A program made the translations under genes and the position numbers. This document shows, in pieces, positions 1 through 40,011 of a stretch of DNA of 40,011 nucleotides. Position 1 is the first letter of the stretch; each line of letters opens with the position of its first letter. This DNA comes from Flavobacteriaceae bacterium. GTDB lineage: Bacteria; Bacteroidota; Bacteroidia; Flavobacteriales; Flavobacteriaceae. The notes beneath the pieces were generated by a model that worked only from the letters and a program-made list of their open reading frames with translations, made no database searches and was not told where the DNA came from. The DNA lies in assembly GCA_014239275.1 (NCBI GenBank), contig JAAZZF010000044.1:1-40011 (forward strand), written 5' to 3'.

Positions 1-1050
1 ACAAAAAGTGATTTTTATGATGAAATGACCAATTTATATTCTGCTAGAATAGATTATTCCTCATCCTATTTTTATTCAAATATAGAATTAGTAAACAAGT
101 CAAAAAATCCAATAGTTATTTTTGGATCTGTTTCAGACACATTTATAAAAGAGGGCTCAGCTATATTATTTAATTCTGGATTTTTCAAAGATGGTTTAGG
201 ATTAGATTTTACTTTTAGGAGATTAGAAAATATGTCTCTTTTTTCTGAAAAGGAAGCTTATGGTAATCTTTACAATGAAAGTATTGTTAATTACTTACCT
301 GCTATAACAAAACAACATGATTATTCATTGACTAACCTTTATGTTTATGCAGCACAGCCAAATGTTTCATTTCAAAGTAACAACTTAACTAAAGCTGGAG
401 AAATAGGAATACAGACTGATTTATACTACTTTATTGAACAGGAAACTTTTTTAGGTGGAAAGTATGGTACTAATTTAGCTATAAATGCCTCTATTTGGAA
501 TAATTTAGATGGAACTTATGATTTTTCTAATCAAAATTATGAAACTGATTTATTTGGTTTTGGAGAAAAATATTTTTCAGAAATAAGTTTTGAAATCAGA
601 AAAAAATGGTCTCCTAAATTTGATAACATATTATTATATGTAAATCAGTATTATAATAAAAGATTAGTTGAAGAAACTACTAGTGAAGTAAAATCTAATA
701 TTTTTGTCTTGGAAAATACTTACAAAATAAATGACAACAAATCTCTTAGGTTAGAACTTCAACATCTATCTACAAAGGATGATACAAAAAATTGGTCAGC
801 TTTCGGACTAGAATATAATTTAAGTTCAGCAGTTTCATTATATGTTACAGATTTATACAATTATCAAAACCCCGTAAAAGAAAAAAAAATACACTATTAT
901 AATTTTGGAGGAAGTTACAGTAAAGGTATAAATCGTTATACAGTTAACTATGGAAGACAAAGAGGTGGTCTCGTATGTACAGGAGGGATTTGTAGATATG
1001 TGCCTGAAAGCACAGGCTTAAGCTTCAGTATTACAACCTCTTTTTTCTAA
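1..1050 (+). CDS. DUF6029-like outer-membrane beta-barrel protein, C-terminal part
   Basis: The reading frame is open from base 1, so the true start lies outside the window and the Met at 25 is internal. The visible 349 residues alternate aromatic and polar residues in short strands, as in outer-membrane barrels, and end in Phe (SITTSFF), the usual last residue of such proteins. The motif RGGLVCTGGICRYVPES near the end matches my recollection of the C-terminus of DUF6029-family proteins from Bacteroidota. There is no recognised catalytic motif. Function is unknown beyond a likely outer-membrane role. It converges with the kbl-like gene and their 3' ends overlap by 4 bases. Confidence 0.75.
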   Translation, partial: TKSDFYDEMTNLYSARIDYSSSYFYSNIELVNKSKNPIVIFGSVSDTFIKEGSAILFNSGFFKDGLGLDFTFRRLENMSLFSEKEAYGNLYNESIVNYLPAITKQHDYSLTNLYVYAAQPNVSFQSNNLTKAGEIGIQTDLYYFIEQETFLGGKYGTNLAINASIWNNLDGTYDFSNQNYETDLFGFGEKYFSEISFEIRKKWSPKFDNILLYVNQYYNKRLVEETTSEVKSNIFVLENTYKINDNKSLRLELQHLSTKDDTKNWSAFGLEYNLSSAVSLYVTDLYNYQNPVKEKKIHYYNFGGSYSKGINRYTVNYGRQRGGLVCTGGICRYVPESTGLSFSITTSFF

Positions 1051-2237
1051 TTAATTACACCTAATTTTTTACCCACTTTTTCAAAAGCATCTAAAGCTTT
1101 ATTCACTTGATCAATAGAATGAGACGCTGATAACTGTACCCTAATTCTCGCTTCCCCCTTTGGAACTACAGGAAAAAAGAAACCTATCACATAAATACCC
1201 CTATCGAGAAGTTCATTTGACATTTTTTGAGCTAAGTGAGCATCATAGAGCATTATTGGAACAATAGGATGGTTACCAGGCTTAATATCAAAACCTAATC
1301 TTTTCATTCCATCCCTAAAAATTTTAGTATTGTTTTTTAATCTATTTAAAAAAGTTTTATCAGATTCTAATATATCCAAAACTGCTAATGAAGCTCCAAC
1401 AATTGAAGGTGCTAAACTATTAGAAAATAAATAAGGTCTTGATTTCTGTCTAAGTAATTCTATTATTTCTTTAGGACCACTTGTAAAACCGCCTGATGCT
1501 CCACCAAGAGCCTTGCCTAATGTTCCAGTTATTATATCCACTTCACCCATAATATCTAAAGCTTCATGAACTCCCCTACCATTATCTCCAATAAATCCAG
1601 TAGAATGGCATTCATCTGACATTACAATTGCATCATATTTTTTTGCTAAATCACAAATTTTATCCAATTGTGCTAGAGTTCCATCCATTGAAAAAACTCC
1701 ATCTGTCACTATTATTCTATTCCTACATTTTATAGATTTTTTAAGTTGTCTCTCCAAATCAATCATATCATTATGTTTGTATCTAAATCTTTGTGCTTTA
1801 CAAAGTCTTATTCCATCTATCAATGAAGCATGATTTAACTCATCACTAATTATTGCATCTTCTTTATCAAAAAGAGGCTCAAACAAACCTCCATTAGCAT
1901 CAAAAGCAGCAGCATAAAGTATAGTGTCTTCCGTTCCCAAAAAATTAGAAATCTTTTTTTCTAACGACTTATGTATATCTTGTGTCCCGCAAATAAATCT
2001 CACTGATGCTAAACCAAAACCATGTGATTCTAATGTTTCTTTAGCTTTTTGAATTACTAATGGGTTTGAAGCAAGACCTAAATAGTTGTTTGCACAAAAA
2101 TTCAAAACATTTTTGTCTTCGGAAACAGTGATCCTTGAATCTTGTTTAGAATGAATAATTCTTTCATTTTTAAAACGACCTGATTTTTTAATATCCTCTA
2201 GCTCTATTTTTAGTCTTTTCTTTATAGATTCGTACAT
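1047..2237 (-). CDS. kbl: Glycine C-acetyltransferase (2-amino-3-ketobutyrate CoA ligase)
   Basis: PLP-dependent alpha-oxoamine synthase that cleaves 2-amino-3-oxobutyrate with CoA to glycine and acetyl-CoA, the second step of threonine catabolism. The 396-residue length is that of Kbl. The PLP lysine is expected at Lys242 in TGTLGKALGG. SDECHSTG (about 207-214) supplies the Asp and His that contact the cofactor, and the N-terminal NYLGLASNP motif is typical of the family. BioF and serine palmitoyltransferase share the fold. Kbl is preferred because the next gene, divergent and only 49 bases away, encodes an SDR-type threonine dehydrogenase making the Kbl substrate. The start is ATG. The 3' end overlaps the barrel gene by 4 bases. 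Confidence 0.93.
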   Translation of the reverse strand: MYESIKKRLKIELEDIKKSGRFKNERIIHSKQDSRITVSEDKNVLNFCANNYLGLASNPLVIQKAKETLESHGFGLASVRFICGTQDIHKSLEKKISNFLGTEDTILYAAAFDANGGLFEPLFDKEDAIISDELNHASLIDGIRLCKAQRFRYKHNDMIDLERQLKKSIKCRNRIIVTDGVFSMDGTLAQLDKICDLAKKYDAIVMSDECHSTGFIGDNGRGVHEALDIMGEVDIITGTLGKALGGASGGFTSGPKEIIELLRQKSRPYLFSNSLAPSIVGASLAVLDILESDKTFLNRLKNNTKIFRDGMKRLGFDIKPGNHPIVPIMLYDAHLAQKMSNELLDRGIYVIGFFFPVVPKGEARIRVQLSASHSIDQVNKALDAFEKVGKKLGVIN

Positions 2238-2286
2238 TAGATAAAATTAATTTGAATAAAATTAAGCTATTATTTTAAATAAATAA

Positions 2287-3201
2287 ATGGATAGAATTCT
2301 AATAACAGGTGCCCTGGGTCAATTAGGCACTGAGTTTATAAAACACTTTGAAAGATTAAATATTTTTGTTCTTGCAACAGATATAAAACTTCCTAAGTCT
2401 AAACTTCCATGTGAATTTGAACAGGCAGATTCTTTAGATAAACTAAAAATTGATGAATTAGTAAAGAAACATGATATTAACATAATCTATCATCTTGTCG
2501 CTATCCTATCAGCTAGTGGTGAAAAGAATCCTTTTAAATCATGGAAATTAAACATGAATAGCTTTCAAAATATTGCTGAAATTTCAATAGAAAACAATAT
2601 TAAGAAAGTCTTTTGGCCAAGTTCCATGGCTGTATTTGGTACAGAGTCTAAACTTGATTTAGTGATTCAAAATCCAATAATGAACCCTTCTACAATATAT
2701 GGTATAACAAAATTAACAGGTGAGAAATTAATGGAATATTACTTTAATAGATTTGGATTAGACATTAGATCACTTCGTTATCCAGGAATTGTTTCTGTGG
2801 ATACTGTACCAGGAGGAGGAACAACAGACTATATCATTGATATGATTAATGCTGCTAAAAAAGGAAATAATTACACTTGTTTTCTAGATAAAAATACTGA
2901 ATTACCTATGATGTACATTGATGATGCAATAAGTTCTGCTATAACTCTTATGTCTACAAAAAGAATTAATTTATCAATACTAGGTTCATATAATATTACA
3001 GGATTTAGTATTACTCCAAAAAAATTGCTAAATGAAATTAAATCAAATGGTTTTAATTTAAAAGTTAATTATAAGCCTGATTTTAGACAAAAAATTGCTA
3101 ATTCATGGCCAAAGAAAATTGACGATAGCTTCTCTAGAAAAGATTGGGGATGGAATCCTAAATTTGGATTAAAAGAAACTATAAGAGAAGCTCTTAAATA
3201 A
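2287..3201 (+). CDS. NAD-dependent epimerase-type L-threonine 3-dehydrogenase
   Basis: Extended SDR enzyme of 304 residues, expected to oxidise L-threonine to 2-amino-3-oxobutyrate with NAD. The N-terminal Rossmann motif is GALGQLG (residues 8-14) and the catalytic pair is Tyr138/Lys142 in YGITK, with Ser residues at 112-113 in WPSSMAVFG. The segment LRYPGIVS with a following GGGTTDY matches GalE-like threonine dehydrogenases described from Flavobacterium, which differ from the zinc-dependent E. coli Tdh. Divergent pairing with kbl supports the assignment: together the two yield glycine and acetyl-CoA. A generic sugar epimerase is less likely given the neighbour. Confidence 0.88.
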   Translation: MDRILITGALGQLGTEFIKHFERLNIFVLATDIKLPKSKLPCEFEQADSLDKLKIDELVKKHDINIIYHLVAILSASGEKNPFKSWKLNMNSFQNIAEISIENNIKKVFWPSSMAVFGTESKLDLVIQNPIMNPSTIYGITKLTGEKLMEYYFNRFGLDIRSLRYPGIVSVDTVPGGGTTDYIIDMINAAKKGNNYTCFLDKNTELPMMYIDDAISSAITLMSTKRINLSILGSYNITGFSITPKKLLNEIKSNGFNLKVNYKPDFRQKIANSWPKKIDDSFSRKDWGWNPKFGLKETIREALK

Positions 3202-3219
3202 TTATGTTTACAAACATAA
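3202..3219. promoter_or_regulatory. Perfect inverted repeat upstream of the sulfatase gene
   Basis: TTATGTTT and AAACATAA form 8-base perfect arms around a central AC. The repeat begins directly after the threonine dehydrogenase stop codon and ends 22 bases before the sulfatase start. No T-run follows, so an operator is somewhat more likely than an intrinsic terminator. The regulator is unknown. Confidence 0.35.
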
Positions 3220-3241
3220 ATCTTTACATTAATAAAATTCT

Positions 3242-4963
3242 ATGAAAAAAATTTTAGCTTTTATTATATTTTCCTGCATACTTTTTTCATGTAATAATAA
3301 AGAAATAGACAGACCTAATGTAATATTGATAATTACAGATGATCAAGGTTTTGGTGACATTGGATATAATGGAAATACTAAGATAAATACTCCAAATTTA
3401 GATAATCTAGCAAATGAAAGTATTCGTTTTAACAATTTTTATGTCTCTCCAGTTTGTGCTCCTACTAGATCAAGTCTAATGACAGGAAGATATTCCTTAA
3501 GAACTGGAGTAAGAGATACATATAATGGAGGTGCAATAATGTCATCTGATGAAATTACTATTCCTGAAGTTTTAAAAGAAGCTAATTATAAAACAGGAAT
3601 TTTTGGGAAATGGCATTTAGGAGACAATTATCCTTCAAGACCTTCTGACCAAGGTTTTGATGAATCTTTAATTCATTTAGCAGGAGGTATTGGTCAAGTT
3701 GGTGATATAACCAATTATTTTCAAGGAAATAAAAGTTATTTTGATCCTATTTTATGGTTAAATAATAAAAAGAAAAAATATGATGGGTATTGTTCAGATA
3801 TTTTTACAAATGAAGCAATAAATTTTGTAGATAAAAACAAGTCTGAAAGATTTTTTTGTTACTTATCATTTAACGCTCCACATACTCCTTTGCAACTTCC
3901 AAAAAAATATTATGAAATGTATAAGGATTTAGATCCAGAAAAGGTTTCAAATCAAGATAAAATTATTATGAGTGAAAAGGATATAGAAGATGCAAAAAAA
4001 GTGTATGGAATGGTTTCTAATATTGATGACAATATAGGAAGATTATTAAAAAAATTAGATGAACTAGGAATATCTGACAATACAATTGTAATATTTATGA
4101 CTGACAATGGTCCTCAGCAACGTAGGTACATTTCTGGTCTTAGAGGATTAAAAAGTGATGTTTATAATGGTGGCATTAAAGTTCCTTTTTACTTAAGATA
4201 TCCAAGAATTTTTACTGAGGGTCAGGATACAGATGTTTTTTCAGCACATATAGATGTTTTACCTACTATATCTAAATTATGTGGTTTGAATCTCCCTGAT
4301 AATAGAATAATTGATGGAATTGATTTATTATCTAATATAAAAAAACAAAACAGATCATTTTTCTCATATTGGACAAGAAGATTACCAGAATTATATAATA
4401 ATGTTTCAGTACAAAAAGGTGATTATAAATTAGTTGGAAATACAGACTATAATTCCCCAATCACAGATTTTGAATTATTTGATATAACAAAAGATCCTTA
4501 TGAAAAAAACAATTTAATTGAAATTAAAAAAACAAAAGCTTCAATGCTAAAAATAGAGATGGATAGTTTTTATAATAATTTGATTAAATCAAAAAATTTA
4601 ATAGACCAACCCAGAATTATAATAGGCACTGAATTTGAAAATCCAACTATTTTAAACAGAAATGATGCCGGAGGGGAAAGAGGCATTTGGGCACAAAATG
4701 AAATTTACGGATTTTGGAGAATTAAAATGATGGAGGGTAAATATAATTTTAAATTTAAATTTATAAACATAAATCAATCCTCCGGAGAGATGTTATTAGA
4801 AATTGGAAATAAGACATTTAAAAAATCTTCTATTGTTGATAATGAGGGTTATATCTCAATGAATGATATTAATATAAATAAGGGGAATTATAATATTATC
4901 CCCACATTTAAAACAGACAGAAAAAATATTTTACCATTTTGGATTGAAGTAAATAAAATTTAA
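3242..4963 (+). CDS. Type I sulfatase, predicted lipoprotein
   Basis: Formylglycine-dependent sulfatase of 573 residues that should hydrolyse a sulfate ester. The lipobox LFSC puts the lipidated cysteine at residue 17, so the protein is exported. ITDDQG (31-36) supplies metal-binding aspartates. Cys72 in CAPTRSSLMTGR is the residue converted to formylglycine; Thr replaces the more common Ser of CxPSR, a tolerated variant. GKWHLG and MTDNGP are further family motifs. Beyond about residue 450 there is an extra beta-rich region not needed for catalysis. The substrate, possibly an algal sulfated glycan, cannot be read from sequence. No glycoside hydrolase or SusC/D pair is adjacent, so this is not a typical polysaccharide locus. 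Confidence 0.9.
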   Translation: MKKILAFIIFSCILFSCNNKEIDRPNVILIITDDQGFGDIGYNGNTKINTPNLDNLANESIRFNNFYVSPVCAPTRSSLMTGRYSLRTGVRDTYNGGAIMSSDEITIPEVLKEANYKTGIFGKWHLGDNYPSRPSDQGFDESLIHLAGGIGQVGDITNYFQGNKSYFDPILWLNNKKKKYDGYCSDIFTNEAINFVDKNKSERFFCYLSFNAPHTPLQLPKKYYEMYKDLDPEKVSNQDKIIMSEKDIEDAKKVYGMVSNIDDNIGRLLKKLDELGISDNTIVIFMTDNGPQQRRYISGLRGLKSDVYNGGIKVPFYLRYPRIFTEGQDTDVFSAHIDVLPTISKLCGLNLPDNRIIDGIDLLSNIKKQNRSFFSYWTRRLPELYNNVSVQKGDYKLVGNTDYNSPITDFELFDITKDPYEKNNLIEIKKTKASMLKIEMDSFYNNLIKSKNLIDQPRIIIGTEFENPTILNRNDAGGERGIWAQNEIYGFWRIKMMEGKYNFKFKFININQSSGEMLLEIGNKTFKKSSIVDNEGYISMNDININKGNYNIIPTFKTDRKNILPFWIEVNKI

Positions 4964-4984
4964 TAAATATCTGATCTATTTTTT

Positions 4985-5122
4985 TTACAAATCTATATCT
5001 AAAAGTTTATTTATATTGTCTATTGTAGTTTGCAAAACTATTTTATGAACTGAATCCTTAGGATTTTTTAATTCTGAATTTAGTTTTTCCAATAACTCTC
5101 CAATGCTGTTATCTTTTGTCAT
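4985..5122 (-). CDS. Small hypothetical protein, 45 residues
   Basis: On the minus strand an ATG at 5122 opens 45 codons ending in TAA at 4985. The product begins MTKDNSIGELLEKLNSELKN and continues with DSVHKIVLQTTIDNINKLLD, a charged amphipathic pattern suggesting two short helices. There is no signal peptide or cysteine. It occupies most of the 277-base gap between the sulfatase and hydrolase genes and converges with the sulfatase gene (21 bases between stop codons). The low-complexity-free, helix-forming composition argues for coding, but no family is recognised and chance cannot be excluded at this size. Confidence 0.5.
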   Translation of the reverse strand: MTKDNSIGELLEKLNSELKNPKDSVHKIVLQTTIDNINKLLDIDL

Positions 5123-5216
5123 GTTAAATTTTTTTAAAATTTTTCCCGTAGGTAATACTTCTAAGTATAAAGAGTTTTTTCATAATCTAAATATAATAAT
5201 TGCTGAATTAAAAGTT

Positions 5217-5224
5217 TATCTTTG
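5217..5224 (+). promoter_or_regulatory. Candidate -7 promoter box
   Basis: TATCTTTG is an exact match to the Bacteroidota -7 consensus TAnnTTTG, 16 bases before the hydrolase ATG at 5241. A TTG at 5200-5202 could serve as the -33 element, but the 14-base spacing is shorter than usual. Confidence 0.4.
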
Positions 5225-5240
5225 ATGTTCGAAAATTTTA

Positions 5241-6032
5241 ATGATAAATTATAGTATTTATAAAAACAATCTTTCAAAGGAATGGGTAACTTTTGTTCAT
5301 GGAGCTGGAGGAAGTTCCTCAATTTGGTTTAAACAAATTAGAGAATATAAAAAACATTTTAATATTCTTCTTTTAGACTTAAGAGGCCATGGAAGATCTA
5401 AATATCATATTAAAAATATTTTTGAAAAAAAATATACTTTTTCTTCAATTGCTAATGATATTGTTGGAGTTTTAAAAAAAGAAAAAATAGATCATTCACA
5501 TTTTGTTGGAATTTCACTAGGAACTATTTTAATTAGACACATTGCTGAATTTTATCCAAAGATGGTTAAAAGTATGGTTATGGGTGGTGCTATTATGAAA
5601 TTGAATTTTAGATCTCAGTTATTAATGAAATTAGGTTCAGCTTTTAAGTCTATTGTTCCATATATATGGATATATAAACTTTTTGCCTTTATTATTATGC
5701 CATATAAGAACCACAAGGAATCCAGACTTTTATTTATTAATGAAGCTAAAAAACTTTATCAAAAAGAATTTATTAGATGGTTTAAGTTGACTTCTGAAAT
5801 TAATCCATTGTTGAAACTGTTTAGGCAGGTTGAACTATCAATTCCTACTTTATATGTTATGGGATCTCAGGATTATATGTTCCTTGAGCCTATTAAACTT
5901 ATTACAAAAGAGCATAAAAGTGCAGAGCTTTTAGTAGTCCCAGATTGTGGTCATGTAGTTAATATTGAGAAATCAAATTTTTTTAATACTCAAACTATTT
6001 ACTTTTTAAATAATTTGGTTATTAAAAAATAG
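5241..6032 (+). CDS. Alpha/beta hydrolase
   Basis: Alpha/beta-hydrolase fold protein of 263 residues without a signal peptide, so cytoplasmic. FVHGAGGSSSIW near residue 18 provides the oxyanion loop, the nucleophile elbow is VGISLG, the acid is the Asp in MGSQDYMF, and the base is the His in PDCGHVV. DLRGHGRS is the usual family turn. The cap region is rich in aromatic and aliphatic residues (IWIYKLFAFIIMP), hinting at a lipophilic ester or acyl substrate. Nearest relatives would include esterases and MhpC/BioH-like enzymes. Substrate unknown. It appears to be transcribed alone from a TAnnTTTG box just upstream. Confidence 0.85.
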   Translation: MINYSIYKNNLSKEWVTFVHGAGGSSSIWFKQIREYKKHFNILLLDLRGHGRSKYHIKNIFEKKYTFSSIANDIVGVLKKEKIDHSHFVGISLGTILIRHIAEFYPKMVKSMVMGGAIMKLNFRSQLLMKLGSAFKSIVPYIWIYKLFAFIIMPYKNHKESRLLFINEAKKLYQKEFIRWFKLTSEINPLLKLFRQVELSIPTLYVMGSQDYMFLEPIKLITKEHKSAELLVVPDCGHVVNIEKSNFFNTQTIYFLNNLVIKK

Positions 6033-6143
6033 AATTGAAAATAAAATTTTATACAAGTATACCGTAAGTGGTCCAGCTGGTATTGTCTTTACGGCTTCTG
6101 CAGAAATGTCTCGAATATAAAGATAGATCGCTACACCATACAT
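6006..6143 (-). CDS. Possible small ORF or gene remnant, 45 codons
   Basis: A minus-strand ATG at 6143 opens 45 codons to TAA at 6006, crossing the 3' end of the hydrolase gene. The first 31 residues (MYGVAIYLYIRDISAEAVKT, then IPAGPLTVYLY) look protein-like, and the underlying DNA from about 6055 to 6135 is visibly less AT-rich than its surroundings. The last codons, inside the hydrolase gene, look like shadow sequence. It may be the remnant of a decayed gene, a structured RNA, or chance. Nothing in it is recognised. Confidence 0.25.
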   Translation of the reverse strand: MYGVAIYLYIRDISAEAVKTIPAGPLTVYLYKILFSILFFNNQII

Positions 6144-6152
6144 TCTAACTTA

Positions 6153-6174
6153 AACCCTCATTAATTTGGGGGTT
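6153..6174 (+). terminator. Possible intrinsic terminator
   Basis: AACCCTC (6153-6159) pairs with GGGGGTT (6168-6174) through seven base pairs, one of them T-G, around an 8-base loop. The following sequence ATTTGTTTTTA is T-rich but interrupted. It lies downstream of the alpha/beta hydrolase gene and would end its transcript. Confidence 0.45.
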
Positions 6175-6183
6175 ATTTGTTTT

Positions 6184-6213
6184 TATATTTGTTAGGTGAT
6201 TTAACTATATTTG
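6184..6213 (+). promoter_or_regulatory. Two tandem -7 promoter boxes
   Basis: TATATTTG occurs twice, at 6184-6191 and 6206-6213, both exact matches to the Bacteroidota consensus TAnnTTTG. They lie 46 and 24 bases before the ATG of the following lipoprotein gene. Either or both could drive it. No convincing -33 element at ideal spacing was found. Confidence 0.45.
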
Positions 6214-6237
6214 GTCAATAATTATAAATTTAAAATA

Positions 6238-6765
6238 ATGAAAAAAATAATTTTAATCTTATTGTCAACTACAATATTGACGAGCTGTACGAATACAAAT
6301 GATGCTGGACCTTCAGCTGAGGATATGGCAACTTTTAATAAGCATGTTGAAAGCTGGAAAATGGCAGCTAGTGGTTTTACTTTAGAGGATCCTGAAAAAG
6401 TAATGAGCATATTTGCTGACTCTTTAACATGGAATAATCCTGAAGCTTTAATGAATGTTTCTAAAACTAAAGAAGACTTAACTGCAGCAGTTAACTGGTA
6501 TATTAGCACTTTTGATAATATTACATTTACTGAAGATGTTTATTATGGGGGAAGTCTATATTCAACAGAAGAAACCTCGTCTTCACCTAACGGAATTAGA
6601 GTTTATGGTAACTGGTCACTTAACGACCCCGATTCAGGTACTGAAATAGGTTATAAATGGATGGGTGTATTAAGATTTAATGAAGATGGTAAAGTTTATG
6701 ACTTTGCTGACTGGTTTGATGTAAGTAGTATTCCAAGTCAAATTCAAGGAACTTATAAACGCTAA
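6238..6765 (+). CDS. SnoaL/NTF2-like lipoprotein
   Basis: Lipoprotein of 175 residues. The ATG at 6238 is chosen over an upstream TTG at 6211 because it places the signal peptide MKKIILILLSTTILTSC correctly, with lipobox LTSC and Cys17. The mature part has the alternating helix and sheet pattern and aromatic residues (WNNPE, YKWMGVLRF, DWFDVSSI) of the SnoaL/NTF2 cone fold. Proteins of this fold bind small ligands or act as cyclases and isomerases. No catalytic residues can be assigned with confidence. A diverged lipoprotein of the same fold lies at 10604-11122. Function unknown. Confidence 0.75.
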   Translation: MKKIILILLSTTILTSCTNTNDAGPSAEDMATFNKHVESWKMAASGFTLEDPEKVMSIFADSLTWNNPEALMNVSKTKEDLTAAVNWYISTFDNITFTEDVYYGGSLYSTEETSSSPNGIRVYGNWSLNDPDSGTEIGYKWMGVLRFNEDGKVYDFADWFDVSSIPSQIQGTYKR

Positions 6766-6846
6766 TTAAAATAAATATCGTTAGAAGCGCCCTTGTAAAT
6801 ATTTTTAATATTAAGATTTCATAAATGTCCTCTCAACAAAGGAAAA

Positions 6847-6920
6847 GGCCTCGTAGCATAACTGAATAGTGCACTTGATTACGGCTCAAGAGGTTGCAGG
6901 TTTGAATCCTGCCGAGGTCA
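6847..6920 (+). tRNA. tRNA-Arg(ACG)
   Basis: A full cloverleaf is present: acceptor GGCCTCG/CGAGGTC (one G-T pair), D-stem GCAT/GTGC, anticodon stem CTTGA/TCAAG with loop TTACGGC (anticodon ACG, reading CGN), five-base variable loop, T-stem GCAGG/CCTGC with loop TTTGAAT, and discriminator A6920. CCA is not encoded. Two normally invariant bases are changed together: the D-loop reads GA instead of GG at positions 18-19, and the T-loop reads TTT instead of TTC at 54-56. The tertiary G19-C56 pair would thus become A19-U56, which argues for a functional tRNA. Confidence 0.93.
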
Positions 6921-6924
6921 CTTT

Positions 6925-6958
6925 AGGGAAATCAACTAGTTTGGTTTCCCTTTTTTTT
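6925..6958 (+). terminator. Intrinsic terminator after the tRNA
   Basis: AGGGAAATC (6925-6933) pairs with GGTTTCCCT (6943-6951) in a 9-bp stem (one T-G pair) around a 9-base loop, followed by an unbroken T-run to 6958. It starts 4 bases after the mature tRNA end and separates it from the next gene. Confidence 0.85.
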
Positions 6959-6989
6959 ATTAAATTGAGTAGTCCAAACTAACTTTATT

Positions 6990-9026
6990 ATGAAAAAAAC
7001 AATTTTAACTCTATTTTTTTCTTGTTTTATTTTAACATTATATTCTCAAAACAAGACAATAATTTCTGATCTTGACGGACTTACATTAAACATAGGTGAA
7101 ACATTTACTCCAAACACATATGTTTCTAATTCTGACGGATTGAAATCCAATTGCAGTAATATTATTTATTATAACAAGAAGGGTGTGTTTTCTTCTGCTA
7201 CTTCGATTTCAGTTGATACTGAAAATGGATCTATAAAAGCAAATGATCCCGGAACACACGAAGTTGTTGCAATTTGTATTGGAGAAGGAGGAAAAAGACA
7301 TAGTAGAACGTTTGAAGTATTCGTTAATTATCCAAAAATCAAAAAGGTAACATTAAAACTTGATGATAATTCAACTTATATTGGTAATTATATTCCCCTT
7401 ATTTATGAGATTACAGATGAACTAAATGTTACAAGAACTATAGATTATTGGAGTACTGATATTGCTTCTAAATATTTTTCAAAAGTTAGTTTTTCAATAA
7501 AGGCATTAAACGATAAAATAAATATTGATAATTCAAATAATATTTTGGCTGTTAAAAATGGGATATCTACTATTGAAGCTGATTTTGACGGAATTAAAGG
7601 AAGTATTAATGTTAATGTATTAAAAAATCCAACATCCAAAATAGAATTAGTTTCAAATAATGAAAATGCAAAAACTGGAGATGTGATTCAATTTAAAGCG
7701 CTAGCCTATGATAAAAAAGGAAAAGTTATAGAAAATATACCTGTTGAGTTTTCTTTTACTGGAAAATCATTTGATAAAAGTAATACTGCATCTGGTTTAA
7801 TTTTACAAGATGGTAGGTTTGTTGGTGATGTTGCAGGAAAATATGTTGTATCTGCAAGAATTGGTAATATTTCAGCATCAAAAGTTGTGAATATTTTTAA
7901 GAGAAATGTTAAAAGAGAGATGAATACAGTAGGTACAGGATTAGTTAATGATAAGCATACATCAGATTTTTGGGTTTTTGAAGGTGTTGATGGAAATGAT
8001 TATGCAGTAACAGGTACATGGGGAGCTGATGGTACATCTTATTTTTGGGACGTTACAGAGCCTTCAAATATAAAAAAGATTGATAGTGTTCAAGTTGATG
8101 CACGAACTGTAAATGATGTAAAAGTTTCATCTGATGGAAAAATTTGTGTAATAAGTAGAGAGGGTGCTTCAAACAGAAAAAATGGAATAATAATAATCGA
8201 TGTTTCAAACCCGTATGATGTAAGCATAATATCCGAGTATACTAAAAACTTAACCGGTGGAGTTCATAATATATTTATCTATCAGAATCATGTTTATGCA
8301 TTAAGTAATGGTGAAAGATATTATATAATTAACATAGAAGACCCAAAGAATCCATATGAGGTTGGTATGTTTGAAATTGGAAAGGAAGGTCAATCTATTC
8401 ATGATGTTTGGATTGAAAATGGAATAGCTTATTCATCTAATTGGAGAGATGGTGTTTATTTAGTTGATGTTGGGGGTGGAAGTGTAGGCGGCTCTCCCTC
8501 AAATCCAGTCGCTTTTGGAAATTACAGTTATGATAGTGGAGCTCATCATGCAACCTATCCATTCAAAAGTAAATCAACAGGAAAATTTTACACAGTTCTT
8601 GGGGATGAAATTTTCCCAAAAGGCGTTAATGCAAGTGGGCCCAGTGAAACTGCCGGATTCTTACATTTTGTTGACTTTACCGATTTAAATAATCCTAAGG
8701 AAGTTGCAAGATATGAAGTCCCTAGTCACGGATCACATAATTATTGGATTGAAGATGATGTACTTTATGTGGCTATGTATACTGGCGGTGTTAGGGTGGT
8801 TGATATAAGTGGAGACTTACTAGGTGACCTATATAAACAAGATAGAGAAATTGGCTATATATTACCAAGTAGTCCCAATGGCTATATTCCTAACGATACA
8901 ATGGTTTGGGGTGCACAATTATATAAAGGTCATGTTTTTTATTCCGATTTTAATACTGGAATAGGAGCTGCAAAAGTTGACTCAATTAAACCAGATAATT
9001 CAAAAGCTAATAAACATTTAGATTAA
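6990..9026 (+). CDS. Secreted LVIVD-repeat beta-propeller with N-terminal Ig-like domains
   Basis: Exported protein of 678 residues with signal peptide MKKTILTLFFSCFILTLYSQ. Residues of roughly 25-305 resemble two or three Ig-like (Big_2-type) beta-sandwiches. From about 320 to 660 there is a beta-propeller with LVIVD-type strands (GIIIIDVSNPYDV, YYIINIEDPKNPYEV, GVYLVDVGGGS, GVRVVDISGD). Histidines recur at equivalent blade positions (GGVHNIF, QSIHDVW, GAHHATYP, HGSHNYW), which may reflect metal binding or only the repeat. There is no recognised sorting domain, so periplasmic or outer-surface location is open. Its stop overlaps the next start (TAATG), implying translational coupling to a second propeller protein. 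Biochemical role unknown. Confidence 0.82.
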   Translation: MKKTILTLFFSCFILTLYSQNKTIISDLDGLTLNIGETFTPNTYVSNSDGLKSNCSNIIYYNKKGVFSSATSISVDTENGSIKANDPGTHEVVAICIGEGGKRHSRTFEVFVNYPKIKKVTLKLDDNSTYIGNYIPLIYEITDELNVTRTIDYWSTDIASKYFSKVSFSIKALNDKINIDNSNNILAVKNGISTIEADFDGIKGSINVNVLKNPTSKIELVSNNENAKTGDVIQFKALAYDKKGKVIENIPVEFSFTGKSFDKSNTASGLILQDGRFVGDVAGKYVVSARIGNISASKVVNIFKRNVKREMNTVGTGLVNDKHTSDFWVFEGVDGNDYAVTGTWGADGTSYFWDVTEPSNIKKIDSVQVDARTVNDVKVSSDGKICVISREGASNRKNGIIIIDVSNPYDVSIISEYTKNLTGGVHNIFIYQNHVYALSNGERYYIINIEDPKNPYEVGMFEIGKEGQSIHDVWIENGIAYSSNWRDGVYLVDVGGGSVGGSPSNPVAFGNYSYDSGAHHATYPFKSKSTGKFYTVLGDEIFPKGVNASGPSETAGFLHFVDFTDLNNPKEVARYEVPSHGSHNYWIEDDVLYVAMYTGGVRVVDISGDLLGDLYKQDREIGYILPSSPNGYIPNDTMVWGAQLYKGHVFYSDFNTGIGAAKVDSIKPDNSKANKHLD

Positions 9027-10129
9027 TGAGATTTTTTCTGGTTGTTATTTTTTTTTGTATTCAAATCCAGGCTCAAGACTATTATGTATATGTTGCAGCT
9101 GAGTCTGATGACACTGTTTCATTAATAAAATTTAATGAAACTGAAACCAAAGAAGTTGATCGATTCGAAGTTGGTTATTTGCCAACAGAAATTGAAGGTC
9201 CACATGGTATAACTGTTGACCCTAATGGTAAATTTTGGTACCTATCCCTTGCTCATGGAAATCCTTTTGGGAAACTCATTAAATATTCAACTAAAAATAA
9301 TAAACCTATAGATCAAACTACATTGGGATTATTTCCAGCATCAATGCAAATATCGTCTGTAACTGGATTATTATACTGTGTAAACTTCAACCTTCATGGG
9401 GATATGAAACCTAGTAGTGTATCCGTGGTTGATCCAGAAACAATGACTGAAATCAAACGTATTAAAATTGGAACAATGCCTCATGGATCTAGATTATCAT
9501 ATGATGGTTTAAAACAATATTCTGTTTCCATGATGTCATCAGAACTCTATGAAATAGATGCAATTAGTTTAAAAGTTTCCAGAAAATTGAGTTTAGATAA
9601 TAAAATGAGTATGGATGCATCTATGAATAAGAAAATGAAGATGGATGAATCTATGAAAAAGAAGATGAAAATGAATGAAATGAGTCACTCTAAAGTTAAG
9701 CCTACATGGGTTATTCCCCACCCATCAAAAAACATTGCTTATGTCGCAGGAAATGGTTCGAATGAGATAATTGAAGTTGATTTGAAAAACTGGAAAATTA
9801 CAAATCGTATTTCTACTGGCAAAGGACCTTACAATGTTGAAATTTCACCTGATGGAAAATTTCTTGTTGCTACTTTGAAAAGTGAAGGAACCACTGCAAT
9901 TTGGGATTTAAAAAATGATTTTAAATCTAAAATAATTAAAAATACTACCAGCGTTACACATGGAATTGCCATTTCAAGTGATAGTAAATATGCTTTTGTT
10001 TCAGTTGAGGGTATTGGTGGTGAACCAGGTGTTGTAGATGTAATAAGTCTTAAAAAATTAGAAAAAATTTCTTCAGTTAATATTGGTAAGCAAGCGGGAG
10101 GAATTGCTTTTTGGAAAATTGAAAATTAA
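9026..10129 (+). CDS. Secreted YncE-like beta-propeller with a Met-rich insertion
   Basis: Exported protein of 367 residues (signal peptide of about 16 residues ending QIQAQ). It has YVTN/YncE-type propeller blades: YVAAESDDTVSLI, GPHGITVDPNGKFWYLS, MPHGSRLSYDG, AYVAGNGSNEIIEVD, GPYNVEISPDGKFLVAT and THGIAISSDSKYAFVS. Between blades, residues of about 192-222 form a Met/Lys/Asp-rich insertion made of a tandem decapeptide repeat, which resembles methionine-rich copper-binding segments. PHG/THG histidines recur in the blades. The start overlaps the upstream stop by one base, and a DUF4920 gene follows 14 bases downstream, so the three form one operon. A periplasmic metal-related role is an inference. 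Confidence 0.82.
   Translation: MRFFLVVIFFCIQIQAQDYYVYVAAESDDTVSLIKFNETETKEVDRFEVGYLPTEIEGPHGITVDPNGKFWYLSLAHGNPFGKLIKYSTKNNKPIDQTTLGLFPASMQISSVTGLLYCVNFNLHGDMKPSSVSVVDPETMTEIKRIKIGTMPHGSRLSYDGLKQYSVSMMSSELYEIDAISLKVSRKLSLDNKMSMDASMNKKMKMDESMKKKMKMNEMSHSKVKPTWVIPHPSKNIAYVAGNGSNEIIEVDLKNWKITNRISTGKGPYNVEISPDGKFLVATLKSEGTTAIWDLKNDFKSKIIKNTTSVTHGIAISSDSKYAFVSVEGIGGEPGVVDVISLKKLEKISSVNIGKQAGGIAFWKIEN
9611..9694 (+). repeat. 30-base coding tandem repeat (Met-rich decapeptide)
   Basis: Two 30-base copies (9611-9640, 9641-9670) and a partial third encode MDASMNKKMK, MDESMKKKMK and MNEMSHSK at residues 196-223 of the YncE-like protein. Counting the flanking KMSM, nine methionines fall within about 29 residues. 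Copies differ by a few bases, so the duplication is recent or under selection for its composition. Confidence 0.85.
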
Positions 10130-10143
10130 TTAACTTTATAGTT

Positions 10144-10599
10144 ATGAAAAAACTAATTCTACTATTACTATTTATTCCAATTGTTTCTTTTGGGCAAGAC
10201 GAAAGCACCTTAAATTATTATGGTAAAAAAATTGACTTAGTTGGAATAGAAAACTATAAAGAAGACAAGTTTAGTTTATTAAATAATTCTGAAAAAAATA
10301 TAAAAATTCAAGGTGAGATTCTTTCAGCTTGTCCTATGAAAGGGTGTTGGATGAAAATTGAGGTCGAAAATGACACAGTACTTGTTAGGTTTAAAGATTA
10401 TGGATTCTTTGTTCCTAAAACAGGATCTGAAGGCAAATCAACAATTGTTAATGGTAAAATTTCTGTAGATACAATTAGTGTAAAACAGTTAAAACACTAC
10501 GCTGAAGATGCTGGAAAATCTAAATATGAAATTTCTTTAATAAACAAACCAGAAATTACTCTTTCATTTCTAGCAGATGGTGTAATAATTAAAGATTAA
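10144..10599 (+). CDS. Secreted DUF4920 family protein
   Basis: Protein of 151 residues with signal peptide MKKLILLLLFIPIVSFGQ. The motif CPMKGCWMKIE (about residues 62-72) is the hallmark of DUF4920: two cysteines and two methionines in nine residues, followed by VLVRFKDYGFFVPK. The fold is probably a small OB-like beta-barrel. Function of the family is not established to my knowledge; the Cys/Met cluster suggests metal or redox chemistry. It is the third gene of the propeller operon and ends 4 bases from the convergent lipoprotein gene. Confidence 0.82.
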   Translation: MKKLILLLLFIPIVSFGQDESTLNYYGKKIDLVGIENYKEDKFSLLNNSEKNIKIQGEILSACPMKGCWMKIEVENDTVLVRFKDYGFFVPKTGSEGKSTIVNGKISVDTISVKQLKHYAEDAGKSKYEISLINKPEITLSFLADGVIIKD

Positions 10600-10603
10600 G
10601 ATT

Positions 10604-11122
10604 TTACATTAAACCAAGTTGTGTATAAAAGTCTAGAAGATCAAAATAATCTTGTTCAGATGCTATTTTTCCATTTTTCATTTTAACTAGGGTAGTTCCA
10701 GAAACATCTACTTTTTTTCCAGTTGGAAGAACACCAAAAAAATCGCCATCGTGAGTGCCTTTAAAATTCCAATGCTTTACGATTTTATCCCCCTGTCCAA
10801 ATATATCAACAATTGTAAACTCAGCATCTGAGAACCCTATTACATAATTGCTGTAATAAGTTTTAAAATTTTCTAATCCTGTCAAATCTCCTTCTGAAGT
10901 TCCTAATACTACAACATCTTTGTCAAAATAATCTTCATTAATTAAATCTATTTGTCTACCATTAATAACCTTATCCCAAACGGATTCATACATAGTTATA
11001 TTTTCTTCTAATGTTGTTTGAGCTTTCTCTAATTCTAGATGTTTTTCACTAACGGTATTACAACTTGTAATTGTAAATAGCATAACCAACATTAACGTTA
11101 AAAGGTTTTTATTTTTTTTCAT
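10604..11122 (-). CDS. SnoaL-like (ester cyclase-type) lipoprotein
   Basis: Lipoprotein of 172 residues. The signal peptide MKKNKNLLTLMLVMLFTITSC places the lipidated cysteine at residue 21. The mature part has SnoaL-like features: VWDKVINGRQIDLINEDYFD, then HWNFKGTHDGDFFGVLPTGK and a C-terminal VKMKNGKIASEQDYFD. Asp and His residues in the central strands could line a pocket, as in SnoaL cyclases. It belongs to the same fold class as the lipoprotein at 6238 but is clearly diverged. It is transcribed alone, divergent from the phosphatase gene. Substrate unknown. Confidence 0.8.
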   Translation of the reverse strand: MKKNKNLLTLMLVMLFTITSCNTVSEKHLELEKAQTTLEENITMYESVWDKVINGRQIDLINEDYFDKDVVVLGTSEGDLTGLENFKTYYSNYVIGFSDAEFTIVDIFGQGDKIVKHWNFKGTHDGDFFGVLPTGKKVDVSGTTLVKMKNGKIASEQDYFDLLDFYTQLGLM

Positions 11123-11210
11123 AATCTTTAATGTTAATTTAATATTATTTAAAAGTAAAAAATTAATTTCAAAGGAAAGGAATAATCAATACATTTATAT
11201 AATAATTAAA

Positions 11211-12284
11211 ATGAAAATGAAAATGAACAAGTTTTATATAAAATTTAATCTGTCATTAATCTTTTTTTTAAATACAATTTTTGTTTGTTCACAAGACTCT
11301 CCAAATATTATTTTTCTAATTGGAGATGGTATGGGGCTTACTCAAATAAGCGCAGGAATGTATGCTAATGGAAATTCTACTGCTTTGGAAGAGTTTGAAT
11401 ATATAGGGTTATCTAAAACTACTTCTTCCAATAGTTTTGTAACTGATTCAGCTGCTAGTGGAACTGCTATGTCTACAGGTGAAAAAACTCTAAATAAGGT
11501 ACTTGGAATTAATTCTATAAATGTTACTTTAAAATCTATTTTAGAAATTTGTCAAGATGAAGGATATAAGACAGCATTATTAGCAACTTCTAGTATTGTT
11601 CATGCTACACCTGCATCATTTTATGCTAAAGTTATTTCTAGATATGAATATGAAGATATTGCTTTACAATTCAGCAAACATTCTGTAGATTTTTTTGTTG
11701 GCGGTGGTAGAAATTATTTTTACAAAAGAACCGATGGAAAAAATCTAATTAAAGAAATGGATTCATATACTTTTGTTAAATCTATGGAAGAATATAATAA
11801 GAGTAAAGCTTCAAAAATTGGATTTTTTACATATGATTTAGAACCACCATCGATTCTTGAAAATAGAAAATTTCCATTAGATCAATTGACCAAAATTACT
11901 CTAAGTAAATTAAATTCTTCAAATGCTCCATTTTTTATAATGATTGAAGGTTCACAAATTGATTGGGGAGCACACGCCAATAATTTGAGTTATGTAACAA
12001 CTGAGTTTATTGAATTTAATTCTGCTATTCAAGCTGCATTAGATTTTGCAAAAAAAGATGGAAATACTTTAGTTGTAGTAACTGCAGATCATGAAACAGG
12101 AGGCTTAGCTTTATTGGGTGGAAAAATTTCTCAAAAAAAAGTTTATGGTAAATTTAATACCAAAGGACATTCCGCTACGATGGTTCCAGTTTTTAGCTAT
12201 GGTCCAAATTCAGAATCCTTCAAAGGAATTTATGAAAACACTGCGATTTTTAAAAAATTGGAAAATACTCTAGATATAAAATAA
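11211..12284 (+). CDS. Alkaline phosphatase (PhoA family), secreted
   Basis: Metal-dependent phosphomonoesterase of the alkaline phosphatase superfamily, 357 residues, exported for phosphate scavenging. IFLIGDGMG (residues 34-42) gives the first metal-binding Asp. VTDSAASGTAMSTG contains the nucleophile, expected at Ser80. TADHETGG supplies Asp and His ligands, and the C-terminal GHSATMVP gives the last His. Three in-frame ATGs lie at the start (11211, 11217, 11223); the third gives the most typical signal peptide (MNKFYIKF, then a hydrophobic core ending VCSQ). It is compact compared with E. coli PhoA. No Pho box could be recognised. Its end is 1 base from the convergent CotH-like gene. Confidence 0.9.
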   Translation: MKMKMNKFYIKFNLSLIFFLNTIFVCSQDSPNIIFLIGDGMGLTQISAGMYANGNSTALEEFEYIGLSKTTSSNSFVTDSAASGTAMSTGEKTLNKVLGINSINVTLKSILEICQDEGYKTALLATSSIVHATPASFYAKVISRYEYEDIALQFSKHSVDFFVGGGRNYFYKRTDGKNLIKEMDSYTFVKSMEEYNKSKASKIGFFTYDLEPPSILENRKFPLDQLTKITLSKLNSSNAPFFIMIEGSQIDWGAHANNLSYVTTEFIEFNSAIQAALDFAKKDGNTLVVVTADHETGGLALLGGKISQKKVYGKFNTKGHSATMVPVFSYGPNSESFKGIYENTAIFKKLENTLDIK

Positions 12285-12285
12285 A

Positions 12286-13305
12286 TTATTTAGTTCTAGC
12301 CTGCTTAAGAATCAATTTATCAAATTTACTGTCATCCTCAATTATTTTATAAAACTCAAGCATAAAAGAATACATGTTTTCAAACTCATCTTCATTATCA
12401 AATTGAGACTTAAAAGAATCGAGTAATGAAGTTATTTCATCTTTAGAATCTACAAATTGCTTTCTCACATTATTCATAAGCTCATTATCTCTTTTAAAAC
12501 CTCTAAACCTTCTTTCAGTAAGAGAACTAAGCTTTAAAGTTGGATTTCCAAAACCATAACTTGGATCAACCCATCCCGTCATATCAAAATCGTATGGTAA
12601 AGGGATAAAGGTTTTTGAGTCATATAATACTTTACCATTGTGTTGATAAGCTATTGAAAAATCTGTATTTCCAATTAAATATTGAAAAAATGCGTGCTGA
12701 ACTGACGATAAATCTTGCATTGCTAAAGGATGAACAAATTGCTCAACGACTTTTCCTCCAAATCTTTTTTCTAACTTACTATCATCTTCAATAAGAAATC
12801 CTTTAAGTGAAAAAGTTTTAACTTTTTTTCCTTTTGGTTCAGTAAATTCAATATTCACTCTTCTAGTTTTAAAATGATAAGGTGAAATCAATTCATAAAT
12901 TTTATAGGCTATATATTCTTTAAGAATATTATCATTTTTTTCATCCTCGATTCTACATGGAAGAACTAATTTAAGAGACTTATTACCATCAAAAATGGTA
13001 TTTTTATACTGACTTTTTTTAATTTTCATCTTTATAGGAGGAAAATAACATTTAGCTCTTCTAAAATTTCCTCTTGCTCTAAGAGAAACTGGTATAGTAT
13101 TCCATTTCTCCTTATAATAATAATTTAAATCCGTTTTAATAAAAGTAGAATCTGTAGTATTTTTCTTCATGTTTTTATTTGAATAATTTAGTTTAATCTC
13201 CATAGGGCTCTGATCAGCGTAAAGAAGATCAGAATCTAAAGATTTTTGAGAGTAGCTAAATAAATAAAGAAATAAGGATATAATTATAATAAATTGTTTT
13301 TTCAT
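12286..13305 (-). CDS. Secreted CotH kinase-like protein
   Basis: Protein of 339 residues with signal peptide MKKQFIIIISLFLYLFSYSQ. The pattern resembles CotH-type atypical protein kinases: LRARGNFRR (cf. the CotH RGRGNST region), ILKEYIAYKIYELI as the helix following the N-lobe, then QYLIGNTDFS with PLPYDFDMTGW, where the Asp residues match the metal-binding DxD of CotH. The similarity was judged by eye and is distant, so it could equally be called hypothetical. The C-terminal 80 residues look like a helical tail. It is monocistronic and divergent from the membrane protein gene at 13348. Confidence 0.55.
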   Translation of the reverse strand: MKKQFIIIISLFLYLFSYSQKSLDSDLLYADQSPMEIKLNYSNKNMKKNTTDSTFIKTDLNYYYKEKWNTIPVSLRARGNFRRAKCYFPPIKMKIKKSQYKNTIFDGNKSLKLVLPCRIEDEKNDNILKEYIAYKIYELISPYHFKTRRVNIEFTEPKGKKVKTFSLKGFLIEDDSKLEKRFGGKVVEQFVHPLAMQDLSSVQHAFFQYLIGNTDFSIAYQHNGKVLYDSKTFIPLPYDFDMTGWVDPSYGFGNPTLKLSSLTERRFRGFKRDNELMNNVRKQFVDSKDEITSLLDSFKSQFDNEDEFENMYSFMLEFYKIIEDDSKFDKLILKQARTK

Positions 13306-13347
13306 ATTTTAGATAAATTAATTGTTTAATTTAATAAATATTTTTCA

Positions 13348-14085
13348 ATGTCTAGATATTTAGTCATTTTAAATTCTCGAACTTTTTTTGCTATTTTAAT
13401 TTCTATAATAGTTCCCATTATAGCATATAGGTTTAACGTTTCATATAATGTTGATTTAACACTAATTAGTATTGCTATTATATTCCCTTTAGTATTTAAT
13501 ATAAGAGGAGCATTTAGAAGAAGAGAAAAAGCACTAGAACATTTAAGTCTTTATAGAGCTAGTTTAAAAACAGTAGAAAATATTATTTCAAGTTCAAAAT
13601 TGGAAATTGATGAGATTAATCAAGGAACTGAATTAATAAAAAAATCTAATGAAGGTTTAATTGATTTTTTAAGCAAAATAGAAAATGACACTACTAATCA
13701 TGATAACAATCTTAATGAACTATTTGAATTTATAAATTCTAAAAAAATTATTATTGGAAATGGAGTTTTACAGAAAGCACTTAGGTTTTTAAAAGACTCT
13801 ATTGATAGTGCAGATAACTTAGTTGCGATTCATAGACATAGAACTCCAATAAGTTTAAAAGCATATTGTTTAATGTTTGTATATATCTTTCCTCTAGTTT
13901 ATACTCCAACTATTATCTTTAAAATTGGAGCTGAAAATCCTCATTATCTTACTTACTTTATAGTTATTTTAAGTGAATTTATATTGATTTCGCTATATAA
14001 TATTCAAGATCAAATGGAATACCCTTTTGATAAAGAAGGTATCGATGATATTGATTTAGAAATATTTAAAATGACAAGGAAATAA
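13348..14085 (+). CDS. Integral membrane protein, possibly bestrophin-like
   Basis: Protein of 245 residues with a hydrophobic pair near the N-terminus (about 12-30 and 38-52), a long charged helical region (about 55-165, with EKALEHLSLYRASLKTVENI) and a second hydrophobic pair (about 172-190 and 200-217). The C-terminal NIQDQMEYPFDKEGIDDIDL recalls the acidic cluster after the last membrane helix of bestrophin-type channels, which supports an anion-channel-like guess but no more. No enzymatic motif is seen. It stands alone between two minus-strand genes. Confidence 0.6.
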   Translation: MSRYLVILNSRTFFAILISIIVPIIAYRFNVSYNVDLTLISIAIIFPLVFNIRGAFRRREKALEHLSLYRASLKTVENIISSSKLEIDEINQGTELIKKSNEGLIDFLSKIENDTTNHDNNLNELFEFINSKKIIIGNGVLQKALRFLKDSIDSADNLVAIHRHRTPISLKAYCLMFVYIFPLVYTPTIIFKIGAENPHYLTYFIVILSEFILISLYNIQDQMEYPFDKEGIDDIDLEIFKMTRK

Positions 14086-14106
14086 TTTTAGATTTCTTAA
14101 TTCTTT

Positions 14107-14910
14107 TTATAACTCTTTGATTTTTATATTTTTAAATTCTACTGGATGTCCTTCAGATTGTAATGAAATATAACCTTCTTTGATAGACTCCCCTATTCTA
14201 TTCAAAAAATTGCTAGGAACCTTATTTCCTCCAACTTTAATATTGGAATAAGTCAAAACTGTATCTGTTTCAACAATATGCTTAACAAGTTCATTAGAAT
14301 AAACCATAACTTCAACCTTAACCCAATTGTCATCATGATATGTCTTTGAATTAGATGAATTACAGTGTTTTTTAGCAAGTATTGAATCAATATCTACATC
14401 AGTACCAGGACTACAAATATTAGCAGTTGTTCTTTCACCTTCTCCTAAACCACCTAAGAGTTGAACTTCTGCACTAACTGGGAAATCTTGATCAATCAGC
14501 ATAGTACTAGGGTCCTGACAATGAAGCATTATTCCACTATTTTTTATAGACCAACCTGGAGCACCCTTCAAATGATTGCCACTAAATTTGTATTCAAGGC
14601 TTAAATGGTAATTACTGAATTTTTTGATAGTATAAAAAATATGTCCAAATTTTTCATCAAAAGAATCATAATTTTCATAAGAAACTTTTAAATTTCCATT
14701 TTCAACCTTAAATGTATTATTATAATTATCTCCAAATTCATGGCCTTTAATTTTCATGTTCCATCCTTCTAAATCTTTTCCATTAAATATTATTTCCCAT
14801 TCCTGTTTTTCATTATTATTTAATAAAATTTTTGCAATATAATTTCCTATAATTAAACCAATAAAGACAAAAAACAATATGTAAAAAATAAACCTTATAC
14901 GTTCTTTCAT
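14107..14910 (-). CDS. Membrane-anchored DUF1080 (3-keto-disaccharide hydrolase domain) protein
   Basis: Protein of 267 residues. The ATG at 14910 is preferred to a TTG at 14916. An N-terminal membrane anchor (IRFIFYILFFVFIGLIIGNY) is followed by a DUF1080 concanavalin-like domain with characteristic FNGKDLEGWNMK, NYHLSLEYKF, NSGIMLHCQ, SAEVQLLGG and GYISLQSEGHPVEFKNIKIK. Members of this domain include 3-keto-glucoside and 3-keto-disaccharide lyases/hydrolases; many are uncharacterised. It begins 7 bases after the upstream enoyl-reductase-like gene ends, so the two are probably co-transcribed, though their functions show no obvious link. Confidence 0.83.
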   Translation of the reverse strand: MKERIRFIFYILFFVFIGLIIGNYIAKILLNNNEKQEWEIIFNGKDLEGWNMKIKGHEFGDNYNNTFKVENGNLKVSYENYDSFDEKFGHIFYTIKKFSNYHLSLEYKFSGNHLKGAPGWSIKNSGIMLHCQDPSTMLIDQDFPVSAEVQLLGGLGEGERTTANICSPGTDVDIDSILAKKHCNSSNSKTYHDDNWVKVEVMVYSNELVKHIVETDTVLTYSNIKVGGNKVPSNFLNRIGESIKEGYISLQSEGHPVEFKNIKIKEL

Positions 14911-14917
14911 GTTCAAA

Positions 14918-16141
14918 TTATTTATTATTAAAATTAAAACTTAAACCTGCATTTTTTTCCAACCTATCTAAAAGAGCATCTCCCATTGCTGTCGATGGAG
15001 TTAAAACGCCGCTGGAATCTGGTAATTCATCTTTAGCTAAACAAACAGCAGATTCTGCAAGCATCTTTGCAGTAGAGCCATATCCTGGATCCATATCTCC
15101 AATGACCTTTGCAAAAGCTTTTGAACCATCTTCCAAAGTTATATAAAACCTCAAGTTATAAAATCCTGCTTCTCTATCCTTTTTATTTGGTCCTTCTCCA
15201 GGTTTTGGTAAAATAAAATCTATAAACTTTTTTAATATAGATCCTGGTTTAGCACTCATCAATAAAAAAACAGGAATAGCTAAAAAATATCCTTTGATTT
15301 TTCCCAAAATGCCTTTTCCACTTAAAGTGGCTTCATTATACATAAAATCCTTTCCATAAGAATAATTACTTAAAGCATTACTACGTCTAACAATTTTAGT
15401 GTTTATTGCCGCCATCATAAATGGTCCAATCCAACTATTTGAAGATTTATCGTAAATAATCTTTCGTAAATCTGATCTATCTAAACCATCTTGCTCTCCT
15501 ATTGGATTCAAGCCATAAGGATTAATTACTACTTTAAAGATTTCTTTATCCTTATTTGCTTCCTCATTTACTTTACTTAAACTCTCATAAGTTCCTCCAC
15601 TGATTCCACCTTTAGCTCCAGCTACACGCATTTCTATAAGTTTAGCTCTTTGATTCTTTGAAGCCCTTGTTTGTTTTTGGATATAATACACACCCATATC
15701 AGATGGAATGGAATCAAAACCACAAGAATTAACAATTTTTGTATTGTTATTTTTAGCTTCTTTATGATACTGATCAATCATTTTACGAATCCATTGTACT
15801 TCACCAGCTAAATCACAATAATGAGTTTTATTTTCCACACACGCAGCTACAAGTTTAGAGCCATATTTAGCATAAGGCCCAACAGTAGTACAAATTACTT
15901 TAGTTTTTTTAACCATTTCATTTAAACTTTGTGAATCGTTACTATCCGCTAAAATTAAAGGAACTGTACTATCAAGAATGTCTTTTCTAACTGAATTAAG
16001 TTTTAAAGAATTTCTTCCTGCAATAGCCCATTTTAAATTTTTATTAGAACCATATTTTTTAAATAAATATTCTGCAACTAATTTGCCTGTAAATCCAGAA
16101 GCTCCCCATACTATAATATCATAATCTCTTAATTGATTCAT
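14918..16141 (-). CDS. Saccharopine dehydrogenase-like / trans-acting enoyl reductase family protein
   Basis: Oxidoreductase of 407 residues with an N-terminal Rossmann motif (VWGASGFTGKLVAEYL, about 11-26) and segments VGPYAKYG, THYCDLAGEVQWIR and SCGFDSIPSDMG, characteristic of the saccharopine-dehydrogenase-like family that includes mycobacterial trans-acting enoyl reductase. A hydrophobic stretch near residue 285 (FLAIPVFLLMS) may be a membrane or lipid-contact segment. The related mycobacterial enzyme reduces a double bond in lipid biosynthesis; here the substrate is unknown. It is not the lysine-pathway enzyme, which is better matched by the gene at 16640. Confidence 0.82.
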   Translation of the reverse strand: MNQLRDYDIIVWGASGFTGKLVAEYLFKKYGSNKNLKWAIAGRNSLKLNSVRKDILDSTVPLILADSNDSQSLNEMVKKTKVICTTVGPYAKYGSKLVAACVENKTHYCDLAGEVQWIRKMIDQYHKEAKNNNTKIVNSCGFDSIPSDMGVYYIQKQTRASKNQRAKLIEMRVAGAKGGISGGTYESLSKVNEEANKDKEIFKVVINPYGLNPIGEQDGLDRSDLRKIIYDKSSNSWIGPFMMAAINTKIVRRSNALSNYSYGKDFMYNEATLSGKGILGKIKGYFLAIPVFLLMSAKPGSILKKFIDFILPKPGEGPNKKDREAGFYNLRFYITLEDGSKAFAKVIGDMDPGYGSTAKMLAESAVCLAKDELPDSSGVLTPSTAMGDALLDRLEKNAGLSFNFNNK

Positions 16142-16166
16142 TTGATTGTTTTGATTGTTTTGATTT
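16142..16166. repeat. Short 9-base tandem repeat in a leader
   Basis: On the minus strand, AATCAAAAC is repeated directly before the ATG of the enoyl-reductase-like gene, in about two and a half copies. It fills the spacer between the stop of the small membrane ORF and this start codon, where the ribosome would bind. Confidence 0.5.
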
Positions 16167-16168
16167 AT

Positions 16169-16420
16169 TTAATATAGATAATAGAATAAAAATAAAAATA
16201 GATAAATTATTAAATAAATTCTATAATAATTTCTAATTATAATATATTGTTTATTATTTGGATAAATATTAAAAAATAATGCTCTAATTTCTTTTAAAAA
16301 AACTGGCTTAATATTTATTTTCCAATCATTTGTCTGGTAAACAATTTTTCTAAATTTACTTCTAATTAAGGTGCTTGGAATTCCCCAAATAATTAATAAA
16401 AAAATAATGAATTTCAGAAT
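16169..16420 (-). CDS. Small membrane protein with a non-ATG start (hidden ORF)
   Basis: A minus-strand frame without stops encodes about 82-83 residues ending at TAA 16169. Its content is protein-like: a hydrophobic N-terminus (LKFIIFLLIIWGIPSTLIRS), a polar centre (VYQTNDWKINIKPVFLKEIR, ALFFNIYP) and a second hydrophobic segment after RNYYRIY. No ATG, GTG or TTG lies at the expected start. Candidates are ATT at 16420, overlapping the preceding stop as TAATT, or CTG at 16417. By comparison with TAATG overlaps, ATT may be a real rare start, a recent mutation or a sequencing error. It probably forms an operon with the 35-residue protein upstream. Function unknown. Confidence 0.5.
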   Translation of the reverse strand: MLKFIIFLLIIWGIPSTLIRSKFRKIVYQTNDWKINIKPVFLKEIRALFFNIYPNNKQYIIIRNYYRIYLIIYLFLFLFYYLY

Positions 16421-16527
16421 TAAATTTTTTCGATTAAAGGAAAAATCAATATTCCAATGAGAATTCCAATTATTATTATCATCATAACAAAAATATATTG
16501 TCTGAAATTAGTTTTATCTATTTTCAT
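16420..16527 (-). CDS. Tiny single-pass membrane protein, 35 residues
   Basis: ATG at 16527 opens 35 codons to TAA at 16420. The product has a charged N-terminus (MKIDKTNFRQ), one membrane helix (YIFVMMIIIIGILIGILIF) and a short tail (PLIEKI). The topology is a classic small membrane protein. It directly precedes, and may be coupled to, a second small membrane ORF. Both sit in a 498-base gap that would otherwise appear empty. No family recognised. Confidence 0.5.
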   Translation of the reverse strand: MKIDKTNFRQYIFVMMIIIIGILIGILIFPLIEKI

Positions 16528-16598
16528 AATTTATAAATTTAGTTTTATTAATGCTTTTTTAAAAACTCCCAAACTAATTCTAAGTTAAGGATTAATAT

Positions 16599-16637
16599 TT
16601 TGTTATATTTATAACAAATTAAGCATAAATTGTTATA
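16599..16637. promoter_or_regulatory. Dyad operator with a third half-site before the lysine genes
   Basis: TTTGTTATA (16599-16607) and TATAACAAA (16610-16618) form a perfect dyad with a 2-base centre. The half-site TTGTTATA recurs in direct orientation at 16630-16637, 30 bases (about three helical turns) from its first copy and just 2 bases before the start codon at 16640. This arrangement suggests binding of a dimeric regulator with cooperative occupancy of a third site. The regulator is not encoded nearby. Confidence 0.5.
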
Positions 16638-16639
16638 AT

Positions 16640-17701
16640 ATGAAAAATATTTTAGTTCTTGGCTTGGGTAAAGTTGGTTCATTAGTAGGCACATTACTTT
16701 CTTCAAAGTTTAATGTTAAAGGTTTAGATCAAAACAAACCTCATTATAACTACAAACTTTCATTTGATGTAATTCAAGGTGATGTCGCAGATTTAAAAAG
16801 CATGAAATCTATAATTAAAGATTTCGATGCTGTAGTTTCTGCATTACCCTTTTTTTTAAATAAAAACATTGCAAAATTAGCGCACGATTTAAACCTTCAT
16901 TATTTTGATTTAACTGAAGATGTTAAAACAACAAAGTATATAAAAAAATTAAGTAAAACAGCAAAAAAAATAATGGCTCCTCAATGTGGATTGGCTCCTG
17001 GATTAATAGGAATAATTGGAAATGATTTGGCTATGCAATTTGATGAATTAAGAGATATTGAACTTAGGGTTGGTGCATTACCTAGATATCCTAATGGACA
17101 ACTAGCTTATTCATTTACTTGGTCACCTCATGGAGTTATTAATGAATATATTAATGATGCCGAAGTCATTCAAAATGGGGTAAAAAAAACAGTTCCATCA
17201 CTTGATGGATTTGAATATATCAATATTGAGGGACAAGAATTTGAAGCATTTACCACATCAGGTGGTTTAGGAACAATGTGTGATACGTATGAAGGAAAAC
17301 TTGATACATTAAATTATAAAACCATAAGGTATCCTGGCCATGGTAAACTTATGAGGTTCCTAATGTATGAATTGATACTTAAAAATGATAAATCCCAACT
17401 TGAAAAAATATTAAGTAATGCAAAACCTCCTGTTGATGATGACGTAGTCTATGTTTATGCAGTAGTTGAGGGTTGGAAAAAAAAGAAAATTTCAAGAAGT
17501 GAATTTTTTAAAGCATTTTATCCAATTGAAATCCAAGGAAAAAAATGGAGAGCAATTTCTTGGACTACAGCAGCATCGTTAGCTGCTATTATAGAAATGG
17601 TTGCAAATGGCAAACTTCCAAATAAAGGTTTTATAAAACAAGAAGAAATTTCATATAATGAATTTTTAAAAACTAGCTCTGGTAAATTATTTTTAAATTA
17701 A
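16640..17701 (+). CDS. Lysine 6-dehydrogenase / saccharopine dehydrogenase-like enzyme
   Basis: NAD(P)-dependent oxidoreductase of 353 residues, probably producing alpha-aminoadipate semialdehyde from lysine (as lysine 6-dehydrogenase) or from saccharopine. The Rossmann motif is GLGKVG (8-13). Family segments are VVSALPFFLN, YFDLTED, MAPQCGLAPGLIGIIGNDLA and FEAFTTSGGLGTM. It lies 9 bases upstream of an ALDH7-type gene that would oxidise the semialdehyde, giving a two-gene lysine-degradation operon. The length fits lysine 6-dehydrogenase and C-terminal saccharopine dehydrogenase-like proteins. No lysine-ketoglutarate reductase gene is adjacent, which slightly favours direct lysine dehydrogenation. 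Confidence 0.82.
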   Translation: MKNILVLGLGKVGSLVGTLLSSKFNVKGLDQNKPHYNYKLSFDVIQGDVADLKSMKSIIKDFDAVVSALPFFLNKNIAKLAHDLNLHYFDLTEDVKTTKYIKKLSKTAKKIMAPQCGLAPGLIGIIGNDLAMQFDELRDIELRVGALPRYPNGQLAYSFTWSPHGVINEYINDAEVIQNGVKKTVPSLDGFEYINIEGQEFEAFTTSGGLGTMCDTYEGKLDTLNYKTIRYPGHGKLMRFLMYELILKNDKSQLEKILSNAKPPVDDDVVYVYAVVEGWKKKKISRSEFFKAFYPIEIQGKKWRAISWTTAASLAAIIEMVANGKLPNKGFIKQEEISYNEFLKTSSGKLFLN

Positions 17702-17710
17702 CTTTAATTA

Positions 17711-19270
17711 ATGGAATTCAAAGAAAAAAATCAAAAAGTAGATAAGATTTTAAAAAAATTAGGTGTTTCAAAAAATCAAAAAGGGTGTTCTTCAGGTGGA
17801 AAATGGTTTGGTTCAGGAAAACTCATTAAATCTTATAGTCCAGTAGATAATTCTCTTATTGGAACTATTCAAGCAGGAGATAATAAAGATTATGAAAAAA
17901 CAATACATGAAGCACAAAATGCTTTTTTAAATTTTAGAAATATTCCTGCTCCACAAAGAGGAAATTTAGTTCGTCTTTTAGGAAACAAAATAAGAGAAAA
18001 CAAAACAGAATTAGGTGAGCTAGTTTCTTGGGAAATGGGAAAATCTTTACAGGAAGGATTAGGAGAAGTCCAAGAAATGATTGATATATGTGATTTTGCA
18101 GTTGGCCTATCAAGACAACTATACGGTTTAACTATGCACTCTGAAAGACCAAATCATAGAATGTATGAACAATATCACCCTTTAGGAATTATTGGAATTA
18201 TATCTGCTTTTAATTTTCCTGTAGCTGTTTGGAGTTGGAATGTTTCCTTAGCATGGATATGTGGAAATGTTTGTATTTGGAAGCCTTCTGAAAAAACTCC
18301 ACTATGCAGCATAGCTTGTCAAAATATAATTTCACAAGTATTAAGAGAAAACAAAATCATAAATGGAGTTTCTTGTTTAATAAATGGCAACAAAAATATT
18401 GGTGAATTAATGTCCGATGACACAAGAATAAATCTTTTATCTGCAACTGGATCAACAAAAATGGGAAAAGATGTTGCAAAAAGAGTTGGAGCTAGATTAG
18501 GAAAAACATTATTAGAATTAGGCGGAAATAATGCAGTTATAATTACAGAACACGCAGATATAAAACATGCTATTAGTAATATTGTATTTGGAGCTGTAGG
18601 AACCTGTGGACAGCGTTGTACTTCAACTAGAAGAGTAATAATTCATGAATCTATTCTAGATAAGGTAAAAAATGAACTCAAAAAAGCTTATAAACAAATT
18701 AAAATAGGTAATCCTTTAGATGAAAGTAATCATATGGGGCCACTGATTGATAAAGATGCAGTAAATCAATATCAAATTGCTCTAAAAGAAATAGTAAGAC
18801 AGGGTGGAAAAATAATTGTTGAAGGAGGAACATTAAAAGGTAACAATTACAAAAGTGATAATTATGTAAAACCTGTAATTGCAGAAATAAAAAACAGCGC
18901 ACAAATAGTTCAAAAAGAAACTTTTGCTCCAATTTTATACCTTATAAAATATAAAGGAGAAGTTGAAAATGCAATAAAATTGATGAACGATGTTAAACAA
19001 GGTCTATCTTCAGCAATCTTAACACAAAATTTAAAAGAATCAGAAAAGTTTTTATCCCATGCAGGAAGTGATTGTGGTATTGCTAATGTGAATATAGGTA
19101 CTTCAGGTGCTGAAATTGGTGGTGCTTTTGGTGGAGAAAAAGATACAGGTGGAGGAAGAGAAAGTGGTTCTGATGCCTGGAAAGTTTATATGAGAAGACA
19201 AACCAATACTATCAATTATTCATCTGATATACCTTTAGCCCAGGGAATAAATTTCAACTTGGATGTATAG
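17711..19270 (+). CDS. amaB: Alpha-aminoadipate semialdehyde dehydrogenase (ALDH7 family)
   Basis: Aldehyde dehydrogenase of 519 residues, of the antiquitin (ALDH7) type. Expected reaction: alpha-aminoadipate 6-semialdehyde plus NAD to alpha-aminoadipate. Catalytic Cys303 lies in GTCGQRCTSTRR and general base Glu269 in LLELGGNNA. The N-terminal half has SAFNFPVAVWSWN and WKPSEKTP, and the C-terminus has GGAFGGEKDTGGGRESGSDAWK, all typical of ALDH7. It is co-transcribed with the lysine/saccharopine dehydrogenase-like gene. Seventeen of its nineteen arginines use AGA, the norm for this genome. It converges with the acyl-CoA dehydrogenase gene at 19292. Confidence 0.9.
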   Translation: MEFKEKNQKVDKILKKLGVSKNQKGCSSGGKWFGSGKLIKSYSPVDNSLIGTIQAGDNKDYEKTIHEAQNAFLNFRNIPAPQRGNLVRLLGNKIRENKTELGELVSWEMGKSLQEGLGEVQEMIDICDFAVGLSRQLYGLTMHSERPNHRMYEQYHPLGIIGIISAFNFPVAVWSWNVSLAWICGNVCIWKPSEKTPLCSIACQNIISQVLRENKIINGVSCLINGNKNIGELMSDDTRINLLSATGSTKMGKDVAKRVGARLGKTLLELGGNNAVIITEHADIKHAISNIVFGAVGTCGQRCTSTRRVIIHESILDKVKNELKKAYKQIKIGNPLDESNHMGPLIDKDAVNQYQIALKEIVRQGGKIIVEGGTLKGNNYKSDNYVKPVIAEIKNSAQIVQKETFAPILYLIKYKGEVENAIKLMNDVKQGLSSAILTQNLKESEKFLSHAGSDCGIANVNIGTSGAEIGGAFGGEKDTGGGRESGSDAWKVYMRRQTNTINYSSDIPLAQGINFNLDV

Positions 19271-19291
19271 AATAGTTATAGGAGTTTTTTA

Positions 19292-20416
19292 TTAATAATT
19301 ATTGAGCTTTGCTAACCTATCTAAATGATAATTAGAATCACCCAATATTCTATCAGCAACTCTCGTTTTTTTTAAGAAAAAACCAATATCAACATCATCA
19401 GTTACTCCAATTCCACCATGCATTTGAACAGCTTCATTAGTAATAAGCTTAGAAACTAAACCTAATTTAGCCTTTGCTAAACTTGCAAATTTTGGCAATT
19501 CACTATCATTAGAATCTATAGCTTGAAGAGCTCTTAAAACAATTGATTTACACAATTCGATTTCCCCAAACATTAAAGCTGATCGATGTTGTAAAGCTTG
19601 AAAAGAACCAATTTTTACTCCAAATTGTTCTCTTTCTTTAATATATTTCATCGTTATCTCAAAAGCTTCTTGAACATTACCTAACATTTCAGCGGCAAGC
19701 CCAACTCTAGCTATATCTAATGTCTTATTTAAAATAATACTTCCATCATTATCAGTTGATAGAAAATTCATTTTATCTATTTTAACATTTTCAAATGATA
19801 TATCAGAATATATCTTTGAATCCATATGAACCTTATTATTTAAATTAATTCCATCAGATTTTCTATCTATCAAAACCAAAGCTATGTTTTTTTCATCTTC
19901 ATGTTTTGCAGAAACAATTAAATAATCAGATATTGAACCGTCAATTACAAATTTCTTTTTTCCATTTAAAATAAAATGATCTTCATTTTTTGAAACTAAA
20001 GAATTAATCAATTCTGGATTATGATGTCTCCCCTCTTCATGAGCTAGAGCACATAGTTTTGATCCATTCATTATTTCTTGAAATAACTTGTTTTTCAAAA
20101 CTTCATTTTTTGAAAGAGAAATTAATGAAGTAGACATTAGTACAGTTGAAATAATTGGTGATACAGTAAGTTTTCTACCTATTTCTTCAAGAACTTGACC
20201 AAGTCCAACAAAACCAAAATTTAACCCATTATACTTTTCTGGTATGGTTAGAGATGTCCAACCCATTTCAACCATTTCAGTCCATAATTCAACTTTAAAT
20301 TGATTATAATTATCATCTCTCAATTCCCTCATAAGAGTTAAAGGAGATTTTAAATCTAAAAATTCTTTTGTAGATGATTTGAGCATTTGTTGCTCCTCAT
20401 TTATTACTAGTGCCAT
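19292..20416 (-). CDS. Acyl-CoA dehydrogenase, probable non-catalytic partner subunit
   Basis: Acyl-CoA dehydrogenase fold protein of 374 residues. ALVINEEQQMLKSSTKEFL opens the N-terminal helical domain, and YIKEREQFGVKIGSFQALQHR and AVQMHGGIGVTDD mark the C-terminal domain. Where the catalytic Glu of IYEGT-type enzymes is expected, this protein has VADRILGDSNYHLDRLA and no such Glu. That is the pattern of the partner chain in heteromeric acyl-CoA dehydrogenases such as ChsE1/ChsE2 of steroid side-chain degradation. The gene 5 bases upstream encodes an acyl-CoA dehydrogenase that keeps the Glu, so the two probably form an alpha2beta2 enzyme. Last gene of the operon. Confidence 0.85.
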   Translation of the reverse strand: MALVINEEQQMLKSSTKEFLDLKSPLTLMRELRDDNYNQFKVELWTEMVEMGWTSLTIPEKYNGLNFGFVGLGQVLEEIGRKLTVSPIISTVLMSTSLISLSKNEVLKNKLFQEIMNGSKLCALAHEEGRHHNPELINSLVSKNEDHFILNGKKKFVIDGSISDYLIVSAKHEDEKNIALVLIDRKSDGINLNNKVHMDSKIYSDISFENVKIDKMNFLSTDNDGSIILNKTLDIARVGLAAEMLGNVQEAFEITMKYIKEREQFGVKIGSFQALQHRSALMFGEIELCKSIVLRALQAIDSNDSELPKFASLAKAKLGLVSKLITNEAVQMHGGIGVTDDVDIGFFLKKTRVADRILGDSNYHLDRLAKLNNY

Positions 20417-20421
20417 GTTTT

Positions 20422-21615
20422 TTATTTTGATGGTAAACCTAAAACTCTTTTTGCTATGATATTTAATTGAATCTCATGTGTCCCCCCCTCAATTGAATAA
20501 CCTTTAGAACGACAAAAAAGCCTTGCCTCTCTCCCATTATTAGATTCTTCACTAGTCCATTCTGTTGAATTAAAACCATTAACTTCAAGTCTTAATTCTT
20601 CTTTTTGAATACCAAGTTCAGTTCCATAGTATTTAAAAAAAGATGAAACCGCTCCTGGATTATTCCCAGCTTTATGTTCATCCATAGCTCTTTGAATTGT
20701 TAATTCAAATATTTTTTCATTCATTTCTAATTCAGAAATCTTATTTCTAATACTTATATCAGATAATGATCCGTTATTTTTTCCTAAAACCTCCTTTGCT
20801 ATTTCACTTAATGGTTTTTTCTTATCAGTTTCCCCAATTCCTCCAATCATTTGACGCTCATGAGTAAGTAAATATTTAGCAATTGTCCAACCATCATTTA
20901 AAGTTCCTACTAAATTTTTCTTTGGAACTTTAACAGCATCAAAAAATGTTTCAGTAAATGGAGATTTTCCACTTATAAGTTTTATTGGTCTTGTGCTAAC
21001 ACCCTTGGAAGCCATATCAATTAATAAAAAACTAACTCCAGTATGTTTTGAACTAGTATCGGTTCTAACTAGGCAAAATATCCAATCTCCTTTATCTCCA
21101 AAAGATGTCCATACTTTGGAACCCGTAACTAAAAAATGATCTCCTTTATCTTCAGCTTTAGTTTGCAAATTTGCTAAATCACTACCAGCATTTGGCTCAC
21201 TATAGCCTTGCACCCATCTTATTTCACCTTTACAAATTTGATTTAAATAATGTATTTTTTGTTCTTCAGAAGCAAACTTTAAAAGTGCTGGACCTAACAT
21301 AGAAATACCAAAGTTAATGTGTGGTTTTCTACAACCTAGTCTAGCCATCTCTTGATTTAATATATTATTTTGTTTTGGAGTAAGACCTCCTCCTCCATAT
21401 TTTGTTTCCCAATATGGAACAATCCACTTTTTTTCTAGCATTCTTTCAAACCATATTTTTTGATCTTCAGAAAAATAATTACCATTTCTACCTCCCCAAT
21501 ACAACTGTTTTACATCAGTCAGAGGCTCTCTCATAGAATTTGGACAATTATCTTCTAACCATTTTCTGGTTTCCATTCTAAAACTAGTTAAATCTACTTT
21601 TGTTTTTGTCTCCAT
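20422..21615 (-). CDS. Acyl-CoA dehydrogenase, catalytic subunit
   Basis: FAD-dependent acyl-CoA dehydrogenase of 397 residues that introduces an alpha-beta double bond into an acyl-CoA. QGYSEPNAGSDLANLQT and VWTSFGDKGDWIF are the flavin and substrate motifs. GYSIEGGTHEIQLNIIAKRV carries the expected catalytic base Glu376. It belongs to the branch often found in steroid and other bulky-substrate clusters, typically working with a partner chain. Its partner lies 5 bases downstream. Upstream in the same operon are enoyl-CoA hydratase, MaoC and SDR genes, completing a beta-oxidation round. Confidence 0.88.
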   Translation of the reverse strand: METKTKVDLTSFRMETRKWLEDNCPNSMREPLTDVKQLYWGGRNGNYFSEDQKIWFERMLEKKWIVPYWETKYGGGGLTPKQNNILNQEMARLGCRKPHINFGISMLGPALLKFASEEQKIHYLNQICKGEIRWVQGYSEPNAGSDLANLQTKAEDKGDHFLVTGSKVWTSFGDKGDWIFCLVRTDTSSKHTGVSFLLIDMASKGVSTRPIKLISGKSPFTETFFDAVKVPKKNLVGTLNDGWTIAKYLLTHERQMIGGIGETDKKKPLSEIAKEVLGKNNGSLSDISIRNKISELEMNEKIFELTIQRAMDEHKAGNNPGAVSSFFKYYGTELGIQKEELRLEVNGFNSTEWTSEESNNGREARLFCRSKGYSIEGGTHEIQLNIIAKRVLGLPSK

Positions 21616-21639
21616 TATCTTTTTAATCTTATTATTTAA

Positions 21640-22422
21640 TTATTTACCTAAAAAATTTGCCGGTCTTTTTTCTATAAAAGCAGTCACCCCCTCCTTCAAA
21701 TCATAGCTATTAAATGCTGAAACCTGTTTTTGTGCTTCAAAAGCTATGGTATCATTTAAATTATTATCCATAGAATACATCATGTCTGCTTTTGCAATTG
21801 CAATTGCAAGAGTCGGTCTAACAGAAAGTTCATGAGCCCATTTTTTAGCATCATTTAAAATATCTTCCTTTTCTACAATTCTATTTGTTAAACCTAATTT
21901 AGAACACTCTTCTCCAAATACTTTTTTACCACTTATAGCAATTTCAAAGGCTTTACTATAGCCTACTTGTCTTGCTAATAACCAACTTGCTCCACCATCA
22001 GGTCCAAGCCCTATATTAACAAAAGCATAAAGCAAAGCACTTTCTTTACTCATAACTCTTAAATCACAAGCTAATGCAAAAGCAGCCCCAACTCCCGCAG
22101 CTGTTCCATTTATAGCTCCAATTATTGGTTTGTTCATTGAGAAAAAACGCTTCATTAAAGGCTGATATTGTTCAATTATGTAATCTCTTCTTTGTTCAGC
22201 AGTAACTTCATCTCCAAATACTGACATATCTGCTCCAGCGCAAAAGCCTTTACCATTTCCTGTCAATACTATCGCTCTTACATTTTTATCTTTTTCAGCA
22301 ATTGATAAACATTGATTTATACCATCAACCAAATCTTGATTTACAGCATTATATCTCTCAGGTCTATTTAAAGTAATTATTGCAATATTTTTTTTTATTT
22401 CTATTAAAACTGATTTACCCAT
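21640..22422 (-). CDS. Enoyl-CoA hydratase/isomerase family protein (PaaG-like)
   Basis: Crotonase-fold protein of 260 residues. LNRPERYNAVNQDL and GKGFCAGADMSV form the CoA-binding and oxyanion region, and GTAAGVGAAFALACDLRV the second oxyanion helix. The acidic residue in VNIGLGPDGGASWLL is Asp, as in PaaG-like isomerases, rather than the Glu of classical hydratases, so double-bond isomerisation is at least as likely as hydration. A MaoC-type hydratase is encoded 9 bases upstream, which would take the hydration role in this operon. Confidence 0.87.
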   Translation of the reverse strand: MGKSVLIEIKKNIAIITLNRPERYNAVNQDLVDGINQCLSIAEKDKNVRAIVLTGNGKGFCAGADMSVFGDEVTAEQRRDYIIEQYQPLMKRFFSMNKPIIGAINGTAAGVGAAFALACDLRVMSKESALLYAFVNIGLGPDGGASWLLARQVGYSKAFEIAISGKKVFGEECSKLGLTNRIVEKEDILNDAKKWAHELSVRPTLAIAIAKADMMYSMDNNLNDTIAFEAQKQVSAFNSYDLKEGVTAFIEKRPANFLGK

Positions 22423-22431
22423 AATACATAT

Positions 22432-22908
22432 TTATTCGTATCCTATTGCTAAAGTTTCAGCAACACATACTGGTTTTTCTTGTCCCTTAAGTTCAACAGT
22501 AATACCTAATTTATATTTTGCACCTCCAGGTTTTATTTCAAATTCTAATAATGAAACTCTTCCTCTTACAAGGCCACCAGAAGGGGTAGCACTCATAAAC
22601 CTTACTTTATCAACACCATAATTAACCCCCATTTTAACACTTCCAATAGTCACAGTATCATAGGAAAATCTAGATGCTAATGATAAGATCATAAATCCAT
22701 GAGCAATAGTAGTTTTGTAAGGAGATTCTTTAGCACACTTTTCTGCATCAAGATGAATCCATTGTTCATCTTCTGTAATTTTAGCAAATACACTTATCTT
22801 ATCTTGGGTTATCTCTATCCAATCACTTATTCCTAATTCCTTACCTACACATTTGCCCATTTCATCTAAATTTTTAAAATGAGTTTTATAAGCCTCTTTT
22901 TTTTCCAT
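22432..22908 (-). CDS. MaoC/NodN-like R-specific enoyl-CoA hydratase
   Basis: Single hot-dog-fold protein of 158 residues. The hydratase-2 motif appears as DEQWIHLDAEKCAKESPYKT followed by TIAHGFMILSL, with Asp and His expected to activate water. It should hydrate a 2-enoyl-CoA to the R-3-hydroxyacyl-CoA. The length and NVGKELGxSDW-like N-terminus match the NodN-like group. With the SDR gene upstream it forms a MaoC plus SDR route that differs from the FadB/FadJ multifunctional route and is common in clusters for bulky acyl-CoAs. Confidence 0.87.
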   Translation of the reverse strand: MEKKEAYKTHFKNLDEMGKCVGKELGISDWIEITQDKISVFAKITEDEQWIHLDAEKCAKESPYKTTIAHGFMILSLASRFSYDTVTIGSVKMGVNYGVDKVRFMSATPSGGLVRGRVSLLEFEIKPGGAKYKLGITVELKGQEKPVCVAETLAIGYE

Positions 22909-22933
22909 TTTTTTTAAATTAAGTTAATTAATA

Positions 22934-23674
22934 TTACATTGGCATAGCACCTCCATTCGCATGAAGAGTTATTCCACTGACAAAACCTGATTCTTTAGAT
23001 GCTAAAAACAAATAAGCATGACCCATGTCTTCAGGTGTACCTATTCTTCCCACAGGGATCATTTTAATTGCCCCTTTAATTATTTCTTCAGGCATACTAT
23101 CCGACATTACTGATTTTACAAAACCTGGTGCAACTGCATTTGCAGTAATTCCGTGCTTTCCGACTTCTTTACATAATGCCCTGGTGAAACCAGAAATTCC
23201 TGCCTTCGTAGCACAATAATTAGTTTGTCCAAAAGCACCAGCAGTTCCATTAATAGAAGATGCTGATACGATTCTTCCATATCCATTTGCTTTCATGTAT
23301 GGAACTACAGTTCGAGTTACCACATATAAAGATTTGAGATTAACGTTAATTACTGAATCCCAATCGTCTTCAGACATCTTTAAAAAAGATTTATCCCTGA
23401 TTATTCCAGCATTATTAATTAGAATTTCTATTTTACCATGATCTTTAATTATTTTTTCTACTGCTTCATTTACACACTCTTGATCAGTGACATCGACTTT
23501 TTGATAAAAAATATTTCCACCATTTTTTGTTATTTCATTAACTGTATCAGTTCCATCTAAAACATCCCATAAAGCTACTGTAGCTCCTTCTCTACAAAAA
23601 ACTTCACATATTCCTTTACCTATTCCACGAGCTCCGCCTGTTACAATAGCAACTTGACCTTCTAATCTTTTCAT
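22934..23674 (-). CDS. SDR family 3-hydroxyacyl-CoA dehydrogenase / 3-oxoacyl reductase (FabG/PhaB-like)
   Basis: Classical SDR of 246 residues. Cofactor motif GGARGIGKG (about 13-21), NNAGI, catalytic Ser in SASSINGTAG and Tyr/Lys in NYCATKAG. NAVAPGFVKS and the C-terminal SGITLHANGGAMPM match FabG/PhaB-like reductases. In this operon it would oxidise the 3-hydroxyacyl-CoA produced by the MaoC hydratase. A housekeeping FabG is less likely because no fatty acid synthesis gene is nearby. It lies 87 bases downstream of the thiolase gene with an inverted repeat between them. Confidence 0.87.
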   Translation of the reverse strand: MKRLEGQVAIVTGGARGIGKGICEVFCREGATVALWDVLDGTDTVNEITKNGGNIFYQKVDVTDQECVNEAVEKIIKDHGKIEILINNAGIIRDKSFLKMSEDDWDSVINVNLKSLYVVTRTVVPYMKANGYGRIVSASSINGTAGAFGQTNYCATKAGISGFTRALCKEVGKHGITANAVAPGFVKSVMSDSMPEEIIKGAIKMIPVGRIGTPEDMGHAYLFLASKESGFVSGITLHANGGAMPM

Positions 23675-23704
23675 AATTTATTTTATTAATTAAACTTTTA
23701 AAAT

Positions 23705-23724
23705 ATTAGTATTTATATACTAAT
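23705..23724. promoter_or_regulatory. Inverted repeat between thiolase and SDR genes
   Basis: ATTAGTAT and ATACTAAT form 8-base perfect arms around TTAT in the 87-base gap between the minus-strand thiolase and SDR genes. No strong T-run follows on the minus strand. It may be an operator for an internal promoter or an mRNA processing hairpin. A terminator is less likely. Confidence 0.35.
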
Positions 23725-23761
23725 TTAAAAAAAAAGAATTACTTTTTTTAAACATTTCAAA

Positions 23762-24943
23762 TTAAATAACTTCAAATAAACCAGCTGCTCCCATTCCACC
23801 ACCAACACACATGGTAGAAACTACATATTTAGCTCCTCGTCTTTTACCTTCAATAAGTGCATGACCAACCATTCTAGATCCACTCATGCCATATGGATGA
23901 CCCACAGAAATAGAACCACCATTAACATTTAAAAGTTCGTCTGGAATACCTAAAATATCTCTACAATAGATCACTTGAACTGCAAAAGCTTCATTAAGTT
24001 CCCATAATCCTATGTCACTCATTTTAAGTCCATTCTGCTTTAATAGCTTCGGGACTGCATAAATTGGTCCAATACCCATCTCGTCTGGCTCACATCCAGC
24101 GACAGCAATTCCTCTGTATATTCCAAGAGGAGTTACATTATGTTTTGCTGCCACATTTGATTCCATTAAAACACAAGCAGATGCACCATCGGATAACTGA
24201 CTGGCATTTCCCGCAGTAATTGAACCTCCTTCAACAACAGGCTTGAGTGATCTTAATCCTTCAATTGTTGTTGATGGTCTATTACATTCATCTTTTGAAA
24301 TTGTCTTTTCAATAAATGAAATTTCTTTAGTTTCCTTATCCATAACTCCCATAGTTGTAGTAACCGAAATAATTTCATCATCAAATTTTCCTTCATCTTG
24401 ACCTTTAGCAGTTCTAAGTTGACTTTGAAGCGCATATTGATCTTGAGATTCTCTAGAAATATTGTACCTGTTGGCAACAACCTCAGCAGTTTGAAGCATT
24501 GGCATATAAATATGTTTGTGTTTTGCGATTAAATTTTTGTCTACATACCTATCTAAATTCATTTTTTCAGTTTGAACTAAACTAATTGAATCTAGGCCAC
24601 CACCAACAACAACATCCATTCCGTCACTAATGATTTGTTTTGCTGCAGTTGCAATTGCCATCATTCCAGAGGAACATTGTCTATCTAAACTCATACCACT
24701 TACTGTAACTGGAAGACCGGCTGCTAAAGCTGCATTTCTGGCCACATTAGCATGTGTTGTACCTTGTTGAAGAGCAGCTCCCATTATTACATCATCTACT
24801 TTGTCAGGATCAACTTCTGACCTTTTTACTGCTTCCTCTATTGCCCAACCAGCCATAGTTGGAGCAGTTGTATTATTGAATGTCCCTCTATAAGATTTCG
24901 TTAAGGGAGTTCTAGCTGTTGAAACTATTAATGCATCTCTCAA
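23762..24943 (-). CDS. Acetyl-CoA acyltransferase (thiolase, FadA-type)
   Basis: Thiolase of 393 residues that cleaves a 3-oxoacyl-CoA with CoA, releasing acetyl-CoA. Catalytic Cys in [12 protein letters not shown] (about residue 90), NEAF, His in [14 protein letters not shown] and Cys in [11 protein letters not shown] are all present. The GHPYGMSG form is frequent in thiolases of specialised beta-oxidation clusters. The start codon is TTG at 24943: the family N-terminus [16 protein letters not shown] begins exactly there and no ATG is available. It starts 2 bases after the stop of the enone reductase gene, so translation is probably coupled. Confidence 0.9.
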
Positions 24944-24945
24944 AA

Positions 24946-25941
24946 TTATAGTTTTAAAATTAATTTACCTTTTTTATTCCCATTAAATAACTTTTTAAAA
25001 ACTTCATAAAAGTTCTCTATGCCTTCATAAACATCTTCTTTTGACTTTAAAGTACCGTCAAGAATCCATTCGGTCATTTCTTTAGTAGCCAGTGGATATT
25101 TTTTTGCAAAATCTAAAACAACCATCCCTTTCATGGTTGCTCTGTTAACAAGTAAAGACAAATAATTATTTGGCCCTTTAGCTGACATTTCATTGTATTG
25201 TGAAATAGCACCACATATTACAATTCTTGCTCCCATTCTTAAAAAAACTAGAGCCGCATCTAAAATTTCACCACCAACATTATCAAAATACACATCTATT
25301 CCATCTTGACATTCTCTTTTTATTCCTCTTTTTACACTTTCATTTTTATAATCAATACACCCATCAAAACCTAATTCGTTGATTACATAATCACATTTCT
25401 CCTTTCCACCAGCAATTCCAACAACTTTACATCCTTTAATCTTTGCAATTTGACCAACAATACTTCCAACAGCACCAGCTGCTGCTGATACAAGCACAGT
25501 ATCACCTTCTTTTATATTACCAACTTCAAGAATACCAAAATATGCGGTCATTCCAGGCATACCCAACGTTCCAATGTAAGTTGGTAAAGGTATCTTACTA
25601 CTAGGGACTTTAAAATATCCCTTACCATCTGAAATTGAGTATTGTTGAACTCCACCCCAACCGGAAAGAATGTCTCCTTTATTAAAATTTGTGTTTTTTG
25701 ATTCTATAACTTCCCCAATTGTTCCTGCCCTCATAACTTCTCCTATTTGAACTGGAGGAATATATGATCTTGTTTCATTTAACCATCCTCTCATAGCTGG
25801 ATCAAGTGATACGTATAAATTTTTTAGAAGAACTTCACCATCATTAATTTCTCCTATATCTTCCAAATCATGAGTCCAAGTATTTTCCGATGGAAAACCA
25901 GATGGACGAGCTGCTAATTTTACAATTTTATTTTTTAACAT
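24946..25941 (-). CDS. NADP-dependent oxidoreductase (CurA/prostaglandin reductase-like MDR)
   Basis: Zinc-free medium-chain dehydrogenase of 331 residues. [15 protein letters not shown] and [12 protein letters not shown] are hallmarks of the CurA/PTGR group, which reduces alpha-beta double bonds of enones and enals with NADPH. The cofactor loop is [15 protein letters not shown] and Y197-region [15 protein letters not shown] follows. As the first gene of the lower minus-strand unit, directly before the thiolase, it may saturate an unsaturated intermediate of the degraded compound. The exact substrate is unknown. Confidence 0.88.
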
Positions 25942-25990
25942 ATATTATGTGTTTTGAGTACATTGTAGTTTATAAAGTAGGTAAAAATAT

Positions 25991-26025
25991 AAAAAAATAT
26001 TATGCGCGCATAATATTTTTTTTTT
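25991..26025 (-). terminator. Perfect 32-base palindromic terminator
   Basis: AAAAAAATATTATGCG (25991-26006) and its exact complement (26007-26022) abut with no spacer, centred on GCGC, and T-runs flank both sides (to 26025 on the plus strand). It lies just beyond the 3' end of the enoyl-CoA hydratase gene at 26035 and 50 bases before the MDR start, so it separates two minus-strand transcription units. It could act in either direction. Confidence 0.8.
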
Positions 26026-26034
26026 AAAAATAAA

Positions 26035-26847
26035 TTATTTCCAATTTGGTTTTCTTTTTTCTTTAAATGCAGAAATGCCTTCTTTGGCATCATCAGAATT
26101 TAGTACTAATTCTAACATGTCGGCCAGATACTTATGATTAGATTCACTAGAGCTAATCCTGTCAATCGCCTCTAAGCCATATTTTATTGCTTTTGGCGAA
26201 TTATTTGTAACCTCATCTAACCATTTTGAAACAACAGATCCAATTTCAACCTGATTAGTGATTTGAGAAACTAACCCCCAATGATAAGCAGTTTTAACAT
26301 CTAAATTATAACCTCTAATACACCAATCAACTACATTTCTAACAGAGATTACTTTTGACAAAGATTCCATTACTTGCATTGGAAATATTCCTCTTTTTAC
26401 TTCTGGAAGACCTAGTTTAAGTCCATCTATTGAAACAATATAATTACAACCGGCTATCAATAAAAAACCTCCCGCATAAACATCTCCCTCTAACTGACAA
26501 ATTTTAGGCTTATAAAGTTTATTAAATAATTCTCCAATCAAAATTTTTGAATTGGCTTGTGGAACAGTTGATTTATTTTCTTCTACTTCCCCACTAATAG
26601 CTTTTAGATCTAATCCTGAACAAAAAACATCTCCATTTGACTTTAACAATAAAGCCCTGACATTGTCACAGTAGGATGCATATTGGAAAGCAAATGCTAT
26701 TTCATTTATCATTTGAGGATGTAAAGCATTTTTCTTATTTGGACGATTTAATGTGATACTAAAGACGTGATCAGTTTCGTCTAACTCTATAAAATCAAAT
26801 TTATATGATTTTATATTTTTTATATCGTTTTCATTAAAGTAGTTCAT
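26035..26847 (-). CDS. Enoyl-CoA hydratase/isomerase family protein
   Basis: Crotonase-fold protein of 270 residues from ATG 26847. A GTG at 26859, overlapping the upstream stop by 4 bases, is an alternative start and would add four residues. SITLNRPNKKNALHPQM and NGDVFCSGLDLKAI form the first oxyanion region, and EGDVYAGGFLLIAGCN the second. GLPEVKRGIFPMQVM carries the Glu of hydratase-type members. Immediately downstream of the carboxyltransferase gene, the pair resembles LiuB-LiuC and AtuC-AtuE, where the hydratase acts on the carboxylated 3-methylglutaconyl- or isohexenylglutaconyl-CoA. That role is inferred. Confidence 0.83.
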   Translation of the reverse strand: MNYFNENDIKNIKSYKFDFIELDETDHVFSITLNRPNKKNALHPQMINEIAFAFQYASYCDNVRALLLKSNGDVFCSGLDLKAISGEVEENKSTVPQANSKILIGELFNKLYKPKICQLEGDVYAGGFLLIAGCNYIVSIDGLKLGLPEVKRGIFPMQVMESLSKVISVRNVVDWCIRGYNLDVKTAYHWGLVSQITNQVEIGSVVSKWLDEVTNNSPKAIKYGLEAIDRISSSESNHKYLADMLELVLNSDDAKEGISAFKEKRKPNWK

Positions 26848-26855
26848 AGCATATA

Positions 26856-28454
26856 TCACATTCTAAATACTCCAAAAGAACTAGATCCTTTTATTTCATT
26901 GTTGTAAACGGCTGCCAATGCTAAGGATAAGTATTTTCTAGTATCTGTCGGGTCAATAACTCCATCATCCCAAACCTCAGATGTAGTATGCCAAACACTA
27001 GCCTTTTCATCAGCCTCTTCAGCCAGCTTTTCCTTTTCTATTTTAAGTTTTTCTTCATCAATAACTTTATTTAATGAAGATGCTGAATTTCTTTTAATTA
27101 TTTCCATTACACCAGACAATTGATCTGCTCCCATAACGCCAGATTTTACATTTGGATATGAAAACAGAAATCTAGGTTCAAAAGATCTACCACACATTGC
27201 ATAATTTCCAGCACCATATGAATTACCAACCTGTAGACTAATGTGTGGAACTGTACTTCCAGAAACAGCATGAATTAATTGAGATCCACTATTAATCATT
27301 CCATTTTGTTCATATCTCTTTCCTACCATAAAGCCTGTAGTATTATGAATAAATAGTAAAGGAGTATTAGATTTATTAGCCAATTGTATAAAATGTGTAG
27401 CTTTTCTTGCTGACTCAATAAAAATTACTCCATTATTTGCAATAATTCCAATAGGGTAACCATTAATTTTTGTCCAACAGCAAAACATTGTTCTGCCATA
27501 ATTTTCTTTGAATTCAAGAAATTCAGAACTATCAACAAATCTTTTGACAAGTTCTCGAATATCAAAACGCTTTTTCAAGTTAGAAGGAATAATCCCTATA
27601 ATCTCATCTTTAACGAATTTTGGGGAAGATGCATCGCTCTTGTACTTGTTATCTGCTGGCTGCTTAATTTTTTTAATTAAATTTTTTGTTATTTCTAGAG
27701 CATCTTTTTCATCTTTAGCTAAAAAATCTGAAACACCAGAAATACTACTATGCATTTGAGCTCCTCCTAATTCCTCATCATTAGCATCTTCATTAGTTGC
27801 CATTTTTACTAATGGTGGTCCTGCTAAAAAGACTTTAGCTGCATTCTTCTGGAGAATTGAATAGTCAGACATACCAGGAACATAAGCACCACCTGCTGTT
27901 GCATTACCAAACACTACAGAAATTGTTGGAATCCCTTCTTTAGACCTTCTAGACATCTCCATAAAAAACTTACCATAATTATTAAAAACCCTGTCTTGAT
28001 CTGGTAAATTAGCTCCACCACTTTCAACAAGATTTATAGTTAATAATTTATTTTCACTAGCAATTTGTGATAATCTTAGATTTTTTAAGCTTGTAGCATA
28101 ATCAATTGCACCTGCTTTTCTTGTTGCAACATTTGCATTAATTAAGCAAAGTACATTAGAAACATATCCCAAAACAACTACTGTAGTTCCACCTGCACCA
28201 AACCCATTTTCATGTTTTAAGCCAGCAAGAGACATCAATTCTATGTGAGGTTTATTTTTGTCAAGCAACAAGTCTATTTTTTCTCTAGCAAGTAGTTTTT
28301 TTCTTTTTCTGGTTCTTTTAATTTTATCTTTATTGCCTTCTAACTTTGATAATTTAAAATACGAATTAAGTTCTTTCAATAGTTTCTTCATAGAAATCTC
28401 ATTTTCAATAAAATTTGAACTTAAAACATCAATATTTGACTTACGAACTTTCAT
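26856..28454 (-). CDS. Acyl-CoA carboxylase carboxyltransferase (beta) subunit
   Basis: Carboxyltransferase of 532 residues, similar to the beta subunits of methylcrotonyl-, geranyl- and propionyl-CoA carboxylases. RTRKRKKLLAREKIDLLLD, NLVESGGANLPDQDRVFNNY, FGNATAGGAYVPGMSD and GNSYGAGNYAMCGRSFEPRF are conserved CT motifs, and the end SFGVFRM matches LiuB-like proteins. It transfers carboxylate from carboxybiotin to an acyl-CoA and so needs a biotin carboxylase/BCCP chain, which is not encoded anywhere in the window. First gene of its unit, followed by a hydratase. Substrate not assignable by eye. Confidence 0.88.
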   Translation of the reverse strand: MKVRKSNIDVLSSNFIENEISMKKLLKELNSYFKLSKLEGNKDKIKRTRKRKKLLAREKIDLLLDKNKPHIELMSLAGLKHENGFGAGGTTVVVLGYVSNVLCLINANVATRKAGAIDYATSLKNLRLSQIASENKLLTINLVESGGANLPDQDRVFNNYGKFFMEMSRRSKEGIPTISVVFGNATAGGAYVPGMSDYSILQKNAAKVFLAGPPLVKMATNEDANDEELGGAQMHSSISGVSDFLAKDEKDALEITKNLIKKIKQPADNKYKSDASSPKFVKDEIIGIIPSNLKKRFDIRELVKRFVDSSEFLEFKENYGRTMFCCWTKINGYPIGIIANNGVIFIESARKATHFIQLANKSNTPLLFIHNTTGFMVGKRYEQNGMINSGSQLIHAVSGSTVPHISLQVGNSYGAGNYAMCGRSFEPRFLFSYPNVKSGVMGADQLSGVMEIIKRNSASSLNKVIDEEKLKIEKEKLAEEADEKASVWHTTSEVWDDGVIDPTDTRKYLSLALAAVYNNEIKGSSSFGVFRM

Positions 28455-28500
28455 TAAATAAACATTTTATTTTAATTTATTATTAAATTGATATTGAATA

Positions 28501-28508
28501 CAAAATTA
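28501..28508 (-). promoter_or_regulatory. Candidate -7 promoter box for the carboxyltransferase unit
   Basis: On the minus strand 28508-28501 reads TAATTTTG, an exact TAnnTTTG match 46 bases before the start at 28454. A TTTG at 28527-28524 could be the -33 element, though the 15-base spacing is short. The remaining 28455-28678 gap shows no supported gene. Confidence 0.35.
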
Positions 28509-28678
28509 ATTAAAAATTAATGACAAATATACTGTCTTTTACATGCTATCATTATTAGAGCTATTTTTATAGGAATTGAAATGACTATATAAAATGAGAA
28601 AAAAATATTTTATATTGTAGTGGCGGGGAAAATGGAATAGGAATCGCTGAATTAAAAAAACTAATTAAAATTAAAATT

Positions 28679-30343
28679 ATGATAGATGAATTATTTGACT
28701 TTCCTTTTTATAAATGGGAAGAAAAACTGAAAAACAAACCATTCTTAAAACAACCATTTGGGGACTTATGGGAAAATTACACCTGGGAACAAGTTGGTAA
28801 TATGGCTAGAAAGCTTTCAACAGGTTTAAAATCAATGGGTCTTCCAGAAAAAAGTCATATTGGATTAGTTTCTAAAAACTGTAGAGAATGGATTATTGCT
28901 GATTTAGCTATTTCTATGTCAGGACACATTTCCGTTCCATTTTTTCCCACTTTAAAATCATACGAAATTGAAAAACTACTAGATTTTGGTGATGTTAGTG
29001 CTTTGTTTGTTGGAAAATTAGAAAATTGGGAGGAAATGAAACAAGGGGTAAGAGATGATATGCCAATTATCGCATTTCCTCATTATAAAGATCACTCAAA
29101 AATTTCTGAAGGCAAACAATGGTATGATTTTATTAATGAATTTGATGCTCAAACTGAAGATTTTAAACCAAAATTAAAAGACATTTGGACTATAATTTTT
29201 ACTTCTGGTACAACGGGTGATCCAAAAGGAGTAGTTCTTACTTATGAAACACTTTATAATACTAAGAGAATTACTGAAGATGGCAATCCTTTAAAAGTTG
29301 ATTTTTCAGGAAATAATGATTTCATTTCATATATGCCATTAAACCATATCTTTGAAAGAGTAGTCATTGAACATTCAGCTTTTAGATTTGGAGGAACAAT
29401 TTCTTTTGTTGAATCCCTGGAAACTTTTGGTCAGAATTTGAATGATGTTAAACCAACAGCCTTTCAAGGAGTTCCTAGGATATATTCTAAATTTCAAGAA
29501 AAGATTTTAATGAAAATGTCTCAAAAAAAGCTTTCTACATTATTAAAAATCCCTATCATTTCATTTATTCTAAAAAAGAAATTAAGAGGTGCTTTAGGAA
29601 TGTCTAGAGTAAGATCACTAGTTACTGGAGCAGCTGCTATGCCTCTTGAACTACTAGATTGGTATAAGAGCATAGGTATATACATCACAAATGGATATGG
29701 TATGACAGAAAACTGTGCTACCTGTACAAATCTAAATCCATATCAACCTTTAGGAAGAGGATCGGTTGGAAAAGCTACATCTGGTGTTGATTTGAAAATT
29801 AGTGAGCAAGGTGAAATTTTAATGAAGGGGCCTTTTACCTTAACATGTTATTACAAGAATGAAGAAATTACCAACCAAACCCTGAGAGATGGATGGCTTT
29901 ACACTGGAGATAAAGGATATATTGATGATGATGGATTTTTATACATTACCGGTAGAGTAAAAGATATATTTAAAACATCTAAAGGAAAATATATAGAACC
30001 TGGTGTTTTAGAAACATATTTTGGAAATATTAATGAATTTTCACAACTATGTGTAGTGGGATTAGCATGTGACCAACCATTGCTTATGGCTGTTCCTTCT
30101 GAATTAGCAATTAAAAACAAGGAATCTGTTTCAATCAAATTAGCTAAAATTCTAGAAGAGGTAAATGAAAAATTAGATAACTATAAAAAAATCTCTAAAA
30201 TCATATTAGTCAAAGAGGATTGGGTTCCTGAAAATGGAATGACAACACCAACCTTAAAAATTAAAAGAGCAAAAATTGATGAAAAATTTTCTGACAAGTA
30301 TGGAGAATGGGAAAAAAGTGAAAATACAGTTATTTGGGAATAA
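28679..30343 (+). CDS. Long-chain fatty-acid--CoA ligase (AMP-forming)
   Basis: ANL-superfamily enzyme of 554 residues that activates a carboxylic acid to its acyl-CoA via an acyl-adenylate. IIFTSGTTGDPKGVVLTYE is the P-loop, NGYGMTENCATC the A5 motif, and WLYTGDKGYIDDDGFLYITG with RVKDIFKTSKGKYIEP the A7/A8 region. TLKIKRAKI near the end gives the C-terminal lysines. The overall layout is that of long-chain (ACSL/FadD15-like) ligases. It likely supplies the CoA ester degraded by the facing minus-strand operons. The next gene begins 5 bases after its stop. Confidence 0.9.
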   Translation: MIDELFDFPFYKWEEKLKNKPFLKQPFGDLWENYTWEQVGNMARKLSTGLKSMGLPEKSHIGLVSKNCREWIIADLAISMSGHISVPFFPTLKSYEIEKLLDFGDVSALFVGKLENWEEMKQGVRDDMPIIAFPHYKDHSKISEGKQWYDFINEFDAQTEDFKPKLKDIWTIIFTSGTTGDPKGVVLTYETLYNTKRITEDGNPLKVDFSGNNDFISYMPLNHIFERVVIEHSAFRFGGTISFVESLETFGQNLNDVKPTAFQGVPRIYSKFQEKILMKMSQKKLSTLLKIPIISFILKKKLRGALGMSRVRSLVTGAAAMPLELLDWYKSIGIYITNGYGMTENCATCTNLNPYQPLGRGSVGKATSGVDLKISEQGEILMKGPFTLTCYYKNEEITNQTLRDGWLYTGDKGYIDDDGFLYITGRVKDIFKTSKGKYIEPGVLETYFGNINEFSQLCVVGLACDQPLLMAVPSELAIKNKESVSIKLAKILEEVNEKLDNYKKISKIILVKEDWVPENGMTTPTLKIKRAKIDEKFSDKYGEWEKSENTVIWE

Positions 30344-30348
30344 CTTTG

Positions 30349-31371
30349 ATGCTATATATTCTTACTTTCATTATCGGATTAATTACTTTTAAAGTATATC
30401 ATTCTTTACTTAATGATAATGTACTTGAAAAGTATATCGAGAAATTAATTTCTAACGCGACATTTAAAGAAATTCCTGAACTTATTAAAGGGAAAACAGG
30501 TTTTGCAAATAATTTAGGAGTAAAAATTTTCTATGAAGACTTATGTCTATGTGAAAAACCTAAATCAACAGTAATTTTAATTAATGGTTCCTCTGAATCA
30601 TTAATACAATGGCCAGATAAAATGGTCCGAAATATTTTAAAAAATGATTTTAGAGTAATAAGGTTTGATAATAGAGGACTAGGAATGTCTGACTGGATTA
30701 AAGACTGGAGCAATTCTAATTCATACAGCTTAAATGATATGGCATTAGATACCTTAGCAGTAGCTAATCATCTAAAGTTAGATAAGTTTCATTTAATTGG
30801 GTATTCTATGGGTGGAATGATATCTCAAATTTTAGCTATTAATTATCCTGAAAAAATACTTTCTCTTACTACATTAATGTCAAGTGCTCATGTATTTGAT
30901 CCTGAAGCTAAAAAAGCAGATAGCAAACGACTTGGTCAATTAAGAAAAATGATCTATGGATACAGAAATAAAAAAAGAGAGCTTAAAAAAGCACTTAAGT
31001 TTCATTTTAAATTATCACATCTATGGGTAGGAAGCGAAAACTATGTGCCTAATCAAGAAAAAGAGCTAGAAAAAGTGCTCTATGAAATCAAAAAAAGAAA
31101 TGGATATAACAAAAAAGCTTTTTATCAACACAAAAAAGCAATTAAAAATTCTGGTTCTAGATATAGTAAGTTAAAAAAAATAAAAACTCCTACTTTAATC
31201 ATTCACGGATCTGATGACCTTTTAATAAAAGCAAGTCATTCGAAAAAAATGGCTTCTTTAATACACGGATGTAAGCTTTATATTATCAAAGGAATGGGGC
31301 ATGATTTCAATAAAAATTTTAAAAACCGAATAAATAGTATTATTTTGCCACATATATTAAGAAATTCTTAA
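30349..31371 (+). CDS. Alpha/beta hydrolase with N-terminal membrane helix
   Basis: Protein of 340 residues from ATG 30349, preferred to a TTG at 30334 inside the upstream gene. An N-terminal hydrophobic segment (MLYILTFIIGLITFKVYHSL) suggests membrane attachment. The hydrolase core has VILINGSSESLIQW (oxyanion), FDNRGLGMSDW, nucleophile elbow GYSMGGM, acid Asp in IHGSDDLL and base His in GMGHDF. Between about residues 205 and 280 there is a very Lys-rich cap. Co-transcribed with the acyl-CoA ligase, it may release the acid that the ligase activates, for example from an ester. That is inferred from order alone. Confidence 0.85.
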   Translation: MLYILTFIIGLITFKVYHSLLNDNVLEKYIEKLISNATFKEIPELIKGKTGFANNLGVKIFYEDLCLCEKPKSTVILINGSSESLIQWPDKMVRNILKNDFRVIRFDNRGLGMSDWIKDWSNSNSYSLNDMALDTLAVANHLKLDKFHLIGYSMGGMISQILAINYPEKILSLTTLMSSAHVFDPEAKKADSKRLGQLRKMIYGYRNKKRELKKALKFHFKLSHLWVGSENYVPNQEKELEKVLYEIKKRNGYNKKAFYQHKKAIKNSGSRYSKLKKIKTPTLIIHGSDDLLIKASHSKKMASLIHGCKLYIIKGMGHDFNKNFKNRINSIILPHILRNS

Positions 31372-31443
31372 ATTTACTATTTAAAACCTAAAAATAGTTT
31401 AATACAGGAATAAAATATATACAATTTAACCAAAACAATAATT

Positions 31444-34215
31444 ATGAAATTTAAATTTTATTTATCTAGTCTAATTTTATTATTAACCACTTTTATGATG
31501 GTTAATGCCCAAAACAACACAGTAAACGGTAAGATTACTGATGGTGTTGATGGACTATCTGGAGTTAATGTTATTATTCAGGGTACAAATACTGGAGTAT
31601 CAACTGATGATAATGGAGTTTTTATTTTATCTTCAGATAAAGATCTCCCTTGGACGTTAGAAATAAGTTCAATAGGTTTTCAAGGACAAAATCTTGTGGT
31701 TAACTCCACATCTCAAGTGATTTCTATATCACTAAGTTCTGGTGAAGAACTTGATGAAGTTGTAATTTCTGGATCTAGAAAACCAGAAAAATCTATCAAT
31801 GCTGCTTCATCTATTACAGTTATTGGAACCAAAGAAATAGAAAATAAATCAGTTTTTAATTCTTTAAGTCTAGTTGATGATGTTGCAGGTCTTCAAGTTG
31901 ATAGACAAGGAGCTAATAAACTAAATATTACATTAAGAGATGATGTAGATTTACTTACTACATCAACCCTAGTAATGCAAGATTATAGAGCATTGAATTT
32001 AACTGGTGTAGATGTTTTTGATAGTAACGCTTCTAATCTCAGTAGTATTGACCTAGAAAGAGTTGAGGTTGTACTTGGGCCTGCGTCTGCATTATATGGT
32101 CCTGGCGTTGGAGCTGGTGTTGTACATTTTCTAAGTAAAGATCCCTTCAAGTATCCTGGTACTACTTTACAAATTCAAGGAGGTGCAATTTCCAATGGTG
32201 GATCTATGTTATCTAAGGGTAATTTTAATATGTATAACATGAATTTCAGACACGCTACTAGCAATGAAGCTCAAACTCTTGGATATAAATTAAATTTAAA
32301 ATATTCTGAAAACAAAAATTTTGATTTTCCTGAAAATACTTTAGCACAATATCCTGATAATGTAGTTGATGCCACTTCAGGAGAAGTTGTTAGAACAATT
32401 GGTAACAAGAATGTAGAAAGATCCTCATCTAGAGGAGTTGATGCTTCTATATACTACAGACCTTCAAACAATTTTTCTTTAACAACAGTAGCTGGTATAA
32501 GTGAAGTTTCTGACAATATTTTTCTTCAAGCAACTGGAGAGAACCGTGCTACACAAAGACAAGCCTTTATACAAACTCGTCTTCAATCAAATAATTTGTT
32601 TGTTCAGTGGAACTATATGGGCATACAACCACATAAAAGTGATAATAATAGATCTTTTATATATAGAACCGGTAAAACAGCCGGTGTTGCCAGTACGCAA
32701 TCTCAATTACAAGTTCAATATGAACTAGCTTTTGATAAGTTAAACACAGATATGACTGTAGGTGTTGAACATAAATTTGCAACTTTTGAAACTAACGGGC
32801 AAGTTTATGGTAGATATGAAGACGTAGATGATTACAGAGTTTATGGAGCTTATTTTTCTACTAAAACTGATCTAAGTGATAAGTTAAATTTACAATTAGC
32901 TGGTAGGTATGATAAATTCCCAGCAATTGGTGAAAATTCATTTTCTCCTAGAGTTGCTTTAGTTTACAAGCCATCCCAAAGACATAGTTTGAGATTAACA
33001 TTTAACAAAGCTTTTGTTCCAGATCCAGCACTTTACTTATTTGTTGATACACAAGTACAAAATTTGCCGGGAGGATATGGAAATGTATGGATTTTAGGTA
33101 ATAGAGATGCTCAAACTTTTAATAATGTTAGAACCAGTTGGTTATTTGGTGGTGGAGCTGTTCCTTCTAATCCCGGAATTGGAATGTCCCACGCAACGTT
33201 ATTTGGTGTACTAGCTGGGGCTGTAGCTCCACTTTTACCAGGAACTCTATTACAAGGCTTTGTTCCATTTTTAACCAGCACGACCACTCTAGCTGCGGTA
33301 GCTGGAACTGGTGGTTTTACAACTGGTATGTTATTTGATATTAGTGGAAATCCTTTTGGTCCTCTTACAAATAGTGATAAATCTACTTTAGGAGAAGAAA
33401 CTCATTATGAACTTGGATACAAAGGAATGCTTTCTGATAATTTTTCTTTTAATTTTAATGTATACAACTCTATAAAAGAAAATTTTGTTGCACAAATGCA
33501 GGTAAGTCCACTTGTAGCATTGCCAACTTTAGCAACAGATTTTGCTGGAACTGTTGGACCAATGTTTTATAACTACGCACTTAATACAATATTCCCTACA
33601 ATGGGATTACCTGCTGCGTATGGGCCTACTATAGCAGCTCAATTAGGAACTGCAATGACAAATACAATGGCAGGTGCTGCTATTCAAGCTGGATTAACCG
33701 GTGCTGTTGGAGTAGTAGAAAGTGATCAAGCACCTGGTGGAGAACCTAGTATTATGTTTGGGTGGAAAAATTTTGGTAGAGTAAGTTACTGGGGCTTTGA
33801 AAGTGGAGTGAAGTGGAGAGCAAACGACAACTTAACTTTATGGGGAAACTATTCAAGTGTAAGTCAAACAACTTTTAGACAAGATGCTTTAGGATCCTTA
33901 CTTGAAACAGGAAGTTATAGCTTAAACCATGCTAAAGAGAGAGTAAAAGCTGGATTTGTATATGATAATGGAAGAAAATGGAATTTAGGAATGAGTTATA
34001 AATATGATGGAGGTTATGAGGCTAGTAAGGGCCAATTTTACTCTGGACTAGTTGACAAAAGAAATGTGATAGATGCTAATATAGGTTTTGATATTAACAC
34101 TAAAACTTTAATAGGGTTAAATATTTATAACTTAACCGATACAAAGTATAGTATCTTCCCTAACATGCCACTATTAGGTAGACAAATGATTCTAACTTTA
34201 AAACATGATTTTTAA
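31444..34215 (+). CDS. TonB-dependent receptor with unusually hydrophobic inserts
   Basis: Outer-membrane receptor of 923 residues: signal peptide (about 1-22, ending VNAQ), CarboxypepD_reg-like domain (about 25-95, GKITDGVDGLSGVNVIIQGT), plug domain (LDEVVISGSRKPEKS, then IDLERVEVVLGPASALYGPG), and a 22-strand-type barrel ending ...ILTLKHDF. Energised by TonB-ExbBD, it would import a ligand into the periplasm. Two inserts, residues of about 562-640 and 685-760, are rich in Ala, Gly, Leu, Thr and Pro and contain almost no charged residues, unlike normal extracellular loops. No SusD-like gene follows. Together with its neighbours this suggests uptake of a lipophilic compound. Confidence 0.92.
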   Translation: MKFKFYLSSLILLLTTFMMVNAQNNTVNGKITDGVDGLSGVNVIIQGTNTGVSTDDNGVFILSSDKDLPWTLEISSIGFQGQNLVVNSTSQVISISLSSGEELDEVVISGSRKPEKSINAASSITVIGTKEIENKSVFNSLSLVDDVAGLQVDRQGANKLNITLRDDVDLLTTSTLVMQDYRALNLTGVDVFDSNASNLSSIDLERVEVVLGPASALYGPGVGAGVVHFLSKDPFKYPGTTLQIQGGAISNGGSMLSKGNFNMYNMNFRHATSNEAQTLGYKLNLKYSENKNFDFPENTLAQYPDNVVDATSGEVVRTIGNKNVERSSSRGVDASIYYRPSNNFSLTTVAGISEVSDNIFLQATGENRATQRQAFIQTRLQSNNLFVQWNYMGIQPHKSDNNRSFIYRTGKTAGVASTQSQLQVQYELAFDKLNTDMTVGVEHKFATFETNGQVYGRYEDVDDYRVYGAYFSTKTDLSDKLNLQLAGRYDKFPAIGENSFSPRVALVYKPSQRHSLRLTFNKAFVPDPALYLFVDTQVQNLPGGYGNVWILGNRDAQTFNNVRTSWLFGGGAVPSNPGIGMSHATLFGVLAGAVAPLLPGTLLQGFVPFLTSTTTLAAVAGTGGFTTGMLFDISGNPFGPLTNSDKSTLGEETHYELGYKGMLSDNFSFNFNVYNSIKENFVAQMQVSPLVALPTLATDFAGTVGPMFYNYALNTIFPTMGLPAAYGPTIAAQLGTAMTNTMAGAAIQAGLTGAVGVVESDQAPGGEPSIMFGWKNFGRVSYWGFESGVKWRANDNLTLWGNYSSVSQTTFRQDALGSLLETGSYSLNHAKERVKAGFVYDNGRKWNLGMSYKYDGGYEASKGQFYSGLVDKRNVIDANIGFDINTKTLIGLNIYNLTDTKYSIFPNMPLLGRQMILTLKHDF

Positions 34216-34236
34216 AATAAGATCATAATATTTTTT

Positions 34237-34268
34237 AAAAAAAGAGCAAGTAATATTGCTCTTTTTTT
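34237..34268 (+). terminator. Intrinsic terminator after the TonB receptor gene
   Basis: AAAAAAAGAGCAA (34237-34249) pairs perfectly with TTGCTCTTTTTTT (34256-34268) around the loop GTAATA. The stem ends in a seven-T run. It lies 21 bases after the receptor stop codon. Confidence 0.88.
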
Positions 34269-34341
34269 ATTTTAAAAATCAATATTTAAATTTTATATTA
34301 AAAAAATAATTAGGATATTTATACTACTATAATTTTTCAAA

Positions 34342-35319
34342 ATGAATAAGCCAAATTTTATAAATGAACTAAACATACCTGCAGTAGCTGCTCCAATGTT
34401 TTTAATCTCTGGACCTGAGATTGTAATAGAATGTTGTAAAAATGGTATTGTTGGAACTTTTCCTGCATTAAACCAAAGAACAAGTGAAGGTTTTGAAGAG
34501 TGGGTAATTGAAATAAAAACAGAATTAGATAACTATGAAAAGGAAACGGGGATAAAACCTGCTCCATTTGGCGTTAATCTAATTGTTCATCAAACAAATC
34601 CAAGGGTTAAAAAAGATCTTTCTATTTGTATAAAACATAAAGTACCTATAATAATAACTTCTTTAGGTGCTGTTAGTCAGCTTGTTAATGCAGTTCATTC
34701 ATATGGAGGACTAGTTTTTCATGATGTAATTAAAAAAAGACATGCTGAAAAAGCTGCAGAAGCTGGAGTAGATGGTTTGATTTTAGTTGCTGCTGGAGCT
34801 GGAGGGCATGGAGGAACATTAAATCCAATGCCATTTATTTCTGAAGTAAGAAGTTTTTTTGATAAGACTATTTTACTTTCAGGATGTATTAGTTCAGGAA
34901 GAGATATTGCTTCAGCAATTCAAATGGGCGCAGACTTAGCTTATCTAGGTACCCGGTTTATAAATACTTTGGAGAGTAAAGCGGATGAAAAATATAAGGA
35001 AATGATAATAAACTCAAAAGCTGGTGATATTGTATATACAGCTGCTGTTTCAGGAGTTAATGCAAATTTTCTTCGTCAGAGCTTAGAATCCATGGGAATT
35101 ACGGAAGAAATGTGGGGCAATACTAAAAAAATTAATTTTGGTGATGAGTTAGATGCAGCTCAGGCAGAAGCAAAAGCTTGGAAAACAATTTGGTCTGCTG
35201 GTCAAGGTGTTTCATCTATAGAGGATTGTCCATCAACAAAAGATCTAATAGATAGACTTAAAAAAGAATTTATTGATTCAATAAAAAATCAAGGTAAGGT
35301 TTTAGAAAAATTTTCATAA
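34342..35319 (+). CDS. Nitronate monooxygenase-like FMN enzyme (possibly IpdC-like reductase)
   Basis: FMN TIM-barrel protein of 325 residues. VAAPMFLISGPEIVIECCKNG at the N-terminus, LILVAAGAGGHGGTLNPMP as the phosphate-binding loop with His, LSGCISSGRDIASAIQMGAD and YLGTRFINTLES are conserved in the nitronate monooxygenase / 2-nitropropane dioxygenase family. Members embedded in lipid and steroid clusters, such as IpdC of ring C/D steroid degradation, act as reductases on CoA intermediates, not on nitronates. The surrounding acyl-CoA genes make that alternative attractive, but it cannot be settled by eye. Its 3' end overlaps the convergent acetoacetyl-CoA ligase gene by 31 bases. Confidence 0.85.
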   Translation: MNKPNFINELNIPAVAAPMFLISGPEIVIECCKNGIVGTFPALNQRTSEGFEEWVIEIKTELDNYEKETGIKPAPFGVNLIVHQTNPRVKKDLSICIKHKVPIIITSLGAVSQLVNAVHSYGGLVFHDVIKKRHAEKAAEAGVDGLILVAAGAGGHGGTLNPMPFISEVRSFFDKTILLSGCISSGRDIASAIQMGADLAYLGTRFINTLESKADEKYKEMIINSKAGDIVYTAAVSGVNANFLRQSLESMGITEEMWGNTKKINFGDELDAAQAEAKAWKTIWSAGQGVSSIEDCPSTKDLIDRLKKEFIDSIKNQGKVLEKFS

Positions 35320-37163
35320 AATTCTACAAACCAATCTAAAGATTTAGGGTTTCTTAAAGAATCTTTACTGACAACATCATTTTGATTTTTACCCATCAAT
35401 ATCTTCTTTATAGGTACTTCAACTTTTTTTCCACTTATAGTATAAGGAATATCAGGAGTTTGAAAAAATAAATCCGGAACATGCCTTGGAGAACATTTTA
35501 ATCTAATGACAGATTTTAGTTCATCATAATTAATTTTTGATGAAGATTTTACAAAAAGAATTAACTTATTCTTATTACTATCATCTACATGAATTATTAA
35601 ACTGTCTTCAACATAGTATAGGTCTTTAATAGCACTATATATCTCTGAAGTGCCTATCCTCACTCCGAATCTATTTAAAGTTGAATCAGAGCGCCCATGA
35701 ACAATAATTCCACCATTTAATGTCTCTGTAACCCAATCTCCGTGGTTCCAAATTTTATTAAATTTTGAAAAATAACTTTTTTTATATTTTTCATCATTAA
35801 TATCATTCCAAAAAAATACAGGCATTGAAATTAATGGCTTAGTCAAAACAAGTTCACCCATTTTATTCTTAATTTCTTTTGCATTATCATTCCAAACTTC
35901 AACAGATGCGCCTAACATTTTACATTGAATTTCTCCAGGAATAACATCCAAATCTAAATTTCCTCCAATAAATGCTGTACAAACATCAGTTCCTCCACTT
36001 AAAGAAACAATATGAGCATCAGGAAAAAGTTTATTTAATCCTATGTTGGTTTCTTTAAATAATGGTGAACCTGTAGAGCCTATAGTTATTAAATTAGACA
36101 AATCATGAGAAACTAACTCTTTTGGAAGGTTAGATAATAGATTTTGAAAAAAGACTGCTCCATGTCCAAAATGGTTAATTTTTGCTTTTTTAGCAAATCT
36201 CCAAAGTACTCCGTTGTCAGGGTATATAGGTGATCCATTGTAAATACATAAAGTAGATCCTATTAAAAGGCTGCTCAAAGAATAATTCCACATCATCCAT
36301 CCAGTAGTTGAATACCAAAAGTATGTATCAGCATTAGAAACATTTTGATGAATTGACAAGGCTTTATAATGTTCTAATATCATCCCTCCTGTTCTATGTG
36401 TAATTGCCTTAGGTTTTCCAGTAGTTCCTGAAGAAAATAAAATCCAAATTGGATGATCAAAATCAACTGATATAAAATTTAAATTTATCTTTTTTAAATT
36501 ATTAGTAAATGTTGATTTAGTATTTAAGTCTAAAATACCAGAAATTGATTTTATTGAACTTTTAAGTTTTTTAACTTTTGAATCTAAAGAAAAAATTTTC
36601 CCATTATACATATATTCTGAGTGATAAAACAAGAATTTTGGTTGAATCTGGTTAAATCTATCGTAAACAGAATCATAACCAAAATCCGGTGAACAAGATG
36701 ACCAAATTGCTCCAAGTGAATTCACTGCTAAAAAAGCTGCTACAACTTCAGGAGTATTGGAACAATATCCTACTACCCTATCACCTAATTTTACATTGTT
36801 TTTAATTAAAATTTCTTGGAATTCTAAAGTCTTCATCTTCAATGATTCCCAAGAAATTTCAAGATACTTTCCGTTTTCATCTTGATATTTAATTGCTGGA
36901 GTTTTTAATTTGTGATTTCTAAAAATATTCTTAGAATAACTAATCTTTGAATTCACAAACCAAAGAGTCTTAATAAAATTTTTATTGAATTTATAAATTG
37001 TTGTTGGAGGTTTATCAAATTCTATTTTAAAAAATTTGACGATTGACCCCCAAAAATCAGATATTTCATTAATACTCCAATTATGTAAATCATTATAGGA
37101 TTTAAAGTTTAATTTATTATTTGATTTTAGAAATTCTTTATACTTTGATAATATCGATTTCAA
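35289..37163 (-). CDS. Acetoacetate--CoA ligase
   Basis: ANL-superfamily ligase of 624 residues that converts acetoacetate to acetoacetyl-CoA. SYNDLHNWSINEISDFW is the family N-terminal region, LFSSGTTGKPKAITHRTGG the P-loop, WYSTTGWMMWN the AACS/ACS motif, GRSDSTLNRFGVRIGTSEIY the A8 region and ISGKKVEVPIKK the A10 lysine region. The start is TTG at 37163: an in-frame TAG lies two codons upstream and no Met occurs before residue 109. The protein thus lacks roughly the first 15-20 residues common in the family. It would return a ketone-body product of degradation to central metabolism. Confidence 0.9.
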   Translation of the reverse strand: MKSILSKYKEFLKSNNKLNFKSYNDLHNWSINEISDFWGSIVKFFKIEFDKPPTTIYKFNKNFIKTLWFVNSKISYSKNIFRNHKLKTPAIKYQDENGKYLEISWESLKMKTLEFQEILIKNNVKLGDRVVGYCSNTPEVVAAFLAVNSLGAIWSSCSPDFGYDSVYDRFNQIQPKFLFYHSEYMYNGKIFSLDSKVKKLKSSIKSISGILDLNTKSTFTNNLKKINLNFISVDFDHPIWILFSSGTTGKPKAITHRTGGMILEHYKALSIHQNVSNADTYFWYSTTGWMMWNYSLSSLLIGSTLCIYNGSPIYPDNGVLWRFAKKAKINHFGHGAVFFQNLLSNLPKELVSHDLSNLITIGSTGSPLFKETNIGLNKLFPDAHIVSLSGGTDVCTAFIGGNLDLDVIPGEIQCKMLGASVEVWNDNAKEIKNKMGELVLTKPLISMPVFFWNDINDEKYKKSYFSKFNKIWNHGDWVTETLNGGIIVHGRSDSTLNRFGVRIGTSEIYSAIKDLYYVEDSLIIHVDDSNKNKLILFVKSSSKINYDELKSVIRLKCSPRHVPDLFFQTPDIPYTISGKKVEVPIKKILMGKNQNDVVSKDSLRNPKSLDWFVEFYENFSKTLP

Positions 37164-37192
37164 ACCCTACTATTTATATTAATAAAAGTTAC

Positions 37193-37217
37193 TTCAGTAT
37201 AAAGCTAATATACTGAA
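37193..37217. promoter_or_regulatory. Inverted repeat upstream of the acetoacetyl-CoA ligase gene
   Basis: TTCAGTATA (37193-37201) and TATACTGAA (37209-37217) are perfect 9-base arms around AAGCTAA. It lies 29 bases upstream of the ligase start and 22 bases beyond the end of the upstream membrane-protein gene. No long T-run follows, so an operator is as likely as a terminator. Confidence 0.45.
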
Positions 37218-37239
37218 CCTTATTATTATAAAAGAAAAA

Positions 37240-37599
37240 TTAACTAAGTAAAAAATAGACAGAAATTACAAAAAACAAGCCGTGAAGCATAGCTATTTTT
37301 AAATCTCTAGTTTGCTTTAAATAAAATGAAATAATAACAGCAAAAGCAACTAAGAAATGAAAAACTGAATAAACAATTAAAAAAGGATCATGTAGTGTTT
37401 CAATATGAAAATTTATAACAATATAAATAGCAAATACACCAATAGAAAATGCAGAAGCTCCGTACATTCTAGCGGTAGTAATTAAACTGTTAGTAGCTTT
37501 TTTATATGCACCCATTAGTTTAGGATTAATTAAAAGAATTGAACCTACTAGCAATTCCATAAGACCCGTAATAATTATAAATATTTTCATGATTTTCAT
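37240..37599 (-). CDS. Small four-helix membrane protein
   Basis: Protein of 119 residues with four predicted membrane segments: about 5-24 (IFIIITGLMELLVGSILLI), 47-64 (ASAFSIGVFAIYIVINF), 74-92 (FLIVYSVFHFLVAFAVIIS) and 102-118 (AMLHGLFFVISVYFLL). Short polar loops contain NPKLMGAYKKA and TTARMYGAS. The N-terminal part recalls DUF4345-like small membrane proteins, but this is weak. A second ATG nine bases into the gene could be the start. It lies upstream of, and in the same direction as, the acetoacetyl-CoA ligase gene. Function unknown. Confidence 0.7.
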   Translation of the reverse strand: MKIMKIFIIITGLMELLVGSILLINPKLMGAYKKATNSLITTARMYGASAFSIGVFAIYIVINFHIETLHDPFLIVYSVFHFLVAFAVIISFYLKQTRDLKIAMLHGLFFVISVYFLLS

Positions 37600-37658
37600 T
37601 AAGTAATATAGATCATTTTTTTAATATTCTAGTATTATTTTACTATTTTTATAATAAG

Positions 37659-38540
37659 ATGGAACCAGAAAGTATAAGTAAATTAATTCCTGTTATAGTA
37701 CTATTAGTTCTTGGAATTATAGAATCTCTCGGAGGACTATATTTTAATGATAACAGATCAAAAAATGATTTAACTATTGAATTAGTATGTTTAACTATCC
37801 TTCCAACATTAATTCAACCTGCCATTTTAGCTTTTGTTCTATTTATAATGGATTCATGGTTTTATATTTATGAAGACTTTTTTATTAATTCATTTTTTTT
37901 ATGGCATGTTATAGCTTTTTTAATCCTTGATGATCTTACGCAGTATTTATGGCATAGATTTTCACATGAAAATGCATTTATGTGGAAACTTCATAGACCT
38001 CATCATGTTGTAGAAGAAATGGGCGTACTGGTTACCTATAGAAATGCTTTTTTATATTACGCTTTTATGCCAGGAATATGGTTTTCAGGTATCCTAATAT
38101 TCTTAGGAATGACAGAGGTTTTTCTCTATTATCTTCCTATCAAAGTTACGGTAATATTGCTAGCTCATAGTGAAATAAAATGGGATAGATTTTTATATAA
38201 ATATAAAATTTTACATCCATTAGCTTGGATTGTAGAAAGAACTATTTCAACTCCTTGTACTCATTATGCGCATCATGGATTAACTTCCGAAGATGGTGTA
38301 TCAAATCCAAATGGAAACTATGGGAATTTATTGTTTTTTTGGGATGTTTTATTTGGAACAGCCAAGATTACTAGAAAATACCCTACAAAATTTGGAGCAT
38401 GGAATAAAATGAAAGAACCCTGGTATGTTCAATTATTTTTTCCTTTAATTAAATCAAAAGATAGTAGAAGCGAGCTACATTCAATAAAAACCAACGTAGA
38501 TTACGATCCGTCTAAAGACTACAAAGATTTTAGCGTATAA
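37659..38540 (+). CDS. Fatty acid hydroxylase / sterol desaturase family protein
   Basis: Integral membrane di-iron enzyme of 293 residues. Histidine clusters are WHRFSHE (about residue 98), HRPHH (about 112-116), a His in LLAHSEIKWD (about 170) and HYAHHG (from about 202), which together form the eight-His metal site of the superfamily. Hydrophobic segments occur near 8-25, 45-65, 78-92 and 128-165. Members hydroxylate or desaturate sterols, fatty acids, ceramides or carotenoids. The location beside the lipid-catabolism cluster is suggestive but not proof of a shared substrate. The next gene begins 25 bases downstream. Confidence 0.88.
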   Translation: MEPESISKLIPVIVLLVLGIIESLGGLYFNDNRSKNDLTIELVCLTILPTLIQPAILAFVLFIMDSWFYIYEDFFINSFFLWHVIAFLILDDLTQYLWHRFSHENAFMWKLHRPHHVVEEMGVLVTYRNAFLYYAFMPGIWFSGILIFLGMTEVFLYYLPIKVTVILLAHSEIKWDRFLYKYKILHPLAWIVERTISTPCTHYAHHGLTSEDGVSNPNGNYGNLLFFWDVLFGTAKITRKYPTKFGAWNKMKEPWYVQLFFPLIKSKDSRSELHSIKTNVDYDPSKDYKDFSV

Positions 38541-38565
38541 AAAAATCATAATCAATCAAACTAAT

Positions 38566-39798
38566 ATGAATAAAAATTCCTTTACTTTAATAACACTAAT
38601 AACCCTTTTATTAGTTAGTTGTGACACAGGATTCAACAAAACAAAAAAATGTAATATAACCCAAGTAAATGGAACGGACACTTATTGGGCAGAATATTTG
38701 GGACACGACCAAACCATGGATTTTTGGCCAGACAAATTTGTAAATTACTGGATGGTTGTTGTTAATAAAAACGACTTTCCGAATATTGGATTTAAAATTC
38801 AAGGAGAATTTCCAAAAGCAAGATATTTTAGTTACAATGTTTATGGGGAAGATAGAAATTCCACTGCATCCCTATTCGATACACAAATAAAAGCTGAAAA
38901 TTGTTCTGCAAATCCATTCAAAAATCAAGAAAAAGAAACTTCAGTGGACAAAAATCTATATACGCTTTTTGTAGTTCCAGAGTCAGTTTCTGAATTTGAC
39001 AAGAACGATAATGTATTGAAATTTATAGACGGCGAAGAAGAAATTAGCTTAGTTCTCCGATATTATGTTCCATTCGAAGGAGACCGAGCTGGAGTAGGTT
39101 TACCCAAGATTGAAGTATTTGATTTAGACTCAAAAGAGTCTGTAACGATTTCTAAAACAAATAGTTCGTTAATGGTGACTCCACAAATACTAAGTAGAAT
39201 TAATGCTCAGTATTCTCTTCAAATAGATAATAATGTTCGCTTTTATCGGGGTGATCCAACAGGACTTTATCCAAATAACGACAACCAATATGTGCGTACT
39301 TTTTTAAATTACGATGACGATGATGTTTATATTATTAGGTGGAAAGTACCAACCTTTCCACAAAACAGTTCAGAATTTGATAGTGTCGAGGTTCGTTATT
39401 CTTCAATGAATTTAGGAGATAACATTACTAATAATTTTGATGGAATTTACGACACCCAATACAAACTAGATAAAGATGGCTTTGTAACTCTTGTGATTGC
39501 GGATGAAATACCCGAAATAAGAGAAAAAGCAGAAACTGCAGGATATAATTTTATGCCTTGGACTATACCAGGTAACAGGGGATATTTAATATATCGAAAC
39601 CTTTTACCAAAAAAGGGAATCAATGCTGCTTATATATTAAATGGAGTTCCTCTTCCTAGTTTTGAAACGAACCAATCCCATGCAATAACCCATGATGCTA
39701 AGAATTATATTGGAGCTTATGCACCTACTGGTCTTCGGATGACTAAAGATGACTATTTAGCTGATTTTGGAGGTTTTAATCATAAACTCCAAGAGTAA
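38566..39798 (+). CDS. Lipoprotein of unknown function, distantly DUF1214-like
   Basis: Lipoprotein of 410 residues. The signal peptide MNKNSFTLITLITLLLVSC puts lipid-bearing Cys at 19. Residues around PKARYFSYNVYGEDR, then VDKNLYTLFVVPES and EEEISLVLRYYVPFEGDRAG, follow the beta-sandwich pattern of DUF1214-like proteins, but the match is weak. ARG codons are unusual: eight of fourteen are CGN and only four AGA, whereas the ALDH7 gene at 17711 uses AGA for seventeen of nineteen. The codon bias suggests recent acquisition. It lies between the sterol-desaturase-family gene and a possible MBL-fold gene, possibly as one operon. Confidence 0.65.
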   Translation: MNKNSFTLITLITLLLVSCDTGFNKTKKCNITQVNGTDTYWAEYLGHDQTMDFWPDKFVNYWMVVVNKNDFPNIGFKIQGEFPKARYFSYNVYGEDRNSTASLFDTQIKAENCSANPFKNQEKETSVDKNLYTLFVVPESVSEFDKNDNVLKFIDGEEEISLVLRYYVPFEGDRAGVGLPKIEVFDLDSKESVTISKTNSSLMVTPQILSRINAQYSLQIDNNVRFYRGDPTGLYPNNDNQYVRTFLNYDDDDVYIIRWKVPTFPQNSSEFDSVEVRYSSMNLGDNITNNFDGIYDTQYKLDKDGFVTLVIADEIPEIREKAETAGYNFMPWTIPGNRGYLIYRNLLPKKGINAAYILNGVPLPSFETNQSHAITHDAKNYIGAYAPTGLRMTKDDYLADFGGFNHKLQE

Positions 39799-39813
39799 AA
39801 TTAAAATTTCACA

Positions 39814-40011
39814 ATGAATAAAAATATTAAATATCTTCTTTTTGGGGTTTTATCGTTAATAGTATTATGTCTTGCAATATTTAATTTTTTTCAAATTAAT
39901 ATATATAATTACTTTATTAATTCCACCATAGAAAAATCCCTATATACGCAAAAGTTTAATAAAGAAGAAATTGTTGTCTTTACAATTGGTACAGGCTCTC
40001 CTGTAAGTGCT
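39814..40011 (+). CDS. Membrane-anchored protein, N-terminal part; possible MBL-fold hydrolase
   Basis: The frame from ATG 39814 runs off the window after 66 codons. An N-terminal membrane helix (YLLFGVLSLIVLCLAIFNFF) is followed by a short linker and then EEIVVFTIGTGSPVSA. The hydrophobic strand followed by GTGSP resembles the first strand and turn of ribonuclease-Z-like metallo-beta-lactamase-fold hydrolases. The metal-binding HxHxDH motif, which would decide the matter, lies beyond the window. It starts 15 bases after the lipoprotein gene and is probably co-transcribed with it. Confidence 0.55.
   Translation, partial: MNKNIKYLLFGVLSLIVLCLAIFNFFQINIYNYFINSTIEKSLYTQKFNKEEIVVFTIGTGSPVSA

Follow-up and report, generated by a model that had tools for sequence, protein, structure and literature searches.

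The window, the whole stretch of 40,011 nucleotides that was analysed, carries an uptake and acyl-CoA gene island of a Flavobacteriaceae bacterium. All 14 genes named by the sequence-only reading are open frames within positions 19292 to 37163, with the domains it described. The genes were placed correctly in that reading, but the span given was too narrow, as the genes at 37659–39798 open a further same-strand run that exits the window. The features are as follows.

19292..20416, minus strand: ACADs, small subunit of a putative heteromeric acyl-CoA dehydrogenase (domain matches, residue counts)
20422..21615, minus strand: ACADl, large subunit of the ACAD pair (domain matches, best solved relative 4x28)
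21640..22422, minus strand: ECH1, crotonase, enoyl-CoA hydratase/isomerase (domain matches)
22432..22908, minus strand: MaoC-like hydratase (PF01575; 2c2i, Rv0130, at 122 bits)
22934..23674, minus strand: SDR, FabG-like (domain matches)
23762..24943, minus strand: thiolase (TIGR01930 above cut-off; PRK07108 595.4 versus 615)
24946..25941, minus strand: CurA/PTGR-type double-bond reductase (375.1 versus 440; 4b7c at 430 bits)
26035..26859, minus strand: ECH2, crotonase (domain matches)
26856..28454, minus strand: CTX, carboxyltransferase beta subunit of the MCC/GCC group, 532 aa (domains, alignment, tree)
28679..30343, plus strand: FACL, long-chain acyl-CoA ligase (domain matches)
30334..31371, plus strand: ABH, alpha/beta hydrolase with hydrophobic N terminus (domain matches, sequence)
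31444..34215, plus strand: TonB-dependent receptor (domain matches)
34342..35319, plus strand: NMO/FabK-like flavoprotein (domain matches)
35289..37163, minus strand: acetoacetyl-CoA ligase (TIGR01217, 608.4 bits, above the cut-off of 520.9)
37659..38540, plus strand: FAH, fatty-acid-hydroxylase superfamily protein, gene 1 of the next same-strand run (domain matches)
38566..39798, plus strand: Z, 410 aa, lipoprotein-like N terminus, gene 2 of the FAH run (without Pfam family)
39871..40011, plus strand: terminal 141 bases of the window, identical to one end of contig C26 (sequence identity)

The reductase at 24946..25941 scores below the NCBIfam cut-off for CurA curcumin reductase. A 73% identical copy of the NMO flavoprotein is found in a Saprospiraceae cluster (L035).

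The window ends before the island does, and the remainder is located on two other contigs of this genome, C26 and C38. The far end of C26 shares with C38 an identical overlap of 141 bases, the same length as that between the window and C26. The link from the window's contig (C44) through C26 to C38 is based on these overlaps, which were compared among these contigs, and on synteny. C26 encodes an MBL-fold protein, DUF1214 and DUF1254 proteins, a haloalkane dehalogenase, a DJ-1-like protein, a 158-aa protein, and sulfatase 1, followed by two proteins without Pfam family, a flavoprotein (NMO2), and sulfatase 2; C38 encodes an SDR, the acyl-CoA dehydrogenase ACADx, another SDR, and an APH kinase. 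The kinase/ACAD pair, both sulfatases, and the dehalogenase all lie outside the window and were hence invisible to the sequence-only reading. In genome G007 sixteen genes follow one another on the same strand, no more than 26 bases apart, from FAH through the dehalogenase, both sulfatases, ACADx, and the APH kinase to a His-phosphatase. A single opposite-strand frame breaks the run on C26 of the window's own genome (G000), which counts against the interpretation favored below.

For comparison of loci, named genomes offered 121 related places, and the best 80 were used; we sorted 17 of the 80 (L001–L015, L041, and L044) as window-type by our own judgement. The nine-gene order CTX-ECH2-CurA-thiolase-SDR-MaoC-ECH1-ACADl-ACADs (19292–28454) is intact in 14 of these 17, counting L006, where CTX is truncated by the contig edge. 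L011 begins within the thiolase, L014 and L015 are without thiolase and ECH1, and one extra gene is present within the run in each of L009 and L044, with a second in L009. The sequence-only reading had proposed a dedicated uptake and β-oxidation island and had named absence of conserved gene order in relatives as evidence against it; the retained order supports the proposal. In 15 second-type Flavobacteriaceae loci (L016–L029 and L031) the same ACAD pair is adjoined by the kinase cluster in 14 and by ACADx in 9.

The large and small ACAD genes lie side by side and their residues are asymmetric between the subunits, as in the heteromeric 4x28 and Tcur3481/Tcur3483 pairs. ACADl has Glu in both HER and IEGG in 77 of 77 ORFs, and ACADs is without Glu at both places examined (residue counts, 77 ORFs). 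The best solved relatives of ACADl are 4x28 and Tcur3483, in agreement with the heteromeric pair proposed earlier, at moderate scores of 142 and 140 bits (Tcur3481, 89 bits). In contrast to those systems, no steroid ring gene was found here, KshA being the one looked for. PimC/PimD pimeloyl-CoA dehydrogenase is the top NCBIfam match of both subunits, at 276.8 versus 623.85 and 183.7 versus 652.7 bits, below the equivalog cut-offs. At 1e-60, 19 of the 22 genus genomes contain ACADl, as against 0 of 38 other relatives.

The catalytic residues (Asp and R/H/R) and the HCMR motif are described as specific to ACAD10/11 and LvaC in the available part of PMC12440821. ACADx has these residues including HCMR, and the catalytic Asp and R-x7-H-x2-R set is found in all 17 copies examined (7 from the genus, 10 other), the window genome's own among them. 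A partner APH-type kinase is in view for 16 of the 17, the exception being L035; for the own copy it lies two genes on. Judged from sequence, ACADx and the kinase are a putative pair acting on 4-hydroxyacyl-CoA. By published residue criteria they resemble the lva operon of Pseudomonas putida and mammalian ACAD10/ACAD11 in joining an APH-type kinase to an ACAD with catalytic Asp, R/H/R, and HCMR, and the island's CoA ligase and SDRs extend the likeness to lva. Unlike those systems, the pair is here combined with a heteromeric ACAD set, a TonB receptor, sulfatases, and a dehalogenase. Of the 22 genus genomes, 19 encode the kinase, the window's own among them, and in 10 of these 19 it shares a contig with CTX at a distance of 11–32 kb. 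In G012, G015, and G018, which are without dehalogenase and sulfatase 1, the kinase/ACADx pair is positioned one to three genes from NMO. AbfD (4-hydroxybutyryl-CoA dehydratase) is encoded only in G006 and G008 (2 of 22) and was looked for but not found in the window's genome.

The G007 dehalogenase scores 279.6 bits for NCBIfam NF002043, above the cut-off of 265, and the own copy is 94% identical to it. The nine best solved matches of the G007 protein, among 60 of 124 matches listed, are all named haloalkane dehalogenase. The own copy has the active-site motifs HGQPVW, QDWGS, FQAW, and NHFIQED. The match to DhlA-type enzymes covers most of the length, with active-site motifs aligned; unlike these, the protein has a ~50-residue N-terminal extension and is set among sulfatases and lipid genes. 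PF00884 exceeds the Pfam cut-off in own sulfatase 2 and in the G007 copies of both sulfatases, and both own sulfatases contain CxPxR, the motif of formylglycine sulfatases. Among solved structures, sulfatase 2 is closest to carrageenan sulfatases, and steryl-sulfatases also match at 159 bits. No more than 12 of the 22 genus genomes encode both dehalogenase and sulfatase 1, a point against the reading favored below, and six others (G003, G011, G012, G015, G017, and G018) keep the kinase without dehalogenase or full-length sulfatase 1. In Zobellia, according to the available text of PMC5613140, a haloalkane-dehalogenase-domain protein adjoins a kappa-carrageenase and responds to carrageenan. Given this precedent, the carrageenan-sulfatase relatives, and the many sulfatase candidates (9 to 40 per genus genome at first look), the dehalogenase and sulfatases may instead handle sulfated polysaccharides or defence compounds.

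A three-residue insertion followed by Phe distinguishes MCC beta (LiuB), and absence of the insertion with Gly at the selectivity position distinguishes GCC beta (AtuC) (PMC4673880). The MCC features are present in ten other Flavobacteriales MCC-like carboxyltransferases. CTX has no insertion and has Tyr at the Gly/Phe position; it thus departs from the published criteria for MCC beta, in support of the dedicated route proposed earlier, and also from those for GCC beta. All 19 full-length genus copies of this type carry the Tyr, with Ala in G008 and Gly in L033 and L038. CTX contains a GCC-like HNTTGF stretch, and the tree places it on the GCC side with support of 100/98; that tree is unrooted and has long branches, and one of its GCC sequences is odd in composition. 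It is the sole MCC/GCC-group carboxyltransferase of its assembly, the other two matches being AccD- and AccA-sized. No MCC/GCC alpha subunit (biotin carboxylase plus carrier) was found in the window's genome, which is 86% complete; its one Biotin_carb_C match is an AccC-sized 453-aa frame. A 658-aa alpha subunit was found in G008 only, in the order CTX-alpha-ECH2 (L009), with two partial matches in G021 and none in G005, G012, and G019. From its place beside CTX, ECH2 would be a glutaconyl-CoA-type hydratase. An HMG-CoA-lyase-like protein is encoded elsewhere in the genome (177.5 bits versus a cut-off of 246). A second carboxyltransferase (~30% identical; PCC-like by size and identity) occurs in 6 of 22 genus genomes, the window's own not among them, and directly adjoins the APH kinase in five of the six (G004, G005, G006, G010, and G021).

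From gene content, order, conservation, contig-end overlap, and diagnostic residues we infer the reactions and substrate that follow. We tentatively favor an island that imports a hydrophobic acid or ester bearing hydroxyl and sulfate groups, possibly also halogen, and degrades it by β-oxidation, although our confidence falls somewhat short of our doubt. The TonB receptor would bring the substrate across the outer membrane, the anchored hydrolase and two sulfatases would remove ester and sulfate groups, and the dehalogenase would exchange a carbon-bound halogen for hydroxyl. SDRs would oxidise the alcohol and the ligase would form the CoA ester, which the ACAD pair, MaoC/crotonase, SDR, and thiolase could shorten. 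A carbon-4 hydroxyl hinders β-oxidation; the APH kinase would phosphorylate a hydroxyl reaching carbon 4, and the ACAD10/11-LvaC-type enzyme would eliminate the phosphate, returning an enoyl-CoA to the cycle. CurA and NMO could reduce double bonds, and CTX, ECH2, the HMG-CoA-lyase-like protein, and acetoacetyl-CoA ligase could process a remnant that is methyl-branched or C5. That CTX suggests a methyl branch in the substrate we count against the favored reading. A narrower proposal is that algal chlorosulfolipids are the substrate of the island with C26/C38. This route would combine uptake through the TonB receptor with ester cleavage, release of at most two sulfates, hydrolytic dehalogenation, heteromeric β-oxidation, and the kinase/ACAD bypass acting where an even-numbered secondary hydroxyl reaches carbon 4. 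Bloom seawater contains chlorosulfolipids, some with two sulfates (available part of PMC13413282), and no bacterial route was found in the literature searched, including the accessible portions of PMC2866472 and PMC5613140. We had already considered this proposal improbable and lowered it slightly further because the Zobellia dehalogenase sits in a carrageenan setting.

A real if unlikely alternative is that the island breaks down algal oxylipins or other halogen-free hydroxy/oxo fatty acids, with the sulfatase-dehalogenase part as a neighbor having its own task. In its favor are the ACADx/APH-type pair, whose kinase is widespread in the genus, the few AbfD-type dehydratases, the PTGR/CurA-type reductase, the six genomes that keep the kinase, and the different setting in Zobellia, but in G007 dehalogenase, sulfatases, ACADx, and kinase share one same-strand run. 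Breakdown of a steroid (sterol or bile acid), at its side chain or its rings, is very improbable; a steroid-like substrate was one of the options of the sequence-only reading. The likeness of ACADl to 4x28, the Rv0130 match of MaoC, the steryl-sulfatase matches, and the KshA homologues mentioned for sponge MAGs classified as Bacteroidetes or Actinobacteria (available part of PMC5790920) are consistent with it. It is weakened because KshA_C (PF19298) was found in none of the 22 genus genomes, most of them incomplete, with 14 controls that include no known steroid degrader. No IpdC-named model is among the NMO profile matches, supposing that such a model exists, and the same part of PMC5790920 reports no hsaC in Bacteroidetes.

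The acyclic-terpene (Atu) pathway includes GCC among its components, with AtuC, AtuE, and AtuF. An isoprenoid (phytol- or citronellol-like) substrate, whose beta-methyl branch CTX, ECH2, and the lyase would remove Atu-style while ACAD, MaoC, SDR, and thiolase shorten the chain to acetyl units and acetoacetate, is unlikely. The terpene role suggested earlier fares unevenly, because CTX lies on the GCC side, with an adjoining hydratase and in G008 an adjoining alpha subunit, but has Tyr for Gly, and its genome yielded no alpha subunit. The HNTTGF stretch, the acetoacetyl-CoA ligase, the lyase-like protein, and the absence of the PCC-like enzyme from the window's genome also favor an isoprenoid; the form of the tree tempers this, the second carboxyltransferase beside the kinase speaks against a propionyl-CoA-free route in those genomes, and sulfatases, dehalogenase, and kinase/ACAD pair are left unexplained. 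A local clustering of ordinary catabolic genes for leucine/isovalerate and fatty acids is more doubtful still: CTX, alone of its group in the assembly, ECH2, the lyase-like protein, and acetoacetyl-CoA ligase make up the lower leucine route by type, but CTX lacks the MCC features, ACADl is confined to this genus among 60 relatives at 1e-60, and a TonB receptor and hydrolase lie in the same island.

It is chiefly for polysaccharides that marine Flavobacteriaceae are known. If true, the combination of TonB receptor, sulfatases, haloalkane dehalogenase, and ACAD10/11-type chemistry would hint at bacteria as a sink for algal lipids that are oxidised, sulfated, or chlorinated, and the island offers a concrete, testable gene set, for which a label of steroid or plain leucine catabolism would be an unsafe annotation. 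The island is common to some uncultured marine flavobacteria.

Every gene that the sequence-only reading had named within this stretch was recovered by ORF and domain searches as an open frame with the claimed domain. The contig belongs to an assembly (G000) of 1.64 Mb in 132 contigs that is 86% complete, and the island is laid out as follows.

19292-28454, minus strand: nine-gene run CTX (carboxyltransferase beta)-ECH2 (crotonase)-CurA-THIO-SDR-MaoC-ECH1 (crotonase)-ACADl-ACADs (large and small subunits of a putative heteromeric acyl-CoA dehydrogenase)
After the nine-gene run, plus strand: long-chain acyl-CoA ligase (FACL), hydrolase, TonB receptor and NMO, an NMO/FabK-like flavoprotein
After NMO, minus strand: acetoacetyl-CoA ligase (AACS)

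A GPH-type symporter separates CTX from FACL in seven of eight stretches from relatives (e.g. L001:1669-3081); the gene is absent from the CTX-FACL gap of the window (28455-28678), and likewise in L008 and L155. Two saccharopine-dehydrogenase-domain genes and an ALDH at 14918-19270 represent lysine-type catabolism adjoining the island, the ALDH scoring 803.7 against a cut-off of 730 for L-piperidine-6-carboxylate dehydrogenase. These genes are kept neighbours, but they were set apart from the island because the ALDH is absent from many relatives. A tRNA-Arg (acg) lies at 6847-6921.

An ACADl scan of the named genomes supplied the loci for comparison: of 121 related places the best 80 were kept, and 17 of these were sorted, by our judgement, as being of the window type. 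Gene order is conserved, with the nine-gene order whole in 14 of these 17; of the others, one contig begins within the run and two loci have no thiolase and ECH1. When whole genomes were searched at 1e-60, 19 of 22 from the genus had ACADl, as against 0 of 38 other relatives. Fifteen second-type loci from other Flavobacteriaceae (L016-L029 and L031) carry the same ACAD pair with SDRs and MaoC, together with an APH-type kinase (14/15; assigned by Pfam for L019 and by clustering and motif for the rest), a third, ACAD10/11-LvaC-like dehydrogenase, ACADx (9/15), and an AbfD-type dehydratase (5/15). A strictosidine-synthase/SGL-like propeller in second-type operons (L024:5769-6836; cluster c31, 7 loci) is possibly a lactonase. 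The Saprospiraceae locus L035 contains a ligase, NMO (73%), ACADx, MaoC, a crotonase, a histidine phosphatase and the ACAD pair, with no kinase within the stretch examined. In proteobacterial loci (L032, L037, L042, L043 and L045-L080) the ACAD pair recurs at about 51-62%; the neighbours differ in those inspected, and these loci gave no help with the substrate.

Residues of the pair were counted in one clustered ORF per subunit from 77 of the best 80 of 121 places. ACADl has Glu in both the HER and IEGG motifs in 77/77 ORFs. At the first place ACADs has Ala (50), Gly (19), Ser (4), Thr (3) or Ile (1), and at the second Gly (75) or a gap (2), where the base Glu and the matching of ACADl to ACADs columns are what we take them to be from other ACADs. 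This asymmetry fits a heteromer. Among solved structures ACADl matches 4x28 and Tcur3483 best, and ACADs matches CarC best, with Tcur3481 lower. A PimCD/dicarboxylic-acid identity was rejected, the scores being far under the cut-off.

The island continues in G007, a genus member; its island genes and those of the window are 88-99% identical. After AACS and DUF4345, G007 has sixteen plus-strand genes, neighbours being no more than 26 bases apart.

Genes 1-6, plus strand: fatty-acid-hydroxylase superfamily protein, 410-aa protein, MBL-fold protein, haloalkane dehalogenase, DJ-1-like protein, 158-aa protein
Genes 7-11, plus strand: sulfatase 1 (with a membrane segment), two proteins without a Pfam family, NMO2, sulfatase 2
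Genes 12-16, plus strand: SDR, ACADx, SDR, APH kinase, histidine phosphatase

The window's final 141 bases are identical to one end of contig C26 of G000, and the other end of C26 is identical to the start of C38, again over 141 bases, as would be expected of assembly-graph neighbours. On C26 the run includes one 216-aa frame on the opposite strand; the dehalogenase, sulfatases, kinase and ACADx of G000 have intact family motifs. The 410-aa protein (38566-39798) has a lipoprotein-like N-terminus and no Pfam match, and C26 goes on to carry separate genes for DUF1214 and DUF1254. Two sulfatase-run proteins (L194:4267-5067 and L194:2715-3548), with no Pfam family above the cut-off, are retained between G000 and G007. 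Among the 22 genus genomes the dehalogenase occurs in 13 (one partial), sulfatase 1 at at least 66% identity in 14 (three partial, one with stops) and both together in 12; dehalogenase and CTX share a contig in 9/13, 12-20 kb apart. The kinase is present in 19/22, including G000 (on C38), and shares a contig with CTX in 10 of these 19, with 11-32 kb between them. G012, G015 and G018 have neither dehalogenase nor sulfatase 1; in these three genomes ACADx-APH lies at a distance of one to three genes from NMO.

R626, H634, R637 with the HCMR motif, and a catalytic Asp are common to ACAD10/11 and LvaC and are not in conventional ACADs, according to PMC12440821. All four residues are present in 17/17 ACADx copies examined, whereas sequence comparison found them absent from ACADl and ACADs. 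For 4-hydroxyacyl-CoA, PMC11342911 describes a kinase step followed by phosphate elimination. G006 and G008 have, in addition to the kinase, a vinylacetyl-CoA isomerase-like protein beside ACADl (769 bits to a solved structure, measured on the G008-type copy L009). An AbfD-like dehydratase adjoins the ACAD pair in scattered lineages (L009:8486-9994, L161, L021, L022, L025, L027, L028 and L030), as if it were an alternative solution for 4-hydroxyacyl-CoA.

Judged from sequence, the best reading, to which we give slightly less than an even chance, is that the island would take a hydroxylated, sulfated, possibly halogenated lipid; such a substrate, with a hydroxyl that would reach carbon 4 during shortening, would explain why the modules are joined. 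The sulfate and halogen part is weakened by the carrageenan-like affinity of sulfatase 2, by the numerous sulfatases (9-40 first-look candidates per genus genome) and by the absence of this part from several genus members. Chlorosulfolipids were proposed because they are a natural class bearing hydroxyl, sulfate and halogen groups, and they are an improbable substrate; the group positions used for this proposal are those generally known for danicalipin. PMC13413282 reports them from the seawater of coastal blooms, where some carry two sulfates, and mentions an acylated member. In Zobellia a haloalkane-dehalogenase-domain protein adjoins a kappa-carrageenase (PMC5613140), which also counts against the sulfate and halogen part and makes both the best reading and the chlorosulfolipid reading slightly less likely. 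The annotated G007 genes include no glycoside hydrolase; this speaks for a substrate other than a sugar but is no proof of one. Since the best reading and its four rivals overlap in part, their odds do not sum to 1.

The steroid route suggested by the sequence-only reading loses support through a negative KshA_C profile search of the 22 genus genomes, which is weak evidence because a positive control was absent; no model named IpdC is among the domain hits of NMO. A literature search on phytol breakdown had no gene-level paper among the matches listed. The terpenoid alternative fares differently at CTX. According to PMC4673880, a three-residue insertion and a Phe mark MCC beta, and GCC has Gly instead of Phe. 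CTX of the window and 18 full-length genus copies have no insertion and Tyr at this position (19/19), with Ala in G008 and Gly in two Saprospiraceae copies, and ten other Flavobacteriales MCC-like proteins have the insertion and Phe; an ordinary MCC identity was rejected on these residues. In an unrooted tree with long-branch and odd-composition warnings, CTX groups with PaGCC opposite the MCC side (100/98). The terpenoid reading keeps support from the GCC-side placement and the lack of the insertion, but not from Tyr in place of Gly.

The other CT matches in G000 are AccD-sized and AccA-sized, and its one biotin carboxylase is AccC-sized (86% complete genome). A 658-aa alpha subunit occurs within the genus only in G008, adjoining its CTX; the search matched G021 twice, in part each time, and gave no match in three genomes. 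Sharing of AccB/AccC with CTX is plausible because G026, G030 and G032, other Flavobacteriaceae, likewise have one CT and one AccC-sized carboxylase each. A second CT, about 30% identical, is present in 6/22 genus genomes and lies directly beside the APH kinase in five of the six, two of them directly after kinase and histidine phosphatase:

L180:2378-3931 (G010), second CT
L184:1302-2852 (G005), second CT

It also adjoins the kinase in G004, G006 and G021.
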